Assembly (NCBI RefSeq): GCF_009668025.1
Contig: NZ_WJXZ01000014.1
Span: 640,448-704,447 of the forward strand
Length of the DNA stretch: 64,000 nucleotides
Reading direction: 5' to 3'
DNA from: Larkinella terrae
GTDB taxonomy: Bacteria; Bacteroidota; Bacteroidia; Cytophagales; Spirosomataceae
A program made the translations under genes and the position numbers. Position 1 is the stretch's first letter, and every line of letters begins with the position of its first letter. Below are positions 1-64,000 of the stretch, in pieces. The notes under the pieces are model-generated. The model was not told the DNA's origin. It saw only the letters and a list, made by a program, of their open reading frames with translations, and ran no database searches.

Positions 1-1
1 C

Positions 2-913
2 ACGTTCTGGTTTACCATTGAACTGAAGGAAACGCTGATCAGTCCGACCAGTCAGAAATCCGATCAGCCCGAAATTTCCCTGCAAAATGTTTTCAAAGAT
101 CACCGCCCGTATCTGCTGCTGGTGGATGACAACGCCGTCAACCGGAAAGTAGCCAGCGAAATTCTGAAAAAATCGGGTTGCGAGGTCGATACGGCTTCGA
201 GTGGGCAGGAAGCCATCGACAAAGTAACGGCGGCCATCACCCAAAAGGGCAAACCGTATGAACTGATTTTCATGGATATTCAAATGCCCGATATGGACGG
301 CGTTGAAACCACCGTGAAACTCCGGGGCCAGTTTAACAACCAGTTGCCACCGGTTATTGCCATGACGGCCTATTCGATGCGCGAGGATCGGGACCGGTTT
401 TTGAGCCAGGGCATGGACGATTACATTGCCAAACCCATTCGGGCACAGAGCCTGATTGCCAAGGTGAAGGAAACGGTAGATGCCCGGAAAGAATTCCGGG
501 AAGCGGCCCAGATGCGTTCCAAACAACTGGAAACCATCCGCGAGCCGGAAATGCCGATGATCGATGCCGAAATAGTCGGTCAGCTGGAGCAGGTCGGCGG
601 CTGGGATCTGGTGGTCTCGATTTACGAAGATTTTGAACTGGAAGCCACCACGCTCGTGCAGGAATCGATACAGGCGTTTGCCGTTGGCGATATACCGACC
701 GTGAAGAGCCACCTGCACACGCTCAAAGGCAGCGCCGGAACCATCGGCGTGGCCCGGATTGCGCAGATTGCCCGCGATGCCGAAGCGAAATTAAAGGTAA
801 GCGACATCAGTTCGCTGGCCGATGACTTGCAACTGCTGGATCGGGACTTTAAGGTATTTTTAAATGACTATAAAACCGCCCTGGAAAAGTTAGTGGCCGA
901 GAAAGCCGGATAA
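2..913 (+). CDS. Hybrid sensor histidine kinase, C-terminal part (receiver + HPt)
   Basis: The 5' end is cut off by the window. The reading frame is open from base 2 and the first residues (TFWFTIEL) are the end of a histidine-kinase ATPase domain. A receiver domain follows at about residues 38-155, with an acidic pair (VDDN), the phospho-acceptor Asp in MDIQMPDMDG and the conserved Lys in AKPI. A C-terminal HPt domain (about 185-295) carries the phospho-accepting His in LHTLKGSAGT. This is the layout of a multi-step phosphorelay kinase that passes phosphate from His to Asp to a second His and then to a separate response regulator. The input domains and signal lie outside the window. The next gene starts 12 bases downstream. 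The domain calls are direct; the signal sensed is unknown. Confidence 0.93.
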   Translation, partial: TFWFTIELKETLISPTSQKSDQPEISLQNVFKDHRPYLLLVDDNAVNRKVASEILKKSGCEVDTASSGQEAIDKVTAAITQKGKPYELIFMDIQMPDMDGVETTVKLRGQFNNQLPPVIAMTAYSMREDRDRFLSQGMDDYIAKPIRAQSLIAKVKETVDARKEFREAAQMRSKQLETIREPEMPMIDAEIVGQLEQVGGWDLVVSIYEDFELEATTLVQESIQAFAVGDIPTVKSHLHTLKGSAGTIGVARIAQIARDAEAKLKVSDISSLADDLQLLDRDFKVFLNDYKTALEKLVAEKAG

Positions 914-925
914 ATTGCAGACCTG

Positions 926-1324
926 ATGCCAACCTCCCGTCAACTTATTTCGTCCGGCTCTCCCTGGGAGCCGATTGTAGGATACAGCCGTGCCGTTCGG
1001 ATCGGCAATTTGATCGAAATCGCGGGGACCACCGCCATGGACGGAGATAAAGTAGTGGGACGTGATAACCTTTACGAACAAACCCGGTTTATACTACAAA
1101 AAATAGCCGCGATTCTAAACGAAGCCGGAGCCTCGTTAACTGACGTGGTGCGTACACGGATGTACGTTACCGACATTTCGCAGTGGGAAGAGGCCGGAAG
1201 GGCGCACGGTGAGTTTTTCAAAGACATCCGACCAGCCGCTTCGATGGTGGAGGTAAGTGCACTTATTTCCCCCGATTTGCTCATCGAAATCGAAGTTACG
1301 GCGGTTGTCAGTCCATTTGGATAA
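926..1324 (+). CDS. Rid family (YjgF/YER057c) protein lacking the RidA arginine
   Basis: A 132-residue protein with the whole Rid fold, including NLIEIAGTTAMDG, RTRMYVTDI and the C-terminal EIEVTAVVS strand. Classic RidA enzymes hydrolyse reactive imines and enamines such as 2-aminoacrylate, using an Arg in a P-A-R-S motif before the VEV strand. Here that place reads RPAASMVEV, so the Arg is replaced by Ala. This points to one of the Rid subfamilies without demonstrated imine deaminase activity. The gene lies 12 bases behind the sensor kinase gene on the same strand and may be co-transcribed. Family is certain from sequence; substrate is unknown. Confidence 0.88.
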   Translation: MPTSRQLISSGSPWEPIVGYSRAVRIGNLIEIAGTTAMDGDKVVGRDNLYEQTRFILQKIAAILNEAGASLTDVVRTRMYVTDISQWEEAGRAHGEFFKDIRPAASMVEVSALISPDLLIEIEVTAVVSPFG

Positions 1325-1384
1325 CTAATTTCCAAATTAGCTGGCCTGATTGTAAAACCCGTTCGGTGTTACGGTTTAAAACTG

Positions 1385-1392
1385 TATTTTTG
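1385..1392 (+). promoter_or_regulatory. Candidate -7 promoter element for the HxlR gene
   Basis: TATTTTTG matches the Bacteroidota -7 consensus TAnnTTTG in full. No good TTG -33 element lies at the usual distance, only a weak TTC around 1362. It would start transcription near 1399, about 60 bases before the HxlR start codon. Confidence 0.4.
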
Positions 1393-1428
1393 CATACATC
1401 AAAATATAATAACCTACTAATCAGTGTG

Positions 1429-1446
1429 TTACCCACCAATAGGTAA
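1429..1446. promoter_or_regulatory. Candidate HxlR operator, TTACC-N8-GGTAA
   Basis: A short inverted repeat with 5-bp arms (TTACC and GGTAA) lies between the -7 element at 1385 and the start codon at 1460. HxlR-family regulators are dimers that commonly repress their own promoters from such sites. Position fits autoregulation, but the arms are short and this is an inference. Confidence 0.3.
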
Positions 1447-1459
1447 GTAAGCATAACGA

Positions 1460-1795
1460 ATGATACCGGAGACAAAACAAACTAACGAAGAAATTATTCC
1501 AACCGAACTGATTATTAAAAAAGCCGTAGAGGTGATTTGCGGAAAATGGCGGATGATTATTATTCACCTGCTGCGCGAGAAAGTCCTTAGATACGGAGAA
1601 ATTAAGCGGGGAGTCCCCGGAATCAGCGAGAAAGTGCTGGTTCACGAATTGAAACAGCTTGTTGAACTGGGAATGGTTGAAAAGGAGTCTTTTGGTGAAG
1701 TACCGCCCCGGGTCGAATACCGATTGACGGACAAAGGACGTACCATTTTACCGGTAGTTGATCTGTTAAAAGAGATCGGTCAGGCCTTCATGTAA
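1460..1795 (+). CDS. HxlR family winged-helix transcriptional regulator
   Basis: 111 residues. The HxlR signature is visible: CGKWRMIIIHLLREK at about 30-44, then RYGEIKRGVPGISEKVLVHEL for the recognition helix region, and VPPRVEYRLTDKGRTI for the wing. HxlR proteins are small dimeric DNA-binding regulators, often sensing electrophiles or redox state through a Cys. A single Cys lies just before GKWR, which makes thiol sensing possible but unproven. The gene is alone on the plus strand, followed by a convergent outer-membrane protein gene. A possible promoter and operator lie just upstream. Confidence 0.9.
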   Translation: MIPETKQTNEEIIPTELIIKKAVEVICGKWRMIIIHLLREKVLRYGEIKRGVPGISEKVLVHELKQLVELGMVEKESFGEVPPRVEYRLTDKGRTILPVVDLLKEIGQAFM

Positions 1796-1859
1796 GTTCG
1801 GAATGCTCGGACGCGGGCTTTCCGAACGAAACCGCCAGCGTCCGAGCCCACATTTCCTC

Positions 1860-2654
1860 TCAAAAATCAGCTAATTTATATCCCACCGCCAGCGTTGCGT
1901 ACCCGATAAAACCGGTAATGCCGCGGTCATTAAATACTCCTCCAACGGGCAAACCGTAGCGAACATCGACTTCCAGTCGTTTCAGGAGTGTCATTCCCGC
2001 GCCGAACTCGACGCCAAAGTTGATGTTTTTTACCTGTAAGATACCCGCCTGTTCCGGATCGGTCAGGTCGACGTGGTCCGTAATGTTGGTGATTGTGTAG
2101 CCGGGAAAATTAATGCTGCTATTGGCTCCTACTTTGCCGGATGCGGTGCGCTCGGCTTCGGCTTTTTGCGTAACTAGTAGCGTGGGGCCGCCATAGACGC
2201 GCCACTTTCCTTCCTGCCACTGCTTGCCGATATAAATGGGAATTGTAATCGAATTCAGCGTCGGTTCGGAAGTTGTGTTTAAGCTGGCAAATAAGGTTCC
2301 GGGCGGTAAGCTGATGGGCAGGTTGACGCCGAACTCGGTAGCAGCGGCCACGTCAATCCGGTCGATGGGCGCTTTTTGTTTCAGTACCAGCGAAGAATAA
2401 TTCACCTCGGCCTGCAGGAAAAACCGGTCGAATTTTTTCCGGATCCAGACGCTTCCCAGGTAACCAACCCCAATGCCATTGTTCGTATTCCGAATCCTGG
2501 GCACTTCCAGACCCGGCGAAATAGTCTGGGCCGGAATGATCGTAAAACCGTGGGTGAAGGTGCCTCCTCCTCTGATTCCCAACTCGATACTACGCTGTGC
2601 CTGTGCGTTTAACGTGATCAATAATGCAAGGAAGGCAACCCAATAAAATTTCAT
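1860..2654 (-). CDS. Outer-membrane beta-barrel protein (PorT-like)
   Basis: The start is placed at MKFYWVAFLALLITLNAQAQ, a good signal peptide with cleavage after AQA; an in-frame extension of 14 residues upstream has no signal character. The mature part (about 244 residues) alternates polar and aromatic/hydrophobic residues in strand-length blocks (for example FFLQAEVNYSSL, VEFGAGMTLLKRLEVDVRYGL) and ends in YATLAVGYKLADF, a typical barrel closing strand. It fits the outer-membrane beta-barrel family found next to PorT in Bacteroidota. It is transcribed alone, convergent with the HxlR gene. Function beyond outer-membrane location is unknown. Confidence 0.75.
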   Translation of the reverse strand: MKFYWVAFLALLITLNAQAQRSIELGIRGGGTFTHGFTIIPAQTISPGLEVPRIRNTNNGIGVGYLGSVWIRKKFDRFFLQAEVNYSSLVLKQKAPIDRIDVAAATEFGVNLPISLPPGTLFASLNTTSEPTLNSITIPIYIGKQWQEGKWRVYGGPTLLVTQKAEAERTASGKVGANSSINFPGYTITNITDHVDLTDPEQAGILQVKNINFGVEFGAGMTLLKRLEVDVRYGLPVGGVFNDRGITGFIGYATLAVGYKLADF

Positions 2655-2897
2655 TCCGGGTAAAACAGTTACAGTTTGAAGCCGTGGTTTCGGCACTATT
2701 GACCAAAGAACGCAAAACTCCGTCAGGTCGTAAATAGATTTTCAACTTTTTTATCAACTATTGATTACCAACCCATACATTTAGCGTCTAAAGATAGGAT
2801 CGTGAAGCTCGCCGGGCGTTCTTCTTCAAACAGTTCCGGTACCTTCGCAGTTGTTCTATTCAAACCCAATTCAAAGTCAATCAAACACACAAAGCCC

Positions 2898-3371
2898 ATG
2901 GGACTGCTCAGTTTTTTCAAAGGCGTAGGAGAAAAAGTATTCGGTAAAGAACACGAAGCTCCTGCTGCCGAACCGGCCAAAGCCGCCGAAGTAGAACCGC
3001 TGAAAGCCAGCGCATTGCTTAACCACGTTAAGCAGCTTGGTCTATCTTACAAGAAATTGACGGTCAAAACCGCCGGTGATACGGTTGTTTTGGAAGGTGA
3101 AGTGGCCACGCAGGAAGACGCTGAAAAACTGGCGCTGGCGGTTGGTAACGTCGAAGGCGTTCATCAGGTTGATAACCGGCTGGTGGTGGATACGCCGGAA
3201 CCGGAAGGTCAGTTTCATACCGTTGAATCGGGCGACACCCTGTCGGCAATTTCCAAGAAAGTATACGGCGACGCGATGAAATACGGTATTATTTTCGAAG
3301 CCAACAAACCGATGCTGAAAAGCCCCGACCTGATTTATCCGGGCCAGGTGCTGCGGATTCCGCGTTTGTAA
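2898..3371 (+). CDS. kbp: Kbp/YgaU-like BON-LysM protein
   Basis: The start is set at MGLLSFFKGVGEKVFG, which matches the N-terminus of E. coli Kbp (YgaU) and gives 157 residues against 149 there. A BON domain covers about residues 38-97 and a LysM domain about 105-155 (HTVESGDTLSAISKKVYG, then YPGQVLRIP). E. coli Kbp is a cytoplasmic potassium-binding protein; older annotations call it a LysM peptidoglycan-binding protein. No signal peptide is visible, which fits the cytoplasmic role. A TACCTTCG element at 2839 may be its -7 box, and a strong hairpin terminator follows the gene. Confidence 0.9.
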   Translation: MGLLSFFKGVGEKVFGKEHEAPAAEPAKAAEVEPLKASALLNHVKQLGLSYKKLTVKTAGDTVVLEGEVATQEDAEKLALAVGNVEGVHQVDNRLVVDTPEPEGQFHTVESGDTLSAISKKVYGDAMKYGIIFEANKPMLKSPDLIYPGQVLRIPRL

Positions 3372-3392
3372 AAGCCTTATTTAGCAGATTGG

Positions 3393-3422
3393 AAGGCGTC
3401 TCTATCTAGAGACGCCTTTTTT
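3393..3422. terminator. Rho-independent terminator after the Kbp gene
   Basis: Perfect 12-bp arms (AAGGCGTCTCTA at 3393-3404 and TAGAGACGCCTT at 3407-3418) are followed by a run of T. The TAGAGACGC word recurs as a palindrome inside an ABC ATPase gene at 58099. Confidence 0.85.
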
Positions 3423-3462
3423 GCAGTGAAAATCATTCTAGATAAATATTTTATAATTTTTA

Positions 3463-3493
3463 TTGTGTGTACATAAAATAAAAATTAATTTCG
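3463..3493 (+). promoter_or_regulatory. Candidate promoter of the lipoprotein gene
   Basis: TTG at 3463-3465, a 20-base spacer, then TAATTTCG at 3486-3493, one mismatch from TAnnTTTG. Predicted start of transcription is near 3500, giving a leader of about 28 bases before the ATG at 3528. Confidence 0.5.
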
Positions 3494-3527
3494 AGCCCAG
3501 TCCACACCAACATTTAAAATAGCAATT

Positions 3528-4346
3528 ATGAAATTTTTATTCCGACTGATTTTGCCAATTGTCAGTTTATTGAGCATAACTGAGTCTTGTACCGTTCAGG
3601 ATCATTTGAAGCCAGCGATAGATCCGTATATCAATTGTTTATTATCTCAGAAGAAGGATATGGATTTAACTCCATTAGAGGCAGGTTCTAACCTTACGGT
3701 CGGAGATGATTTTCCTAACGGCAATGGTACGGCTAAGATAGTTGACATTATCAATATTGATGGCCAAAATTATGCGATTTCTTCTTCTGGAGAAAATATA
3801 GACACTTATCAATATGATTCGAATAAAAAAATTATAACGCATACGCACAGTAACCGATTCATAAGAGGAGCAGAAACTTATTCATATGAATATGCTCCTA
3901 ATAAATTGACTGAGAAATTTGTACACGAAGGGTGGCCAAGTGAGACAAGAACATATTCGTATGATCTAAATGAATATGGATTAATTCCTAAAATGGGAGT
4001 GACTTATAATGACGAAGGATATACAATTAATGATCATGGATCAAAGATTACCATTCTTAATGGAAACGCTATTAAAAGTGAATACTTAAGTGCTACTAGT
4101 TTTGCTGAATTCGATTTGACAAAATCTAATATACCTAATCCACTTCCTTTCTTTGGTAAAACAGATCACAATCTTATTCAAAAAAACACAATAGATTATG
4201 GGGGTTATTATCCATATAAATTAATAGTGGAATACCGTTACCAATTTGATAATGAGGGTAAGGTTACTAGACTCATTACGATTAGCAGATATTATGATGG
4301 CCATAAAAATATAGCAGCAAGATCGTATAAATATGGATGCAATTAA
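3528..4346 (+). CDS. Hypothetical secreted lipoprotein, AT-rich
   Basis: 272 residues. The N-terminus has a hydrophobic signal segment ending in the lipobox-like SITESC, so the protein is probably lipidated at Cys 21. The rest shows repeated Tyr-rich strand patterns (YEYAPNKL, TYSYDLNEYG, VEYRYQFDNEGKV) resembling Bacteroidota lipoproteins that carry YD/RHS-like strands, but no domain is recognised with confidence. The gene is markedly AT-rich compared with every neighbour and lacks the AAAACCG word common elsewhere, which suggests recent acquisition. It is a single-gene unit bounded by strong terminators at 3393 and 4385. Function unknown. Confidence 0.75.
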   Translation: MKFLFRLILPIVSLLSITESCTVQDHLKPAIDPYINCLLSQKKDMDLTPLEAGSNLTVGDDFPNGNGTAKIVDIINIDGQNYAISSSGENIDTYQYDSNKKIITHTHSNRFIRGAETYSYEYAPNKLTEKFVHEGWPSETRTYSYDLNEYGLIPKMGVTYNDEGYTINDHGSKITILNGNAIKSEYLSATSFAEFDLTKSNIPNPLPFFGKTDHNLIQKNTIDYGGYYPYKLIVEYRYQFDNEGKVTRLITISRYYDGHKNIAARSYKYGCN

Positions 4347-4384
4347 AGTTTTAAAATCTCAGAACTAAGCAATCTCAGCTAGGC

Positions 4385-4424
4385 AAAAGCGCCATTTACT
4401 AACCCGTCAGTAAATGGCGCTTTT
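4385..4424. terminator. Bidirectional terminator
   Basis: Perfect 16-bp arms: AAAAGCGCCATTTACT at 4385-4400 and its complement at 4409-4424, with an 8-base loop and A/T tracts on both outer sides. It separates the convergent lipoprotein and VOC genes. Confidence 0.9.
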
Positions 4425-4440
4425 GTTTATCAAAATCGTT

Positions 4441-4806
4441 CTATTCCGCCCTGAAATGCGGGTTTTCGATTATGCCCAGCACATTTCCGAACGGATCTTT
4501 CACACTGGCAACCTTGATATCTTCCCCCACTTCCTCGATGCCGGAATGCACGCTCGCTCCGTGGCTCATCAGATGTTCCCAGGCTTTCTCGATGTTCGGA
4601 ACCCCCCAATAGGTGATCGTACTGCCGTCGGAAGGCTTAGCCGCCGGATCAAGGCCCAATTCATACCCAGCCACCGAAAAGCCTACGTAAAAGGGTTCGT
4701 CAAAATACGGTTTAACCCCTAAAATGGTTGCATACCACGTTTTGGCGTAGGTTAAATCGGGTGCCGCGTAAATCACAGTTCGTAGGCCCAGAAAAGCGGA
4801 TGCCAT
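4441..4806 (-). CDS. VOC family (glyoxalase/bleomycin-resistance fold) protein
   Basis: The start MASAFLGLRTVIYAAPDL is preferred over an upstream in-frame extension because it is where the VOC fold begins, giving 121 residues. Two beta-alpha-beta-beta-beta halves are visible: LRTVIYAAPDLTYAKTWYATIL with YELGLDP, then YWGVPNIEKAWEHLMSHG with VKDPFGNVLGIIENP. The DPFGN motif near the C-terminus is typical. VOC proteins are metal-dependent isomerases, dioxygenases or drug-binding proteins; this one cannot be assigned a substrate. It is a single gene, convergent with the lipoprotein gene. Confidence 0.85.
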   Translation of the reverse strand: MASAFLGLRTVIYAAPDLTYAKTWYATILGVKPYFDEPFYVGFSVAGYELGLDPAAKPSDGSTITYWGVPNIEKAWEHLMSHGASVHSGIEEVGEDIKVASVKDPFGNVLGIIENPHFRAE

Positions 4807-5166
4807 ATAAAACAGATAAGTTGCCCATACCAACAACCGCCGGATGGAAATGAAATGGAAAAATAACAAAAAAGATTAAATAGCACGTATAGAATTTCTT
4901 TTCCGGTTTATAACCCGTCAAGGAAACAGACAATTACGCCGGAATATCTTTTCGGGAGCTCATTCGGCCCCGGAGCGGCAAGGTATTTGCGGGAATCATC
5001 AGAGGCTGGTTTTGGGGTAATTCCTGCTTCCATGTCGGGATTTGCGCCCTTCCGGCTATTGACTTTTGGCGGAATCTTACCAATTTTACAAATAAGTTTC
5101 CCGACAAAGAGTTGTTTCGCAAAACAAACATAAGATTGCTGTTCCAAACTGACCTGCCCTGTTCGT
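4807..5166. other. Gene-free divergent region
   Basis: About 360 bases between the divergent VOC and GT-C/TPR genes. No convincing coding sequence, RNA fold or inverted repeat was seen, and no clear TAnnTTTG promoter was found on either strand. It should hold both promoters. Confidence 0.4.
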
Positions 5167-7086
5167 ATGTCTAAAAAAAACCAGTCCTCATCGGGTCAAA
5201 AACCGCTCATTCGTCCCACTGCGGGTGGGGGTAACAAGCCGGCACCGCGTCCGGTAAATGCAACTACCCGCCCAACTGCTCCGGCGGCTAAACTACCCCA
5301 GGCTGCACCCGAACCGCTGTCGCCCCGGCCGGTTCAGTGGCTCTGGGCGCTGCTGGTTGCCGTTGCGGGTTTCGCTCTGTATATCAACACGTTTAATCAT
5401 GGGCTGGCGCTTGACGACATTGCGGCCATCACCCAGAATCTGTTTGTTCAGAAGGGAACCGAAGGCATTCCCGACCTGCTCAAGACGGAATTCTGGCATT
5501 TTAGTAATATCTCGCTCGGTTATTACCGCCCACTGGCGCTCATTACGTTTGCGCTGGAAAAAGAATATTTCAACGGCGATCCCCACATCAGCCACATCAT
5601 CAACGGAATTGTGTACGGAATGACCGGTTTTTTTCTGGTGATCCTGCTGCAGAAATGGATGCCGGGTCGCACAGTGCTGACGACGCTGATTGCGCTGTTG
5701 TTTATGGCCCATCCGCTTCATACCGAGGTAGTTGCTAACATCAAAAGCCGGGACGAAATGCTGAGCTTTCTGTTTATCACGCTGGTGATGCTGACCTACT
5801 GGAAATACCTGGAAACCCGGCAGATTGGCTGGATCGCGTTTTCGGCGTTCTGGATGTATCTCACCTATTTGTCAAAAGAATCGTCGCTGGTTGGTCTGGG
5901 CCTGATTGTCATCATGCAATACACCTTTGCCAAACGCAATTTCTTCCAGTCACTCATCAGCATCTGGCCGTACCTGGTCATAACCGGCCTGTTTTTCTGG
6001 CAGAAAAAAGCCATGATCGGCACGTTGAGCGGGAATCCGCCGGTCGACTGGGCCAATTATCCATACGCCCTGCAAAACACCAAATTCCTAACCACCTTCA
6101 AGTTCTTTGCCCAATACCTGCGACTGCTGATTTTCCCGCTGCATCTTTCCTACGACTACTCTTACGACGTCATTCCGTCCGGCAAACTGAGCGATTGGGA
6201 AACCTTGCTGGGGCTGTTTTCCTTCGGTGGGCTGGCCTGGCTGGCGTGGAAAGGCTTCTGGAAGCGGACGGTTTGGGGCTTTGGATTAACCTGGATGTTC
6301 ATTACGATGACGCCAGGGCTGGGCTTCGTGTTTTTAAGGGGTGGTATTCTGGCTGAGCGGTTTTTGTATTCGCCGATTCTCGGCTTCGTCATGGCCGCCG
6401 TTGTGGGGCTGGATCTGTTGCTGGCCAATCGCCTGAACCTGTCCGAAACGATGCCGGTGCTGAAACGCTACGGGGTTTTAATTGGCCTGTGCGTAGTCGT
6501 TGGCGGGTTGTTCAGCTTCCGAACGGTGGTGCGCAATGAAGATTGGAAAGATAACTTTACCCTCTTCAACAGCGGCCTGGATTACGCGTCCAATAGTTGC
6601 CAGGTAAACCGCCACGTGGCCAACGAGTGGATTAACAAATGCGCGGAAGAGAAAGACCCGAAGCAAAAGCGGATTTACTTTAACAAGGCGATCTATCACC
6701 TGAAACGCTCGACGGAGATTTATCCCGGTTTTGGTGAAGCCTTTTTCTCAATTGCCTATTCATATCAGAAGCTGATTCCAAACCGGGATTCGGCGGTTTA
6801 TTACTACAAACAGGCAATTCGGGCTTCCTCAAATTACGCCCCCGCCTACAACAATCTGGGCGTGATTTACCAGAATGAACGGCGGTATCATCTGGCTTCC
6901 TACTTCTACAACATGGCAATGATGGTCAATCCGGCGTATCAGGATGGCAAGAATAACGCGGCAATTATGAAAAACCAGTTGGGTCTGGATGTGAGAATTT
7001 TGCCGGATAGTTTGAAAAACGAAGCCGTTCTGCCAGCCGCTCCAATGCCCACGGCCGTTCCAGCTCTGCGGTTTCCGGTGAGATAG
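5167..7086 (+). CDS. Multi-spanning membrane protein with GT-C-like core and C-terminal TPRs (TMTC-like)
   Basis: 639 residues. Residues 1-50 are Pro/Lys/Thr-rich and probably cytoplasmic and disordered. About ten hydrophobic segments follow (for example WLWALLVAVAGFALYI, TTLIALLFMAH), with an acidic pair in GLALDDIAAI in the first outer loop, as in GT-C O-mannosyltransferases. Tetratricopeptide repeats occupy about 500-600 (YPGFGEAFFSIAYSYQKL, YAPAYNNLGVIYQNERRYHLA). The layout resembles animal TMTC proteins and bacterial homologues that may transfer sugar to secreted proteins. Enzymatic activity is inferred only from architecture. The gene converges on rny, with a long perfect inverted repeat between them. 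Confidence 0.75.
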   Translation: MSKKNQSSSGQKPLIRPTAGGGNKPAPRPVNATTRPTAPAAKLPQAAPEPLSPRPVQWLWALLVAVAGFALYINTFNHGLALDDIAAITQNLFVQKGTEGIPDLLKTEFWHFSNISLGYYRPLALITFALEKEYFNGDPHISHIINGIVYGMTGFFLVILLQKWMPGRTVLTTLIALLFMAHPLHTEVVANIKSRDEMLSFLFITLVMLTYWKYLETRQIGWIAFSAFWMYLTYLSKESSLVGLGLIVIMQYTFAKRNFFQSLISIWPYLVITGLFFWQKKAMIGTLSGNPPVDWANYPYALQNTKFLTTFKFFAQYLRLLIFPLHLSYDYSYDVIPSGKLSDWETLLGLFSFGGLAWLAWKGFWKRTVWGFGLTWMFITMTPGLGFVFLRGGILAERFLYSPILGFVMAAVVGLDLLLANRLNLSETMPVLKRYGVLIGLCVVVGGLFSFRTVVRNEDWKDNFTLFNSGLDYASNSCQVNRHVANEWINKCAEEKDPKQKRIYFNKAIYHLKRSTEIYPGFGEAFFSIAYSYQKLIPNRDSAVYYYKQAIRASSNYAPAYNNLGVIYQNERRYHLASYFYNMAMMVNPAYQDGKNNAAIMKNQLGLDVRILPDSLKNEAVLPAAPMPTAVPALRFPVR

Positions 7087-7095
7087 TTAGTTTCT

Positions 7096-7172
7096 AGTTT
7101 AAAGTTCAGGGTTTATAGTTGCTGATACGAATATTACATGATTCGGCAACTATAAACCCTGAACTTTAAACT
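7096..7172. repeat. Inverted repeat with 27-bp perfect arms
   Basis: The left arm (7096-7122, starts AGTTTAAAGTTCAGGG) and right arm (7146-7172) are exact complements around a 23-base loop. The words AAAGTTCAGGGTTTATAG and TATAAACC are related to those in the repeats at 34269 and 62957. It lies between the convergent GT-C/TPR and rny genes, so here it could end transcription both ways, although no long T run follows. Confidence 0.9.
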
Positions 7173-7178
7173 AATTTA

Positions 7179-8750
7179 CTATTTCGCGTACGCGACCGAC
7201 CGCATTTCCCGGATAACCGTTATTTTGATCTGGCCGGGATACTGCATTTCTTTCTCAATTTTCTGCGAAATATCGAACGAAAGTGTGTTGGCTTTTTCGT
7301 CGGAAACATTCTCCGCATCGACCATAACGCGCAGTTCACGACCGGCCTGAATGGCGTAGCATTTGGTCACGCCCTGAAAATTCATGGCCAGTTCCTCGAG
7401 TTCTTTCAGGCGTCGGATGTACGATTCCATCATCTCACGACGGGCACCCGGGCGGGAACCCGAAACCGCATCACAGACCTGCACAATGGGCGAAATCAGG
7501 GTTGTCATCTCGATTTCATCGTGGTGAGCCCCAATGGCGTTGCAAACTTCCGGATGTTCCTTGTATTTCTTCGCCAGCTCCATCCCCAAAACCGCGTGCG
7601 GCAGTTCAGCTTCTTCCGGCCAGACTTTCCCAATATCGTGCAGCAGACCCGCGCGCTTGGCTAATTTGGCGTTCAAGCCCAGTTCGGCGGCCATGGTCGC
7701 GCAGAGTTTGGCGACCTCGCGGGAGTGTTGCAGCAGGTTCTGGCCGTAGCTGGAGCGGAACCGCATCCGGCCGATCATCTTGATCAGCTCAGGGTGCAAA
7801 CCGTGAATGCCCAGATCGATCACCGTCCGCTCGCCAATTTCGACGATTTCGTCTTCGATGTTCTTGCGGGTTTTGGCCACAATTTCTTCAATCCGCGCGG
7901 GGTGAATCCGGCCATCCTGCACGAGCCGGTGGAGCGACAGACGGGCAATTTCGCGCCGAACCGGATCAAAACCGGAAATGATGATCGCTTCCGGCGTATC
8001 GTCCACAATGATTTCAACGCCTGTGGCGGCTTCGAGCGCCCGGATGTTCCGGCCTTCGCGGCCGATCACTTTCCCTTTGATATCGTCGCTTTCAATGTTG
8101 AAAACCGATACGCAGTTTTCGATGGCGTGTTCCGTTGCGGTGCGCTGAATGGTCTCAATCACCACTTTTTTGGCCTCTTTCGTGGCCGTCAGTTTGGCTT
8201 CTTCCACCACACTTTTGATGTAGGACGAAGCTCGCGAATCAGCTTCGGCTTTCAGGGCATCCACGAGTTGTTCGCGGGCCTGTTCGGCGGTGAGGTTGGC
8301 GATTTTCTCCAGGGCTTCCACCTGTTGCTGACGCATGCGCTCGGCTTCTTCCCGGCGTTTGCCAATCGACTCCTGTTGCTGATCCAGTTTGGCTTTCTGT
8401 TGGTCGAGTTCGGCCTCTTTGCGTTTGCTTTGATCGGCCTGTTGCTGGAGCTGTTGTTCGCGCTGTTTGAGTTTGTTCTCGTTGGTAATCAGAATGTTCT
8501 TTTTCCGGTTGGTGTCTTCTTCAAACTCAGCTTTTAATTTCAGGTACTTTTCGCGGGCTTCCAGAATGCGGTCTTTCTTGATATTTTCGGCCGTCAATTC
8601 GGCATTTTTGATGATCTCCGCCGACCGTACTTCGGCATCTTTCTCACGCTGGGCAAACAGGCGGCTCAGTAGCTTCCTGCCAATGTAGATGCCCACCGCA
8701 ATCGAAAGCATATCCGACAGGAGCATCACCCAGAAATCAATTTTATTCAT
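7179..8750 (-). CDS. rny: Ribonuclease Y
   Basis: 523 residues from [16 protein letters not shown]; the start was chosen because this is the usual N-terminal membrane anchor of RNase Y. The order is: transmembrane helix (about 5-25), a long Glu/Gln/Lys-rich coiled coil (about 30-190), a KH RNA-binding domain ([15 protein letters not shown] near 230), then an HD phosphohydrolase domain with HDIGK near 370. RNase Y is a membrane-bound endoribonuclease that starts mRNA decay, cutting single-stranded RNA with metal held by the HD residues. It is the last gene of the pheT-zapA cluster, an arrangement I recall as common in Bacteroidota. Confidence 0.97.
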
Positions 8751-8759
8751 GGTCCGTAG

Positions 8760-8893
8760 ACGTTTGTGTGAAAAATATATTTCACAGATCACTACAGTAC
8801 CGAAAAACGAAGCAAGCCAACTGCGGGGCAGTCAGCGACAGAAGTGTACGGGGAGAAGGCGGTTATCGCGTTTGGTTTTCTACTTTGTGTCAG
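8760..8893 (-). ncRNA. ssrS: Possible 6S RNA (ssrS) between zapA and rny
   Basis: The 143-base gap between the zapA stop and the rny start is GC-rich in its middle and can fold: on the minus strand ACCAAACG pairs with CGTTT(TTC)GGT as a closing helix, with ACTGC-CCC-GCAGT as an inner hairpin. From memory, 6S RNA is often annotated between zapA and rny in Bacteroidota and next to zapA in gammaproteobacteria. 6S RNA mimics an open promoter and binds RNA polymerase. I could not confirm the conserved central bubble, so the call rests mainly on position. The boundaries are approximate. Confidence 0.4.
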
Positions 8894-9187
8894 TTAAGTA
8901 GTTAACGTCGAGTCAATTAGCTCGTCTAAACGGTTTATCCTTTGTGTTATCGTTTCTTGCAGTACCACTTTTTCAGTGCGCGCTTCGAGCCATCTTACGG
9001 TATTCATGACGGCAATAACCGCCAGAATATCCACATCGTCGCGCTTTTTCTTCTTATTTTTTTCCTCCAAAAAACGTTCATTGACGAGACGTCCGGCTTC
9101 CCGGGCGGTTTCTTCGTCTTCAGGAAGAACGCTAAGCGGATAGTTCCGGCCTGCAATTCGGATATTTATTGACAATAACTCTTCCAT
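8894..9187 (-). CDS. zapA: Cell division protein ZapA
   Basis: 97 residues from MEELLSINIRIAGRNYPL; an 8-residue upstream extension is possible but not family-like. The N-terminal globular part has the ZapA pattern (IRIAGRNYPLSV, EETAREAGRLVNERF) and the C-terminal half is a helix suited to coiled-coil pairing (VVLQETITQRINRLDELID). ZapA is a cytoplasmic protein that cross-links FtsZ filaments at the division ring. It sits between a coiled-coil gene and rny, in the order pheT, coiled-coil gene, zapA, rny. Confidence 0.92.
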   Translation of the reverse strand: MEELLSINIRIAGRNYPLSVLPEDEETAREAGRLVNERFLEEKNKKKKRDDVDILAVIAVMNTVRWLEARTEKVVLQETITQRINRLDELIDSTLTT

Positions 9188-9252
9188 CCGTACGGCTTGT
9201 CCAACCGGCACCGAAAACGCGACCTGCGCCTTCGATTTGCCAATAATCTGAT

Positions 9253-9612
9253 TTATGACAAGTCACTCAAATAGGCAATACAGCGATCCAATTCTTCGAT
9301 GTATGCCGTCAACTGTTGCTTCAATTCGGCAGTAGTCTCTGCGTCATTGTGTTTGTTATTTACAATCTTAGGAATATTTGTTGGTTTTGAAAACTCTTTT
9401 GGCGAATTATTCACCATTTTTTCCAATTGCCTCAGTTGATTTTGCTGTTTTGTTACTTCGTTGGTCAATTTTATACGTTCCCGCTCCAGTTCTGCCTTCT
9501 CCAGTTCCAGCGCCAGGATCCGTTGCCGACCTGCATGGACCATCTCGGCCAGGCGAAATGCCTTGGCCTCCAAAGAGTCCATTTGTAACAAAACCGGCGA
9601 TGTCTCGCTCAT
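9253..9612 (-). CDS. Small coiled-coil protein next to zapA
   Basis: 119 residues from MSETSPVLLQMDSLEAKAF. Nearly the whole protein is predicted helical with heptad character (EKAELERERIKLTNEVTKQQNQLRQLEKMV), then a Pro/Asn-rich linker and a second helix (TAELKQQLTAYIEELDRCIAYL). There is no signal peptide or membrane segment. The family is not recognised by name. Its position directly upstream of zapA on the same strand suggests a division-related role, perhaps ZapB-like, but that is inference from context only. A three-unit tandem repeat abuts its start codon. Confidence 0.75.
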   Translation of the reverse strand: MSETSPVLLQMDSLEAKAFRLAEMVHAGRQRILALELEKAELERERIKLTNEVTKQQNQLRQLEKMVNNSPKEFSKPTNIPKIVNNKHNDAETTAELKQQLTAYIEELDRCIAYLSDLS

Positions 9613-9655
9613 GACTGGTTTGAAATTGACCGTTTGAAGTTGACTGTTTGAATTC
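9612..9655. repeat. Three-unit degenerate tandem repeat at a start codon
   Basis: Three units of 14-15 bases in a row: TGACTGGTTTGAAAT, TGACCGTTTGAAGT and TGACTGTTTGAATT. They lie immediately upstream of the coiled-coil gene's start on the minus strand. No inverted partner was found, unlike most other repeats in the window. Confidence 0.7.
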
Positions 9656-9687
9656 GAAAAATCAAACAATCCACCGCAAATACTTGA

Positions 9688-12120
9688 CTATTTTCTGATC
9701 TCCGCGCCCAGTTCCCGCTCGAATGCGGACATGAGTCGGTTCATCGTTTTGTCGATCACCGTATCATTCAGGGTCTGGCCGGGATCCTGCAAAATAAAGC
9801 TGACAGAATACGATTTTTTGCCCGCGCCCAGATTCTCACCTTCGTACACATCGAATACGTTCAGATCGCGGAGCAGTTTCCGTTCGGTATGGTACGCCAG
9901 CCGACTGATCTGCGCGTACGTAACGCCCGTATCCAGCACCAGCGACAGATCGCGCCGAACTTCCGGGAAACGCGAAACTTCTTCAAAAACCACTTTCCCG
10001 TTATACAATTTCAGCAGGTACTGCCAATCGAAATCGGCAAAGAAAACCGGGGTTTGCTTCAGCTCGACCAGCTTCGTCAAACCCGCTTTCACCAGACCCA
10101 GCGAAACGACCGGTTTTTTATTGACCAGCAAAGTCAATCCATACTGGAAGATAGCCGGGTTAGCGGGTTGGTTGTCAGTAACTTTTACCCGGAATGCCGT
10201 CAGTATCCGCTGCACAACACCCGCCAGATCGTGATACGTCAGGGCAGTATCGGCCGAGCGCTGGTTGCCGCCGATCCAGCTCTCCGACTGCATGCGCCCG
10301 GCCATCCAGATGCCCAGATGGGGGCGCTCGGAAAACCGTTCGCCGTCGCGGCTGTAGGTTTTGCCAAATTCGAATATTTTGAGGTCTTTCTGCCGACGAT
10401 TGATGTTGTACACCAGCGTTTCCAAACCGGAAAACAACAGCGTCTGACGCATTACCGATAACTCCTCACTCAGCGGATTCAACAGCCTGACGTCCGCGTA
10501 CGGCAACGTCGCCCGAATGGCGTCGTGGTAGGCCGGGCGGGTCAGTGAATTGCTCAGCGTTTCGTAAAAACCGTTGGCCGCCAGCAACTGACTGGTACGT
10601 TCCTGCAACTGATCGGGGTCGGTTTCGGGAAATTCAGAAAGAAAATCCGACGACAGGTGATCCGATAGCGGCACGTTGCCGAGACCGTAAATCCGCAGAA
10701 TTTCTTCGATTACATCTACTTCCCGTTCCACATCGACGCGGTAGGGGGGAACCGATGCCGTGAAACCCAGCTCGGTCTGGTTGCTGATCCGAATGTCCAG
10801 ACTTTCCAGGATCCGGCTGATTTCCGCCCGGTCGATCTGAATACCGATCAGCCGGTCAACATTTTTATAACGAATCTCGATGGTTCGATCGGAAACCGGC
10901 GCCGGATAAAGGTCGGTAATATCCGAACTGATGGTTCCGCCAGCCACTTCCTGAATCAGCAAAGCTGCCCGTTTGAGCGCGAAAACCGGCATATTAGGGT
11001 CCGTACCGCGTTCGAAGCGGAAAGACGCATCGGTTTTCAGGCCGTGGTGCTGCGATGTTTTCCGAATCCAGGCCGCGCTGAAATAGGCCGATTCGAGAAA
11101 AATGCGGGTCGTCTGCGCCTTGACACCGGATTGCTGTCCGCCAAAAACACCCGCAATACACATCGGTTCTTCGGCATTGCAGATCATCAAATCGTTGGCC
11201 GACAGTTTTCGCTCCACACCGTCGAGCGTGACAAACGACGTACCTTCCGCCACGGTTTTGACAATCACCTGATTGCCGGTAATCTGGTCGGCGTCGAACG
11301 CGTGAAGCGGCTGGCCCAGTTCGTGGCAAACGTAGTTCGTCACATCGACAATGTTGTTGATCGGATTCAGTCCAATGGCCCGTAGCCGTTGCTTTAACCA
11401 GTCGGGCGACTCGCCAACGGTCAGTCCATCAATGGTCAAACCGGTGTAGCGGGGCGCACCTTCCGGGCTTTCAACGATGACTTCAACCGGCAAGTTGGTG
11501 TTGTCAACCTTGAAGTTCTCCACCGAAGGCCATTCGATTGGTCGTTGCAAAACCGCTTTCAAATCGCGGGCCACGCCGAGGTGCGAAGCGGCATCGGCGC
11601 GATTGGGCGTGAGTCCGATTTCAATCTGATAATCGGCTTCCAGTCCGAAATAATTAACGGCGGGCGTTCCGTTGGGCAGGTCGGTATCCAACACCATCAC
11701 CCCGGCGTGCGAAGTTCCCAAACCAATTTCGTCCTCCGCGCAGATCATGCCTTCGGAAGCCGCACCCCGGATTTTCGCCTTCTTGATTGTAAACGGCTCT
11801 CCGCTCACCGGATGCAGCGTGGCACCCACCAGCGCCACGACAACTTTCTGTCCGGCCCGCACGTTGGGCGCTCCGCAAACAATGTGGAGTGGCTCGGCCT
11901 GCCCCGCATCGACGGTCGTCAGGCTCAGCTTATCAGCTTCGGGGTGTTTCTCGCACGTCAGCACTTCGCCGATCACGACGCCTTCCAAACCGCCCGGAAT
12001 GGACTCGATTTTTTCGATACTTTCAACTTCTAAGCCTGTGTCTGTCAGGATTTTGCCAACATTTTCAGGGCTTTCACTCAGGCTTATCAATTGATTGAGC
12101 CATTTATAGGAAATCTTCAT
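9688..12120 (-). CDS. pheT: Phenylalanine--tRNA ligase, beta subunit
   Basis: 810 residues, normal for the bacterial beta subunit. The N-terminal tRNA-binding OB fold is present (VVIGEVLTCEKHPEADKLSLTTVD, about 48-150), followed by the B3/B4 editing region, the B5 domain (VDVEREVDVIEEILRIYGLG, about 460) and the C-terminal FDX-ACB anticodon-binding domain from about 715 (RFPEVRRDLSLVLD). With PheS it forms the alpha2-beta2 enzyme that charges tRNA-Phe; pheS is not in this window. It is the first gene of the minus-strand cluster running into zapA and rny. A -7 element lies at 12142-12149. Confidence 0.98.
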   Translation of the reverse strand: MKISYKWLNQLISLSESPENVGKILTDTGLEVESIEKIESIPGGLEGVVIGEVLTCEKHPEADKLSLTTVDAGQAEPLHIVCGAPNVRAGQKVVVALVGATLHPVSGEPFTIKKAKIRGAASEGMICAEDEIGLGTSHAGVMVLDTDLPNGTPAVNYFGLEADYQIEIGLTPNRADAASHLGVARDLKAVLQRPIEWPSVENFKVDNTNLPVEVIVESPEGAPRYTGLTIDGLTVGESPDWLKQRLRAIGLNPINNIVDVTNYVCHELGQPLHAFDADQITGNQVIVKTVAEGTSFVTLDGVERKLSANDLMICNAEEPMCIAGVFGGQQSGVKAQTTRIFLESAYFSAAWIRKTSQHHGLKTDASFRFERGTDPNMPVFALKRAALLIQEVAGGTISSDITDLYPAPVSDRTIEIRYKNVDRLIGIQIDRAEISRILESLDIRISNQTELGFTASVPPYRVDVEREVDVIEEILRIYGLGNVPLSDHLSSDFLSEFPETDPDQLQERTSQLLAANGFYETLSNSLTRPAYHDAIRATLPYADVRLLNPLSEELSVMRQTLLFSGLETLVYNINRRQKDLKIFEFGKTYSRDGERFSERPHLGIWMAGRMQSESWIGGNQRSADTALTYHDLAGVVQRILTAFRVKVTDNQPANPAIFQYGLTLLVNKKPVVSLGLVKAGLTKLVELKQTPVFFADFDWQYLLKLYNGKVVFEEVSRFPEVRRDLSLVLDTGVTYAQISRLAYHTERKLLRDLNVFDVYEGENLGAGKKSYSVSFILQDPGQTLNDTVIDKTMNRLMSAFERELGAEIRK

Positions 12121-12141
12121 AAATCAACTGGAAATGGATTG

Positions 12142-12149
12142 CAAAGATA
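12142..12149 (-). promoter_or_regulatory. Candidate -7 element of the pheT promoter
   Basis: On the minus strand TATCTTTG matches TAnnTTTG exactly, 22 bases before the pheT start. No TTG is present at the expected -33 distance; that position is occupied by the inverted repeat beginning near 12151. Confidence 0.5.
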
Positions 12150-12150
12150 G

Positions 12151-12306
12151 CTATGATTACGGTGATGGACTATGATTACGGTGATTTTGATGATGGAAAA
12201 TGATGCGTTGTCTCGTACAATCATTGACAATCATTGACAATCATTTTTTAACCTCATTCCGAAACCTCATCCTGCATCATCAAAATCATCAAAATCACCG
12301 TAATCA
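12151..12306. repeat. Inverted repeat of GATTACGGTGATTTTGATGA words
   Basis: The left arm around 12153-12196 contains GATTACGGTGAT twice plus TTTTGATGATGG. The right arm around 12268-12306 carries the complements (CATCATCAAAATCATC, ATCACCGTAATCA). Between them lie three tandem ACAATCATTG units. The stop codon of the DUF1684 gene (minus strand) lies in the right arm. The gap is co-directional, between pheT and the DUF1684 gene. Confidence 0.85.
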
Positions 12307-12927
12307 CTGGTCGTATTTCTCGCCCGCTCGAACCTCGACAGGAAGCGTGTTTTCGGCCGGGGGGAGCGGGCAGGCGTATTCATGATTGTAGGCGCAATAA
12401 GGGTTATAGGCTTCATTGAAATCAAGAACCAGGCGGTTTTCCTTCGCGTCGTCGGGCTTGAAATCGAGGTATCGGCCACCCCCGTAGGTTTCTTTTCCGC
12501 TCGTTTTGTCTTTGAACAAAATCGACAGTGTATTGTCGTGTTTCAGAACCAGCAAACGGCAAACCTCATCGTGAAGCTTAAAAACCGCATGGGCGTATTT
12601 TTCGTACACTTCCTCGCTGCCGTCGGTCAGGTGAACGACCAACTTTTTCCGGTCGGCGAAGGGTTCCAGACGGGCCGAAACGCGGTATTCCGGGTCAGGA
12701 TTGAAATAAACCAGGCTCTTGAATTTGGCTTTATCGGTAAACGGCGACTCGCTGCTGGTGCGGAAATACTCATCTTTGTCTTTCCGTTTTTGCGCCACTT
12801 CCGCGCGATACGTTTCCGGATTGGTGACCGCCGGAGTATCTGTGTTACCGGAATCAAAAAAAGAATAGTAAATGATTGCCAGTACGATCAGAAACAGACC
12901 CACCAGCACAAAACGGTTCCGAGGCAT
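12304..12927 (-). CDS. DUF1684 domain-containing protein, membrane-anchored
   Basis: 207 residues. An N-terminal hydrophobic helix (FVLVGLFLIVLAIIYYSFF) anchors the protein; the rest is the DUF1684 fold, recognised by SSESPFTDKAKFKSLVYFNPDP early and by GGGRYLDFK, DFNEAYNPYCAYNHEYACPLPP near the end. The conserved YNPYCAY...YACPLPP block is the family hallmark. The biochemical role of DUF1684 is not known to me. The gene is upstream of pheT on the same strand with a 180-base repeat-filled gap, so co-transcription is doubtful. Confidence 0.85.
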   Translation of the reverse strand: MPRNRFVLVGLFLIVLAIIYYSFFDSGNTDTPAVTNPETYRAEVAQKRKDKDEYFRTSSESPFTDKAKFKSLVYFNPDPEYRVSARLEPFADRKKLVVHLTDGSEEVYEKYAHAVFKLHDEVCRLLVLKHDNTLSILFKDKTSGKETYGGGRYLDFKPDDAKENRLVLDFNEAYNPYCAYNHEYACPLPPAENTLPVEVRAGEKYDQ

Positions 12928-13068
12928 ACAACTGAGGTTTTGAAGCCGTTAAATTACGAATTCATTGCGTGTTTTTGGTAAACCGGAATCGGTTTGGCCG
13001 GATGAACCGGAATTCTTATCACGAACATCCTGTTAGTCCTTCAATAGCATAATCCCCGTTACGAAACT

Positions 13069-13674
13069 ATGTTTACCGGAATAATCGAAGCCACCGGCGA
13101 AGTTACCAACATCACCGCCGAAGGCACCAACCTCACGTTTCATCTGAAATCATCCATCGCACCCGAGTTGAAAGTTGACCAGAGCCTGAGTCATAACGGA
13201 GTTTGCCTGACGGTGACCTCGGTGCAGGGCGAAACGTATACCGTCACGGCGGTCGACGAAACCCTGAAAAAAACCAATCTGGGCCGGGTAAAAACCGGTG
13301 ACCGGGTCAATCTGGAGCGGTGCATGCCTGCCAACGGGCGGTTTGACGGTCACATCGTGCAGGGCCACGTCGATCAGACCGGGGTGGTTACCGGTATTTC
13401 TGACCAGAACGGAAGCTGGCTGTTCGATTTTCAGTACCGACTGGCTGCCGACGATCCCAAAGAAAACAATATTACCGTCGAAAAAGGCTCTATTTGTATC
13501 AATGGCGTTAGTTTGACCGTTTTTAACTCGGAACCGGATTCGTTCCGCGTCGCCATCATTCCGTACACCTACGAACACACCACTTTTCGCGACCTGCGGG
13601 TGGGCGATGTGGTCAATCTGGAGTTCGATGTGGTGGGAAAATACATAAAAAAAATGCTGGGGTTGTATCAATAA
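13069..13674 (+). CDS. ribE: Riboflavin synthase, alpha subunit
   Basis: 201 residues, normal length. It begins MFTGIIEATGEV, the invariant N-terminus of the family, and consists of two similar lumazine-binding barrels (about 1-97 and 98-195), each with its own copy of the motif (SHNGVCLTVTSV and INGVSLTVFN). The enzyme dismutates two 6,7-dimethyl-8-ribityllumazine molecules to riboflavin and the pyrimidinedione in the cytoplasm. No FMN riboswitch is seen in the 140-base upstream gap. It is followed after 54 bases by the PASTA protein gene. Confidence 0.97.
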   Translation: MFTGIIEATGEVTNITAEGTNLTFHLKSSIAPELKVDQSLSHNGVCLTVTSVQGETYTVTAVDETLKKTNLGRVKTGDRVNLERCMPANGRFDGHIVQGHVDQTGVVTGISDQNGSWLFDFQYRLAADDPKENNITVEKGSICINGVSLTVFNSEPDSFRVAIIPYTYEHTTFRDLRVGDVVNLEFDVVGKYIKKMLGLYQ

Positions 13675-13728
13675 CCGCCCGGCAAACCGCTATTATTGTA
13701 ACCGAACAAAGCGCATCTCTTTGATTTC

Positions 13729-14511
13729 ATGGCGAAAATCAGCACGCGTACCACGGCCGATCTGCTCACTCATATTGGTATTATTCTGAGTTTGTTGGCC
13801 GTCCTGTTTTTAGGATTTTTCTTCCTGTATTTACCCTTCACAACCCACCACGGGCAAACGATTACGGTTCCGGACCTGAGCCGGATGAATACCTCGGAAT
13901 TGGAAGATTTTCTGAATGACCACGACCTGCGGTATGAGGTGAGCGATTGTACGTATGTAGCCGGTGCCGAACCGCTTACGGTGGTGACGCAATACCCAAA
14001 ACCCGGTTTCAAAGTGAAGGAAGGCCGGAAGATTTACCTGACCATCACGACGGAAAATCCGCCATTGATTCCGATGCCTAAACTGGTCGATCAGACCTAC
14101 GTCAGTGCGCAATATGCCCTGGCCAGCAATGGCTTACAGATGGGGAAATTGAAATACGTTCCGGATCTGGCCCAGGGGACGGTTTTGCAGCAACTGTACG
14201 ACGGCAAGGAAATTTTGCCGGGTGCGCGGATTGCCAAAGGGTCAAAAATTGACATTGTGGTGGGCGACGGTCTGGGGAATACTATGTTTGCCGTTCCGGA
14301 CGTTGTAGGTAAACCACGCGACGAAGCCGAAATGTTGATTCGCGGGTCCAATTTGCAGGTTGGCACGATTCTTCCTGTAGAAGATCCTGAAAAAGAAGTC
14401 GGCACCGTTGTCCGGCAGAACCCGGCCGCCAAACCCGGCGCTACCATTCGCGTGGGCGATGTGATTGACCTTTGGGTGGTTGGGCCGGTCGAAAATGATG
14501 ATACACAGTAA
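13729..14511 (+). CDS. PASTA domain-containing membrane protein
   Basis: 260 residues. An N-terminal transmembrane helix (HIGIILSLLAVLFLGFFFLYLPF, about 16-38) is followed by three PASTA domains: TITVPDLSRMNTSELEDFL (from about 44), MPKLVDQTYVSAQYALAS (about 112), and AVPDVVGKPRDEAEMLI (about 190). PASTA domains bind muropeptides or beta-lactams and otherwise tether proteins at the cell wall. There is no kinase or transpeptidase domain, so this is the stand-alone form that is common in Bacteroidota. The T9SS gene starts 2 bases after the stop, so the two are very likely co-transcribed. Confidence 0.9.
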   Translation: MAKISTRTTADLLTHIGIILSLLAVLFLGFFFLYLPFTTHHGQTITVPDLSRMNTSELEDFLNDHDLRYEVSDCTYVAGAEPLTVVTQYPKPGFKVKEGRKIYLTITTENPPLIPMPKLVDQTYVSAQYALASNGLQMGKLKYVPDLAQGTVLQQLYDGKEILPGARIAKGSKIDIVVGDGLGNTMFAVPDVVGKPRDEAEMLIRGSNLQVGTILPVEDPEKEVGTVVRQNPAAKPGATIRVGDVIDLWVVGPVENDDTQ

Positions 14512-14513
14512 GA

Positions 14514-16439
14514 ATGAAGCACCATTTAGGGAACAACAGGCGGTTTTATTGGCTTCAAACGGTAATAGCCAGTGGGCAACGATTGGTTAGGCATGCATGT
14601 AGCCTGAAAACGATTCTTGGCCTGGCCTTCCTGACTTACTTTTGCTTGCCCACGGCTTCGGCTCAGATTCAGATTATACCAATTGAGTCGTTTCCCAAAG
14701 TAACTCCAACGTCAAAATCGGCCACCAGCGGGGCCCGGATTCAGGCCGTGAAGCTGCCTTTTTTCGACGATTTTTCGGGGAGCGCCAATCGGCTCGACCC
14801 GGTTTTGTGGCAATCCGGCAGTGTGTATATCAATAATACGCTGCCCATCAACCAGCCCTCGGTTAATGTTGCAACCTTCGATGGGCTGGATGCCAACGGC
14901 GCACCTTACAATTTTACGGACCCCAACGCGGTTGGTTTATCCGACACGCTGGTCAGCAATCCGATCGATCTGACGGGTTTAACGGCGGCCAACAACATCA
15001 TTTTTAGTTTTTACTGGCAGCGCAAAGGGCTGGGCGAACTGCCCGATCCGCTGGATTCGCTGCGGCTTCAGTTTTTGACCAGCGCCAAAACCTGGGAGAC
15101 GGTCTGGGTCGGGGATTCCACCAAAAAAGGGACGAATAATAACTTTACACAATCGTTCGTCGCGGTCAATCAAGCCCGGTTTTTGCACGCGGCTTTTCAA
15201 TTCCGGTTTCAGGCATTCGGGCGGATGTCGGGCGCGTTCGATACCTGGCATCTGGATTACCTTTACATGAATCAGGGCCGGTCGGCAACCAACCTTTCTG
15301 TCAAAGACATTGCCAGCCGACAACCCGTATCCTCGTATTTGAAGCGGTATACGGCCATGCCCATGAAGCAATACCTGCTGAATCCGGTCGCCGAAACCGC
15401 CGATACCATTCGCACGGATATTGTCAACCTGTTCAACAACTTCAATACCACGAGTTATAATACGGTTATTACGGATCAGCTCACGAAGCAGGTGTTGCAA
15501 CGGTATCAATCCGCTGAGGCTAAACTAATTGGCGCGTTTAGCTCGCAGGTTGTCGGGATGAAACCCCAGCCGTTACCGGCCGGTTTTGCGAATCAGAAAG
15601 CGGTTTTGCAGACGCAGTTTGCCGTTCAAACCACCGACCAGGCTACCATTCCCGGAGTCAATCTCAGTCGGAATGATTCAATTTCGGGCCTGACGGTTTT
15701 GGATAATTATTACGCCTACGACGACGGTACCGCCGAAGCGGCCATTCAGAATACCCAGCGGCAGGGCCGGGTGGCGATGCGGTTTTTGCTGAATAAATCG
15801 GATGCGGTTTCGGGCTTGCAGGTTTGTTTCGCGCCCGTCAAAACCAATCTGACCGGACAAACGGCAGTTTTTAGCATTTACGCCGATGACCGGGGACGAC
15901 CGGGCCGCACCTTGTATCAGAAAGCCGCCGTGATCAGCTACGCCAATTCGCGCAACGGTTTTGTTGACATACCGTTTGACTATAGCGTGGCGGTTACAGA
16001 CACCTTTTACGTGGGCTGGACGCAGGTCAGTGAGGAATACACCGTAGCCTTTGGCTTCGACAAAAACAGTCCGTTTGGTAATCAGGTTTTTGAAGGCCGG
16101 GGTACGGCCTGGGACCCGAACAATCCGGGCGGTGTACCGATGATTCGACCGGTTTTGGGAATGGGCAAGGATGCCCCCATTACGGGCGTTGAAGAAGAAC
16201 CGGAAACCAATACGAAACTGATGGTGTTTCCGAATCCGAATAGCGGTATTTTAATTTGGCAAAATCCGGCCCTTCAACAGATTGATATTGTTGATATAAG
16301 TGGCCGAACGGTTGTCAGCACGCGCCCGGCAGCTGGGCAGAATCAGTTGAATGTGAGTCAATTGGCCGACGGATTCTACATCGTGCGACTGTCGGATGGT
16401 AAAAAGACCGTTGTTCAGAAGTTAATTATTCGAAAGTAA
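14514..16439 (+). CDS. Secreted protein with type IX sorting domain
   Basis: 641 residues with a signal peptide ending near TASAQIQ (about residue 47 from this start; the first 25 residues are unusually polar, so a later start is possible). The main part is beta-rich (FFDDFSGSANRLDPVLWQSG, AIQNTQRQGRVAMRF) and resembles immunoglobulin-like or lectin-like secreted proteins without a clear catalytic site. The last 80 residues form a T9SS type A sorting domain (MVFPNPNSGIL, DISGRTV, LADGFYIVRLSDG, KLIIRK), so it should be exported through the Por secretion system and held at the surface or released. It is coupled to the PASTA gene upstream. Confidence 0.88.
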   Translation: MKHHLGNNRRFYWLQTVIASGQRLVRHACSLKTILGLAFLTYFCLPTASAQIQIIPIESFPKVTPTSKSATSGARIQAVKLPFFDDFSGSANRLDPVLWQSGSVYINNTLPINQPSVNVATFDGLDANGAPYNFTDPNAVGLSDTLVSNPIDLTGLTAANNIIFSFYWQRKGLGELPDPLDSLRLQFLTSAKTWETVWVGDSTKKGTNNNFTQSFVAVNQARFLHAAFQFRFQAFGRMSGAFDTWHLDYLYMNQGRSATNLSVKDIASRQPVSSYLKRYTAMPMKQYLLNPVAETADTIRTDIVNLFNNFNTTSYNTVITDQLTKQVLQRYQSAEAKLIGAFSSQVVGMKPQPLPAGFANQKAVLQTQFAVQTTDQATIPGVNLSRNDSISGLTVLDNYYAYDDGTAEAAIQNTQRQGRVAMRFLLNKSDAVSGLQVCFAPVKTNLTGQTAVFSIYADDRGRPGRTLYQKAAVISYANSRNGFVDIPFDYSVAVTDTFYVGWTQVSEEYTVAFGFDKNSPFGNQVFEGRGTAWDPNNPGGVPMIRPVLGMGKDAPITGVEEEPETNTKLMVFPNPNSGILIWQNPALQQIDIVDISGRTVVSTRPAAGQNQLNVSQLADGFYIVRLSDGKKTVVQKLIIRK

Positions 16440-16442
16440 ACC

Positions 16443-16450
16443 TACTTTTG
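16443..16450 (+). promoter_or_regulatory. Candidate -7 element of the rhodanese gene
   Basis: TACTTTTG fits TAnnTTTG exactly, 30 bases before the rhodanese ATG at 16481 and only 3 bases after the T9SS gene's stop. The -33 element is weak. Confidence 0.45.
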
Positions 16451-16480
16451 GCACGCAATTCTGACAAAACAAAATTTGAT

Positions 16481-16789
16481 ATGGACATTACCGTACAGGA
16501 GCTCAAGGAACGGCTCGATAAAGGCGAGAAAATCAACCTGATCGACGTTCGGGAAGATTATGAATACGAAGAAGATAATTTAGGCGGTGAACTGATTCCG
16601 CTGGGCGAACTGCCGAGCCGGATCGATGAACTGGAAGATCGTCAGGATGAGGAGATTATCCTCCAGTGCCGGTCGGGAGCCCGCAGCGGACGGGCGCAGC
16701 AGTTTCTGGAACAGAACGGTTTTTCCAACGTCCGGAACCTGATCGGCGGCATTCTGGCCTACCGGGAATATGAGCGAAAAAGCAATTAA
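16481..16789 (+). CDS. Rhodanese-like domain protein
   Basis: 102 residues from MDITVQELKERL; the upstream TTG extension runs through the promoter element and is rejected. A single rhodanese domain shows LIDVREDYEYEEDNLGGELIPLGEL (the CH2A region) and the active-site loop CRSGARS with its Cys near 67. Such proteins carry persulfide sulfur on that Cys and pass it to thiols or cyanide. The six-residue loop size is that of sulfur transferases rather than Cdc25-like phosphatases. It is cytoplasmic with no signal peptide. Its physiological acceptor is unknown. Confidence 0.93.
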   Translation: MDITVQELKERLDKGEKINLIDVREDYEYEEDNLGGELIPLGELPSRIDELEDRQDEEIILQCRSGARSGRAQQFLEQNGFSNVRNLIGGILAYREYERKSN

Positions 16790-16796
16790 GTAAATA

Positions 16797-16850
16797 GCGA
16801 ATAACGAATGTCGAAAGGATCTTACGCTTCGATATTCGTTATTCAATGTT
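16797..16850. repeat. Inverted repeat of the GAATAACGAATATCGAA family
   Basis: The left arm GAATAACGAATGTCGAA (16799-16815) pairs with TTCGATATTCGTTATTC (16828-16844), 16 of 17 positions. The loop is 12 bases. It sits between the co-directional rhodanese and antitoxin genes. Related words occur at 24753-24838 and inside mutA at 31563-31600. Confidence 0.85.
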
Positions 16851-16885
16851 TAGTGTTCTATATTGAAAAGATGAGTGATTGCTCA

Positions 16886-16917
16886 TTGATTCCGTTTGAT
16901 CGAAGATTGTAACTTTC
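16886..16917 (+). promoter_or_regulatory. Candidate promoter of the toxin-antitoxin pair
   Basis: TTG at 16886-16888, a 21-base spacer, then TAACTTTC at 16910-16917, one mismatch from TAnnTTTG. The antitoxin start codon is at 16948. Confidence 0.5.
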
Positions 16918-16947
16918 GTCCTTTTATTGTTCACCAAAAACCGCTTT

Positions 16948-17148
16948 ATGGAGACGATCGAAATAGAACTGACGAATCAAAAGGCTCTGAAATTATTGCA
17001 GGATCTGGAAGATCTTAATCTGATTAAAGTAATAAGGAGAACGGAAAAGAAGTCTTCTCTGCGCGGTAAAATACAAACGCAAATGACTGAAAAGGAGATA
17101 GATAGACAATTAGCGTCAATTCGTGACGAATGGCAGAGAGCTATTTGA
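16948..17148 (+). CDS. Putative antitoxin of a PIN-domain toxin
   Basis: 66 residues from METIEIELTNQKALKLLQDL. Short, charged and mostly helical, with a Lys/Arg-rich middle (VIRRTEKKSSLRGK) and an amphipathic C-terminal helix (EKEIDRQLASIRDEWQRAI) suited to wrapping a PIN toxin. No named antitoxin family is certain. The evidence is its place: it overlaps the PIN gene by 19 bases, as is normal for type II toxin-antitoxin pairs, and has its own promoter-like element upstream. Base composition is more AT-rich than the neighbours. Confidence 0.7.
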   Translation: METIEIELTNQKALKLLQDLEDLNLIKVIRRTEKKSSLRGKIQTQMTEKEIDRQLASIRDEWQRAI

Positions 17149-17507
17149 TCGATACTAGTGCCGTTATCAAATACCTGAATGGCACATTTCCGGAAAATGG
17201 TCTTTTGCTGATCGATGAAATTGTCGATAAGAAATGTTCCATTTCATTTATTTCAGAAATCGAATTGCAAGTTTGGAACCCAAGTAATCCAGAAGACGCC
17301 GTTGTTTATCAATCTTTTATCAAGGGCTCAGAGATAATTGGCCTTTCGCCCGCAATTATTAGCGAAACCGTACGAATTCGTAAAGAATGTAAGGTAAAGC
17401 TGCCTGATGCTCTTATAGCGGCCACAGCCCTTACAAATGGATGGGTACTTATCGCAGATAATGATAAAGACTTCAGTAGAATGAATACCCGGTCTGACCT
17501 ATATTAA
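17130..17507 (+). CDS. PIN-domain toxin (VapC-like ribonuclease)
   Basis: 125 residues. PIN-domain acidic residues are all visible: Asp in YLIDTSAVIKYL (residue 8), Glu in SEIELQVW (about 43), Asp in KLPDALIAATAL (about 92) and Asp in IADNDKDF (about 110). VapC toxins are Mg-dependent endoribonucleases, usually cutting tRNA or rRNA, and are neutralised by the partner antitoxin. The start overlaps the antitoxin gene by 19 bases. It is convergent with miaA, and the 37-base gap leaves little room for a terminator. The active site appears intact. Confidence 0.88.
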   Translation: MAESYLIDTSAVIKYLNGTFPENGLLLIDEIVDKKCSISFISEIELQVWNPSNPEDAVVYQSFIKGSEIIGLSPAIISETVRIRKECKVKLPDALIAATALTNGWVLIADNDKDFSRMNTRSDLY

Positions 17508-17544
17508 TCCAAGACATATTACAGTCTGAGTCCCGAACCCCAGT

Positions 17545-18438
17545 TCAATGTTCCACTAACTTCAAAATTCCTTCATCATCTTCCGCACCAAACCAGTTGT
17601 AATTGCCCTGATTCCGAAACCAGGTTAATTGACGTTTGGCATACCGGCGGGAGTTGCGCTTGAGCAGCCGGACCATTTCTTCGTAGTCATAATCGCCGTC
17701 CAGATACCCGAAAACTTCCTTGTAACCAACGGTTTGCAGGGCCATCAACTGGCGGTAGGGCAGGAGCGAGCGTACTTCGTCAAGCAATCCGTGGGCCAGC
17801 ATCTCGTCCATCCTGCGATCGATTCGGTCATACAGCTCGTCGCGCGGGCGATCCAAGGCGATAAAAACCGTCTGGAAAGGACGGGGTGCGGATTCTTTTT
17901 TCCGAAAAGACGAATACGGTTTTCCCGAACTTAACACCACCTCCAGCGCCCGAACCACGCGTTGCGAATTTTGCAGATCGGCGGTTTCGGCATACACCGG
18001 ATCGAGTTCGCGAAGCTGTTGCTGTAAAGGTGCTAAACCCTCGTTTTCAAGTCGTTCCATCAATTCAGCACGAAGTTCAGGTTCGGCCTGCGGAACATCG
18101 TCCAGCCCGAAACAAACCGCATCGATGTATAAACCGGTGCCACCCGACAAAATCACCACCTCTTTTTTCTGAAACAATTCGTTGATTACCACCAGGGCTT
18201 CCCGTTCGTATTGCCCGGCGCTGACCGGTTCCAGAATGCTGTGGGAATCAATGAAATGATGGCGAACGCCCTGCATTTCCTCCGGTGTGGGCTTGGCGGT
18301 ACCGATGTTCAGTTCCCGGTAAAGCTGCCGCGAATCGGCCGAGACGACCTCGGTTTGCAGAATCTGCGCCAGCCGGACGCAGAGACTGGTTTTTCCGACG
18401 GCGGTGGGTCCGGCAATGACCAGCAATAATTTATTCAT
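17545..18438 (-). CDS. miaA: tRNA dimethylallyltransferase
   Basis: 297 residues from MNKLLLVIAGPTAVGKTSL; a 30-residue upstream extension is rejected because it lies before the family's N-terminus. The P-loop GPTAVGKTSL, the conserved VSADSRQLYRELNIGTAKP and GGTGLYIDAVCFGLD are all present, and the C-terminal QRRYAKRQLTWFR-like stretch reads SRRYAKRQLTWFRNQ. MiaA adds a dimethylallyl group to N6 of A37 in tRNAs that read UNN codons. It is divergent from the DUF4230 gene. Confidence 0.97.
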   Translation of the reverse strand: MNKLLLVIAGPTAVGKTSLCVRLAQILQTEVVSADSRQLYRELNIGTAKPTPEEMQGVRHHFIDSHSILEPVSAGQYEREALVVINELFQKKEVVILSGGTGLYIDAVCFGLDDVPQAEPELRAELMERLENEGLAPLQQQLRELDPVYAETADLQNSQRVVRALEVVLSSGKPYSSFRKKESAPRPFQTVFIALDRPRDELYDRIDRRMDEMLAHGLLDEVRSLLPYRQLMALQTVGYKEVFGYLDGDYDYEEMVRLLKRNSRRYAKRQLTWFRNQGNYNWFGAEDDEGILKLVEH

Positions 18439-18492
18439 TTCGTGTGAGAGACCAAACCCGGTTTTCCGCGTCTTAAATGTAATCAGATCATC

Positions 18493-18523
18493 TTTGGTAG
18501 AACTGCAAAAGTCTGTACCTTTC
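18493..18523 (+). promoter_or_regulatory. Promoter of the DUF4230-M1 peptidase operon
   Basis: TTTG at 18493-18496, exactly 19 bases, then TACCTTTC at 18516-18523, one mismatch from TAnnTTTG. Predicted transcription start is near 18530, 14 bases before the ATG at 18544. Confidence 0.6.
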
Positions 18524-18543
18524 GTCAACTATCCAACTCAAAC

Positions 18544-19227
18544 ATGGAGTCCTCGAATACGTTATTTATTCTAATCACGCTGCTGTTGGGTGGGTTCGGC
18601 GGTGTTGCCGTGACAAACTGGTGGCGCAAGAAAAAATCGACGCCGGTGACTGACGTGCGGAAAGAGTCCACAATGTTACTGGATCGGATCGAAAAGGTCT
18701 TTAAAGTTGTCATGGCCGAAGGGTATTTTACCGAAATACTGAGTTATCAGGATGATAAAAAGTTTTTATATTTCATAAATGACCCCAAAAAAGCGTTAAT
18801 CATTGCGAAGGCAAAAGTGCTGGTGGGGTTCGATTTTGCGAAAATCCGGTTTCGGCAGCCGGAGTCGGGCGAAAGAAAACTGATCATCGAGTCGTTTCCC
18901 GAACCGCAGGTACTCTCGATCGATACCGACTATAAATTTTACGACATCGATCCGGGGTATCTGAATCATTTTCGGAGCGAGGATTATACCCGATTGCTCG
19001 ACGAGTCGAAACAAACCATGCTGGATAAGGCGATGGAGAGCGATTTGCCCCGCATTGCGAACAACCAGATTCAGTTTATGATGTATCAACTTGCGGATTC
19101 AATGGGCTGGCAACTTGAACTTCCCGAAGCTGAACAGCGTAAATTGAACGAAATAAACGAACAGTACAACCTCCTGAAAGCCGAACCCAAGGCGCTGCCC
19201 GGGGATATTCTGGATGAAGACAACTAA
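18544..19227 (+). CDS. DUF4230 domain-containing membrane protein
   Basis: 227 residues. An N-terminal hydrophobic helix (FILITLLLGGFGGVAVTNWW) is followed by Lys-rich sequence, which suggests a membrane anchor with the rest inside the cell or periplasm. The body fits DUF4230: KVFKVVMAEGYFTEILSY, then KKALIIAKAKVLVGFDFAKI and PEPQVLSIDTDYKFYDIDPG. No enzymatic role is known to me. The M1 peptidase gene begins 3 bases after its stop, so the two are almost certainly one transcript, and the upstream gap has a good promoter. Confidence 0.82.
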   Translation: MESSNTLFILITLLLGGFGGVAVTNWWRKKKSTPVTDVRKESTMLLDRIEKVFKVVMAEGYFTEILSYQDDKKFLYFINDPKKALIIAKAKVLVGFDFAKIRFRQPESGERKLIIESFPEPQVLSIDTDYKFYDIDPGYLNHFRSEDYTRLLDESKQTMLDKAMESDLPRIANNQIQFMMYQLADSMGWQLELPEAEQRKLNEINEQYNLLKAEPKALPGDILDEDN

Positions 19228-19230
19228 CGG

Positions 19231-21246
19231 ATGAAAGCACGTTTCCCCGAAATCGTATGGCGCAAACAGGTTCAGCTCGTGATCCTGTTTTTATTTTGCC
19301 TTTCCGCAGCGGCCCAGCAACCCGACGAGGGTGTCGCGGCCTGTCAGCATACCCGCTTAAACTATTTCGGTTCGCTGGCGAAAACCAGTCGCTCGGCCCG
19401 CATTCAATACCCCGGCGACGCGACTATCGACGTGACGTATTACAAACTCGACCTGAACATTACCTACACACCGAATTATCTGCGCGGGGCTGCGACTGTC
19501 GGGCTGAAAAGCGCGGCTGACAACCTAAGCCGGTTTTTCCTGGATCTGTCAAGTAGTCTGAAGGTTGATTCGGTGAAAACCGGGGCGCAAAAGCTCGTTT
19601 TTTCGCAGCAGGACAATCAGCTTTCCATCACGCCTACGCAGCCTCTCGGCAAAGGCCAGGCGCTGGCCGTTACGGTTTTTTATCAGGGTGTGCCGGGATC
19701 GACCGGTTTGGGAAGTTTTGTGTTCGGCACCCACGGTTCTCAAAACCAGCCGGTCATCTGGAGCTTGAGCGAGCCGTACGGTTCCCGCGACTGGTTCCCG
19801 TGTAAAGACACCCCCGCCGACAAAGCGGATTCGTCGGACGTCTGGATTACGGCACCCAAACAGTTCGTTTCGGTTTCGAACGGCAGGCTGGAAAAAATGA
19901 TCGAAAATGCGAACGACACGCGCACCTATCGCTGGCGAAACCGCTACCCGATTGCCAATTACCTGATTTCGGTGGCCATGAGCAATTACGCGCTTTATGA
20001 GCAGACGTTCCGTCTAACTCCCACCGATTCGATGCCGGTGACGCATTACGTGTATCCCGAAGCGCTGACTGACAATTTCCGGAAAACGCTCGATCAAACC
20101 ACGAATATGCTGGATGTATTCACGAAATACTTCGGACCGTATCCGTTTTTGAAGGAAAAATACGGCCACGCGCAATTTGGCTGGGGTGGTGGCATGGAAC
20201 ATCAGACCATCAGCTCGATGGGCGCTTTCAACTCCGATATTATGGCGCACGAACTGGCACACCAGTGGTTTGGCGATAAAATTACGTGTAAAACCTGGGA
20301 GCATATCTGGCTCAATGAGGGCTTTGCGTCCTACGCGGAGGCTTTATATCGGGAAGCCACCGGCGGAACCGCATCCTACCGCTCTTACATGAACGCGTAT
20401 TTGATCCTGGCCCGCCGGGCACGCGGAACGATATTCGTGCAGGACCTGACCAATGTCGACAACGTTTTTGATGCCAATCGGACGTATTACAAAGGCGGTA
20501 CCGTTCTGCACATGCTCCGGGGCGTGGTCGGCGATCAGAAGTTCAGGGAAATTCTCCAGAAATACGTGGCTTCGCCTTTGGCCTACGGTTCGGCCACGAC
20601 CGAGGATTTTGCCGCCATTGCATCGCAGGTGTACGGACAGCCGCTCGACTATTTTTTTAAGCAGTGGATTTATGGCGAAAATTATCCGACGTATCAGGTC
20701 AAATGGAGCAGCAGTCCCGTCGGCAGCCAGCCCAATCGATACCGGGTGCAACTGCGGCTGCAGCAAAGCACCGGCACTACCAACCCGACTTTTTTCACCA
20801 TGCCGGTTCCGGTGAAAGTGCTGACCTCGGTGGGTGACACGACCATCACGGTTTTTAACAACAGTGCTGATCAGACGTTTGAGCTGCCTGTTCGGGGGCA
20901 ACCGACTGAAATTCAGATTGATCCGGATAGCTGGATTTTAAAGCAGGTTGAAGTAACCGAAGTGATTACCGCCCTGAACGACCCGGTTCCCGGCACGCAG
21001 CTGACGGTTTTGCCCAATCCGGCCCGCGATCAACTGACGGCCCAGATCGATGTCGCCAAACCCTTTACGGGACGCCTGACGTTGACAAATCTGGCGGGGC
21101 AGGAGGTGATTACCTTGTCCGACCGGCCGTTTGCAACCGGCCGCCATACCATCGCCTGGCCGGTGCAGCAACTGCCCGTCGGCCGCTATCAATTGACGCT
21201 CACAACCGGCAAAAACCGGGTGACGAAGGCGGTGCTGATTGAATGA
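19231..21246 (+). CDS. Secreted M1 family metallopeptidase with T9SS domain
   Basis: 671 residues with signal peptide (VILFLFCLSAAAQQ). The M1 N-terminal beta domain covers about 50-260, the substrate-binding GGMEH motif is near 320, and the zinc site HELAH near 340 is followed 18 residues later by the third ligand Glu in NEGFASYAE. It is therefore an active-site-complete aminopeptidase. The GAMEN motif of classic M1 enzymes is replaced by GGMEH, as in other Bacteroidota secreted M1 peptidases. The last 80 residues (LTVLPNPARDQ... KNRVTKAVLIE) are a T9SS sorting domain. Its stop codon lies within the inverted repeat at 21243. Confidence 0.93.
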   Translation: MKARFPEIVWRKQVQLVILFLFCLSAAAQQPDEGVAACQHTRLNYFGSLAKTSRSARIQYPGDATIDVTYYKLDLNITYTPNYLRGAATVGLKSAADNLSRFFLDLSSSLKVDSVKTGAQKLVFSQQDNQLSITPTQPLGKGQALAVTVFYQGVPGSTGLGSFVFGTHGSQNQPVIWSLSEPYGSRDWFPCKDTPADKADSSDVWITAPKQFVSVSNGRLEKMIENANDTRTYRWRNRYPIANYLISVAMSNYALYEQTFRLTPTDSMPVTHYVYPEALTDNFRKTLDQTTNMLDVFTKYFGPYPFLKEKYGHAQFGWGGGMEHQTISSMGAFNSDIMAHELAHQWFGDKITCKTWEHIWLNEGFASYAEALYREATGGTASYRSYMNAYLILARRARGTIFVQDLTNVDNVFDANRTYYKGGTVLHMLRGVVGDQKFREILQKYVASPLAYGSATTEDFAAIASQVYGQPLDYFFKQWIYGENYPTYQVKWSSSPVGSQPNRYRVQLRLQQSTGTTNPTFFTMPVPVKVLTSVGDTTITVFNNSADQTFELPVRGQPTEIQIDPDSWILKQVEVTEVITALNDPVPGTQLTVLPNPARDQLTAQIDVAKPFTGRLTLTNLAGQEVITLSDRPFATGRHTIAWPVQQLPVGRYQLTLTTGKNRVTKAVLIE

Positions 21247-21320
21247 ACAATGAATAATGAACAATGGACAATGAATAAATACGTCAGCCGTTCATTGTTA
21301 ATTATTCATTGTTCATTTAA
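21243..21320. repeat. Inverted repeat of AATGAACAATGAATAATG words
   Basis: The left arm (about 21243-21271) is made of ATGAACA/ATGAATA/ATGGACA units; the right arm (about 21291-21319) is its complement with one or two mismatches. The gap is convergent. Both flanking genes (M1 peptidase and BNR protein) end with a TGA that belongs to an arm word. Confidence 0.9.
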
Positions 21321-22767
21321 TACGAATCGGTTTTTCAAAATCCGCTTTCATTTCCGCCGGTAATTGAAACACCTGCCCCTGCTGGTTGCTGAAATAGAGG
21401 AAAGAAGCCGACGGTTTTCGGGCGTTGCCATCCGCCCAGAACGCGTAAAAACCGGAATGAGCCGCCACCGGCCGACGCGGGTACGTGTGGTTTCGGACGC
21501 TATGCTGCGTAACGGTTTTCACTTTCTTCCAGGTTTTTCCGGCATCGCGGCTTTCCAGCATCGCCAGTTCGCCACCCGTGCCAAACGGCTGCGGACCGGC
21601 TTCGACCGAACCAATGATTCGCCAAAGGTTTCCCTCTACATACAGCGAACCCATGTCGTAGTTGTGGTCCGATTGGGTAACGGAATGAATTTCCCATTGC
21701 TGGCCGGTCCAATGGGCGACGTGCCATTCGTAAGGCCCGTTTTCCGGACCCGGTTCCGGCCCCTTGCTGGTGATATACAGAACAACAGGGCGGTTTTTGG
21801 TGTCATAATTGACATCACCGATGTACACATTCCGGTGCATTTTCCGGTAATCTTTGACCAGCGCCGGATTGAGTGTGTCTTTTAGCGGCAGTTGAACCGG
21901 TTTTCCGTCGGCCGTGTGCCAGCTTTTGCCGAAATCATCGGTTTCCACGTAATACAGATTGGTGCGGTAATCGAGCCCGGCCCCGACTTTCGTGTTCGGG
22001 TGGTAATTAAACGCGCTGCCAATTTTGTTTCCCTTTTGGCCGCTGCTCTGATAATGACCTTCTTCGATCACCGCAATATCCTGCCAGTTGGTCCAGGTTT
22101 TACCGTCCGGACTGGTGATGTAAGCGATGGTCCGGCGGGGTTTATTGGCTCCGTAAAGCAGAACGTTTCGGTCGTAATGTGTCATCAGATTGAAAAAACC
22201 GCGTCCGTTCTGGTAATAACTTTGCACGTAGGAAAAATTCGAGAAGGGCACGGTTTCGCCTTTTTCGTCCCGGCGGGTGGCAGCGATTCGGTCGAAGGTT
22301 TCGATGTCGTACGGTCTTCGACTCCGGTGAATGAACGACGGCCGCTCGGTGCCGTGCGAGGTCGAGAAAATCCAGATATAGCCCTGATTATCAATCTGAA
22401 TAATCGGATTGTCGTGGGCGTCGTCGGTCTGTTTGTTGAGTAAAAGCGTGGGTCGCGACACCATCCCGGTTTTGTGATCGAAGAATCCGATCAGGTGACA
22501 CAACTCGCGGGAAGTGGAGTCGGTGATGCCCCCGTAGCAGAAGAACGTGCGTTCAACGGCGGGTGCATAGACCGAAAACGGGTAATGATTGGCCGGATAC
22601 GTCCCCAGACCACCGCTGTATTTGTAGGCATATTCGTTTTTCGTTGCACCGATGAAATACCAGATTCCCCGGTAACCTGCGGCTTTTTGATTGAGCGTTT
22701 CAACCTGCGAATGCGCCGAGAGGGTGATAAGAAAACCGCTGATAATCAGTAAGCTGCGAATGGTCAT
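21313..22767 (-). CDS. Secreted BNR-repeat family protein
   Basis: 484 residues with signal peptide (SLLIISGFLITLSAHSQ). The mature protein fits the BNR-4 family of six-bladed propellers, with Asp-box-like segments (SPDGKTWTNW, TDDFGKSWHT, SRDAGKTWKKV) and YRGIWYFIG near the N-terminus. Members of this family are predicted glycoside hydrolases or polysaccharide lyases acting outside the cytoplasm, sometimes on ulvan or other acidic glycans. Its start overlaps the stop of the NFACT gene by 4 bases (ATGA), so translation is probably coupled even though the functions look unrelated. Confidence 0.8.
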   Translation of the reverse strand: MTIRSLLIISGFLITLSAHSQVETLNQKAAGYRGIWYFIGATKNEYAYKYSGGLGTYPANHYPFSVYAPAVERTFFCYGGITDSTSRELCHLIGFFDHKTGMVSRPTLLLNKQTDDAHDNPIIQIDNQGYIWIFSTSHGTERPSFIHRSRRPYDIETFDRIAATRRDEKGETVPFSNFSYVQSYYQNGRGFFNLMTHYDRNVLLYGANKPRRTIAYITSPDGKTWTNWQDIAVIEEGHYQSSGQKGNKIGSAFNYHPNTKVGAGLDYRTNLYYVETDDFGKSWHTADGKPVQLPLKDTLNPALVKDYRKMHRNVYIGDVNYDTKNRPVVLYITSKGPEPGPENGPYEWHVAHWTGQQWEIHSVTQSDHNYDMGSLYVEGNLWRIIGSVEAGPQPFGTGGELAMLESRDAGKTWKKVKTVTQHSVRNHTYPRRPVAAHSGFYAFWADGNARKPSASFLYFSNQQGQVFQLPAEMKADFEKPIRIK

Positions 22768-24371
22768 GGGTTAGAAGTTTTGAGTAATCCTTCGTCTTTG
22801 GGTACCACCAGAATCACTTCCTCTTTCTCAACTTTCACCTGGCCGGCGGCTAACCCTTTGGGTTTGCGAACAAATTTCTTGGGGGTGTAAATGACCGGGC
22901 AAAGTGATTCCGTCCGGCGTTTCGAATACCAGGCCGCCAGTTCGGCCGCCCGCTCGATAACGGTTTTGGGGAAGGGTTTTCCGGCTTTGTATTTGATGAT
23001 TACGTGCGAACCCGGCACATCGCGGGCGTGGAGCCAGAGGTCGTCTTTGTAGGCGTATTGCTGGGTAAGCAGGTCGTTGTTTTTCGCGTTGCGGCCAATC
23101 AAAATCACAAAACCCTCGTGAGTAACCTGCTTGAAGAGCGGGGCCGTGCCGTCGGCGGCTTTCTCTTCTTTGATTGGGTTGGCTTTCAGGTATTTCCGTA
23201 ACTCCCGCAACGATTCGATGGGTTCGATGCCCGCGATCTGCTGCTGAATTTCCTGCATTTCCTGCTCCCGGTTTTCGAGTTGTTCCTGGAGCAGCGTGGT
23301 TTCTATTTTTTCGTTTTTGGCCTTTCGGTAATAATGTTCCGCATTTTTCTGCGGTGTCAAATCCGGTTTGAGCTTGATTTTGATGGGGGCATTCCGGTAA
23401 AAATCGTCCAACTCCACCACTTCGGGCGAGCGCGCTCCGGGGCTTTCGGGAATCTGGTGCAGATTGGCCATCAGAATATTCGCAACTTCCTCGTTCTTAA
23501 CGGCTTCGTCCAGGCCGATGAGCCGTTGCAGATTGGTGTCGATATAAGCCTGCGCCTTTTTTAAGCGTTTTTCCAGTAACCGCAGCGCTTCCCCTTTCTC
23601 GCGGCTCAGCGTATTTTGCCCCATGAACGCCGAGTAAAACCGGTTGCTGGCGGCCATCGGATCGGTAAATTCCTGCCGGATTTCGCCGTAGGGCAGGAGC
23701 GAGAGCGCAGGTTTATGCTGAAAAGTGGTCAGGTAAAACCGGGGATGTTCCAACTGCTGAACGGTTTCCTGAATCAACTGCCATTTTTCGAGAGCGGTTT
23801 TCTCCCGAAGCCCATTTTCCTCCAGGTAAGAATTGACCAGCTTCCCGAAGGTTGGAAACAGCTTTCGGTGATCAAAACCGCTTTGCCCGTAGGCTTCCCA
23901 CGATTGGTCGAGCGGCCGGTCAAGGGCCGATAGCAGCAGTTGGGTATCGCTAACGAGCTTATTATTGAACAATTCGACGACCTCGTCCTGCGAGAAAACG
24001 AGCAGATTGGGGCGGTTTCCGAAGAACTTGAACAGCAGCGTAAAACCGCCTTCGAGGGTAATTCCCAGGCAGCGTTCGTTCAGAAAATGGCGAACAGCCA
24101 CAACTTCCCGGTCGTACCATTCCTCGAACAGATCAACGCTATTGATGCGCGCGCGCTGGATGCTTTCGGGAAACAAAAGCCCTGAAAAGTCGGGCCGCAG
24201 GGTGGCTTTGATGAAAAACGGGCGGTAAAAATTGATCTTTCCCCGGGCGTGGGCAAACACCAGCACCAGCTCGTCGCGATCCTGACTGAAACATTCCATG
24301 AATTTCAGGCCGGTGAGCTGCGGTTCCAAGGCAGGGGCAAGCTGGCGGAGAAAATAATAATTGGTGTGCAC
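22764..24371 (-). CDS. NFACT/RqcH family ribosome quality-control protein
   Basis: 535 residues. The NFACT-N domain (about 1-210) starts MHTNYYFLRQLAPALEPQL; a coiled-coil hairpin follows (about 260-400), and the NFACT-R RNA-binding domain is at the end (FVILIGRNAKNNDLLTQ, LWLHARDVPGSHVIIKY). These proteins bind stalled 50S-peptidyl-tRNA complexes; bacterial RqcH recruits tRNA-Ala and adds C-terminal alanine tails that mark the stalled peptide for destruction. The older name is fibronectin-binding protein. The DxR motif linked to tailing activity could not be placed with confidence. It is the first gene of a two-gene unit with the BNR protein. Confidence 0.85.
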   Translation of the reverse strand: MHTNYYFLRQLAPALEPQLTGLKFMECFSQDRDELVLVFAHARGKINFYRPFFIKATLRPDFSGLLFPESIQRARINSVDLFEEWYDREVVAVRHFLNERCLGITLEGGFTLLFKFFGNRPNLLVFSQDEVVELFNNKLVSDTQLLLSALDRPLDQSWEAYGQSGFDHRKLFPTFGKLVNSYLEENGLREKTALEKWQLIQETVQQLEHPRFYLTTFQHKPALSLLPYGEIRQEFTDPMAASNRFYSAFMGQNTLSREKGEALRLLEKRLKKAQAYIDTNLQRLIGLDEAVKNEEVANILMANLHQIPESPGARSPEVVELDDFYRNAPIKIKLKPDLTPQKNAEHYYRKAKNEKIETTLLQEQLENREQEMQEIQQQIAGIEPIESLRELRKYLKANPIKEEKAADGTAPLFKQVTHEGFVILIGRNAKNNDLLTQQYAYKDDLWLHARDVPGSHVIIKYKAGKPFPKTVIERAAELAAWYSKRRTESLCPVIYTPKKFVRKPKGLAAGQVKVEKEEVILVVPKDEGLLKTSNP

Positions 24372-24461
24372 GGGCGAAATGGGTTTCGGTTCACAAACTT
24401 ACTCATCCGAACAATTGCAACGGACGGTCGGTTAACCTTTCTCACTAAATTAACCAAGGCC

Positions 24462-24722
24462 ATGGCAAATAATAAAACGACCGATCAGCCGGGTTCAAAT
24501 GATAAACAGGCAAATTCCAAACGAACCCGCGACTATGAAGCACGCGATACGTCGGCAATGACGACTAATATGGAGAAAATGCGCTCGAATCAAAACAAGA
24601 GCAAACAGGGACCGGAGGAGGACCACACGCATAAACCCAAAGCCCAATTGCAGGAAGAGCGGGGAGGGCATGGCCACAGCGGACACAGCAGCTCGCGGAG
24701 TGGCAGCGATTCGGGAAACTAG
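24462..24722 (+). CDS. Small highly hydrophilic protein, unknown
   Basis: 86 residues from MANNKTTDQPGSNDKQ. Composition is dominated by Asn, Lys, Gln, Glu and Ser, with a His/Gly/Ser-rich tail (ERGGHGHSGHSSSRSGSDSG) and no hydrophobic core, so it is probably disordered. It is divergent from the NFACT gene. Family not recognised. The absence of stop codons and codon pattern in this frame support it being real, but no motif does. Confidence 0.5.
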   Translation: MANNKTTDQPGSNDKQANSKRTRDYEARDTSAMTTNMEKMRSNQNKSKQGPEEDHTHKPKAQLQEERGGHGHSGHSSSRSGSDSGN

Positions 24723-24749
24723 TTTTCGGGAAAATCAGTAAAAGGAAAA

Positions 24750-24838
24750 AAATTGAATAACGAATATTGAATAGCGAAGTAGCGTTATTCGCTTCATTAT
24801 TTCGATATTCGTTATTCAATATTCATTATTCGATATTT
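24750..24838. repeat. Inverted repeat of the GAATAACGAATATTGAA family
   Basis: The left part (24753-24772, TTGAATAACGAATATTGAAT) pairs with words in 24803-24824 (ATATTCGTTATTCAA). A smaller hairpin with GCGAA and TTCGC arms sits in the middle. It occupies nearly the entire gap before the epimerase gene, whose frame is open through it. The gap is co-directional. Confidence 0.85.
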
Positions 24839-24859
24839 TCCTATACTTTCCTAACCCTT

Positions 24860-26044
24860 ATGTTCGATTTGCGAACAACCCGGCAAGAACTCAACCAGGA
24901 GTTGAAAGATATTCTGGCCTATTGGCAAAAATACGGCCCTGACCCGATTGAGGGCTATTACGGGCAGGTGGATTACCAGAATGTGCCGAAAACCGATGCC
25001 GCCAAAGGCATTGTGCTCAACAGCCGCATTGTCTGGACGTTTGCGGCAGCTGCCCGGCACACGCAGCACGACGAATACCTTCCGTACGCCGAGCGGGCCT
25101 ACAACTACATCGACAAGCATTTCCGGGATAAAGAGCACGGCGGGGTGTATTGGTCGGTCGATTCCAAAGGCGGGCCGCTGCAAACCTTCAAACAACAATA
25201 CGGACAGGCGTTTGCCATCTACGGGTTGAGCGAATATTACCGCGCCAGCAAACACCAGCCCGCGCTCGATTTTGCCAAAGAAATTTACAGCTTGATGGTC
25301 AAACACGCCTACGATCCGAAAAGGGGCGGTTTTTACGAATGCCTGACTCGCGACTGGTCGGACATGGCGGACGATTACGTCATCAGCAAAAAGGACAATC
25401 AGGAGAGTAAAACGATGAATACGCATCTCCACATTCTGGAGGCATTTACCAATTTATACCGCGCCTGGCCGGATAAAGGTCTGCATCAGCAAATCCGGGG
25501 ATTGATCGATGATTTTACGAAATACATCGTTGATCCGAAAACGTACCGGATGAATCTGTTCATGGACGACGACTGGAAAGTCCGGAAAACCGCCATTTCC
25601 TACGGGCACGACATTGAAGCGTCGTGGCTGCTGGTCGAATCCGCCGAAGCCCTGCACGACGAAGCGCTGGTGAAGAAAATCAAGGCGCTTTCGGTCAAAA
25701 TGGCCCGCGCTGCCGCCACTGGTCTGGATGCCGATGGTGGAATGAACTACGAATACGACTCCAAAGAAAACCACCGGAACCGCGAACGCTCGTGGTGGGT
25801 AATGGCCGAAGCGATGGTCGGTTTCATGAACGCGTATCAGCTCACGAAGGAGCAACAGTTTCTGGATAAGTCTCTGAAAACCTGGGAGTTTATTAAGGCC
25901 TATTTGCTAGACAAGAAGAATGGCGAGTGGTATAGCGGAGTCGATGAAAACCGTAGAATTCTGGGCAATACCAAAATCAGCATGTGGAAATGCCCTTATC
26001 ACAACGGGCGGGCGTGTATGGAGATGATTGACCGGTTAGGATAG
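24860..26044 (+). CDS. AGE family epimerase, cellobiose 2-epimerase-like
   Basis: 394 residues from MFDLRTTRQELNQEL; an in-frame extension upstream is simply the repeat at 24750. The (alpha/alpha)6-barrel pattern of N-acylglucosamine 2-epimerases is clear. The sequence GGMNYEYDSKENHRNRERSW then WVMAEAMVGFMNAYQ, and KMCPYH-like WKCPYHNGRACMEM at the end, match cellobiose 2-epimerases, which convert the reducing glucose of beta-1,4 disaccharides to mannose. Catalytic His residues in these regions are present. No signal peptide is present, so it is cytoplasmic. It is a single-gene unit. Confidence 0.82.
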   Translation: MFDLRTTRQELNQELKDILAYWQKYGPDPIEGYYGQVDYQNVPKTDAAKGIVLNSRIVWTFAAAARHTQHDEYLPYAERAYNYIDKHFRDKEHGGVYWSVDSKGGPLQTFKQQYGQAFAIYGLSEYYRASKHQPALDFAKEIYSLMVKHAYDPKRGGFYECLTRDWSDMADDYVISKKDNQESKTMNTHLHILEAFTNLYRAWPDKGLHQQIRGLIDDFTKYIVDPKTYRMNLFMDDDWKVRKTAISYGHDIEASWLLVESAEALHDEALVKKIKALSVKMARAAATGLDADGGMNYEYDSKENHRNRERSWWVMAEAMVGFMNAYQLTKEQQFLDKSLKTWEFIKAYLLDKKNGEWYSGVDENRRILGNTKISMWKCPYHNGRACMEMIDRLG

Positions 26045-26100
26045 AGCCTGGGGCAAAGGGCACGGGGCTAAGGGGGATTGGGCCTGGGGCAGAGCGTATG
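26045..26100. repeat. G-rich degenerate tandem words
   Basis: Imperfect direct repeats of GCCTGGGGCAAAGGGCAC / GGGGCTAAGGGGGATTGG / GCCTGGGGCAGAG in the convergent gap after the epimerase gene. Only one arm is present; no complement was found nearby. Confidence 0.6.
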
Positions 26101-26104
26101 GGAG

Positions 26105-26866
26105 TTACATGGTGATTTTCAGGCCGTCGTAGCCCAGGCGGATGGAAGCGGGGAGCCGTTTTTCAACCTCCCGGTGCAAGCCAATCTTGTGGCTCATGTG
26201 CACGAAATACGTTTGCTCCGGCTGAATGCGTTCCACCAATGCGATGGCCTGATCGAGCGTGAAGTGGGAAATATGTGGTTCAATTTGCAGGGCATCCAGC
26301 ACCAGAATCTGCGTGCCGTAGACCTTTTCCAACTCCTCGTCGGAAATGTAATTGAGGTCCGTCAGGTAGGTGAAATTGTGAATCCGGTAGCCGAAAACCG
26401 GTAGGCGGTGGTGCAATACGTCGATGGGAGTAAAGAGAACGCCCTCGATTTCAAAGGCTTCGTTACTGATTTCGTTGAGCTGGATGCGCGGAATTCCGGG
26501 GTATTTTTTCTCCGCAAAAATGTACGCATATTCGGTTTGTAGCTGACTCAGAACGCGTTTGTGGGCGTAGACGGGGACATCTTTCCCCTGCAGAAAATTG
26601 TAGGCCCGAACTTCGTCCAGACCGGCCGTGTGGTCTTTGTGTTCGTGCGTAAACAAAACCGCATCCAGCCGCTGAATGCCGGTGCGCAACATCTGCTGTC
26701 GAAAATCCGGGCCGGTATCGACAACAAAACTTCTTCCATCGATGTCGAGATGAACGGACGTCCGCAATCGCTTGTCCCGGAAGTCAATCGAGCGGCATAC
26801 CTCACACGCGCAACCAATCAGCGGCACACCGGAGGATGTTCCAGTTCCGAGCAGCGTAGCAATCAT
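26105..26866 (-). CDS. MBL-fold metallo-hydrolase, PhnP-like
   Basis: 253 residues. It begins MIATLLGTGTSSGVPLIGCAC, the N-terminus of PhnP/RNase Z-like beta-lactamase folds, with a Cys pair (CACEVC) that often binds a structural zinc in PhnP. The metal site THEHKDHTAG is near 78, later ligands lie in TDLNYI and HMSHKIG. PhnP hydrolyses cyclic ribosyl phosphates, but many members of the group act on other phosphodiesters, so substrate is unassigned. Cytoplasmic. It is the second minus-strand gene after the response regulator, separated by 60 bases. Confidence 0.85.
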   Translation of the reverse strand: MIATLLGTGTSSGVPLIGCACEVCRSIDFRDKRLRTSVHLDIDGRSFVVDTGPDFRQQMLRTGIQRLDAVLFTHEHKDHTAGLDEVRAYNFLQGKDVPVYAHKRVLSQLQTEYAYIFAEKKYPGIPRIQLNEISNEAFEIEGVLFTPIDVLHHRLPVFGYRIHNFTYLTDLNYISDEELEKVYGTQILVLDALQIEPHISHFTLDQAIALVERIQPEQTYFVHMSHKIGLHREVEKRLPASIRLGYDGLKITM

Positions 26867-26926
26867 AAGGAGGAAAGCAGAAAAGGGGGAGAAACGTTTG
26901 AAATGACATTTCTCCGTCCTTTTTCC

Positions 26927-27304
26927 TTATTTATCCGTCAGCTGATTCACAACCTCTACCAGTCGGTCGAAGTTCAGGGGTTTCACCAGAACGTCGTTGA
27001 AACCGGCGGTTTTGAACTCTTCTTCCGTATAATTTTTGGCGTTACCGGTGATGGCAACGACGGGCACATTGGCTTTTTCTTTATCGGCAAGCGCCCGGAC
27101 CCGGCGTACGCATTCCATCCCATCCATAACCGGCATATTGATGTCCAGCAGAATGATGCTGAAATCTTCTTTTTCCAGAATTTGCAGGACCTGCTCCCCG
27201 TTTTTAACGGAAGTAATGTCGTAATTCTGAAATTCAAGAATTTTGCGGGCAAGGTTCTGGATAACGGAACTATCTTCGGCAATCAGTACTCGTTTGGTAG
27301 ACAT
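26927..27304 (-). CDS. Single-domain response regulator
   Basis: 125 residues from MSTKRVLIAEDSSVIQNLA; a longer in-frame upstream stretch is non-coding in character. It is a lone receiver domain: acidic pocket AEDSS, phospho-acceptor Asp in ILLDINMPVMDG (about 54), Thr in AITGNAKN and Lys in LVKPLNFD. There is no output domain, so it works CheY-like or as a phosphorelay intermediate, perhaps for a hybrid kinase such as that at base 2, though they are far apart. The cognate kinase is not in the window. Confidence 0.93.
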   Translation of the reverse strand: MSTKRVLIAEDSSVIQNLARKILEFQNYDITSVKNGEQVLQILEKEDFSIILLDINMPVMDGMECVRRVRALADKEKANVPVVAITGNAKNYTEEEFKTAGFNDVLVKPLNFDRLVEVVNQLTDK

Positions 27305-27691
27305 AAAGTCAATGGCTTGTGGTGAACTGTCTTTTCTCTGGAAGTTTGGACAGGTGAAATTAACGACTATTCCAATAAGACAAAAAAAATGTTCGTATAC
27401 CGCCCCACTAAAATCCCTTTTACCGGACAATAAAGCGGTGACTTTGAATTATTTCTCCTTAAGGTAAATTTTTTAAGGGGAAATTAACATAAAATTTCCA
27501 CCAGAGTCGTAAATTTACTATACCTTTAAAGTAGAATATAGGTTGTATTTGAATGGCTGATGGTGAAACGTGGAAAACCGGTTTATAAAAACTACTTTTC
27601 GATTTCCTTAGCTGCCCCGTGCTGAACTGCGCTGCGAGATTATCCTGCTTACTTCGGTCTGTTTTCGGCAGATCGGTTGATCCTCTAACCC
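27305..27691. other. AT-rich divergent gene-free region
   Basis: 387 bases between the divergent response-regulator and WapI-like genes. TACCTTTA at 27521-27528 is one mismatch from the -7 consensus on the plus strand but has no -33 partner. A small CCTTAA/TTAAGG palindrome surrounds 27460-27477. No RNA fold or coding sequence was convincing. Confidence 0.4.
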
Positions 27692-28132
27692 ATGAAACTG
27701 ACTGGCCCCGAGTCTTCCTTTGAACTCGATATTCTGGATTACGAATACAGTGATTCAAAATATTTTATGGATCGTAACTGGCTGTTGATCAGCCTGAAAA
27801 CGCGCTACCAAAATAAGGAGTACACCACTACGGCACCGCTGCTGTCGACCTGGGAGGTTGAACTGCTGATCAACTGGATGCGGTCGGTTGCGGCTCAGCG
27901 CGAATTATCGCCCCGGCTTTCCTTTGTGGAGCCCTGTCTCGGTTTCAGCAATTCGTCGGCCGGTCTGAGTGGGTATGCGTTTGGAATCAAACTTGATCAG
28001 GAAGCCGCTCCGGACTGGTACAATGATCAGTCAAAACCGTTCTGGTTGTCGGTTAGCCCGAACGATGAAGAGCTACATCGCGCCATTAAGGATTTGGAAG
28101 GACAGTTGGACCGGTTTCCGGTTCGGGATTAA
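27692..28132 (+). CDS. WapI-like immunity-family protein
   Basis: 146 residues, no signal peptide or membrane segment. The pattern FELDILDYEYSDS...DRNWLLISLKT, followed by LLSTWEVELLINWM, LSFVEPCLGFS and a final AIKDLEGQLDRFP, resembles the WapI family of immunity proteins, which protect against contact-dependent WapA/RHS nuclease toxins. The resemblance is from memory of the family pattern. No toxin gene lies beside it, so it may be an orphan immunity gene or a relative with another role. It converges on the Uma2 gene with an 8-base gap. Confidence 0.5.
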   Translation: MKLTGPESSFELDILDYEYSDSKYFMDRNWLLISLKTRYQNKEYTTTAPLLSTWEVELLINWMRSVAAQRELSPRLSFVEPCLGFSNSSAGLSGYAFGIKLDQEAAPDWYNDQSKPFWLSVSPNDEELHRAIKDLEGQLDRFPVRD

Positions 28133-28140
28133 CCGCGTAA

Positions 28141-28806
28141 TTAGCGGTTTAGTAAATCCTGTAGCGTACTCATATTCACGATTTTATCGAAAATAGCCTG
28201 AATAGGTATTCGGAAACCGGGTATTGTAACACTTTCAAGGGTGTCGTTGACGAATAAAACCGCTACGTCTTCAAACGCCATCACAGCTTCGTCCAATTTG
28301 TACTGCTCCAGCGACTGACGAACCGGATCAATCATCCAGTATTCCCGGACGCCGTGCGCGGCATAGTCCTCAAATTTAATGCCCCGATCGCGGCCGGTGG
28401 TAGTGGGCGAGAGAACCTCAACGATCAGATCCGGAGCAGGATGTTCCATCTGATTATCATGAAAAGATGAAGCGACGTCCTTATTCCAGAAGCAGATATC
28501 TGGTTCATAATCGTTTCTGGTCAGGGTAACCAAGGCTTTTTCGGTATTTACTTCACCTAAATTATTTTTATTTACGTATATCTTCAGAAGCAGCAGGAGG
28601 TTTTCACTGGCATTCAAATGTTGTCGTTTAACCGGCGAATGCATGACCACTACGCCATTAATGAATTCTGCTTTCACATCATCCCGCAGCCATTCCCGGA
28701 ATTCTTTACGGCGCTGAGACTCATCGTTCAGAATCGCCTGCGCACGTTCAATAACCAGTTTGGCATCTGGCGCTTCCAGTAAATCGGCAACCCGGCTTGC
28801 AATCAT
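28141..28806 (-). CDS. Uma2 family endonuclease-like protein
   Basis: 221 residues. The DUF820/Uma2 restriction-endonuclease-like core is visible: EFINGVVVMHSPVKRQH, then EPDICFWNKD, PDLIVEVLSPTT (catalytic Asp and Glu-x-x strand) and FEDYAAHGVREYWMIDP. Uma2 proteins are widespread and multiply encoded in Cyanobacteria and Bacteroidota; their biological role is not established. An extra N-terminal helix of about 45 residues precedes the core. It lies downstream of the mutB gene on the same strand's opposite end, so it follows mutA-mutB at 45 bases and could be read through from them. Confidence 0.85.
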   Translation of the reverse strand: MIASRVADLLEAPDAKLVIERAQAILNDESQRRKEFREWLRDDVKAEFINGVVVMHSPVKRQHLNASENLLLLLKIYVNKNNLGEVNTEKALVTLTRNDYEPDICFWNKDVASSFHDNQMEHPAPDLIVEVLSPTTTGRDRGIKFEDYAAHGVREYWMIDPVRQSLEQYKLDEAVMAFEDVAVLFVNDTLESVTIPGFRIPIQAIFDKIVNMSTLQDLLNR

Positions 28807-28851
28807 ATCCAGAATCTGTTTTTATAAAAATACGAAAAAACCGCTTACTAT

Positions 28852-31017
28852 CTATTTCTGATTTAGTTCCGGCATCAATTCCTTCAGGATTTTTTGCGCG
28901 GCTACTGAAATAACCGTGCCCGGCCCGAAAACGCCTTTTACGCCCGCATCGTACAGGAATTGATAGTCCTGCGCGGGAATGACGCCCCCGGCAATAACCA
29001 TAATATCGTCCCGGTCAATCTTTTTCAACTCCTCGATCAGTTGCGGAACCAGCGTTTTGTGCCCCGCTGCCAGGCTCGATACGCCCACGAGATGAACGTC
29101 ATTTTCGGCGGCTTGTCGGGCTACCTCCTCCGGCGTCTGGAACAACGGTCCCAAATCGACATCGAAACCCAGATCGGCAAAGCTGGTCGCGATTACTTTA
29201 GCGCCCCGGTCGTGGCCGTCCTGGCCCATTTTGGCCACCAGAATCCGCGGGCGACGGCCTTCCCGTTCGGCAAAACGGTCGGTTAGCTGGCGGGCGAGCC
29301 GGAAATTTTCATCATCGGACACTTCGGCTGAGTAAACGCCTGACACGGCGCGGATGGTGGCTTTATGACGGCCAAATGCTTTTTCCATAGCGTACGAAAT
29401 TTCGCCTAAGGTAGCCCGGTGGCGGGCGGCTTCGATGGCGAGGGCGAGGAGGTTAGTCGTGTGCGAAAAGGTTGGGGTCGGGGGCGACTGGGCGGTTTTG
29501 GTCAGGGCGTCCAGCGATGCTTCAACTTTTTCGTTATCCCGTTTTGCCTTGACTTCGTTGATCCGTCGGATTTGCCCTTCGCGAACCGCCTGATTATCAA
29601 CTTCCAGCAGTTCAATCTCTTTTTCGGACTCCGGGCGGTATTTATTCACCCCAACAATGATATCTTTTCCGGAGTCGATCCGGGCTTGCTTGCGGGCGGC
29701 TGCTTCCTCGATGCGCAGTTTAGGCAAACCGGTTTCGATGGCCTTGGTCATGCCGCCCAGCGCTTCCACTTCCTGAATCAGTGTCCAGGCTTTCTGAATC
29801 AATTGATCAGTCAGAAATTCAACGTAATACGAACCGCCCCAGGGGTCAACAATCGACGTAACATCGGTTTCGTACTGCAGATAAAGCTGGGTGTTCCGGG
29901 CAATCCGGGCCGAAAAATCGGTAGGCAGCGCAATCGCTTCGTCGAGCGAATTGGTGTGCAGCGACTGCGTATGCCCCAAAACGGCGGCCAGAGCTTCCAC
30001 GCAGGTTCGGGCCACATTATTGAACGGGTCCTGCTCGGTCAGGCTGTAACCGCTGGTCTGGCAATGGGTTCGCAGCGCCAGCGATTTCGGATTTTTGGGA
30101 TCGAACGATTTGACCAGCGTGGCCCAGAGAACCCGGGCAGCCCGCATCTTGGCGATTTCCATGAAATGGTTCATGCCGATTCCCCAGAAAAACGATAACC
30201 GGGGCGCAAAATCGTCGATGTTCATCCCGGCCTGCAAACCGGTTCGAATGTATTCCAGCCCGTCAGCCAGCGTGTAGGCCAGTTCAATATGGGCGGGCGC
30301 ACCCGCTTCGTGCATGTGGTAGCCGCTGATGCTGATGGAGTTGAACTTCGGCATGGTGCGGCTCGTGTAGGCAAAAATATCGCCAACCAGCCGCATCGAC
30401 GGTTCGGGCGGGTAGATGTAGGTGTTCCGCACCATGAACTCCTTCAGAATGTCGTTCTGAATAGTGCCCGACAACTGTTCCGGCCGAATGCCCTGTTCTT
30501 CGGCGGCCACGATATAAAACGCCAGAATGGGTAAAACCGCCCCGTTCATGGTCATCGACACCGACATCTGATCGAGCGGAATCTGGTCGAACAGAATCTT
30601 CATATCCTCGACGGTATCGATGGCAACCCCGGCTTTTCCGACATCGCCCACCACCCGTGGGTGATCGGAGTCGTAGCCCCGGTGGGTGGCCAGATCGAAC
30701 GCAACGGAAAGCCCTTTTTGCCCGGCGGCCAGGTTCCGGCGATAAAAAGCATTGGAATCTTCAGCCGTCGAAAAACCGGCATACTGGCGAATTGTCCACG
30801 GCTGCGTCACGTACATGCTGCTGTACGGCCCACGCAGAAACGGCGGAATCCCGGCCACGGAGCCGAGGTGCTGGGCCTGGACAAGGTCGGCGGCTTCGTA
30901 CTGCGGTTTGATTTTAATGCCTTCGGACGTGACAAACGGGCGTGAATTAGCGGTAACTGGCGGCTGATTGTTGTCCGTTGCAGGTTGGTGAAGCGGGGTG
31001 TTGAAGGATGGGCGCAT
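28852..31017 (-). CDS. scpA: Methylmalonyl-CoA mutase, large (catalytic) subunit
   Basis: 721 residues, normal length. The N-terminal TIM barrel binds the CoA ester ([27 protein letters not shown] is typical; here read in two halves), and the C-terminal B12-binding domain carries DGHDRG near residue 600, the base-off/His-on cobalamin motif, with GGVIPAQD near the end. The enzyme interconverts (R)-methylmalonyl-CoA and succinyl-CoA using adenosylcobalamin. It follows mutA after a 20-base gap, so the two subunits form an operon. No cobalamin riboswitch is seen upstream of the pair. Confidence 0.97.
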
Positions 31018-31037
31018 ACCGGATTTGGTTCTGTATG

Positions 31038-32408
31038 TTATTCAAAACGTTCGGCTAATCGTCGGTCGGGGAGGAAAACCTGTAAGGTCTCAGAAGACCT
31101 TACAGATTTAGGATCCAATCCTTCATGATGTCTGAACTTCGTCACTCCGACCAAAACCCGGCCATTTTTTACGGCATCAACCCTGGCCTGATACGCGCGC
31201 TCAATCTCTTCCTGGATGAAACCGGTCTCAAACGCTTTTAGCAAACCGCCCATTTTTTCCACTTTCAGAAACAAATTCCAGGCCGATTCGGCCAACTGAT
31301 GCGTCAATGTTTCGAGGTAATACGAACCCGCCGATGGGTCGAGCGTTTTGTCCAGGTGCGCTTCTTCCTTGAGCAAAATCGAAATGTTGCGGGCAATCCG
31401 GTTGGAAAACGCGTCGGATTCGCCAAATACCGCATCATAGGGATGAATGCTCAGAGCGTCACACCCACCGATGACGGCTGCCATGGCTTCCGTGGTGGCA
31501 CGGAGCAGGTTGTTGTAGGGCGTAGCCGTGGAATCATAAAAAGTGGACGTTTGGGCGTGAATGAATACCGAATACCGAATATCGACTATCGAATATTGAA
31601 GTAATAGCCGCTGCCAGAGGATGCGGAGCGCGCGAATTTTGGCGATTTCGGTAAAATAACTCGTTCCGATGGAAACAGAAAAGGCAGTTTTGGGAACGAC
31701 TTGGTCAATCGATAAACCGGTTTCCGTCAGTTGGTCATACAGATCAACAACCGAGTTAAGCGTAAAAGCAAGTTCCTGCGTGGCCGTGGCTCCGGCGTTG
31801 TGAAAAACCGTACTGTCGACGGTGAGTGTGCGAAACTGGGGTGAATCCAGGGTCAGGCGCGTTGCTTCCGCGAGTTGCGTTAAGGCGCTGTCTGGGTTGG
31901 TACCCGAGCGCAGAAAACCGCTTATCGGATCATCGAAAAAACCGCCCTTCAATTGATACGGCAAAGCCATTTTTAACGCATTCGCCAGCGTAGCCGATTC
32001 CCCGTCAGTCCGGAACCAAACCGGTGTATCGCTCAGTTTCAGGCCATTTAATAACCGGGGCCAATCTATTTTTTCAACCTCAAAACCGCTCAGATCAACC
32101 ACCAGGCTCTCAATTCCTTTCGTGAGCAGATCGCGCAGGACGTTGTTGGTTTCGATTTCGGCCGTGAAGCTGACCACCGGCACATTGAGCCAGGCCAGCG
32201 TCCGACCCGCCGTTTGTGCCAGGCGGTTTTCGGCAAGTGGCAACTTGTCCACATCTTCGGCGGTATAAAACGGCGCTGTTTCGAGCCCTTCCGGTGTTGT
32301 TCGATTCAGTGATTCAATGGATTTTCCCTTCAAATCGGTTGTAACCTGCTGAATCCATTCGGCCTTGGTGACCGGCGGAAATCCTGTGCGTATGTCGAGT
32401 TCGGCCAT
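31038..32408 (-). CDS. mutA: Methylmalonyl-CoA mutase, small subunit
   Basis: 456 residues. It shows the mutase barrel with degenerate active site, for example [41 protein letters not shown] and [21 protein letters not shown]. It lacks the C-terminal B12 domain, as expected for the non-catalytic partner that supports the large subunit. Two stretches look repeat-derived: residues about 270-282 ([11 protein letters not shown]) are encoded by words identical in style to intergenic repeats at 16797 and 24750, and residues about 434-443 (VRSSETLQ) by a perfect 11-bp-arm hairpin. Both lie in loops or linkers, so the protein is probably functional. Confidence 0.95.
31080..31105. repeat. In-gene hairpin CTGTAAGGTCT / AGACCTTACAG
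   Basis: Perfect 11-bp arms (31080-31090 and 31095-31105) with a 4-base loop, inside the 3' end of mutA. The same CTGTAAGGT core forms the intergenic palindrome at 46164-46196. Confidence 0.9.
31563..31600. repeat. In-gene tandem GAATACCGAATATCGA words
   Basis: Five degenerate 7-8 base units in a row (GAATACC, GAATACC, GAATATC, GACTATC, GAATATTGAA) within mutA. They match the word style of the intergenic repeats at 16797 and 24750. No inverted partner is present here. Confidence 0.8.
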
Positions 32409-32590
32409 TTTTAATGATGGTTTGGATGGCTGAAAATGGTTGGATGATTAAAAATGGTTTGAATGGTTAAGAATGGCTGAATGGTTGAAAATGGTTAGAT
32501 GGTTTGTCCAATCATCCAAACCATTTTAATCATTCAAACCATTTTCAGCCATTCTTAGCCATTCAAACCATCCAGCCATCTAAACCATTT
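32403..32590. repeat. Long inverted repeat of ATGGTTTGAATGGTTAAG words
   Basis: The left arm (about 32409-32503) is a chain of ATGGTT, ATGGCT and GATGATT units. The right arm (about 32511-32590) is a chain of their complements (AACCATTTT, CAGCCATT, AATCATCC). The arms pair imperfectly over about 80 bases around a short loop near 32505. It lies in the divergent gap between mutA and dnaA, starting at the mutA start codon, so it would form the mutA leader. Confidence 0.9.
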
Positions 32591-32739
32591 TTTCAAAGTT
32601 AGGTCTTTTCGGAGTAAAGCTATAGTAGAATACACGGCAGTCCACCGTTGGGTTGTATTATTTTTATAAACTGTTTTATTGTATTGATAGATAAAAAATA
32701 GGGCTGTATTTTTATCCTTTCGGAGTTTGGCAAACCACC

Positions 32740-32769
32740 TTGTCTGCTCTGATTTTTTTCCTACTTTTG
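32740..32769 (+). promoter_or_regulatory. Promoter of dnaA
   Basis: TTG at 32740-32742, exactly 19 bases, then TACTTTTG at 32762-32769, a full match to the Bacteroidota consensus. Transcription should start near 32776, giving a leader of about 60 bases. Confidence 0.7.
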
Positions 32770-32838
32770 TCTCCCTTTTTTCACCCACCGGGCTAATTGT
32801 CGTAGGGCAATTTAGCTTTATGTTGGCAAAATGTAACT

Positions 32839-34269
32839 GTGAACCTATCCGTACCCGGCATACAGCGTGAGGCAGTGACGGTCTGGAACCGCTGCTTGCA
32901 GGTGATTCAGGAGAACATTCCCGACCAGAGTTTTCGGACCTGGTTCGAGCCGATTGTTCCCCTGCGCCTGAATGGCAGCGAACTGACTATCCAGGTACCC
33001 AGCCAGTTCTTTTATGAATGGCTGGAGGAAAACTACGTGCATTTGCTGCGGAAAGCGCTCGATTTTGCCATCGGTCATCACGGTCAATTACAATATTCCA
33101 TCATTGTCGATAAAGGCGACGAAGGCAGCAAACCGCTGACGGTCAACGTGCCGACCACCAAATCGCCCCAAATGGCTAAACCTGACAATGTTGACGCGGA
33201 TATTCTGAAGAGTCCCTTTGAAATGAAGGACCTCGATTCGCTCCAACTTGATTCGTACCTGAATCCAACCTATACATTTGATAATTTCATCGAAGGCGAT
33301 TGCAACCGGCTGGGCCGCTCGGCGGGTTTTGCCATTGCCCAGAATCCCGGAACAACCGCTTTTAATCCCCTGATGATTTACGGCGGAGTCGGTTTGGGCA
33401 AAACGCACCTCGTGCAGGCTGTCGGCAATTACATCAAGAATAACAATCAGGACAAATTTGTCCTCTACGTCTCGTCCGAAAAGTTTACGACCCAGTTTAT
33501 CAACGCCATCCGGACGGATTCACTGCGGGATTTTATGGGTTTTTACATGCAGGTCGATGTGTTGATCATCGACGACGTGCAGTTCTGGGCGGGAAAAGAA
33601 AAAACGCAGGAGACGTTTTTCCATATTTTCAATCATCTGCACGGCGCGAAGAAACAGATTATCATGACCTCCGACCGCGCCCCCCGCGATTTGCAGGGCA
33701 TGCAGGATCGGCTTCAGTCGCGCTTCAAACAGGGATTAACCGCCGATCTGACCCAGCCGGATCTGGAAACGCGGACGGCAATCATCCAGAAAAAACTGCT
33801 GGCCGAAGGCATTTATATCGAAAATAACGTCATTGAATACCTGGCGCACAGCATCAATACAAACGTGCGGGAACTGGAGGGCGTCATTGTGTCGCTGATG
33901 GCACAGGCATCGCTCAACCGCCGGGAAATTGACCTGGATCTGGCTCGCAACACCCTGCGGAATATCATCATCGACTCGGAAAAAGAAGTAACCATCGATA
34001 CCGTACAGGACGTCGTGGCGGCTCATTTTAGCGTCACGGTGGCCGATCTAAAGAGCAAAAGCCGGAAGAAGGAAGCGGTTTTTCCGCGCCAGATTGCTAT
34101 GTTCCTGGCTAAAGACCAGACTGAACTGTCGTTGAAATCGATCGGTTACCACTTCGGTGGTCGCGACCACAGTACGGTGATCCACGCTATTCAGACAATC
34201 AGCGACCTGACCAACACCAATCCGCAAATCCGCGAAATCATCGAAAAGCTGAAAAGCTCGTTGAAATAG
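32839..34269 (+). CDS. dnaA: Chromosomal replication initiator DnaA
   Basis: 476 residues with a GTG start; the N-terminus (SVPGIQREAVTVWNRCLQVIQ) is the normal DnaA domain I and no in-frame ATG lies upstream. Domain II linker is about 90-140; the AAA+ domain III has Walker A GGVGLGKTH near 181 and Walker B LIIDDVQF; the C-terminal DNA-binding domain IV ends with GGRDHSTVIHA near 439. DnaA binds its boxes and opens the origin. No cluster of DnaA boxes is visible nearby, and the usual dnaN/recF neighbours are absent, which is common in Bacteroidota where dnaA is separate from oriC. Confidence 0.98.
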   Translation: MNLSVPGIQREAVTVWNRCLQVIQENIPDQSFRTWFEPIVPLRLNGSELTIQVPSQFFYEWLEENYVHLLRKALDFAIGHHGQLQYSIIVDKGDEGSKPLTVNVPTTKSPQMAKPDNVDADILKSPFEMKDLDSLQLDSYLNPTYTFDNFIEGDCNRLGRSAGFAIAQNPGTTAFNPLMIYGGVGLGKTHLVQAVGNYIKNNNQDKFVLYVSSEKFTTQFINAIRTDSLRDFMGFYMQVDVLIIDDVQFWAGKEKTQETFFHIFNHLHGAKKQIIMTSDRAPRDLQGMQDRLQSRFKQGLTADLTQPDLETRTAIIQKKLLAEGIYIENNVIEYLAHSINTNVRELEGVIVSLMAQASLNRREIDLDLARNTLRNIIIDSEKEVTIDTVQDVVAAHFSVTVADLKSKSRKKEAVFPRQIAMFLAKDQTELSLKSIGYHFGGRDHSTVIHAIQTISDLTNTNPQIREIIEKLKSSLK

Positions 34270-34408
34270 AGGTTGACGGTTTATAGTTTACGGTTGGCTG
34301 ACGCATTCGGTGTTCGCTATTCAAAATTCGTTCGGGGTCGCTCGTGTGATTCGCTATTTGGAGATGCACCAGCCAACCGTAAACCCAAAACCGTAAACTA
34401 TAAACCTC
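34269..34408. repeat. Inverted repeat of GGTTTATAGTTTACGGTT words
   Basis: The left arm (34269-34300) contains GGTTTATAGTTTACGGTTGG; the right arm (34370-34408) has its complement plus one extra CCGTAAACCCAAAA unit. The 70-base loop contains TTCGCTATTC words like those in the 16797 family. The gap is co-directional, between dnaA and the first FemAB-like gene. Related to the repeats at 7096 and 62957. Confidence 0.88.
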
Positions 34409-34411
34409 CCC

Positions 34412-35362
34412 TTGGTTCGCCATCTCTCCCGAAATCAAATCGATGATCAGGCTTACGATTGCTGCGTGGCGCTTGCTCCGCAAAGGCTGATTTACGCGTT
34501 TTCGTGGTACCTGGATGTCGTATCGCCGGGCTGGGAAGTGCTGGTCGAAGGTGATTACGAACGGGTTATGCCACTGCCGGTTCGAAGGCGATACGGTGTT
34601 AAATCGGTCATACAGCCCCTTTTTTGCCATCAGTTAGGTTTGTTTGGTAAAGCATCTGAAGACGATTCAACCCGGTTTTTTCAGGCCCTTCGTCAGCATT
34701 TCCGCTACATCCCCTCGTACCAGATTCGTCCGGCCAACACGCCTGTACTGAACGCCGGTTTGGTGCAATTGGTGCCGCTAACCAATCACGTCCTGAATTT
34801 GCAGCGGCCGTATGATGCGTTGCTGGCCGGTTATTCGAAGGATCGGAAAATCAATCTGAAACGGGGTTTGCGGCAAGCCTGGGCTATTGAGGAAACTGAG
34901 GAGGTCGAACCGCTCATCGATTTGTTTCGGAAACACAACACCGCAGGTATTGGCCGGGTCGCGCCCGCTGCTTACAATCAGCTCCGGCGGCTGGTGGCGG
35001 TTTTACAGCCCCGGCAACAGGTTCGGATCCGGGTGGCAAAACGGAATGGCCGGGTCGAAGCCGGATGTGTGCTGCTGACGGACGTGAACCGGGTCATTCA
35101 TCTGTTTTGTTCGGCCAGTCCGGAAGGCCGAAAAGGCAACGCGCGAACCGTTATTCTCGATCAATTTATTCGGGAATACGCCGAAAAACCGCTCTGGTTC
35201 GATTTTGAAAGCCCTGAAGTGGAAAGCCTGGCCGCTTTTAACCGCAGTTTTGGAGCCGAATCCGAACACTACTTCCGGCTGGCGAGCAATCAGTTGCCGG
35301 AACCGGTACGGTTGCTGCACGGGATGAAGAAATGGCTCCACCAAACTCTTCTTCATCGATGA
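34412..35362 (+). CDS. FemAB/GNAT-like acyltransferase, paralogue 1
   Basis: 316 residues using a TTG start directly after the repeat; no in-frame ATG is available early. The N-terminal part has APQRLIYAFSWYLDVVSPGWEVLVEG, then FCHQLGLF and KDRKINLKRGLR (a basic helix), and the C-terminal GNAT-like half has VEAGCVLLTDVNRVIHLF, SPEGRKGNARTVILDQFI and LWFDFESPEVESLAAFNRSFGAE. This fits the FemAB/BioF2-like acetyltransferase superfamily, which transfers aminoacyl or acyl groups. Substrate is unknown. It shares all of these landmarks with the next gene, and the two overlap by 4 bases. Confidence 0.65.
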   Translation: MVRHLSRNQIDDQAYDCCVALAPQRLIYAFSWYLDVVSPGWEVLVEGDYERVMPLPVRRRYGVKSVIQPLFCHQLGLFGKASEDDSTRFFQALRQHFRYIPSYQIRPANTPVLNAGLVQLVPLTNHVLNLQRPYDALLAGYSKDRKINLKRGLRQAWAIEETEEVEPLIDLFRKHNTAGIGRVAPAAYNQLRRLVAVLQPRQQVRIRVAKRNGRVEAGCVLLTDVNRVIHLFCSASPEGRKGNARTVILDQFIREYAEKPLWFDFESPEVESLAAFNRSFGAESEHYFRLASNQLPEPVRLLHGMKKWLHQTLLHR

Positions 35363-36399
35363 CCATTCGGTATTTTGACCGCGCGAAAATCGACCCGGTT
35401 CGGTGGGACGACTGCGTATGCGCATCGGCGCAACGATTGATCTACGCTTTTTCGTGGTATCTCGACGCTTTGACCACGGGTACTGGCGCGCCGAACTGGG
35501 GCGGAATTGTGGCCGAAGATCATGGGAAATACCAGGCGGTCATGCCGGTTGTTTACAAGAAAAAATTCGGTATTTGCTACGTTATCCAGCCGGATTACTG
35601 CCAGCAACTGGGCATTTTCAGTCGGGTCGATGTTGAGCTACCGAGCTTGTCGGCAGCGTTTTTTCATCAGTTAGCCCGGCGGTTCAAGTGGGTGGTTTCC
35701 TACCGGTTTAACGAGAAAAACGAAACGGAGCTGGAGTTTCCGACCGGTTTTTCCGTGACTAAACGATTAAATCACGTACTGGAATTGAATAAACCGTACG
35801 AAGAACTCTTCCGAAACTTTGCCACGGACCGGAAAATAAACCTCAACCGGGCGCGCCATGCCGACTGGCTGGTGGAAGAAAAACCGGATATTCGGCCCCT
35901 GATTCAATTGCACCGGCAACACAACGAAGCAAAAGTCGTGGGCGGCATGAAGTTGGATTTAACGATTTATGAGCGGTTTGCCAGGGCCGTCGATGCGTTG
36001 CAAAACCGGGGACTGGCGCGCATCTGGCTGGCTCGAAAACTCGATGGCGAAACTGCGGAAGCGGGCGGCCTGTTCGTGCTGGATCGCGATCGAATCATTT
36101 ACCTGTTCAATGGCGCGTCTGTATCCGGGCGGAAGCAACAGGCCCGGCTTTGGATGATCAACCGGCTGATTGAAGAATTTGCCGGACAGCCAATGGTGTT
36201 CGATTTTGAAAGTCCGGCGGTGGGAGCGGAGTCGGTAAAGGCGTATTACCGGAGTTTCGGGGCAGAAAACCGCCCCTATACCGAGATTTCCTACAATAAT
36301 CTGCCGTGGCTGATAACCTCCGTCCGGCGGTTCGGGCGTATAGTTACCTTACTGCTTAAAAAAACGCAGGTCGTTTCGCAGGCCGGAGTGGTTTTTTAG
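35359..36399 (+). CDS. FemAB/GNAT-like acyltransferase, paralogue 2
   Basis: 346 residues from MTIRYFDRAKIDPVRWDDCV, with its ATG overlapping the TGA of the previous gene (ATGA), so translation is coupled; a 9-residue longer start is less likely. It is a diverged copy of the previous protein: SAQRLIYAFSWYLDAL, CQQLGIFSR, TDRKINLNRARH, RKQQARLWMINRLIEEF and MVFDFESPAVGAESVKAYYRSFGAE align along the whole length. The pair likely arose by tandem duplication and may act as a heterodimer or on two substrates. The last 17 codons overlap the convergent DUF3108 gene. Confidence 0.65.
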   Translation: MTIRYFDRAKIDPVRWDDCVCASAQRLIYAFSWYLDALTTGTGAPNWGGIVAEDHGKYQAVMPVVYKKKFGICYVIQPDYCQQLGIFSRVDVELPSLSAAFFHQLARRFKWVVSYRFNEKNETELEFPTGFSVTKRLNHVLELNKPYEELFRNFATDRKINLNRARHADWLVEEKPDIRPLIQLHRQHNEAKVVGGMKLDLTIYERFARAVDALQNRGLARIWLARKLDGETAEAGGLFVLDRDRIIYLFNGASVSGRKQQARLWMINRLIEEFAGQPMVFDFESPAVGAESVKAYYRSFGAENRPYTEISYNNLPWLITSVRRFGRIVTLLLKKTQVVSQAGVVF

Positions 36400-37152
36400 G
36401 TCCATTTCCATGGAGCCAACCCATAATTCCACTTCAATCTTCACCGGAATTTTATTGGCATCGTCCGACACCCAGATCCGGATGGCGTCCTCCCCTTTGA
36501 AGAGTTTGTTGTCCGGCAAAACCGGGTTGAGCTTGATGGCGTTGATGTGACCGAATTTGGTTTTTACAACTTCCCGGCCCCGATACCGCACTTTCATGTT
36601 GTAAACCTGATCATCAAAAAAAGCCGGGACTTCGATGGTCTGGTTCGTATTGACCCGGTTAAAATCGATGGTTCGCAGGTAGTAATAGCCGCTGATCACG
36701 TCGTGAACGTTGTCGGGAACCTTAAAAATGTCCTTTTCGGTTTTTTCCTCCGCCTGAACGGTATTATTAAAATGGTTGAACGTAACGTTTTCCTCCTTGC
36801 GGTGGTTGCCTTCTTCAATGTGCGCAAAGAATTTCTGGGGCAAAATAGCCGTCGTGTCGATATACGACCGCCAGGTGTTGCGAATGCGGGTAACGAGGTC
36901 GAAAGCACCAACCGTCCGACCGTAAATATTCACCCGGTAACAAGGCCGTTCGTTGACCTTATACAGCGTTGGCGCCACGTCGACGGTGGCTTCCGCTGCG
37001 TTAAAAATACCGTAGTGGACTTTATATTCCAGGTGTTCACCGGCCCCAAAACTGGTATTGGGCACCCGGCGATACGCATTGTCCGGTTTTAACGCCACTT
37101 GCGACAATGCCGCCGTGGTTATGATGGATAGGATAAGGATTACTTTTTTCAT
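36349..37152 (-). CDS. DUF3108 domain-containing secreted protein
   Basis: 267 residues from MKKVILILSIITTAALSQ, a signal peptide; the 5-residue upstream extension is not needed. The DUF3108 pattern is clear: FGAGEHLEYKVHYGIFNAAEATVDV at the start, YRVNIYGRTVGAFDLVTRIRNTWRSYID, and KLFKGEDAIRIWVSDDANKIPVKIEVELWVGSMEMDL at the end. The family folds as a periplasmic beta-sheet protein of unknown role. Its 3' end overlaps the convergent acyltransferase gene by 51 bases on the opposite strand, so no terminator can lie between them. Confidence 0.85.
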   Translation of the reverse strand: MKKVILILSIITTAALSQVALKPDNAYRRVPNTSFGAGEHLEYKVHYGIFNAAEATVDVAPTLYKVNERPCYRVNIYGRTVGAFDLVTRIRNTWRSYIDTTAILPQKFFAHIEEGNHRKEENVTFNHFNNTVQAEEKTEKDIFKVPDNVHDVISGYYYLRTIDFNRVNTNQTIEVPAFFDDQVYNMKVRYRGREVVKTKFGHINAIKLNPVLPDNKLFKGEDAIRIWVSDDANKIPVKIEVELWVGSMEMDLKNHSGLRNDLRFFKQ

Positions 37153-37260
37153 GATCGCTTGACCCATGGCCCCGCAAATTTCAGGATTAGAGATAGTTAT
37201 TTACAAATAGAAACGCATGAACTGCCATAAAAGCTTATTCAAACGTCACAGAAAATAAAA

Positions 37261-38304
37261 TTACAAGGATGGATAGGTTTTTTTCAGATACGTCAGATAC
37301 TGGTTAAAATTACTGTTAAACTTTTCCTCAAACTCGCGCCGAAAACTGTTTTGCTGTTGGCGGTAGGTTTTATAGGCTACGAAATACGCATTATTAGGTA
37401 AATTCTGCTGGTTAAACCGGCGCTTTTTAGCAACCGGCGGGTCCGTTACCGCTCTGGTTTCCAGCGTATCAACGGTTTCAACAATTCGGTCGATCAATTG
37501 CCACTTGCTTTGCTCTTTGACCCGTTGGGGCGTTTGAGGGTTGTAAGTTGCGTATAAACTATCCAATTTCTGCGTCCCGCGCAAAATGTGTTCATCGTAT
37601 TTTTCACCGTACTGCTTCGAATCCAGATACTCAACGGCAGCCGGTGATTTAGCACCGTATTTCTGGGTCAAAAATTTCAACGCCCCATATTCCCCGACAA
37701 AGTCGGCAAGGTTCTCGTTGTATTCCAGGTTATCTTTTACAAACAGCGTGCCGTGGGTCAGTTCGTGAATGATCAGTTCGGCCAACTGGCCTTCCGACCG
37801 CTTCAACATCGACGACAGGATCGGATCGCGGAAAAATCCTAACGTTGACCAGGCTGACACTTCATTTAAACGCGTATCGTACCCCAGTTGTTTCAGCGCA
37901 TCGAGTTCCTGACTGGCGCGGTCGCGTTCAAAAAAGCCTTTGTAAGCAAACGTTCCAATAACCGGAAATTCCCATTCTTTGGCATTAAGCCGGTATTTTT
38001 CCGACGCAACGACCACCCACAGAATCGGCTGGCCATGTTGGTCGTAAAAGGTAGTGTAATTTTTCGACGGATTAATTCCCAGAGAATCAACGGCATAACG
38101 TTTGATTTCCTGAATAAGTTCAATTTTTCGCTTCAACGAATCCGGGAAGGACGCATCGGCCAGCACTTCCTCGACCGGGCGGGTGTTCCACAAAATCCGG
38201 AATTGTCCACGAGCCTGCATCCAGCCATACCCGATCAGCTCGTGATACCAGATTCCCAGCACGATACATACGCCTAAAAGCGCCAGCAGGATTTTTCGAA
38301 CCAT
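37261..38304 (-). CDS. Putative zinc aminopeptidase (PF10023-type)
   Basis: 347 residues from MVRKILLALLGVCIVLGIWY, a membrane anchor or signal helix. The region LAELIIHELTHGTLFVKDNLEYNENLADFVGEYGA near 165-200 holds HELTH and a downstream Glu, the zinc-metallopeptidase pattern of the predicted aminopeptidase family COG4324. The rest is helical with a Gln/Arg-rich C-terminus (YRQQQNSFRREFEEKFN). It probably acts in the periplasm. A perfect -7 element lies directly before the start codon. It is downstream of the OMP gene by 27 bases. Confidence 0.8.
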   Translation of the reverse strand: MVRKILLALLGVCIVLGIWYHELIGYGWMQARGQFRILWNTRPVEEVLADASFPDSLKRKIELIQEIKRYAVDSLGINPSKNYTTFYDQHGQPILWVVVASEKYRLNAKEWEFPVIGTFAYKGFFERDRASQELDALKQLGYDTRLNEVSAWSTLGFFRDPILSSMLKRSEGQLAELIIHELTHGTLFVKDNLEYNENLADFVGEYGALKFLTQKYGAKSPAAVEYLDSKQYGEKYDEHILRGTQKLDSLYATYNPQTPQRVKEQSKWQLIDRIVETVDTLETRAVTDPPVAKKRRFNQQNLPNNAYFVAYKTYRQQQNSFRREFEEKFNSNFNQYLTYLKKTYPSL

Positions 38305-38307
38305 AGA

Positions 38308-38315
38308 CAAAAGTA
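38308..38315 (-). promoter_or_regulatory. -7 element touching the start codon
   Basis: On the minus strand TACTTTTG is a full match to TAnnTTTG and is followed by only 3 bases (TCT) before the ATG of the putative aminopeptidase. Used as a promoter it would give a leaderless mRNA. No clear -33 TTG is present. Confidence 0.4.
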
Positions 38316-38331
38316 GCGACTCTACCGGTTT

Positions 38332-39465
38332 TTATCGCCGGAAATTGATATAAACGCCCTCCGAATGCTCAAATTTTCCATTATTCATATCGTAATGCGG
38401 CTCAAACCGGGCTGTCACCGAAAAACCGTCGGTTATCGGAATATTTTTCAGGAATCGCAGGATCAGGAGTTGACGGTTGGCTTCCTGATAAACGCTGTTA
38501 AACCGGCGGGTATAGCTCTGGTACAAATCCCCGCCGTATTCCGCCCGGTAATTGTTGCCGTTCCAATAACTAACTAATACCGTTACCGGCCTGAGATTGA
38601 GGGTCAGGTTGGGATAAAAACCGCCCCCCGTATATTTCTTCTGCGCATTTTCGGAATAGCCGACCACGTAGGTATCCAGCCGGGCCGATCGGAAAAAAGA
38701 GTTTGCCGGGTTTTGCCAAGTCAGACTCAGGCTACCGGCCGCATTCAGCGCCGTTCGGACAGGGAGCGGGCTGACGATATTCTGCCCTCCGGCGTGAAAA
38801 ACCGTCAGTTGCAGCGGAATCGACAAGTGCCAGCCCGTCTCAGTCTTCCGGTTCCCGATTCGTTGTTCAAATGAAACGCCACCCCAGAACTGCTCCTGGC
38901 GGGTGTAACCGGGCAGCGTATTTTTCGGATAGCTAACCCAGAAGTCGAAGAAGGTTTGATCGGTTTGATGGTTGATTTGCAAGCCGTTCTCAATGCGTTG
39001 CTGCAGCAGCCGTTCGAAGTTATAGAGCGGCTCGACCAGCCGGTGGTGGATGGAGCCTTCCAGCGTCCCGAAAAGGTAATTCCAGTTTTTATGCCGAATT
39101 TTTACGGTGAACGTCGGCGCAATTTGTGTTATGCGTTCCTGTCCAAAATCGCTCTTGAAATAGACGCCCGCTTCCAGCACCACGTGGGGAGCTGGCTGGT
39201 AAGCCAGCCGGGGATTGAGCTGGTAACCGAAAAGCGTATACCCGTCGGCAATCGGTCCGAAGAACTCGTTATTTTTAGCAAATCCCAGACAGGCAAAGCG
39301 AAAACTTAGTTTCTGGTTACTGTCCAGCCGGAAGCGCTGCTCGAAGTTGCGATTATCAATTTGTGCGCACGATATATGCGTTATAAAATATAGATATAAT
39401 ATAAATAATATAGTTAAATTCCTGTAAAAGCCGTATTTTTCTGGATTCTGTTTTATATATGTCAT
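38332..39465 (-). CDS. Predicted outer-membrane beta-barrel protein
   Basis: 377 residues. The N-terminal hydrophobic segment (NLTILFILYLYFITHISCAQ) is a signal peptide; the C before AQ could be lipidated but AQ-type cleavage is also possible. The mature part has regular strands ending in aromatic residues (FGQERITQIAPTFTVKIRHKNWNYLFG, TARFEPHYDMNNGKFEHSEG) and closes with YINFRR, typical of barrels. It is not recognised as a named porin or transporter. It is the first gene of a minus-strand pair with the putative aminopeptidase. Confidence 0.65.
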   Translation of the reverse strand: MTYIKQNPEKYGFYRNLTILFILYLYFITHISCAQIDNRNFEQRFRLDSNQKLSFRFACLGFAKNNEFFGPIADGYTLFGYQLNPRLAYQPAPHVVLEAGVYFKSDFGQERITQIAPTFTVKIRHKNWNYLFGTLEGSIHHRLVEPLYNFERLLQQRIENGLQINHQTDQTFFDFWVSYPKNTLPGYTRQEQFWGGVSFEQRIGNRKTETGWHLSIPLQLTVFHAGGQNIVSPLPVRTALNAAGSLSLTWQNPANSFFRSARLDTYVVGYSENAQKKYTGGGFYPNLTLNLRPVTVLVSYWNGNNYRAEYGGDLYQSYTRRFNSVYQEANRQLLILRFLKNIPITDGFSVTARFEPHYDMNNGKFEHSEGVYINFRR

Positions 39466-39604
39466 TAAAGAAGCGTAGAGTCAGCGGAAACTACGTTTTA
39501 TGTATTATTAATTATTTTACATACCTTCTTGCAAATCTGCCCGCAAAATGCTAATTTTATAAGGTTAAACATACTAAAAATCATTTATTGCGTAAACACA
39601 TCAT

Positions 39605-40672
39605 ATGGCACAAGCAACCGCTAGTACGGCTACTGACAACAAACTGAAAGCCTTACAAACCACCATCGAAAAGTTGGATAAAGCCTATGGTAAAGGCACT
39701 GTCATGCGGCTGAGCGAGAGTAAAGTCGTTGATATTCCGGTTATTTCGACGGGTTCGCTGGGGTTGGACCTGGCGTTGGGTATCGGTGGTGTACCGCGTG
39801 GCCGGATCGTTGAAATCTACGGGCCGGAGTCGTCGGGGAAAACCACGCTGACGATGCACTGCATCGCTGAAGCGCAGAAATCCGGTGGTTTGGCCGCGTT
39901 TATCGACGCCGAACATGCGTTCGACCGTTCGTATGCTGAAAAATTAGGAATCGACACCAAAAACTTATTAATATCTCAACCCGACAACGGAGAGCAGGCA
40001 CTCGAAATTGCGGAACACCTGATCAGCTCCGGCGCCATCGACATCATCGTGATTGACTCCGTAGCGGCTCTGGTTCCGAAAGCCGAACTGGAAGGCGACA
40101 TGGGAGAAAGCAAAATGGGTTTGCAGGCTCGTTTGATGTCGCAGGCCCTGCGGAAACTGACGGGGGTGATCAACAAAACCGGTTGCTGCTGTATCTTTAT
40201 CAATCAGTTGCGCGAAAAAATCGGTGTCATGTTCGGGAATCCCGAAACGACAACGGGTGGTAATGCCTTGAAGTTCTATTCGTCCGTTCGTCTGGACATT
40301 CGCCGGATTGGCCAGATTAAAGATGGCGACGATATTATCGGAAACCGCACAAAAGTGAAAGTGGTGAAGAACAAACTGGCCGCTCCGTTCAAGGTCATCG
40401 AGTTCGATATCATGTACGGTCAGGGTATCTCCAAAGTGGGTGAAGTGCTTGATCTGGCGGTCGAACTGGAAATCGTGAAGAAATCCGGTTCCTGGTTCTC
40501 CTACGAAGGAAACCGGCTCTCGCAGGGTCGTGATGCCGTTAAAACTCTCCTGGCTGACAATCCGGAACTGATGGCCGAACTGGAAGCCAAAATCCGGGCG
40601 ATGGTCAATGCCAACGAGGATGCGCTGGTCGATCCGGTCGGGGCTGCTGATTTGGAAGATTCACTTGATTAA
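39605..40672 (+). CDS. recA: Recombinase RecA
   Basis: 355 residues. It has the Walker [10 protein letters not shown] near 72, the MAW-like loop regions L1 and L2 ([38 protein letters not shown]), and the acidic C-terminus ([18 protein letters not shown]). RecA coats single-stranded DNA, drives strand exchange and triggers the SOS response. It is a single-gene unit; no clear LexA-type palindrome was found in the 139-base upstream gap, which is AT-rich. A strong terminator follows at 40741. Confidence 0.99.
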
Positions 40673-40740
40673 ATTCGATCAAGAGGACAGGCTTCCGGAG
40701 CATTGAATTAACAACATTTTTTAAATTGTTTGACAGATGA

Positions 40741-40776
40741 AGAGGTGGTTGGCGTTTGCTGACCACCTCTTTTTTG
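40741..40776 (+). terminator. Rho-independent terminator of recA
   Basis: Arms AGAGGTGGT (40741-40749) and ACCACCTCT (40762-40770), a 12-base loop, then a run of T. Confidence 0.88.
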
Positions 40777-40812
40777 TATCTGGTGTTTACTGTCGGGCAA
40801 GATGCGTAACAA

Positions 40813-41619
40813 CTAGTTAAGCGGTATTCGGAACGTGCCTTCAATCAGCGTGACAGTTTGCCCCGTCAGGCGAACCCGATTGCCCTCCAGCCGGACTTTC
40901 AGCACACCACCCCGTTCCGAAGCCTGATAAGCGAGAAACTCGGTTTTCCCCAACTTTTCGGCCCAGTACGTTGCCAGGCAGCAGTGCGCGGACCCCGTTA
41001 CCGGATCTTCGTCGATACCCGCCCGCGTCGTAAAAAACCGGGAGACGAAATCGTAGGGTGAATCGGCCGTCGCCCGGCTGGTTACAATGACGTGATCATA
41101 AGGCGATAAGGCCTTGAAATCGGGTTTGAGATTACGAACCTGCTCTTCCGTAGCCAGTTCGATCAGGTAGCGGTCTTCCATAAAAAGCGCCGGAACTGGT
41201 TCGATGCCCAGGGCCTGGCAAAGCCCATCGGGTAATGTGACCGATTTGCCAAAGCGGGCTGGAAAGTCCAGTTCAATCCAGTTTTCAGATCCCGGATGCG
41301 CGACTAATTCCCCACTTAGCGTTTGAAATCGAATCGGGGATTTCCGCGATGCGCGACCGGTTTCCCACAAGACACTCGCACTGGCCAGCGTAGCATGACC
41401 GCAAAGCGCGACTTCGACGGTGGGCGTAAACCAGCGTAGTCGATAGCCGTTATCGGCAGGCCAGAGAAAAGCGGTTTCGGATAGATTTACTTCAGCGGCT
41501 ATGGCTTGTAACTGGTCATCGGTCAACTGCTGGTCTTCAAAAAGGCAGATGCCAGCCGGATTTCCGGCGAAAGCGCGGTCGGTAAAAGCGTCGACCTGAA
41601 AAAATGGAATCTTTGTCAT
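40813..41619 (-). CDS. PhzF family isomerase/epimerase-like protein
   Basis: 268 residues with the diaminopimelate-epimerase fold typical of PhzF: FFQVDAFTDRAFAGNPAGICLF at the N-terminus with the catalytic Glu in NLSETAFLWP, GHATLASASVLWE in the middle, and DEDPVTGSAHCCLATYWAEKLG near the end. PhzF itself isomerises dihydro-3-hydroxyanthranilate in phenazine synthesis, but no phenazine genes are near, so this is one of the many PhzF-like proteins of unknown substrate. It is divergent from a MocR regulator gene 120 bases away. Confidence 0.9.
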   Translation of the reverse strand: MTKIPFFQVDAFTDRAFAGNPAGICLFEDQQLTDDQLQAIAAEVNLSETAFLWPADNGYRLRWFTPTVEVALCGHATLASASVLWETGRASRKSPIRFQTLSGELVAHPGSENWIELDFPARFGKSVTLPDGLCQALGIEPVPALFMEDRYLIELATEEQVRNLKPDFKALSPYDHVIVTSRATADSPYDFVSRFFTTRAGIDEDPVTGSAHCCLATYWAEKLGKTEFLAYQASERGGVLKVRLEGNRVRLTGQTVTLIEGTFRIPLN

Positions 41620-41739
41620 GATTTCGGATGGTGGCTTGCTCGATTAGTAAAAAGGTTGTTATTGTTCTGCAAAAATCGGGGACAAAATCTTGAGAAAACA
41701 GATTCAGTTTTCTATATTTCGAGCATAACAGATTGGGAA

Positions 41740-43173
41740 ATGACAAAAAAAACAACGCCGGTTTCGCCCGATTTTTTATACCAGCAGATTGCGGATCGGT
41801 TTGAGCACCTGATCACGAGTGGTGTGTTGAAAACCGGTGATAAACTGCCATCCGTGCGGGCCCTGAGCGACGAACAGGGAATTAGCCTGAGCACGGCCTT
41901 CCGAACGTACTGCGAACTGGAAGCTAAAGGAATGATTGAAGCCCGGACCAAGTCGGGCTATTACGTCAGTTACCGAAAACGCCATCTGGCACCTGCGCCC
42001 GTTGAGTCAAAACCGGATGCCGATCCGGCCCGAATCAGTGTTGACGACATGATCGCGCAGGTTTACCAGCATCGCAGCGACGAAGGAATCACTCAACTGG
42101 CCCTTGCCACGCCCGCCCTCGAATTATTGCCGCAGAGTAAACTGAACAAAGCACTGGTTGAAGCACTGCGAACGCATCCGGCCAGTTGCCTGAATTACGA
42201 AGAGGTGCAGGGCAACCGCCTGTTGCGCAAACAGATTGCCCGGTACGCGGTTTCCGGCGGCATTACTGTAACGGAAAATGAAGTGGTAACCACCCACGGC
42301 TGTGTCGATGCCCTGACGATTTGCCTGCGGGCCGTAACGGTGCCGGGCGATACGGTGGCTATCGACAGTCCGACGTACTTCGGGATTTTCTCGGTGTTGC
42401 AGGGGCTGGGCTTGAAGGCATTGCAAATTCCGACGCATCCGGTTTCCGGCCTGGATCTGGATTATCTGGAAAATTCGCTGAATAACGTCCGAATTGCCGC
42501 CTGCCTCTTTGTGCCGACCTTCAACAACCCAACCGGCAGTTGTATGTCCGACGATCGTAAACAACAGTTGGTCAATCTGCTGGCCAATCACGAGGTTCCG
42601 TTAATTGAAGACGATATTTACGGCGAACTTTATTTTGGCAAACAACGTCCCCGAACCTGCAAGAGTTATGACCAGAGCGGGCTGGTAATGCTTTGTACGT
42701 CAGTGTCGAAGACGCTGGCGCCCGGCTACCGGGTGGGCTGGTGTTTGCCGGGGCGGTTTTTACCCAACGTCCTCAATCAGAAACGGATGACGGCGGTTTC
42801 GTCTACCACCGTGACGCAACTGGCGGTCGGCCTGTTTTTTGAAAACGGCCGGTTTGACCTGCACATGCGGAATCTGCGGAAGGCGCTGCATACGCAATGT
42901 CTCCAGTATAGTCAGGCAATTTCGGCGTATTTTCCGGCGGATAGCAAGATGACCAATCCGCAGGGCGGGTATGTGTTGTGGCTGGAAATGAACCAGTCGG
43001 TCAATGCCTACGACTTGTTCCAAACCGCTTTGCGACACAAAATCAGCATCGCTCCCGGCCCGATTTTCAGCACGGACGGGCGGTTTTCCAACTACTTCCG
43101 AATGAGTTTCGGCCGACCGTTCGATGGACAAATTGAGGAAGGTTTGAAGAAATTGGGAAGTTTGATCCAATAA
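41740..43173 (+). CDS. MocR-type regulator (GntR HTH fused to aminotransferase)
   Basis: 477 residues from MTKKTTPVSPDFLYQQIADRF. An N-terminal winged helix of the GntR type (SGVLKTGDKLPSVRALSDEQGISLSTAFRTYCELEAKGMI) is followed by a fold type I aminotransferase domain, with PTFNNPTGS and the PLP-lysine in SVSKTLAPGYRVGW. MocR proteins bind DNA and use the PLP domain as an effector sensor; they commonly control the gene transcribed away from them, here the PhzF-like gene. The fusion is complete and the Lys is present. Confidence 0.93.
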   Translation: MTKKTTPVSPDFLYQQIADRFEHLITSGVLKTGDKLPSVRALSDEQGISLSTAFRTYCELEAKGMIEARTKSGYYVSYRKRHLAPAPVESKPDADPARISVDDMIAQVYQHRSDEGITQLALATPALELLPQSKLNKALVEALRTHPASCLNYEEVQGNRLLRKQIARYAVSGGITVTENEVVTTHGCVDALTICLRAVTVPGDTVAIDSPTYFGIFSVLQGLGLKALQIPTHPVSGLDLDYLENSLNNVRIAACLFVPTFNNPTGSCMSDDRKQQLVNLLANHEVPLIEDDIYGELYFGKQRPRTCKSYDQSGLVMLCTSVSKTLAPGYRVGWCLPGRFLPNVLNQKRMTAVSSTTVTQLAVGLFFENGRFDLHMRNLRKALHTQCLQYSQAISAYFPADSKMTNPQGGYVLWLEMNQSVNAYDLFQTALRHKISIAPGPIFSTDGRFSNYFRMSFGRPFDGQIEEGLKKLGSLIQ

Positions 43174-43205
43174 AAACGCCCCAATCCGAGCGGATTGGGG
43201 CGTTT
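43174..43205. terminator. Bidirectional terminator between the MocR gene and gltA
   Basis: Perfect 15-bp arms AAACGCCCCAATCCG (43174-43188) and its complement (43191-43205), starting directly behind the MocR stop codon and with A/T on both flanks. Confidence 0.88.
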
Positions 43206-43226
43206 AACTAAAGTCCGTGGATACGA

Positions 43227-44513
43227 TTAACGATCGCCGATGGCTTTGAACTCGCGGAGCGTGGCACCGGTGTAAATCTGACGCGGACGACCAATTGGTT
43301 CTTTCTGCTCGCGCATTTCTTTCCACTGGGCAATCCAGCCCGGCAGACGGCCAATGGCGAACATTACCGTGAACATGTTGGTCGGGATGCCGAGGGCGCG
43401 GTAAATAATTCCGGAATAGAAATCGACGTTCGGGTATAGTTTGCGCGAGACGAAATATTCGTCGTGCAGCGCGGCTTCTTCCAGTCCTTTGGCAATTTCC
43501 AGAACCGGGTCGTTGACGCCAAGTTTGCTCAGCACATCGTCGGCAGCTTTTTTGATGATTCGCGCGCGCGGATCGAAGTTTTTGTAAACCCGGTGGCCGA
43601 AACCAAACAGGCGAAAACCGGTCGTTTTGGCATTTTTTGCCATGTCGACGTACTTGGCAACATCGCCCCCGTTGGCCTTAATTTCTTCCAGCATCTCGAT
43701 CACCTCCTGGTTGGCACCACCGTGCAGCGGTCCCCAGAGCGCGTTGATACCGGCCGAAATCGACGAATAAATATTGGCCCGCGACGAACCCACCAGCCGC
43801 ACCGTCGAGGTCGAGCAGTTTTGTTCGTGGTCGGCGTGCAGGATCAGCAGTTTGTTCAGGGCGCTCGAAACCACCGGATCGACCTGATAGTCTTCCACCG
43901 GCAGCGCAAACATCATTTGCAGGAAGTTGGAACAGTAATCGAGCTGGTTTTTCGGGTAATTGACCGGATGCCCCTGCGATTTTTTGTACGACCAGGTAGC
44001 AATCGTCGGCAGTTTGGCCAGCAACCGGATGATGTGCATCTGGGTCTGATCCGGGGCTTTTTCGTCGTACGAATCCGGGTAGAAGGCACTCAGGGCACTC
44101 ACCAGCGACGACAGCACGCCCATCGGGTGCGCGTTGTTGGGAAAGCCCTCAAAAATCTTCCGCATGTCTTCATTCACCATCGTATGCCGCCGGATGCTGT
44201 CCTCAAACTCGGCGTATTGCTGCTGGGTTGGCAATTCACCATAAATCAGCAGGTAAGCCACTTCCAGAAAACTGGCTTTGTCGGCTAGATCTTCAATGGA
44301 ATAACCCCGATACCGCAGAATGCCTTCTTCACCATCTAAAAAAGTAATCGCGCTCTGGGTTGCCCCGGTATTTTTGTATCCTTTATCTAACGTAACATAA
44401 CCCGTCTGGTCGCGGAGATTGGAAATGTCAATGGCTTTTTCTTGTTCGCTACCAACAACGGTTGGAAACTGGTAGGTTTTACCATCGACAGATAGTTCGG
44501 CAGTGTTTGACAT
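43227..44513 (-). CDS. gltA: Citrate synthase
   Basis: 428 residues, typical of the hexameric (type II) enzyme. Active-site regions are present: LHADHEQNCSTSTVRLVGSS with the catalytic His, GPLHGGANQEVIEML, GFGHRVYKNFDPRA and the Asp in PNVDFYSG. It condenses oxaloacetate and acetyl-CoA to citrate in the TCA cycle. It is a single gene; its upstream gap holds a broken amidohydrolase remnant. A strong terminator separates it from the convergent MocR gene. Confidence 0.98.
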   Translation of the reverse strand: MSNTAELSVDGKTYQFPTVVGSEQEKAIDISNLRDQTGYVTLDKGYKNTGATQSAITFLDGEEGILRYRGYSIEDLADKASFLEVAYLLIYGELPTQQQYAEFEDSIRRHTMVNEDMRKIFEGFPNNAHPMGVLSSLVSALSAFYPDSYDEKAPDQTQMHIIRLLAKLPTIATWSYKKSQGHPVNYPKNQLDYCSNFLQMMFALPVEDYQVDPVVSSALNKLLILHADHEQNCSTSTVRLVGSSRANIYSSISAGINALWGPLHGGANQEVIEMLEEIKANGGDVAKYVDMAKNAKTTGFRLFGFGHRVYKNFDPRARIIKKAADDVLSKLGVNDPVLEIAKGLEEAALHDEYFVSRKLYPNVDFYSGIIYRALGIPTNMFTVMFAIGRLPGWIAQWKEMREQKEPIGRPRQIYTGATLREFKAIGDR

Positions 44514-44732
44514 ACGTATTTGGGGTAGAGTAAATCGGTTATGGTAACAGAATCATTCAGGTTGGCGTATCCTCATAAAGATGCCCCGCCCAACGCCTGG
44601 ACAACGCTGGACGAATAACTCACCGGGCGAAATTAGCCAAAAAGCGGTAACGACAAGTGATTACTTTGGTAAAAACGCAAGGATTATCCAAAATCTACTT
44701 ATTTAACCCAAATTGAAGCGCATTAGTTGCGG
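44514..44732. other. gltA upstream region
   Basis: About 220 bases between the gltA start and the amidohydrolase remnant. It should contain the gltA promoter on the minus strand, but no clean TAnnTTTG match was found. No repeat or RNA fold was seen. Confidence 0.35.
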
Positions 44733-44945
44733 CTACATTTTCATTCCGTACTCCACCTTCATTTCCAGTTCGCGGGCATTATCGCCCTGGGGAAATACGC
44801 CCACAACGCTACCAAAGCAAATTCTGACGCCCGCATCCAGCGCCTGTGTGAATGTTATTTTTTTGTTACGAATGCGATCCGGTTCGGGTCCGGCACCTTT
44901 TTCCAGCTCCGGTATTGACGGATGGCATCGCCCGCAGTTGGCGTG
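44733..44945 (-). pseudogene. Remnant of an imidazolonepropionase-like amidohydrolase
   Basis: On the minus strand a frame ending at 44733 reads about 70 codons that include KITFTQALDAGVRICFGS, then VVGVFPQGDNARELEMKVEY and GMKM, then a stop. This matches the C-terminal metal-site region of secreted amidohydrolases, where functional proteins usually read FGSD-VGVFPHGDNA; here the metal-binding Asp is Val and the His is Gln. The rest of the gene (several hundred residues upstream, and the end) is missing, and there is no start codon. It is a decayed fragment rather than a gene. The upper boundary is approximate. Confidence 0.65.
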
Positions 44946-45086
44946 GACACAGCCTGGGACGCTGAAGCTCTGCGAATCAGGATAAAAAGTAAGAACCAGA
45001 GGCAGCGGTTTGGAGCTGAAAATTGGATTAGTATGTCACTGGAAGATAAGCTAAATTTAAGTCCAAACCCATCTCTATTGCCCGCT

Positions 45087-46154
45087 ATGAAAAAAAAGTT
45101 TATTCTTCTGTTGCTCTGCGGTTTTCTGGCGCAGGGCGGATTCGCGCAGTCAACCCGGACGCTGGTGGATGCCGTTACCAACTTTCTTAACACGCTCAGC
45201 GCCGGGGAGTTACAGAAGACGCAATACGCGTTTACGGACAGCCTGCGGCATAAATGGACCAACCTGCCGGTCGGGATGGTGCCCCGGCCCGGTATTCAGT
45301 ACGGAAGTTTGTCGGACAAAAGCCGTCTGGCGTTTCACCGGGTGTTGTCGGCCATGCTGAGTTCGCAGGGCTACCTGAAAACGACCAGCATCATGCAACT
45401 GGACGATATTCTGAATACACTCTATCAGCAAGCGTTCGACAAGGGCGAGATCGACCAGAAAACGCTGACGATGACGCAGAACCTGAAGTGGGCGCACGGT
45501 AATTATTACATTTCGGTTTGGGGAAAACCGCAGGCCAGCGACCCCTGGGGCCTGAATTTCGGCGGTCACCACATGGCGCTGAGTCTGACGGCCGACGGCC
45601 AGCACGTTTCGATGTCGCCTTATTTTGTCGGTACCGATCCGTCGGAAGTGAAATCAGGCAAATACGCCGGTTTTCGGGTATTGAGCAAAGAAGAAGATTT
45701 CGGTTTTATGCTCATTAATGCCCTGACCGACAAGCAGAAAGCGGTTGCGGTATTAAAGCAGGCAGTGCCGAAAGACATCATCACCAGCCCACAGGCCAAT
45801 CAGCGGATTACGAGTTATTACGGAATTGCGGCCAAACAGTTCGACGAAAGTCAGAAAGCCCTGCTGACGTTGCTGATTCAGGAATATACCCACAATTTTG
45901 AGCATCAGAAAGCGCATCAGCTTTTCGACAAGATTATGAAATCGGGCATCGACAAGATTTATTTCGCCTGGGTGGGAAGTCTCGAAAACAACAAACCGCA
46001 TTATTACATCGTCAACGGCCCCGATTTCCTGATCGAATACGACAATGTCGGTTTTCAAAACGACGGCAACCACATCCACGCGATTCTGCGGGAAAAGGGT
46101 AGTGATTTTGGGGAAGATATTTTGAAGCTACACTACGCCCAAAGCCACAAATAG
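45087..46154 (+). CDS. DUF3500 domain-containing secreted protein
   Basis: 355 residues from MKKKFILLLLCGFLAQGGFAQS, a clear signal peptide; an in-frame upstream stretch is non-coding. The DUF3500 pattern is seen in KWTNLPVGMVPRPGIQYGSL, GNYYISVWGKPQ, GLNFGGHHMALSLT and KPHYYIVNGPDFLIEYDNVGFQNDGNHIHAILRE. The His-rich motifs (GGHHMAL, NHIHAILRE) suggest metal binding, but the function of the family is not established. It is exported, with no anchor, and is a single-gene unit ending in the CTGTAAGG palindrome. Confidence 0.85.
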   Translation: MKKKFILLLLCGFLAQGGFAQSTRTLVDAVTNFLNTLSAGELQKTQYAFTDSLRHKWTNLPVGMVPRPGIQYGSLSDKSRLAFHRVLSAMLSSQGYLKTTSIMQLDDILNTLYQQAFDKGEIDQKTLTMTQNLKWAHGNYYISVWGKPQASDPWGLNFGGHHMALSLTADGQHVSMSPYFVGTDPSEVKSGKYAGFRVLSKEEDFGFMLINALTDKQKAVAVLKQAVPKDIITSPQANQRITSYYGIAAKQFDESQKALLTLLIQEYTHNFEHQKAHQLFDKIMKSGIDKIYFAWVGSLENNKPHYYIVNGPDFLIEYDNVGFQNDGNHIHAILREKGSDFGEDILKLHYAQSHK

Positions 46155-46163
46155 TTGAATAGG

Positions 46164-46196
46164 AAACCTGTAAGGTTTTAAAAACCTTACAGGTTT
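46164..46196. repeat. Palindrome AAACCTGTAAGGTTTT and its complement
   Basis: Perfect 16-bp arms (46164-46179 and 46181-46196) around one central base, in the convergent gap after the DUF3500 gene. It may act as a terminator. It shares CTGTAAGGT with the hairpin inside mutA at 31080. Confidence 0.9.
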
Positions 46197-46216
46197 AGAT
46201 TATGACAACGCACGAA

Positions 46217-46639
46217 CTACCGGCGTTTTTTTGGCTTTTTCGTCATCAGCACATCGAGGACGGTTTTTCCGAAAATGAGGGCCAGAATGACCGGCAGCAA
46301 AACCGCCCCGGTTTTAAAACCCGAACCCATGAACTGGTTTGCCCCGGTGGAGAACCGGACGTAGGTTTGAAAAACCGCATATAAACAGAGCACAAAGAGA
46401 ACAACCGCCAGTAAAACCGCCAGCGAACCACTTAACGCCCGGCGAATGATCAGACTGATTCCCACTGCTACCAAAACCGTCACCGCAACGGTCGCCATCG
46501 CTTTGGGCAGGGTTTCGAGGTAATCGTGGTCGTACCAGAAAATGCTGATTTGTCCAATCAGATTCGGGTGGGCGAGCAGCCAGGCATCGACAACGGTCAG
46601 AACGAGCAGGAGGAGGTAATAAAACAGGTTGTTACGCAT
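46217..46639 (-). CDS. Small four-helix membrane protein, unknown
   Basis: 140 residues with four hydrophobic segments: YYLLLLVLTVVDAWLLA, ATVAVTVLVAVGISLII, LAVLLAVVLFVLCLYAVF and AVLLPVILALIFGKTVLD. The C-terminus is strongly basic (MTKKPKKRR), which places it in the cytoplasm by the positive-inside rule. No family is recognised. It lies 85 bases downstream of the LysR gene on the same strand and may be co-transcribed. Confidence 0.65.
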   Translation of the reverse strand: MRNNLFYYLLLLVLTVVDAWLLAHPNLIGQISIFWYDHDYLETLPKAMATVAVTVLVAVGISLIIRRALSGSLAVLLAVVLFVLCLYAVFQTYVRFSTGANQFMGSGFKTGAVLLPVILALIFGKTVLDVLMTKKPKKRR

Positions 46640-46724
46640 TTGAAATCAAGGAAAATTGAAAAGCAATCTTGGGGAATTTTTCAGGATAACGGTCGTAGAC
46701 CATCATTTTGTGTGCGCCGGTGGC

Positions 46725-47618
46725 TCAGGGATGGTAATATCGCCGGGCAAAAGTCATAAAACCGGCGGCCAAACCCTCCGGTAATCCCTGCAAATGGACA
46801 AAACTAAACGTGCGGGGAAGGCGGAAATCCCGGATGGAAACGACCTTGAGCTGGCCGCTTCGAACCTCTTTTTCGATGGCCCGTGACGACAGAATAGAAA
46901 TGCAATTGGCGTGTTCCAGAAATGATTTGATGCTTTCGGAGCTGCCCAAGTGCATGATAACCATTAAATTAGACGGTTTGATGCCCCGCGCCTGAAGGGC
47001 GGTTTCCAGCACTTCGAGCGTTCCCGAGCCGCGTTCGCGCAGCACCATCGGAATGGCACTCAGCTCTTCCAGCGTAATTTCTTTCAGGCGACTGTAGCGA
47101 CTGTTGGAATGAACCACAGCCACCAGTTCGTCTTCCAGAAAATCATGGTATTTCAAACCGGCGTGGTGTTTTTTGCCTTCCACAATGCCGAGGTCAATTT
47201 CTTTGGCCGAAACCGCATTTTCGATCATTTCCGTGTTGCCGGTCAGCAAACTGAGCTGGATGGTCGAATACCGTTCGTAATACGACGCCAGAAGTGGAGA
47301 AATCAGGTATTGAGCGATCGTCGTACTGGCTCCCAGCCGCAAACTGCCTTTTTGATCATTTTTGAAGGAATTTAATTCAAACTGTGCTTCCTGATACAGA
47401 TCAAAAATCTGGCCTGCGTAGCGAAACAACACCTCGCCGGGGGGCGTTAAAACGATGGTATTTCCCTTCCGGTCGAAGAGCCGCAAACCGAGCATATCTT
47501 CCAGAGCCTTAATGTGTTTGGTCACGGCGGGCTGCGTAATAAACAACTCCGCCGATGCCTTCGTAAAGCTGTGATGACGGGCAACGCTGTAGAATACTCT
47601 CAACCGAAAATCCTCCAT
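46725..47618 (-). CDS. LysR family transcriptional regulator
   Basis: 297 residues, normal LysR length. The HTH is at about 1-60 (FYSVARHHSFTKASAELFITQPAVTKHIKALEDMLG), followed by the type 2 periplasmic-binding-like effector domain (ASTTIAQYLISPLLASYYERY, LRERGSGTLEVLE). It resembles the CysB/CysL-like group that reads small-molecule effectors, but the ligand is unknown. It is divergent from glpD, with a repeat element filling most of the 160-base gap, so control of glpD is possible but not shown. Confidence 0.93.
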   Translation of the reverse strand: MEDFRLRVFYSVARHHSFTKASAELFITQPAVTKHIKALEDMLGLRLFDRKGNTIVLTPPGEVLFRYAGQIFDLYQEAQFELNSFKNDQKGSLRLGASTTIAQYLISPLLASYYERYSTIQLSLLTGNTEMIENAVSAKEIDLGIVEGKKHHAGLKYHDFLEDELVAVVHSNSRYSRLKEITLEELSAIPMVLRERGSGTLEVLETALQARGIKPSNLMVIMHLGSSESIKSFLEHANCISILSSRAIEKEVRSGQLKVVSIRDFRLPRTFSFVHLQGLPEGLAAGFMTFARRYYHP

Positions 47619-47678
47619 TTGAACAAGAAATGAGCTATAGTTATAACCAAAGGTAATGGTAACTTGAGATTAAAAATA

Positions 47679-47769
47679 AGTTATTTCGCAGAGTTTCGCC
47701 GAGAATGCGAAGTGTAGCGGAGACTCTGCTTAACTTTGCTTTTCTTCGCGTACCTCCGCGAAATAACCT
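47679..47769. repeat. Inverted repeat of the TTATTTCGCAGAGTT family, copy 1
   Basis: The outer arms AGTTATTTCGCAGAG (47679-47693) and CTCCGCGAAATAACCT (47754-47769) pair, as do inner words around TAGCGGAGACTCTGC. It lies in the divergent LysR-glpD gap and ends 8 bases before the glpD start codon, so the glpD ribosome-binding region falls in or next to the right arm. Confidence 0.88.
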
Positions 47770-47777
47770 GGCCAACT

Positions 47778-49418
47778 ATGCAGCGTACCGACCATCTCGA
47801 ACAAGCCGAAAATCAGGAATTTGACATTTGCATCATCGGAGGAGGAGCCACCGGCGCGGGTTGCCTGCTCGACGCCCAAAGCCGCGGCCTGAAAGCCATT
47901 CTGGTTGAAAAACACGATTTTGCGTCCGAAACCTCCAGCAAATCCACGAAACTGATTCACGGCGGGGTGCGGTATCTGGAACAGGCCGTCAAACAGGCCG
48001 ACCTGAACCAGTATCACATGGTGAAAAAAGCCCTGCGCGAACGGCTGACGCTCATCCATAACGCCCCGCATCTGGCCCACCCGCTGGCCCTGCTGACGCC
48101 TTGCATGAGCTGGATGGAAGGAATATACTATACCGCCGGGCTGAAAATGTACGACACACTATCCGGCGACCTGAGTATCGGAAAAAGTGAGTGGCTCAAC
48201 AAAGAGGAAGCACTGAAGCGGAATCCGTCGCTTACTCATAAAATTCACAGCGCGGTTTTGTATTACGATGGGCAGTTGAACGATGCGCGTTACAACATGT
48301 CGCTGGTCAAAACCGCCATGCAGTACGGGGCGGTAGCCCTCAACCACGCCGAAGCCCGCGCGTTTGAGAAAGATGCCAGCGGCCGACTGGCGGTTTTGCA
48401 CATCCGCGACTCGCTGACGGGTCGGTTGCTACGGATTCGGGCCCGACGGTTTATCAACGCCACGGGGCCCTTTTCGGACCGCATTCGCCTGCTGGCGAAC
48501 CCGACGATGGGTCGTCGGATGCGGGTAAGCAAGGGCGTTCACATCATTGTTCCGGGCGAATTGATGCCCTCGGATACGGCCATCCTGGTGCCCAAAACCG
48601 ACGACGGTCGCGTGGTTTTTATTATTCCGTACAACGGCAAACTGATGATCGGCACGACCGAAACGGAATCCGAACTGGGTGAAACCGAGCCGGTGGTGGA
48701 GCGGGCGGAGGTCGATTACCTGATCAGTTACGTCAACCGGTATTTCGAAAAACCGATCACCGCCGATCAGGTCATTGCCGGTTTTGCCGGTTTGCGCCCG
48801 TTGTTGCAGGCTGATCCCAACGCCGATACGAAACAACTGGTGCGCGACCACGAAGTCGAAGTTGACCCGACTTCCGGTTTGGTCAGCATTCTGGGCGGCA
48901 AATGGACGACATACCGACTGATGTCGAAAGACACGATCGACAAATTTTATGAATTGGAAGGATTGCCCGAAAAACCGTGCATCACCGATCACATCAAACT
49001 CGTCGGCGCCGAAGGGTACGCGGATGATTTCTGGAAAGTGCTGGTCAGTAAATTTGGCATCCCGGAAGACATTGCCCGGCACCTGAACCGGCAGTATGGT
49101 ACCGAAAGCCTGGAAATTGCGCAGCTCATGCACGACCACCCTGACTGGAAAGAGCGGCTTTCGGAGCAGTTGCCCAACACCAAAGCCGAGGTGGTTTTTG
49201 TCGTGCGGGCCGAAATGGCGCAGACGCTCAAGGACGTGCTGGCCCGGCGGTTTGGTCTGGAATTGACCGACTGGCAATCCTCCGACCAGATTTCTGAAAC
49301 CGTCGCCGATCTGATGGCCGCCGAACTCAACTGGACCGACGACGAACGCCGAAAAGCCGTCTACGACTACCACGCCGAAATCGACTGGTTCCGGAAATCG
49401 GCGGGCTTGATAGTTTGA
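47778..49418 (+). CDS. glpD: Glycerol-3-phosphate dehydrogenase (FAD, aerobic)
   Basis: 546 residues from MQRTDHLEQAENQEFDIC; an upstream in-frame extension is repeat DNA and is rejected. The FAD-binding dinucleotide fold reads DICIIGGGATGAGCLLDAQSRG (Gly-rich loop near 21), with the second FAD region SSKSTKLIHGGVRYLEQA and the C-terminal DAO cap after about 390. It oxidises sn-glycerol 3-phosphate to dihydroxyacetone phosphate and feeds electrons to quinone at the inner membrane. No glpF or glpK is beside it. It converges on the P-type ATPase gene. Confidence 0.95.
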   Translation: MQRTDHLEQAENQEFDICIIGGGATGAGCLLDAQSRGLKAILVEKHDFASETSSKSTKLIHGGVRYLEQAVKQADLNQYHMVKKALRERLTLIHNAPHLAHPLALLTPCMSWMEGIYYTAGLKMYDTLSGDLSIGKSEWLNKEEALKRNPSLTHKIHSAVLYYDGQLNDARYNMSLVKTAMQYGAVALNHAEARAFEKDASGRLAVLHIRDSLTGRLLRIRARRFINATGPFSDRIRLLANPTMGRRMRVSKGVHIIVPGELMPSDTAILVPKTDDGRVVFIIPYNGKLMIGTTETESELGETEPVVERAEVDYLISYVNRYFEKPITADQVIAGFAGLRPLLQADPNADTKQLVRDHEVEVDPTSGLVSILGGKWTTYRLMSKDTIDKFYELEGLPEKPCITDHIKLVGAEGYADDFWKVLVSKFGIPEDIARHLNRQYGTESLEIAQLMHDHPDWKERLSEQLPNTKAEVVFVVRAEMAQTLKDVLARRFGLELTDWQSSDQISETVADLMAAELNWTDDERRKAVYDYHAEIDWFRKSAGLIV

Positions 49419-49428
49419 CAGTAGATTT

Positions 49429-49505
49429 GCCCCCGGTCCCTGAAGGGAGAAGACCTGGCTTAATTCCATTATTTCTGCGTTCTCTCGCCTTCAGAGGCCG
49501 GGGGC
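49429..49505. terminator. Bidirectional terminator between glpD and the P-type ATPase gene
   Basis: Long GC-rich arms, GCCCCCGGTCCCTGAAGG from 49429 and CCTTCAGAGGCCGGGGGC ending at 49505, pair with one mismatch and a small bulge around a 40-base loop, in a convergent gap. Confidence 0.75.
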
Positions 49506-49507
49506 TT

Positions 49508-52171
49508 TTACCTCCCCAATCGCATAATCCCTTTCACGATCTGCACCAGCAAAACTGGCGCAAAACCGGCGGCCAGAATGAGTTCGATTTCGGTGGTGGT
49601 CATGGGTTGAATGCTCAGCACCTGCACCAGAAACGGCACGTAGTACGTCAGGGCCATGATGAACAGGCAGAGCAGCAACGCGTACCAGATGTACCGGTTG
49701 CGCGTGATTTCGTTCACGAAAAACGAACGGCCCGACCGCAGGTTGAAAACGTGCATCAACTGCGCAAACGACAACGCGTAGAAAACCAGATTATTCCCTT
49801 CTTTCTCCGTCAGGCCGAGTTCGGTGGTGCCGAGCCAGTAGGCACCGAGTACCGACGCCGTCATTACCAGGGCGTAAAAAACCACCAGTCGCCAGTCGCG
49901 ACCGTCCATGATGGGCGTTTTCGGATCGCGGGGTGGCTGGTGCATCAGGCTCGAATTCTCGCGACCCACCCCCAGCGCCAGCGCCGGAAACACGTCCGTA
50001 ACAATGTTAATGAACAGAATCTGCAAGGGCAGCAGCGGATTGCCGACGTTCAGAAAACCGGCAAACGTAACGACAAAAATCTCGCTCAGGTTACACGACA
50101 GCAGGAACAGCACGAACTTGCGGATATTCTCGAAAATCACCCGCCCCTGCGCAATGGCCGACACGATCGAGGTAAATGAATCGTCTTTCAGAACCATGTC
50201 GGCGGTTTCGGCGGCCACCTGCGTTCCCCGCAGGCCCATCGCAATCCCGATATCCGACTTCTTCAGCGCAGGCGCGTCGTTGACACCGTCGCCGGTCATG
50301 CCCACAATGTCGCCTTTTTGCTGGTACAGCTCGATCATATCCAGCTTTTGCGCCGGACTCACCCGCGCAAACACCCGGCATTTCAGCAAGGCTTCTTTAT
50401 CGGCGGCTTTGAGTTCGTCGAGTGGTTTCAGGTCTTTGCCGGTCAGCACCATTTCTTCGCCGGGTTCGATCAGCTTCACTTTGGACGCGATCGTCAGCGC
50501 TGTCGCCGGGTGGTCGCCCGTGACCATGATCACCTTGATCCCGGCTTCGCGGCAGGCCGTCAGCGCGGGCGTCACTTCGGTGCGGGGCGGGTCGAGAAAA
50601 CCGATCAGACCCACGTACGTTAAATCCTGGTCCGCAAAATCATCGCCGGGTTGGGTATCGGTTTCGTGGTAAGCAAACGCCAGCGTTCGCAACCCCTCGA
50701 CGGCCATTTTTTCGGAAATATCGTAATGCGCTTTCCGGTCTTTCTCACTGAGCGACTGGCAACGGTCCAGCACTTCCTCGGCGGCCCCTTTGACGGCAAC
50801 CAGAAAACCGGTTTGGTGTTGGTGAAGCGTGCCCATAATCCGGGTGTCGGAACTGAACGCTCTTTCGGCTTTTCGCGGAAAATCCTGGTGAATCTGATCG
50901 GGATCGTGCCCGGCAGCAATCGCAAATTTCAGCAACGAAACCTCCACCGGATCGCCCACTTCCTTCGCTTTTCCGTTGACGATGTCGTAATCCGCGTTGT
51001 TGCAAAGTACGCCAACCTGAATCAGTTTCTGGTAGATTTCGGATTCGGTAATCGCCTGATCGCCGTCCACGATTTCCAGTTTCTTCGCCTGCGCATCGGA
51101 CTGAATTTCAGCGCGTTGGTTGGGCAACTGGATCGTGTTGACTTCGATGCGGTTTTGGGTCAGCGTACCGGTTTTATCCGTAAAAATCACGTTTGTACCG
51201 CCCAGCGTTTCCACCGCCGACAACCGCTTGACAATCACCTTCTTTTCGGCCAGTCGCAGCATCCCGTACGCCAGCGCAATGGTAGCCACCACCGACATAC
51301 CTTCCGGAATGGCCGCAATCGCCAGCGCCAGGGCGGTTTCGATCAGCCGCAGCGGTTCCTCCTTCCGAACCAACCCAACGATCAGAAATAAGGCCGCCAA
51401 GCCGACCGTTACCCAGATCAGGACCTTCGCCAGCCCATCAAGCTTCGCTTCCAGTGGCGTGGCCGACCGCTTGGCTTCCTCGACCATCGTGGCAATTTTG
51501 CCCAGCTCGGTTTGCTGCCCAATGCCCGTCACGATGGCGCGACCGGTTCCGGCGGTTACGGGCGTTCCTTTGAACAGCCGGTTGTGCTGATCACCCAGTG
51601 GCGATTCGTCGGGCGGCAATTCCGTGTTTTTGTCAACGGGTAGTGATTCGCCGGTCAGGGCGGATTCGTCGGCCTGCAACTGGCTGACTTCGAATAAATT
51701 ACCATCGGCGGCCACCAGATCCCCGGCTTCGACGACCAAGATATCACCCAGCGTCACTTCCTCGGACGAAATCTCGCGAACGCGGCCGTCGCGCAGGACC
51801 CGGGCGGGCGTTGTGTCCATTTTTCGCAGGGCATCCATCGATTGCCGGGCGTTCCATTCGAGAATAAAACCGGTCAGGGCGTTGATGAGCAACACGGCGA
51901 TGATGGCAAACCCTTCGACGGTTTCGCCCAGAAAAAACGAAATCCCGGCGGCTGCTGCCAGAATGTAGACAATGACGCCCACAAACTGCCGCAGCAGAAT
52001 GGTCAGGGCACTTTCCCGTTTGACTTCCTGGAGGGCGTTAGGACCCCATTCGTCGTAGCGGTTTTGGGCTTCGTCGGCACTCAAACCGGTTTTCGGATCG
52101 ACCTTCAGCTCCTGGAACAACTGGTCGATTGGGATTCGATGCGGTTTTTCGGGGGATGAAATCGTTGGCAT
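49508..52171 (-). CDS. P-type cation-transporting ATPase (type II, Ca/Na-like)
   Basis: 887 residues, normal for type II pumps. The N-terminal cation ATPase domain is at about 10-80, the actuator loop has TGES near 174, the phosphorylation motif DKTGT is at 332-336, and the hinge TGDGVNDAPALKKSDIG lies near 600. The M4 motif reads IPEGM rather than IPEGL, and M6 has NIVTDVFPALALG, which supports Ca2+ or Na+ rather than heavy-metal transport. It sits in the cytoplasmic membrane and pumps at the cost of ATP. No regulator is adjacent. It is a single-gene unit. Confidence 0.93.
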   Translation of the reverse strand: MPTISSPEKPHRIPIDQLFQELKVDPKTGLSADEAQNRYDEWGPNALQEVKRESALTILLRQFVGVIVYILAAAAGISFFLGETVEGFAIIAVLLINALTGFILEWNARQSMDALRKMDTTPARVLRDGRVREISSEEVTLGDILVVEAGDLVAADGNLFEVSQLQADESALTGESLPVDKNTELPPDESPLGDQHNRLFKGTPVTAGTGRAIVTGIGQQTELGKIATMVEEAKRSATPLEAKLDGLAKVLIWVTVGLAALFLIVGLVRKEEPLRLIETALALAIAAIPEGMSVVATIALAYGMLRLAEKKVIVKRLSAVETLGGTNVIFTDKTGTLTQNRIEVNTIQLPNQRAEIQSDAQAKKLEIVDGDQAITESEIYQKLIQVGVLCNNADYDIVNGKAKEVGDPVEVSLLKFAIAAGHDPDQIHQDFPRKAERAFSSDTRIMGTLHQHQTGFLVAVKGAAEEVLDRCQSLSEKDRKAHYDISEKMAVEGLRTLAFAYHETDTQPGDDFADQDLTYVGLIGFLDPPRTEVTPALTACREAGIKVIMVTGDHPATALTIASKVKLIEPGEEMVLTGKDLKPLDELKAADKEALLKCRVFARVSPAQKLDMIELYQQKGDIVGMTGDGVNDAPALKKSDIGIAMGLRGTQVAAETADMVLKDDSFTSIVSAIAQGRVIFENIRKFVLFLLSCNLSEIFVVTFAGFLNVGNPLLPLQILFINIVTDVFPALALGVGRENSSLMHQPPRDPKTPIMDGRDWRLVVFYALVMTASVLGAYWLGTTELGLTEKEGNNLVFYALSFAQLMHVFNLRSGRSFFVNEITRNRYIWYALLLCLFIMALTYYVPFLVQVLSIQPMTTTEIELILAAGFAPVLLVQIVKGIMRLGR

Positions 52172-52277
52172 AAAGCGGATAGGAAAGGAGGCTTAAGTAA
52201 GTACTCACTTTCTGGTGACATGGACAAGCCCAATTCCCGGAAAGAAGTAGAATTTTTCGCAATCGCCTTATTTAAGG

Positions 52278-52377
52278 TGTTTCGCAGAGTTTAGCGGAGG
52301 AAAGTAGAGTTAAGCAGAGTTTTTTAGTTTTCTCCGCTGAACTCTGCGTAATCTCCGCTTAACTCCGCGAAATAACT
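52278..52377. repeat. Inverted repeat of the TTATTTCGCAGAGTT family, copy 2
   Basis: The left arm (TTTCGCAGAGTTTAGCGGAG, 52280-52299) pairs with AATCTCCGCTTAACTCCGCG plus AAATAAC (about 52349-52376). Inner words AGAGTTAAGCAGAG and TCCGCTGAACTCTGC pair too. It lies in the divergent gap between the P-type ATPase and GH105 genes, 18 bases before the GH105 start. Confidence 0.88.
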
Positions 52378-52395
52378 TTCTTTCTAATAAAGCCC

Positions 52396-54300
52396 ATGAA
52401 ATCTCTATTGCTATTCCTCTTAACAACCTGCGCGTTTGCCCAGCAAAAACCGTATTCGCAGCGCATGGCCGATTCGTTCATGACCTGGCACAAAGACTCG
52501 ATCCTGATCGGTGATCGCAAAACCGCCCGCTGGGATTATGAACAGGGCCTGGTGCTGAAAGCCTTCGAAGGCGTTTGGTACCGAACCGGCGACCCCAAAT
52601 ACTTTACCTACACCCTGAACGATATCAACCAGTTTGTGCGCGACGATGGCAGCATCCGGACGTATGCGATGGACGAGTTCAATATCGACAACGTCACGAC
52701 CGGGCGCGTGCTGCTGATGCTGGCGCAACAGTCGCTGCCGGGCAAAGAGAAGTTTCAGAAAGCGGCTTTTCTGCTGCGCGATCAGCTGGCGAAACAACCC
52801 CGCACAAAGGAAGGCGGTTTCTGGCACAAAAAACGGTATCCAAACCAGATGTGGCTCGACGGTTTGTTCATGGCCGAACCGTTTTACGCCGAATTCAGCC
52901 GGGTTTTCAACCAGCCCGAAAATTTCGATGATATTGCCAAACAGTTTGCGCTGATCGAAAAACACTTAGTCGATCCCAAAACCGGTTTGCTCTATCACGG
53001 TTACGACGAGAGTCGCGAGCAGAAATGGGCCGATCCGAAAACCGGGCAGTCGCCGAATTTCTGGGGTCGCTCGATTGGGTGGTACGCAATGGCGCTGGTC
53101 GATGTGCTCGATTATTTTCCGAACGATCACCCGCAGCGCGCTAACCTGGTGAAATACCTGCAACGGCTGGCCCCGCCGATCGTGAAATACCAGGACCCGA
53201 AATCCGGCTGCTGGTACCAGATGACGACCCAGGGCGCGCGCAAAGGCAATTACCTCGAAGCTTCGGCCTCCTGTATGTTCGTGTACGCGCTGGCGAAGAG
53301 CGTCCGGATGGGGTATCTGGACAAGGCGTTTCTGGCGTCGGCGCAGAAAGGCTACCAGGGCATTCTGAAAAACTTCATCGAAACCGACGCCAATGGGTTG
53401 ATCAACCTCAACGGCACGGTGAGCGTGGGCGGTTTGGGCGGCACGCCCTACCGGGATGGCAGTTATGACTATTACCTCAGCGAACCGATCCGCAAAAACG
53501 ATTTGAAAGGCGTTGGACCGTTCATCATGGCGAGTCTGGAAATGGAAATAGCGCCCGAACTGGCGGTGGGTGCCGGGAAAACCGTCGCCGTGGACAATTA
53601 TTTCAACCACGAATTTCGGAAGGATCTGCTCGGCCAAACTGAACCGTTTCATTACACCTGGGAAGATCGGATGCATTCGGGCTTCTGGCACTGGGGCAAC
53701 ACCTTCCGCGAACTGGGCGCCAAAACCGTCACGGTTCGGAACGCGCCAACCGCCGAATCCCTGAAAGGCGTCGATGTGTACATCATTGTTGATCCCGATT
53801 CGCCGAAAGAAACCGCCAAGCCGAATTACATCCAACCGGCTGATATCAAGGCGATTGAGGGATGGGTGAAAGCGGGTGGCGTGTTGGTCATGATGGCGAA
53901 CGACACCGCCAACTGCGAGACGAAGCACTTTAACGAACTGGCGCAGGTCTTTGGAATCCGGTTTACCGACAAAAACCGGAACATGGTGAAGGGCAAGCAG
54001 TATGAACAGGGCAAGGTAACGATTCCGGCCGGTAACCCGGTTTTCAAGCAAACCCAGGCCGTTTACATCAAGGAACTGGCGACGCTGGCGGTGAAGGCCC
54101 CGGCCAAGGCATTGATTTCGGAGGAGGGAGACGTTATTATGGCCACCGCTCAGATCGGGAAAGGGGCGGTTTTTGCCGTCGGCGACCCCTGGCTGTACAA
54201 TGAATACACCGATGGCCGGATTATTCCAACGGTTTTCGAGAATTACAAAGCGAGCAAGGAATTGGGGGCGTGGTTGCTGCGACAAACTCGTGCTAAGTAA
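52396..54300 (+). CDS. GH105 unsaturated rhamnogalacturonyl hydrolase with extra C-terminal domain
   Basis: 634 residues with signal peptide (LLLFLLTTCAFAQQ). Residues about 20-370 form the GH88/GH105 (alpha/alpha)6 barrel: KTARWDYEQGLVLKAFEGVW, EFNIDNVTTGRVLLMLA, WLDGLFMAEPFYAEFS and GRSIGWYAMALVDVLDYFP. GH105 enzymes hydrolyse the unsaturated uronyl unit left by pectin or rhamnogalacturonan lyases. Residues about 385-634 form a second domain with GWVKAGGVLVMMANDT and GKGAVFAVGDPWLYNE, resembling a DUF4350/GATase-like fold of unknown job. GH105 proteins are usually about 370-400 residues, so this is a fusion. It is exported, and the transporter at 61614 may take up its products. Confidence 0.88.
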   Translation: MKSLLLFLLTTCAFAQQKPYSQRMADSFMTWHKDSILIGDRKTARWDYEQGLVLKAFEGVWYRTGDPKYFTYTLNDINQFVRDDGSIRTYAMDEFNIDNVTTGRVLLMLAQQSLPGKEKFQKAAFLLRDQLAKQPRTKEGGFWHKKRYPNQMWLDGLFMAEPFYAEFSRVFNQPENFDDIAKQFALIEKHLVDPKTGLLYHGYDESREQKWADPKTGQSPNFWGRSIGWYAMALVDVLDYFPNDHPQRANLVKYLQRLAPPIVKYQDPKSGCWYQMTTQGARKGNYLEASASCMFVYALAKSVRMGYLDKAFLASAQKGYQGILKNFIETDANGLINLNGTVSVGGLGGTPYRDGSYDYYLSEPIRKNDLKGVGPFIMASLEMEIAPELAVGAGKTVAVDNYFNHEFRKDLLGQTEPFHYTWEDRMHSGFWHWGNTFRELGAKTVTVRNAPTAESLKGVDVYIIVDPDSPKETAKPNYIQPADIKAIEGWVKAGGVLVMMANDTANCETKHFNELAQVFGIRFTDKNRNMVKGKQYEQGKVTIPAGNPVFKQTQAVYIKELATLAVKAPAKALISEEGDVIMATAQIGKGAVFAVGDPWLYNEYTDGRIIPTVFENYKASKELGAWLLRQTRAK

Positions 54301-54301
54301 A

Positions 54302-54446
54302 AGTTATTTCGCAGAGTTGAGCGGAGTAAATCAGAGTTAATCAGAGAAATCCCCTGATGAACCCTGATTCCCTCTGATCCACCCTGTATAATAACCAAAG
54401 CTCCGCTTCACTCCCTTTTTTCTCCGCTTGGCTTCGCGAAATAGTA
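54302..54446. repeat. Inverted repeat of the TTATTTCGCAGAGTT family, copy 3
   Basis: The left arm AGTTATTTCGCAGAGTTGAG begins 1 base after the GH105 stop; the right arm TCCGCTTGGCTTCGCGAAAT ends near 54446. The interior is a second inverted repeat made of TCAGAG/CTCTGA words. The gap is co-directional, upstream of the TetR gene. Confidence 0.88.
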
Positions 54447-54461
54447 GCTTTAAAAACTTTT

Positions 54462-54479
54462 ATTAAAAATATTTTTAAT
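54462..54479. promoter_or_regulatory. Operator-like palindrome before the TetR gene
   Basis: ATTAAAAATATTTTTAAT is a perfect 18-bp palindrome centred about 39 bases before the TetR start codon. An almost identical site precedes the tolC-like gene at 55144. TetR regulators bind such palindromes to repress themselves and their target operon. Confidence 0.65.
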
Positions 54480-54509
54480 AACTTATCTCTCGACCTTACC
54501 TTTGTCATC

Positions 54510-55127
54510 ATGAAACCGAAAGACACCGAGCAAAATACCGAACAGAAAATCAAGGAAGCGGCCAAGAAAGTTTTTCTGGAACGCGGTTTCGACGGTGCCA
54601 AGCTTCGGCACATCGCCGAAGAGGCCGGAACGACAATGGCGATGGTCAATTACTATTTCCGGAGCAAAGAACAGCTCTTTCAAAGCATTTTTCTGGAAAC
54701 GATGGGCTCATTTTTGGGCCGGGTTATTTTGATCCTTAACGAAGAAGTACCGCTGGAAATTAAAGTGTGGAAGGTGGTCGATAACTATACTGATTTTCTG
54801 GTTGCTAACCCGCATGTGCCGGTTTTTGTGTTGTCGGAATTGCAGAAAGACAGCAGCAAACTGTTTCAGCAATTGAACATTAAACAGGCGGTCGAGTCGG
54901 CCTATTTCATCAAACAACTGGAAATTGAAGCGGAAAAAGGCACGATCCGTAAAGTGAAGCCACTCCAGATAATCGTGACGATGTTGGGCAGTTTGATCTT
55001 CCCGTTCATGGCAAAACCGATCGTCAGCTACATCGGCGACATGGACGAAGCGGCTTACCGCGCCTTTCTGGAAGAACGAAAAGTGATCGTGTTTGAAACC
55101 GTTATGGCCTACCTGAAACCCGTTTAA
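54510..55127 (+). CDS. TetR/AcrR family regulator of the efflux operon
   Basis: 205 residues. The N-terminal TetR HTH is complete (VFLERGFDGAKLRHIAEEAGTTMAMVNYYFRSKEQLFQSIF, about 17-58), followed by a helical ligand-binding domain. It stands directly upstream of the tolC-hlyD-ABC genes on the same strand, as CecR stands beside YbhGFSR in E. coli, and matched palindromes precede both this gene and the tolC-like gene. It most likely represses both until an efflux substrate binds. A TACCTTTG element lies 6 bases before its ATG and could give a nearly leaderless transcript. Confidence 0.92.
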   Translation: MKPKDTEQNTEQKIKEAAKKVFLERGFDGAKLRHIAEEAGTTMAMVNYYFRSKEQLFQSIFLETMGSFLGRVILILNEEVPLEIKVWKVVDNYTDFLVANPHVPVFVLSELQKDSSKLFQQLNIKQAVESAYFIKQLEIEAEKGTIRKVKPLQIIVTMLGSLIFPFMAKPIVSYIGDMDEAAYRAFLEERKVIVFETVMAYLKPV

Positions 55128-55143
55128 TTTTTTTTGGATTACT

Positions 55144-55161
55144 ATTAAAAAGATTTTTAAA
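55144..55161. promoter_or_regulatory. Operator-like palindrome before the TolC-family gene
   Basis: ATTAAAAAGATTTTTAAA differs from the site at 54462 at two positions and is centred about 46 bases before the TolC start codon. It is the second half of a matched pair in the two promoter regions of this operon. Confidence 0.62.
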
Positions 55162-55198
55162 AAGAAAATTTAGAATAAAGTTTTAAAAGCAAATTTGT

Positions 55199-56464
55199 AT
55201 GAAATCATTATCCACATTTTTGCTCGGATTGCTCCTGACGACCACGTCACAGGCGCAATCCGTGATGACGCTGGAACAAGGCTATGCCGCCGTCATCGCC
55301 AACGATCCGCTGACCCGCCAACGGGAAATTGTGCAGCAAACCGGCGACCTGACCATTGCCAGTCTGGATAAAAACCGCCGACTGCCGCAGGTGGGCGTTA
55401 ATGGGCAGGCAACCTGGCAATCGGAAGTGACGAAGCTGCCCATTGAACTGCCGAACGTGCCGATTCCGCAACTGAGCAAAGACCAGTACAAACTGACGGC
55501 GGATGTGAGCTACACGCTGTTTGACGGCAACCAAACCGCCTTGCAAAAGCAGGTGCAGCGGGCCAGCACGACGGTGGGTTTGCAACAAGTCGCCGTGGAG
55601 CAAAACCGCCTGAAAGACCAGGTGAATGCTTATTTCCTGAACATCCTCCTAACCGATGAAAACACCCGCCTGACCCGCATCCGTCTGGAAGAACTGCAAA
55701 ACCGCATTCTGAAAGCCGAAGCCGGGGTGCGTTTCGGAACCGTGGCCACCGTGGGCGTGGATGTGTTGCGCGCCGAAGTCCTGAACGCCGAACAGCAACT
55801 GGGGCAACTGGCGGCTACGCGCCGGGGGCTGCGCGACCAGCTTGGTATTCTGACCGGATTGACGATTACCGACAGCACGAAACTGGTCATCGAGGAAGCA
55901 AGAACCGGCATTGTAAACCTGTCACTAAACCGCCCCGAACAAAAACTTTTTGAGTCGCAACGGGCACTGCTGGATGAGCAATTGCGGCTGACCAACAACC
56001 GGCTGCAGCCCCGACTGAGCGCATTCGCCCAGGGCGGAGCGGGCCGACCGGCGTTGAATTTTCTGAACAACGATTTTCGGGGCTTTTTTATCGGCGGGAT
56101 TCGCCTGAGCTGGAACCTGTCGGCGGCCTACACGCTCAAAAACGATCGGGCGGTTTTGGCCCTGAACCGCGAACAGATTGGCGTTCAGCAGAAAGTATTC
56201 GACCGAAATTTGTCGCTACAACTTCGCCAGCAGCAAACCGAGATCGACCGCGTCACGGCCTTGCTCGAAAAAGACCGGGAAATCAGTGCGTTGCGTTCCA
56301 AAATCCGGCAAACTGCTAGCGTTCAGCTCGATAACGGCACCCTGGCCGCCCGGGATTATACCTCAGAACTCAACGCCGAAAGTCAGGCGCTTTTGAATCA
56401 GAAAACCCACGAATTACAACTGCTGCTGGCGAACGTGCAGTACCGCACGCTGACCGGCAATTAA
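55199..56464 (+). CDS. TolC family outer-membrane efflux protein
   Basis: 421 residues with signal peptide (FLLGLLLTTTSQAQS). Two outer-membrane-efflux repeats are seen, with long coiled-coil segments (QNRLKDQVNAYFLNILLTDENTRLTRIRLEELQNRI and LQLRQQQTEIDRVTALLEKDREISALRSKI) and the conserved NxxL-type turn in NSQALLNQKTHELQLLL. TolC proteins form trimeric tunnels joined to the HlyD-type adaptor encoded 22 bases downstream. It opens the structural part of the operon. Confidence 0.9.
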   Translation: MKSLSTFLLGLLLTTTSQAQSVMTLEQGYAAVIANDPLTRQREIVQQTGDLTIASLDKNRRLPQVGVNGQATWQSEVTKLPIELPNVPIPQLSKDQYKLTADVSYTLFDGNQTALQKQVQRASTTVGLQQVAVEQNRLKDQVNAYFLNILLTDENTRLTRIRLEELQNRILKAEAGVRFGTVATVGVDVLRAEVLNAEQQLGQLAATRRGLRDQLGILTGLTITDSTKLVIEEARTGIVNLSLNRPEQKLFESQRALLDEQLRLTNNRLQPRLSAFAQGGAGRPALNFLNNDFRGFFIGGIRLSWNLSAAYTLKNDRAVLALNREQIGVQQKVFDRNLSLQLRQQQTEIDRVTALLEKDREISALRSKIRQTASVQLDNGTLAARDYTSELNAESQALLNQKTHELQLLLANVQYRTLTGN

Positions 56465-56486
56465 CCACTCTTTGACGTCCATTACC

Positions 56487-57416
56487 ATGAAATCTACGTT
56501 GATTACGATCGCATTACTGATCGGCATGATGGCTTGTAAAACCGAGCCCCAGTCGGACGCTTACGGCAATTTTGAAGCTGTCGAAACCATCGTGTCTGCG
56601 GAAGCGACCGGTGCGCTGCAAAAACTAACCGTCGAAGAAGGCCAGACGTTGAAAGCCGGGCAAACCGTCGGGCAGATTGATCCGCTTCAACTCCAGCTTC
56701 GGAAGTCGCAACTGCTGGCAAGTCGGCGGGCGGTTTCCAGCCGTTCTCCGAATATTTCGGCGCAATTATCGCCTTATGAACAGCAAATTGCGGTGCAGGA
56801 GCAAAACCTCAAGACGCTGCAACGCGAGAAAACCCGCACGCAAAATCTGATTGCCGCCGGGGCCGCTCCGACCAAGCAACTCGACGATATTGTGGCACAG
56901 ATCGACGTCGTCGAACGCCAGATTGCCCTGATTCGGCAGCAACGGGCGGCCCAGCAATCGGCCCTGACGACCCAGCGCACCGGCACACTTTCGGAAGAAG
57001 CGCCTTTGGAAGAACAAATCCGGCAGCTTGACGACCAGATCAAAAAGGCGACGATTGTCAACCCGGCGGCCGGTACCGTCACTGTCAAGTTTGCGGAGTC
57101 CGGCGAGGTGGCCAGTTACGGAAAACCACTCTACAAAATTGCGGATCTGGACAAAATCACGCTTCGGGCCTACATCAGTGGCGATCAACTGGTGCGGGTC
57201 AAAACCGGTCAGTCGGTGAAAGTTTTGGTCGATGCGCCGAACGATCAGTTCAAGGAATACGCCGGAACGATTACCTGGGTGTCGAGCAAGGCGGAATTTA
57301 CGCCCAAGGTCATCCAGACCAAAGACGAACGCGTCAATCTGGTTTACGCCCTGAAAATCCAGGTCAAAAACGACGGCGGTTTGAAGATCGGGATGCCGGG
57401 GGAGGTGAGGTTGTAA
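56487..57416 (+). CDS. HlyD/YbhG-like periplasmic adaptor, lipoprotein
   Basis: 309 residues from MKSTLITIALLIGMMAC, a lipoprotein signal with lipobox GMMAC. The biotinyl-lipoyl-like half motifs (EATGALQKLTVEEGQTLKAGQTVGQIDPLQL and PAAGTVTVKFAESGEVASYGKPL) flank a long coiled-coil hairpin (about 80-190), and a beta-barrel domain follows. Such adaptors link an inner-membrane ABC pump to TolC. It matches YbhG in order and size, and lies between the TolC and ATPase genes. Confidence 0.9.
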   Translation: MKSTLITIALLIGMMACKTEPQSDAYGNFEAVETIVSAEATGALQKLTVEEGQTLKAGQTVGQIDPLQLQLRKSQLLASRRAVSSRSPNISAQLSPYEQQIAVQEQNLKTLQREKTRTQNLIAAGAAPTKQLDDIVAQIDVVERQIALIRQQRAAQQSALTTQRTGTLSEEAPLEEQIRQLDDQIKKATIVNPAAGTVTVKFAESGEVASYGKPLYKIADLDKITLRAYISGDQLVRVKTGQSVKVLVDAPNDQFKEYAGTITWVSSKAEFTPKVIQTKDERVNLVYALKIQVKNDGGLKIGMPGEVRL

Positions 57417-57442
57417 AAGGTATACCGTAAACCATAAAAAAT

Positions 57443-58366
57443 ATGGATGCGATCATTATTGAAAACGTTTCAAAAGCGTACGGCGAAATCCCGGCGGTTT
57501 CGGATGTCAGCCTTTCGGTCCGGCCGGGCGAGTTGTTCGGACTGATCGGGCCCGATGGGGCCGGGAAGACCACGCTCTTTAAAATACTGGTGACACTGCT
57601 GCTGCCCGACAAGGGCCGGGCGACGGTGGCGGGTCACGATGTGGTGAAGGACTACAAAGCCCTGCGGCAGTTGGTCGGCTACATGCCGGGGCGGTTTTCG
57701 CTGTATCCGGACCTAAGCGTGGAGGAAAATCTGGCTTTTTTTGCCACTGTTTTTGGGACGACGATCAAAGAAAACTACCACCTGATTCAGGAGATTTATT
57801 CGCAGCTCGAACCGTTCAAAGACCGCCGGGCGGGGCAACTTTCGGGGGGCATGAAACAGAAGCTGGCCTTGTGTTGTGCGTTGATTCACAAGCCCGAAGT
57901 GCTGTTTCTGGACGAACCAACCACCGGCGTCGATGCGGTTTCGCGGAAGGAATTCTGGGATATGTTGCGCAAACTGAACGAACGCGGACTGACGACGCTG
58001 GTTTCCACGCCGTACATGGACGAAGCCAGCCGGTGCGACCGGATTGCGTTTATGCAAACTGGCAAAATCCTGGCGGTGGATCAGCCGGTGGCCATTACGA
58101 GACGCTTTAAAAAGCGTCTCTACGGAGTTCGGGCTGCTGATACGTATCAGTTGATTCATGATCTGCGGCTGGCGTCGTTTACGGAATCCTGCTACGCGTT
58201 TGGGGAGTTTCTGCACCTAACCGTGAAATCGAACGAAGTGACGGAACAGCAGATCGGGCGGTTTTTGCGGGAAAAGAATCACCGGAATATTGAAATCCAC
58301 GCCATTCAGCCCGGCATCGAAGACACCTTTATGGCGTTGATGACCCAACCCGAGCCAGCGGCTTGA
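57443..58366 (+). CDS. ABC transporter ATP-binding protein 1
   Basis: 307 residues. Walker A reads GPDGAGKTT near 36, the signature LSGGMKQKL near 132, Walker B VLFLDEPTTGVD near 152. With the next gene it corresponds to the two halves of E. coli YbhF split into separate proteins. Residues about 219-226 (TRRFKKRL) are encoded by a perfect palindrome, GAGACGCTTT and its complement, whose core is shared with the terminator at 3393; the insertion is in frame and leaves the motifs intact. It acts at the cytoplasmic face with the permeases downstream. Confidence 0.95.
   Translation: MDAIIIENVSKAYGEIPAVSDVSLSVRPGELFGLIGPDGAGKTTLFKILVTLLLPDKGRATVAGHDVVKDYKALRQLVGYMPGRFSLYPDLSVEENLAFFATVFGTTIKENYHLIQEIYSQLEPFKDRRAGQLSGGMKQKLALCCALIHKPEVLFLDEPTTGVDAVSRKEFWDMLRKLNERGLTTLVSTPYMDEASRCDRIAFMQTGKILAVDQPVAITRRFKKRLYGVRAADTYQLIHDLRLASFTESCYAFGEFLHLTVKSNEVTEQQIGRFLREKNHRNIEIHAIQPGIEDTFMALMTQPEPAA
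58099..58120. repeat. In-gene palindrome GAGACGCTTT / AAAGCGTCTC
   Basis: Perfect 10-bp arms (58099-58108 and 58111-58120) with AA between, inside ABC ATPase 1. The flanks extend the similarity to GTAGAGACGC, the word in the terminator at 3393. Confidence 0.9.
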
Positions 58367-58371
58367 CGATC

Positions 58372-59106
58372 ATGGAAAAAGCAGTCAGTACCAACGCGTT
58401 AACCAAAAAATTTGGCAGCTTCATTGCCACCAATGCCATTACGTTCGACGTGGCCCAGGGCGAAATCTTCGGATTTCTGGGCGCGAACGGGGCCGGGAAA
58501 ACCACGGCGATGCGGATGCTGTGCGGGTTATTGAAACCGACTTCCGGCGAAGCCAGCGTGGCCGGGTTTGATGTTTACCGGCAATCTGAGAAAATCAAGC
58601 AGAACATTGGCTACATGAGCCAGCGGTTTTCGCTGTACGAAGATTTGACGGTGCGCGAAAATATCCGGTTTTACGGCGGCATCTACGGCTTGCGCCGGGC
58701 GGACATTCCGGCCAAAACCGATCAGATTTTGCAAAAACTCGGCATCGAATCCGTGGCTGATTCGCTCGTGGCCTCATTGCCACTCGGCTGGAAACAGAAA
58801 CTCTCGTTTTCGGTGGCCCTGATCCACGAGCCCCGAATCGTGTTTCTGGACGAACCGACCGGCGGGGTCGACCCAATCACGCGCCGACAGTTCTGGGATT
58901 TGATCTACGAAGCCGCCCACGGCGGAACCACGGTTTTTGTGACTACGCACTACATGGACGAAGCCGAATACTGCCACCGCGTCTCGATCATGGTCGATGG
59001 CGTCATGAAAGCACTCGACACCCCGGCAGGTCTGAAAACCGCCTACAACGTGGACTCAATGGACGCGGTCTTCCAGATCCTGGCCCGGGGGACATCGACG
59101 AAATAA
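58372..59106 (+). CDS. ABC transporter ATP-binding protein 2
   Basis: 244 residues from MEKAVSTNALTKKFGSF, 5 bases after the previous gene's stop. Walker A GANGAGKTT is near 40, the signature region reads ASLPLGWKQKLSFSVAL (a degenerate LSGGQ in which SGG is replaced), and Walker B IVFLDEPTGGVD near 160 is followed by THYMDEAEYCHR, as in drug and antibiotic ABC-2 exporters. The altered signature may mean one composite ATP site is weak, as in many heterodimeric pairs. Its stop codon marks the left edge of the 35-bp-arm repeat at 59106. Confidence 0.95.
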   Translation: MEKAVSTNALTKKFGSFIATNAITFDVAQGEIFGFLGANGAGKTTAMRMLCGLLKPTSGEASVAGFDVYRQSEKIKQNIGYMSQRFSLYEDLTVRENIRFYGGIYGLRRADIPAKTDQILQKLGIESVADSLVASLPLGWKQKLSFSVALIHEPRIVFLDEPTGGVDPITRRQFWDLIYEAAHGGTTVFVTTHYMDEAEYCHRVSIMVDGVMKALDTPAGLKTAYNVDSMDAVFQILARGTSTK

Positions 59107-59206
59107 ACGCCCTGACAGCGGTCGAAGACCCTGTCAGCGGCTGTAAGCATATTCAACTCGGTTTAATTCTGCCGCTGACAGGGTCTTCGACCGCTGTCAG
59201 GGCGTT
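59106..59206. repeat. Inverted repeat with 35-bp perfect arms inside the efflux operon
   Basis: The left arm (59106-59140) and right arm (59172-59206) are exact complements; each arm holds two versions of CCCTGACAGCGG (one as CCCTGTCAGCGG) separated by TCGAAGA. The 31-base loop has no structure. It lies between the second ATPase gene and the first permease gene of one operon. Confidence 0.95.
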
Positions 59207-59218
59207 GTCGAAAAAAAT

Positions 59219-60325
59219 ATGAACCGCTTCATTGCTTTTGTAAAAAAGGAATTTTTCCACATTCTGCGTGACCGACGGACGCTACTAATCCTGTTCGGCT
59301 TACCGCTGGCGCAGGTGCTGCTGTTTGGGTTTGCATTGACGAACGAGATCAAAAACGCGAAAATCGCCATTCTCGACAACGACAAAAGCCAGCATTCGCA
59401 GCAGATTACCAACAAGTTGCTGGCGTCGGGGTATTTTCAGTTGCAGGAAAACCTGCGTTCCAACCACGACATCGAACGGGCGTTTCGGAAAGGAAATATC
59501 AAACTGGCGGTGGTGTTTCCGACCGGTTTTACGGCCAATTACGAGCACGGCCGAAGCACCCAAATTCAATTGCTGGCCGATGCCTCCGAGCAAAATACCG
59601 CCATCAGCCTGACCAATTATGCAACCGCGATCATCCGCGATTACACCGCCGAACGCAACCCGAATGCCCAGCCGCCCTTGACGATCGACGTACGCAGCCG
59701 CATGGTTTTTAATCCCGAACTGAAGGGCGCATTTGTGTTTGTGCCGGGCGTGATGGCGATGGTGCTGCTGCTGGTGTCGGCGCTGATGACCTCCGTGACG
59801 ATTGCCCGCGAACGCGAAACCGGTACGCTGGAAGTGCTGATGGTGTCGCCGTTGACGCAGGGCCAGATTCTGCTGGGGAAAGTCGTGCCGTACCTGCTGC
59901 TGTCGTTCGTGAACGGCTGCATCATCATTGCGCTTGGGGTTTTCGTGCTACACGTTCCGCTCAACGGAAGCCTGCTGCTGTTGTTATCCGAAACGTTGTT
60001 GTTCATTTTTCTGGCGTTGTCCATCGGAATTTTCATTTCGTCGCTCGTTGATACCCAACTGGTGGCCATGTTTGCGTCGCTGATGGCCATGCTGTTGCCG
60101 ACGATTTTCCTGTCCGGTTTCATCTTTCCGATCGAGAGCATGCCCAAACCGCTTCAGATCATTTCCAACATCATTCCGGCGAAATATTTCATCAGCATCG
60201 TGAAGGGAATCATGATCAAGGGCGCCGGTTTGCAGTACCTCTGGCAGCCGACTGCGGTCCTGATCGGCATGTCACTATTTTTCATGGGATTAAGTCTTCG
60301 TAATTTAAAAACCCGCCTGTCATGA
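59219..60325 (+). CDS. ABC-2 type permease 1 (YbhS-like)
   Basis: 368 residues. An N-terminal helix, a large periplasmic domain (about 40-170) and five C-terminal helices follow the ABC2_membrane_3 pattern, with the conserved block ARERETGTLEVLMVSPLTQGQILLGKVVPYLL near 195-226. It forms half of the transport pathway with the next gene, as YbhS with YbhR. Its start is 12 bases after the long hairpin. The ATGA overlap with the next gene implies coupled translation. Confidence 0.93.
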   Translation: MNRFIAFVKKEFFHILRDRRTLLILFGLPLAQVLLFGFALTNEIKNAKIAILDNDKSQHSQQITNKLLASGYFQLQENLRSNHDIERAFRKGNIKLAVVFPTGFTANYEHGRSTQIQLLADASEQNTAISLTNYATAIIRDYTAERNPNAQPPLTIDVRSRMVFNPELKGAFVFVPGVMAMVLLLVSALMTSVTIARERETGTLEVLMVSPLTQGQILLGKVVPYLLLSFVNGCIIIALGVFVLHVPLNGSLLLLLSETLLFIFLALSIGIFISSLVDTQLVAMFASLMAMLLPTIFLSGFIFPIESMPKPLQIISNIIPAKYFISIVKGIMIKGAGLQYLWQPTAVLIGMSLFFMGLSLRNLKTRLS

Positions 60326-61437
60326 ACCGGATTCGATACATGGTTGAAAAAGAAATCCGGCAACTCCGCCGGAACCCGGTTTTGCTCCGGATCATGCTGG
60401 CGGCCCCGATCATGCAGTTGATTCTGCTGTCGTACGCGGCTAATTACGAAGTGAAAAACCTGAACATCGCCGTTGTCGATGGCGACCACACGACGTATTC
60501 GCAGCGGCTGGTTAGCAAGTTCCGGCACCTGACCAATTTCAACCTGAGCGGGTATCTGCCCAACGAGAAACAGGCCCGGCAAACGCTGCTGGCGGGCGAT
60601 GCCGACCTGGTGCTGGTAATTCCACCCCATTTTGAGCGGGACCTGGAGAAGGAGGGAAGCGCGGCCGTGCAGTTGCTGCTCAACGCCATCGATGGTTCCA
60701 AAGCCGGAATTGCCAACGGCTACGCCACGGCCATCATCCGGGATTTCAACGCCGATGTGGTGGCCGAAACGAAGGTCGTAGCGCCGGGCACGGTTCCGCA
60801 ACTGGACATTGAGAATCAGTACTGGTACAACCCGAAACTGGAATACAAAACCTTTATGGTGCCGGGCGTTTTGTTCGAACTGTTGCTGTTGGTAGGTGGT
60901 CTGGTGTCAGCGCTGAATATTGTGCGGGAAAAAGAAATCGGAACGATGGAACAGTTGAACGTGACGCCGATCCGCAAGCACGAATTTATTCTGGGCAAAT
61001 CGATTCCGTTTGTGGTTATCGGGCTGGTGCTGTTCACGATCGGGCTGCTGCTGGGGCGGTTTTTATTTCAGGTGCCGCTGGTGGGCAGCCTGGCGCTGAT
61101 GTACGTGTTTGCGGTTTTATTCCTGATATTGTGCGTTGGTCTGGGCCTGCTCATTTCGACACTGGCCGAAAACCAGCAGCAGGCGTTGTTTGTCTCGTTT
61201 TTCCTGCTCGTCTTATTCATTCTCCTGAGCGGTTTGTTTGCTTCCACCGAAAACATGCCGGTCTGGGCGCAGTGGCTCAATCTCATTAACCCGCTGAAAT
61301 ACATCATCGAAGTGGGCCGGAACGTGATGCTGAAAGGCAGCACCTTTGCGGATGTGAATCGGCAGTTTGCCGCGCTGGCGGGCATGGCCATCGGGTTGCT
61401 GCTGCTGGCGTCGTGGCGGTATCGGAAGACGGTTTAA
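60322..61437 (+). CDS. ABC-2 type permease 2 (YbhR-like)
   Basis: 371 residues, same layout as the preceding permease: one N-terminal helix, a periplasmic domain (about 45-175), then five helices, with REKEIGTMEQLNVTPIRKHEFILGKSIPFVV near 195. It overlaps the first permease by 4 bases and closes the operon; a repeat of the TTATTTCGC family begins 3 bases after its stop. E. coli YbhFSR exports cephalosporins, Na+/Li+ and dyes; the substrate here is unknown. Confidence 0.93.
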   Translation: MNRIRYMVEKEIRQLRRNPVLLRIMLAAPIMQLILLSYAANYEVKNLNIAVVDGDHTTYSQRLVSKFRHLTNFNLSGYLPNEKQARQTLLAGDADLVLVIPPHFERDLEKEGSAAVQLLLNAIDGSKAGIANGYATAIIRDFNADVVAETKVVAPGTVPQLDIENQYWYNPKLEYKTFMVPGVLFELLLLVGGLVSALNIVREKEIGTMEQLNVTPIRKHEFILGKSIPFVVIGLVLFTIGLLLGRFLFQVPLVGSLALMYVFAVLFLILCVGLGLLISTLAENQQQALFVSFFLLVLFILLSGLFASTENMPVWAQWLNLINPLKYIIEVGRNVMLKGSTFADVNRQFAALAGMAIGLLLLASWRYRKTV

Positions 61438-61439
61438 GA

Positions 61440-61555
61440 GTTTGGTGAGTTGTTTCGCGGAGTTAAGCGGAGGAAATGGAGTTAAGCAGAGATTATACAT
61501 AACTCCGCTTAACTCTTCTTTTCTCTGCTTAACTCCGCGAAACAACTCACCAAAC
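61440..61555. repeat. Inverted repeat of the TTATTTCGCAGAGTT family, copy 4
   Basis: Arms of 33 bp (61440-61472 and 61523-61555) pair with one mismatch. The inner part is the family word GTTGTTTCGCGGAGTTAAGC; the outer 10 bases, GTTTGGTGAG, are not shared with the other three copies yet are still mirrored exactly on the other side. Confidence 0.92.
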
Positions 61556-61613
61556 AAAGGTAGATAACCATAACCACCTGCTTTCTATAGCTGGATTCTA
61601 CTCTTTTTGAATT

Positions 61614-62945
61614 ATGAATAAAGCTATTGGAAGGTATCGCTGGACGATTTGTGGTCTGGTGTTTTTTGCAACCACGATTAATTACCTCGACCGGGTTGTC
61701 ATCAGTCTGTTGAAGGGCGACCTGGAGAGAGATTTTAACTGGACGGAAACCGACTATGCCAACCTGGTTTCGGTTTTCCAACTGGCCTACGCGCTGGGGA
61801 TGCTGGGCGTGGGGCGGCTGGTCGATAAGTTCGGTACCAAAATCGGCTATACTATTTCGCTGACGGCCTGGAGTATCGTCGGCATTCTGACGGCTTTTGC
61901 CAAAACAACGCTCGGATTCGGATTTGCCCGGGCGGGTCTGGGATTGAGCGAAGCCGGCAACTTTCCGGCGGCTATCAAAACCATTGCGGAGTGGTTTCCG
62001 AAAAAAGAACGCGCACTGGCAACCGGTATTTTCAATTCGGGTACCAACGTCGGCGCGATTCTGGCTCCGCTTAGCGTGCCTTACATAGCCGAATTCTGGG
62101 GCTGGCAGTGGGCGTTTATTCTCACCGGCGCCACCGGTTTTATCTGGCTGGTGTTGTGGCTCACGATTTACGATACGCCCGCAAACCATAAAAAAGTAAC
62201 CAAAGAAGAACTTGAGTACATCAACAGCGACAAAGACGAGCAAACCGAAGACCATACTTCTACCGAAAAAGTTTCCTGGTTCAAACTGCTGACGTTCCGG
62301 CAAACCTGGGCGTTCGTCCTCGGAAAAATGCTCACCGACCCGATCTGGTGGTTTTACCTGTTCTGGTTACCGGCGTTCCTGAAGGCCGAATACGGTCTGG
62401 CCGGGAAAGCCGCATCGTTGCCGGTGGCCGTTGTTTACACACTGGCCAGTTTCGGGAGTGTTTTTGGCGGCTGGCTACCACTTTACCTGATTAAAAGAGG
62501 CCTCCCGGTTTTCCGGGCCCGGAAAACGTCCATGCTGATCTACGCCATTTGTGCCGTTCCGGCGATTTTTATCCAGTATCTGGGTAGCATGGGACTATGG
62601 CTGGCGGTTTTGGGAATTGGCTTTGCCACCTCCGCCCACCAGGCCTGGAGCGCCAACATTTTCACGACGGTTTCGGATATGTTCCCCAAAAAGGCAGTGG
62701 CATCCGTCATTGGAATTGGCGGTATGGCGGGCGGTCTGGGCGGTATGCTCATTTCGACGCTGGCGGGAAAACTGTTTGATCATTACAAGGCACTCGGGCA
62801 TCTGGAAACCGGCTATTACATCATGTTCCTGATCTGCGGTTTCGGGTACCTGTTGGCCTGGGGCATCATGCACCTGCTGGTGCCGAGGTACAAGCTGATT
62901 GAACTTTCCAGCAAAAATACCCCCAAAAGTACGCCGGTAGCCTAA
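61614..62945 (+). CDS. MFS transporter, hexuronate (ExuT-like) family
   Basis: 443 residues, about 12 membrane helices. The anion:cation symporter signature is present: INYLDRVVISLL near the start, LVDKFGTKIGYTISL after helix 2, RAGLGLSEAGNFPAAIKTIAEWFPKKERALATGIFNSG, and DPIWWFYLFWLPAFL in the second half. This matches ExuT/GudP-type uptake systems for galacturonate, glucuronate or related sugar acids in the cytoplasmic membrane. With GH105 upstream it suggests import of pectin-derived uronates. No kinase or isomerase genes for uronates are in the window. Confidence 0.9.
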   Translation: MNKAIGRYRWTICGLVFFATTINYLDRVVISLLKGDLERDFNWTETDYANLVSVFQLAYALGMLGVGRLVDKFGTKIGYTISLTAWSIVGILTAFAKTTLGFGFARAGLGLSEAGNFPAAIKTIAEWFPKKERALATGIFNSGTNVGAILAPLSVPYIAEFWGWQWAFILTGATGFIWLVLWLTIYDTPANHKKVTKEELEYINSDKDEQTEDHTSTEKVSWFKLLTFRQTWAFVLGKMLTDPIWWFYLFWLPAFLKAEYGLAGKAASLPVAVVYTLASFGSVFGGWLPLYLIKRGLPVFRARKTSMLIYAICAVPAIFIQYLGSMGLWLAVLGIGFATSAHQAWSANIFTTVSDMFPKKAVASVIGIGGMAGGLGGMLISTLAGKLFDHYKALGHLETGYYIMFLICGFGYLLAWGIMHLLVPRYKLIELSSKNTPKSTPVA

Positions 62946-62956
62946 ACGGTTTTTGG

Positions 62957-63072
62957 TTTACGGTTTTCAGTTTACGCCGGGCCGACGTTTCGGTGCGGTT
63001 CCCCGCCGGAACTGGTGCACTCATAAATGCCGAATAGTCAATATATTAACCCCGTAAACTGAAAACCGTAAA
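62957..63072. repeat. Inverted repeat of TTTACGGTTTTCAGTTTACG words
   Basis: The 20-bp arms TTTACGGTTTTCAGTTTACG (62957-62976) and its complement (63053-63072) are perfect. A degenerate CGGTTTTTGGTTTA unit precedes the left arm. The gap is co-directional, between the MFS and deacetylase genes. Same family as 34269 and 7096. Confidence 0.9.
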
Positions 63073-63101
63073 ACTTTCCTCCCATCTCTCAACTTTTTCG
63101 G

Positions 63102-64000
63102 ATGAAACGACGCATCGTCCTTGGTTTTCTGTTGATAACCAGTGTCTTGTCGGGCGCAGTCGCCCAGATTGTGCGAAAACCGATTCCCGATAAGCTGGTC
63201 GTGCTGACGTTTGATGATGCGCCCGTTACCCACGCGACGGTAGTTGCTCCGTTGCTAAAGAAATACGGTTTTGGGGCGACGTTCTACGTCTGCGAATTCC
63301 CGCCCGATTTTGCCGATAAAAAGAAGTACATGAGCTGGGAGCAAATCCGGGAACTGGATCGGATGGGTTTCGAAGTTGCCAACCATACGCTGACGCACAG
63401 CAACGTGGCAAAACTCTCGAAGGCGCAGTTCCGGGCGCAACTCGATTCCCTCGAAGCCCGCTGCAAAACCTACGGGATCCAAACACCACTGACCACCTTT
63501 GCGTACCCCGGCTACGGCATCAGCCCCATTGCGTACGACGTTTTGAAGGAAAAAAACTACCAGTTTGCGCGGGTGGGCGGGGCGCGGGCCTACGATCCGA
63601 AAACCGATTATCCGTACCTGATTCCGAGTTACAGCACGACCGAGCCCAATAACTACGACAAAGAGCGGATTTTCAGCGCGTTTCAGCAGGCCAAAGACGG
63701 CAAGGTGGTCGTCATTACGATGCACGGCGTTCCCGACTACGCGCACGACTGGGTAACCACGCCCCCGGCCATTTTTGAAGCGTATCTGAAATACCTGCAC
63801 GACAACAAGTATAAGGTGATTGCCCTGCGCGATCTGGAACAATACGTCGACTACAAGGAGGCCCTGCGCACGATTCCGCCCCCACCGCCCCCGGTTTCGA
63901 TTCGGGTCGATCTAGACAAACCAAAAGGGCGAATGGAGCCGATTTGGGCCTGGTTTGGCTACGATGAACCGAATTATACGTACATGAAAGACGGCAAAAA
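63102..64000 (+). CDS. Polysaccharide deacetylase family protein (3' end outside window)
   Basis: 299 codons are visible before the window edge. It starts MKRRIVLGFLLITSVLSGAVAQ, a signal peptide. The NodB domain has motif 1 VLTFDDAP (catalytic and metal Asp pair), motif 2 NHTLTHSNV (two metal His), FAYPGYG and a late His in TMHGVPDY. Carbohydrate esterase family 4 enzymes remove acetyl groups from chitin, xylan or peptidoglycan. A Pro run (PPPPPPV) near residue 267 joins it to a further C-terminal part that is cut off. It follows the MFS transporter. Confidence 0.9.
   Translation, partial: MKRRIVLGFLLITSVLSGAVAQIVRKPIPDKLVVLTFDDAPVTHATVVAPLLKKYGFGATFYVCEFPPDFADKKKYMSWEQIRELDRMGFEVANHTLTHSNVAKLSKAQFRAQLDSLEARCKTYGIQTPLTTFAYPGYGISPIAYDVLKEKNYQFARVGGARAYDPKTDYPYLIPSYSTTEPNNYDKERIFSAFQQAKDGKVVVITMHGVPDYAHDWVTTPPAIFEAYLKYLHDNKYKVIALRDLEQYVDYKEALRTIPPPPPPVSIRVDLDKPKGRMEPIWAWFGYDEPNYTYMKDGK

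Follow-up and report, generated by a model that had tools for sequence, protein, structure and literature searches.

REP, REPIN and RAYT systems are characterised in PMC6006769 and PMC3733652 as short, non-coding, extragenic hairpins present in many copies, with inverted arms and a variable loop, some of them near stop codons. TAACTGA heptamer repeats occur in Beggiatoaceae, Cyanobacteria and some Bacteroidetes; they are mainly intergenic, patchy over distant groups and of no evident mechanism, and are direct repeats of one word, which in the main genome mostly precede start codons by a few nucleotides (PMC4679880). In Neisseria and Pasteurellaceae, DNA uptake sequences, highly conserved words of 9–11 nt tied to uptake, are dispersed, paired in inverted orientation as terminators and enriched in convergent gaps after genes (PMC1852404). 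The MITE BrickBuilt of Porphyromonas gingivalis, also in Bacteroidota, is a non-autonomous element with tandem repeats of 23-nt units, inverted ends, a leader and a tail (PMC4596501). Finally, template switching has been described for RNA genes as a mechanism that makes and keeps hairpins, creating or repairing perfect stems with no need for G-U intermediates (PMC8794818).

We have analysed a window of 64,000 nt from Larkinella terrae (assembly GCF_009668025.1, contig NZ_WJXZ01000014.1, positions 640,448 to 704,447 of the forward strand). Our analysis shows that two populations of extragenic hairpins are overlaid in it, one REP/REPIN-like, a kind that RAYT (Y1) transposases mobilise, and the other, the main one, made of what we call word hairpins. 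A word hairpin is a non-coding inverted repeat in which each arm is a tandem array of degenerate words, with heptads wherever a period is clear and 8–10-mers in some cases; its 5′ arm is mostly G-rich, its loop is variable and a T-tract is absent. Among the open-access papers listed by our literature searches none describes this class, as judged by titles or the beginnings of abstracts, and we regard word hairpins as a variant of the REP-like extragenic hairpins, a known kind. They share the general features of REPs and REPINs listed above, and their genome has Y1 genes with REP-type repeats alongside, but their arms mostly lack an internal palindrome and were not seen at the 15 Y1 loci examined. 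Like TAACTGA repeats they are patchy, mainly intergenic heptads; unlike them they are inverted, degenerate, divided into many families and located chiefly just past stop codons. The many degenerate families and the missing T-tract distinguish them from uptake sequences, the short words from BrickBuilt, and the dispersal from the template-switch hairpins of RNA genes.

Inverted repeats in the window

The initial annotation had reported inverted repeats of one shared architecture at 14 positions, and all 14 are present. Our strict criterion, an ungapped stem score of at least 16, was reached by nine sites (7095, 12173, 21238, 24747, 32454, 34278, 59106, 61440 and 62957); the other five scored 15 (46164 and 52280), 14 (16791), 11 (47680) and 10 (54302), the last two being backed by relatives with a matching word family in the orthologous gap. 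RNA folding gave z-scores of -5.6 to -18 for 10 of the 14 sites, with none of 200 shuffles folding equally well. No Rfam match at gathering score was obtained within the window, and a known RNA family was rejected on this ground. The shared architecture holds for 12 sites, which are word arrays, and not for 59106 and 46164, which are without them. Genes were called with our own hexamer scorer, no annotation being used. Coordinates below are window positions, and no strand is assigned to the hairpins.

Eight word hairpins adjoin or overlap stop codons. The hairpin at 7095..7173, with an ungapped stem of 28 bp, lies in a convergent gap 8 bp past the stop at 7086; the orthologous gap of the relatives G003 and knui holds a terminator-like hairpin instead, preceded by an A-run and followed by a T-run. 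The hairpin at 12173..12306 (TGATTACGG words) lies in a minus-strand co-directional gap and overlaps the stop of the gene at 12304-12909; an inverted repeat scoring above 7 was not found in this gap in G003 and knui. The hairpin at 16791..16852 (GAATAAC heptads) starts 1 bp past the stop at 16789, and that at 21238..21321 (AATGAAC heptads) fills a convergent gap and overlaps both gene ends; in knui the corresponding gap measures 38 bp and the hairpin is absent. After the stop at 34269, the hairpin at 34272..34406 combines GTTTACGG heptads with an inner part made of GGCTGACGC; its gap contains a weak repeat of matching words in L. rosea (score 9), and in G003 and knui nothing that scores above 7. 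An imperfect hairpin of CGCAGAG words (54302..54450) immediately follows the stop at 54300, related words being found in L. rosea and knui. The hairpin at 61440..61555 (CGCGGAG words) starts 2 bp past the stop at 61437. That at 62957..63072 (TTTACGG heptads), 11 bp past the stop at 62945, has words in common with humicola; the other six relatives have different hairpins or none, the gap being 7 bp long in C7.

Four word hairpins lie in divergent gaps. The earlier list of divergent sites was correct for the three that it named and incomplete, as it omitted the hairpin at 24747..24839 (GAATAAC/GAATATT heptads), 20 bp before a predicted start at 24860, with related words in knui and G003. The three others are at 32417..32572 (ATGGTTTGA words), 8 bp before a minus-strand start at 32408 and with its family kept in weaker form in L. 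rosea; at 47680..47767 (CGCAGAG words), imperfect, 10 bp before the start at 47778 and stronger in knui and C7 than in its own genome; and at 52280..52382 (CGCAGAG/AGCGGAG words), 13 bp before the start at 52396, with its word family also in L. rosea, knui and C7. As to the earlier sorting into co-directional and convergent gaps, the gap of 16791 can be called convergent only by discounting the 125-aa ORF at 17130-17507 as a gene.

Two sites are REP-like. A perfect palindrome, AAACCTGTAAGGTTT, forms a 15-bp hairpin with a 3-nt loop in a convergent gap at 46164..46196; it is absent from L. rosea and C7, where the gaps are 35 and 43 bp. At 59106..59206, within an ABC-transporter operon, a REPIN-like pair is made of two inverted 36-nt arms around a 29-nt loop. 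Each arm folds on itself, as in the palindromic-arm definition of REPs, and related matches occur throughout the genome. The orthologous gap is 3 bp long in C7, arboricola and G003, and no target-site duplication was evident when the gap at 59106 was inspected by eye. The window also contains a single-arm remnant of CCGTAAACC words (57417..57442), at a place where C7, humicola and knui have whole word hairpins, and, for contrast, a terminator-like hairpin off the earlier list (4384..4425; loop 8, T-rich 3′ flank).

Distribution and composition of word hairpins

In an 864-kb sample of the same genome we found 113 strong inverted repeats, 109 of them intergenic and 4 within called genes, and none turned up when all 591 gaps were dinucleotide-shuffled five times. 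Divergent gaps are poor in such repeats (10 in 101 gaps, as compared with 74 in the 390 co-directional gaps and 25 in the 100 convergent ones). A heptad period shows in word arms: at an identity of at least 60%, the best lag was 7 in 47 of 131 word arms of at least 22 nt, and 61 of the 131 were periodic at some lag from 5 to 13, against 6 shuffled arms and 0 of 55 REP arms. The G/C bias of the 5′ arm is opposite in the two classes. With classes divided by a pattern list drawn up after the arms had been seen, which leaves a few terminator-like and REP arms in the word class, and with some orthologous hairpins entering the pool more than once (151 distinct arms among 153), G exceeded C in 126 of 153 word arms (18 the reverse, 9 ties), whereas among 60 REP arms G exceeded C in 6 and C exceeded G in 46.

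Word hairpins are tightly placed. In co-directional gaps of the own genome with at least 60 bp of slack, all 14 lie within 20 bp of the stop codon, where 2.8 would be expected; for the pooled genomes the figure is 29 of 38, against 8.0 expected, and none of the 38 comes as near as 20 bp to the start that follows. Their density per kb is 1.76 in convergent, 0.80 in co-directional and 0.19 in divergent gaps. In stretches of two other genera, chosen for the words, ten GTTTACGG-type hairpins occupy co-directional gaps, and nine of them are at most 13 bp from the stop. An automatic split defines word arms by the absence of self-folding, which makes a comparison of self-folding between its classes partly circular, and 3 of the 18 own-genome arms that it calls REP are word-like; it gives a like picture, with 65 of 79 within 20 bp and mismatches of 36 G·T and 30 A·C. 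This placement raises the question of targeting or tolerance and bears on 3′-end formation in Bacteroidota.

At least six T in eight nucleotides followed 3 of 151 word-hairpin stem ends, the background being 5.2% of 749. Rho-independent terminators were rejected as the nature of the word hairpins for the missing T-tract; together with the REP-like pair inside the ABC-transporter operon and the four divergent sites, this lack bears out the earlier view that a pure terminator function is insufficient. Word hairpins and canonical terminators avoid each other (odds ratio 0.37 in convergent gaps, p=0.03; 0.45 in co-directional gaps, p=0.016), which hints at a role at the RNA level.

Conservation and turnover in relatives

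Conservation is mixed. The 61440 hairpin is present in eight of the eight species compared, and other sites are replaced or absent in relatives. The counter-hypothesis proposed with the initial annotation, hairpins conserved as ordinary terminators and none in divergent gaps, is thus not fully borne out, as divergent hairpins do exist. Of 12 word hairpins compared with L. rosea, seven have kept their family (three of them decayed), four face another hairpin and one faces neither; REP-like hairpins turn over faster. We considered a preserved hairpin slot in which families replace each other above chance, and rejected it for too few cases: with REP and word hairpins taken together, of 18 gaps occupied in the own genome and without a shared family, 5 hold a different hairpin in L. 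rosea, versus 14 of 81 own-empty gaps that are occupied there. The wider synteny comparison, with C7, punicea and humicola, covered only 11 orthologous gaps each. In one hairpin, the loops of C7 and humicola are alike but for two differences, and either arm has a single 7-bp indel between them. Since the indels remove different words, this case shows slippage and not the copying of one arm from the other.

Proposed DNA-level upkeep versus selection on RNA

Word hairpins are observed to be dispersed in many copies, patchy between species, placed within about 20 bp of stop codons and replaced by other hairpins at some orthologous gaps. Our best explanation, to which we give about an even chance, is that their two arms stay matched through a process acting on DNA and that they are tolerated beside stop codons. 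A hairpin forming during replication would allow one arm to template the other by template switching, and heptads would be gained and lost by slippage. A strong hairpin beside a stop could do no harm or bring a slight benefit, by delimiting or shielding the 3′ end of the mRNA or by standing in for a terminator. It would therefore persist there, while hairpins placed elsewhere would be removed. For new copies, our guess is a hairpin-recognising single-strand DNA enzyme acting in trans.

On the transcript strand, the mismatches of pooled co-directional word stems are 49 G·T to 50 A·C, and those of the own genome alone 20 to 18, whereas fixed stem windows of 30 control tRNAs gave 40 G·T to 3 A·C. 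Because G·T equals A·C in word stems, unlike tRNA stems, wobble-tolerant selection on RNA does not appear to keep their pairing; the excess of G·U over A·C that marks structured functional RNA is lacking in the pooled stems. Long, well-paired stems are the usual sign of RNA function. Equal G·T and A·C in many stems argues for a DNA-level origin and makes word hairpins a natural test set for the birth and persistence of stems; searches for non-coding RNA that rely on covariation could also be misled by them. In 51 of 68 cases the best match to an arm was its own partner (another copy was equally good in 6 and better in 11), a count favoured by the selection of hairpins on arm matching and made with a label that still held some REPs.

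The same counts weigh against functional RNA structures selected on the transcript, such as 3′-UTR stabilisers, RNase III sites or U-less terminators, as do the absence of a T-tract and the other hairpins, or none, in the orthologous gaps of some sister species; we consider this reading rather unlikely. It would account for the position next to stop codons, the ranking of densities from convergent to divergent gaps, the mild exclusion of canonical terminators and the terminator-like hairpin that stands in place of 7095 in two relatives. In E. coli, REPs no more than 15 nt from a stop reportedly stall ribosomes (PMC12306157). As stems have at least 16 ungapped base pairs, a single mismatch may be too mild for selection, and a weak RNA role is therefore still compatible with the counts. 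For the RNA-processing signals proposed initially, the wobble test is likewise adverse, and the stop-codon position still compatible with an effect at the RNA level.

At 61440, both sides have changed in some species in 11 of the 53 predicted pairs; U-A to A-U is one such replacement, and G-C to C-G another. These double changes, with their transversions, and the pooled lack of wobble bias fit a template-switch signature; the different words lost from each arm in C7 and humicola do not. In the 40 predicted pairs of the hairpin there are 17 G·U cells and 8 A·C cells, in a prediction that itself favours G·U, and in the outer 28 pairs 7 and 6, the excess over the whole being a point for RNA function. 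The RNAalifold covariation term is small (-0.56). Retention of this hairpin in eight species resembles that of a functional structure and counts against a DNA-level explanation. Carriage of this hairpin on plasmids was rejected, with no match among 72,556 records.

Dispersal and Y1 genes

Three words of 16–27 bases have 106–165 matches each in the own genome, on many contigs and with both arms and overlapping registers counted, against 0–2 for the same words reversed. Word families are patchy among species and occur in other genera. The proposal of a non-autonomous hairpin element is partly supported by this dispersal and by some orthologous gaps that lack a hairpin or carry one of a different family; for the word class we came upon neither an enzyme nor a target-site duplication nor an autonomous copy, which counts against our best explanation as well. 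We tentatively raise, as possible though not probable, an undescribed class of parasitic or domesticated single-strand DNA elements across Bacteroidota, in which two inverted arrays of short words would be all that is copied. These elements would land by stops, remain intact through copying of arm from arm during replication, and drift as whole families that replace each other within a genus.

It is improbable, in our estimation, that all hairpins, word hairpins included, are REPINs moved by RAYT transposases. Y1_Tnp genes number three in the own genome, each with REP-type arms nearby, and occur in 20 of 20 other genomes; we take them to be RAYTs, a reading of Pfam matches that include other IS200-like proteins. 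A long-loop inverted repeat lies within 1.5 kb of 12 of the 15 Y1 loci examined, and dispersed copies with variable loops are REPIN-like. Nevertheless, none of four word families was present in the 1.5-kb flanks of these 15 loci (3 of 3 in the own genome, 12 of 63 matches elsewhere), genomes with hardly any of the two word families counted have Y1 genes just as the others do, and the G/C bias of word arms is opposite to that of REP arms. A single RAYT-driven origin is thus unsupported by the Y1 loci for the word class, with one loose end outside the 15: in humicola, a GTTTACGG word match at 524996 has a partial Y1 match (G002:C13:524608-524856) some 140 bp away. At one of the 15 loci (L003), a word-type repeat of another kind lies 1.1 kb away.

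Local template switching alone, with common words arising by slippage and drift, would suit the degenerate tandem words and the lack of wobble bias, but is largely refuted by the dispersed word copies and their patchy presence in other genera, and we hold it very improbable; of the initial template-switching proposal, the upkeep of arms is supported and the shared words at unlinked places do not fit. The sequence GGCTGACGC was rejected as an inner core common to all families, since five of eight own-genome contexts inspected carry GTTTACGG-type heptads and one each two other families. It is enriched in intergenic DNA, with 15 intergenic and 3 coding occurrences in L. rosea.

Inverted repeats of two kinds in intergenic gaps

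The 14 inverted repeats listed in the initial annotation for the window (contig C6, positions 640448–704447) were all found, nine with an ungapped score of at least 16 and five with a score of 10–15 (match +1, mismatch −2, loop up to 130). RNA folding of ten of these sites gave z-scores of −5.6 to −18. In an 864-kb sample of the 7.85-Mb L. terrae genome (the window plus further stretches), 113 repeats scored at least 16, with 109 located in gaps and 4 within called genes. Dinucleotide shuffling of the 591 gaps of this sample, run five times, yielded none at score 16. The observation is therefore far beyond chance. The nearest named relatives are Larkinella species, with L. rosea showing 86% identity across 12.6 kb.

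The arms of these repeats sort into kinds. In word hairpins they are chains of tandem degenerate words: among the 131 word arms that reach 22 nt, the best period was a lag of 7 in 47 and some lag in 61, the controls giving 6 for shuffled arms and 0 of 55 for REP arms. REP-type arms are mostly self-folding, and three of them (GTCGCGTTAGCGAC, CCCACGGTTTAAACCGTGGG and CAACCCCGTTGGGGTT) occur near the three L. terrae genes matching the Y1_Tnp transposase domain (Y1 genes). The single architecture originally attributed to all 14 sites thus holds for 12, which are word hairpins, but not for 59106, a REPIN-like pair with related matches at many places, nor for 46164, a short palindrome outside the word class. 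G exceeds C on the 5′ arm of 126 of 153 word hairpins and falls short of it on 18, whereas REP arms have the opposite bias (6 and 46 of 60, respectively). One hairpin of the CGGAG family (locus L095 at about 13.7 kb; contig C6, 233728) is inside out: unlike most, it carries the C-rich strand on its 5′ arm. REP-type CACGGACTTTAGTCCGTG repeats are nested within word hairpins in L. rosea (locus L004, about 11.7–11.9 kb) and L. knui (locus L005, 7.8–8.0 kb), as would result from insertion of one element into the loop of another.

Placement relative to genes

Stretches of seven genomes (L. terrae, L. rosea, L. knui, L. humicola, L. punicea and the relatives C7 and G003) were pooled. The 953 co-directional gaps contain 93 word hairpins, the 243 convergent gaps 48 and the 244 divergent gaps 12, corresponding to densities of 0.80, 1.76 and 0.19 per kb, respectively. 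Where a co-directional gap leaves at least 60 bp free, 29 of 38 start no more than 20 bp past the upstream stop codon, against 8.0 expected if placement were uniform, and none of the 38 ends as close as that to the following start codon. For L. terrae alone, all 14 are stop-proximal (2.8 expected). The same proximity was seen for 11 of 25 REP-type repeats (3.2 expected) and 1 of 11 short-loop hairpins (1.3 expected). In convergent gaps with enough room, a distance of no more than 20 bp to one of the two stops was seen for 7 of 11 word hairpins (3.4 expected, p = 0.017), 2 of 5 REP-type repeats and 5 of 8 short-loop hairpins (2.3 expected, p = 0.033), a proximity that promoter avoidance alone would not yield.

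Our gene calls place a stop no more than 20 bp from each of the ten non-divergent listed sites of the window, and a predicted start codon 8–20 bp from each of the four divergent sites; 7 of the 12 pooled divergent word hairpins are within 20 bp of a start. The gene caller left out a plus-strand ORF at 24249–24722 (157 aa, GTG start), which overlaps the 24372–24859 gap and, if real, would change the gap type of the site at 24747. Hairpins with the AATGAAC word recur between co-directional MacB/FtsX-type permease genes (loci L095–L103, contig C6 of L. terrae, about 235–394 kb), where all six of the neighbouring proteins that were tested have MacB_PCD and FtsX matches. Gene duplication may therefore account for the spread of some copies, despite their differing loops.

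Turnover at orthologous gaps

The 59106 gap, within an ABC-transporter operon (neighbours ABC_tran and ABC2_membrane_3), holds a REPIN in L. terrae and L. punicea, GTTTACGG word hairpins in L. rosea and L. humicola and a nested one in L. knui; stop and start are 3 bp apart in C7, L. arboricola and G003. Across eight species, the 62946–63101 gap contains five hairpin kinds, or is 7 bp long (C7). At the 57417 gap, L. terrae has only a one-arm remnant, and L. rosea, L. knui, C7 and L. humicola have whole hairpins. The 61440 hairpin is found in eight of eight species; in several of them, other hairpins of its CGCGGAG family occur at 47680, 52280 and 54302.

Between L. terrae and L. rosea, 23 of 104 non-divergent orthologous gaps carry an L. 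terrae long-loop repeat scoring at least 14, 12 of them word hairpins (#268 was left out as terminator-like). With families assigned by eye, L. rosea has a same-family hairpin in seven of these 12, strong in four (#46, #135, #154, #183) and weak in three (#27, #134, #277), a different hairpin in four (#47, #125, #182, #186) and neither in one (#188). For REP-type or other palindromes, the family is common to both species in 2 of 10 gaps (#136, #179), against 7 of 12 for words; turnover is therefore faster in the REP-like class.

Upkeep of arm pairing

Stems selected as RNA should tolerate G·U above A·C on the transcript strand. Among 2,814 pairs of word stems in co-directional gaps, G·T (49) is no commoner than A·C (50), and 64 pairs have other mismatches (20 G·T versus 18 A·C for L. 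terrae alone), whereas among 510 pairs in tRNA stems of the same genome (fixed stem windows, 30 distinct tRNAs from 30 loci of 39 matches) there are 40 G·U but 3 A·C, with 6 others, which argues against selection on RNA. Word hairpins may nevertheless act at RNA 3′ ends: they tend to avoid gaps with canonical terminators, and E. coli REPs near stops are reported to affect translation (PMC12306157).

At 61440, both sides changed in 11 of 53 predicted pairs across eight species, including several transversions (U-A to A-U, G-C to C-G, G-C to U-A) with no G-U passage. The partner is more similar than any other copy for 51 of 68 automatically labelled word arms (6 equal, 11 less), although arm matching was the criterion by which these hairpins were picked. 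C7 and L. humicola have one loop in common, with two differences, and each arm differs by a 7-bp unit; heptads were gained and lost in both arms, but different heptads. From the equal G·T and A·C counts and these three observations, we lean towards copying between arms at the DNA level, together with slippage. Such copying has been described for hairpins elsewhere (PMC8794818). The lack of wobble bias and the double changes at 61440 fit the template switching proposed initially; the non-matching heptads show slippage, not copying of one arm from the other. Counting against a DNA-level reading are the G·U excess in the 40 hairpin pairs of 61440 (17 versus 8 A·C cells; 7 versus 6 in the outer 28 pairs) and its small covariation term.

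Distribution and dispersal

Three words gave 112, 165 and 106 matches in the L. terrae genome (both strands, overlapping registers included), and reversed-pattern controls 0, 0 and 2. GTTTACGG matches are abundant in L. humicola (224), L. rosea (151), C7 (134), L. knui (118) and L. punicea (77), and low in L. arboricola (11), G003 (4) and G007 (1). Beyond the genus, they number 50 in G257, 22 in G385, 20 in G393 and 1 in G355, a congener of G257. Of 296 genomes in the phylum, 18 carry the AATGAAC word at no more than 3 mismatches, mostly with few matches each. In 16 stretches of G257 and G393 picked for carrying the words, co-directional gaps contain ten GTTTACGG-type hairpins, nine of which start within 13 bp of the stop and one at 35. 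A further 74 loci (1.13 Mb, nearly all Bacteroidota by title) contain 34 long-loop intergenic repeats, 6 of them periodic, most built from different words again; one repeat, from Fibrisoma limi, belongs to the GTTTACGG family. A 10-kb Saprospiraceae contig (L018) has five long-loop inverted repeats, three scoring 52, 57 and 66 and one with ACAAAG words.

Dispersed copies, patchy distribution and gap turnover partly support the non-autonomous hairpin element put forward in the initial annotation, but an enzyme dispersing the word class, sought at Y1 loci and through the occurrence of Y1 genes across genomes, was not found. All of the 20 additional genomes surveyed have Y1 genes, whether or not they carry the words, and the four word families sought are absent from each of the 15 Y1 loci examined. 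The best account is that word hairpins would form a mobile or once-mobile class, with arms kept paired by copying at the DNA level, and would be tolerated or mildly useful after stop codons.

Beyond the 15 loci, and among the matches listed, the stretch G002:C13:524608-525014 of L. humicola combines a partial Y1 match with a GTTTACGG word match at a distance of about 140 bp. In L. terrae, the Y1 gene of locus L003 (contig C6, 1026399–1029740) is preceded by a compound inverted repeat scoring 36, and a GAGAGACAAGAG word repeat lies at a distance of 1.1 kb.
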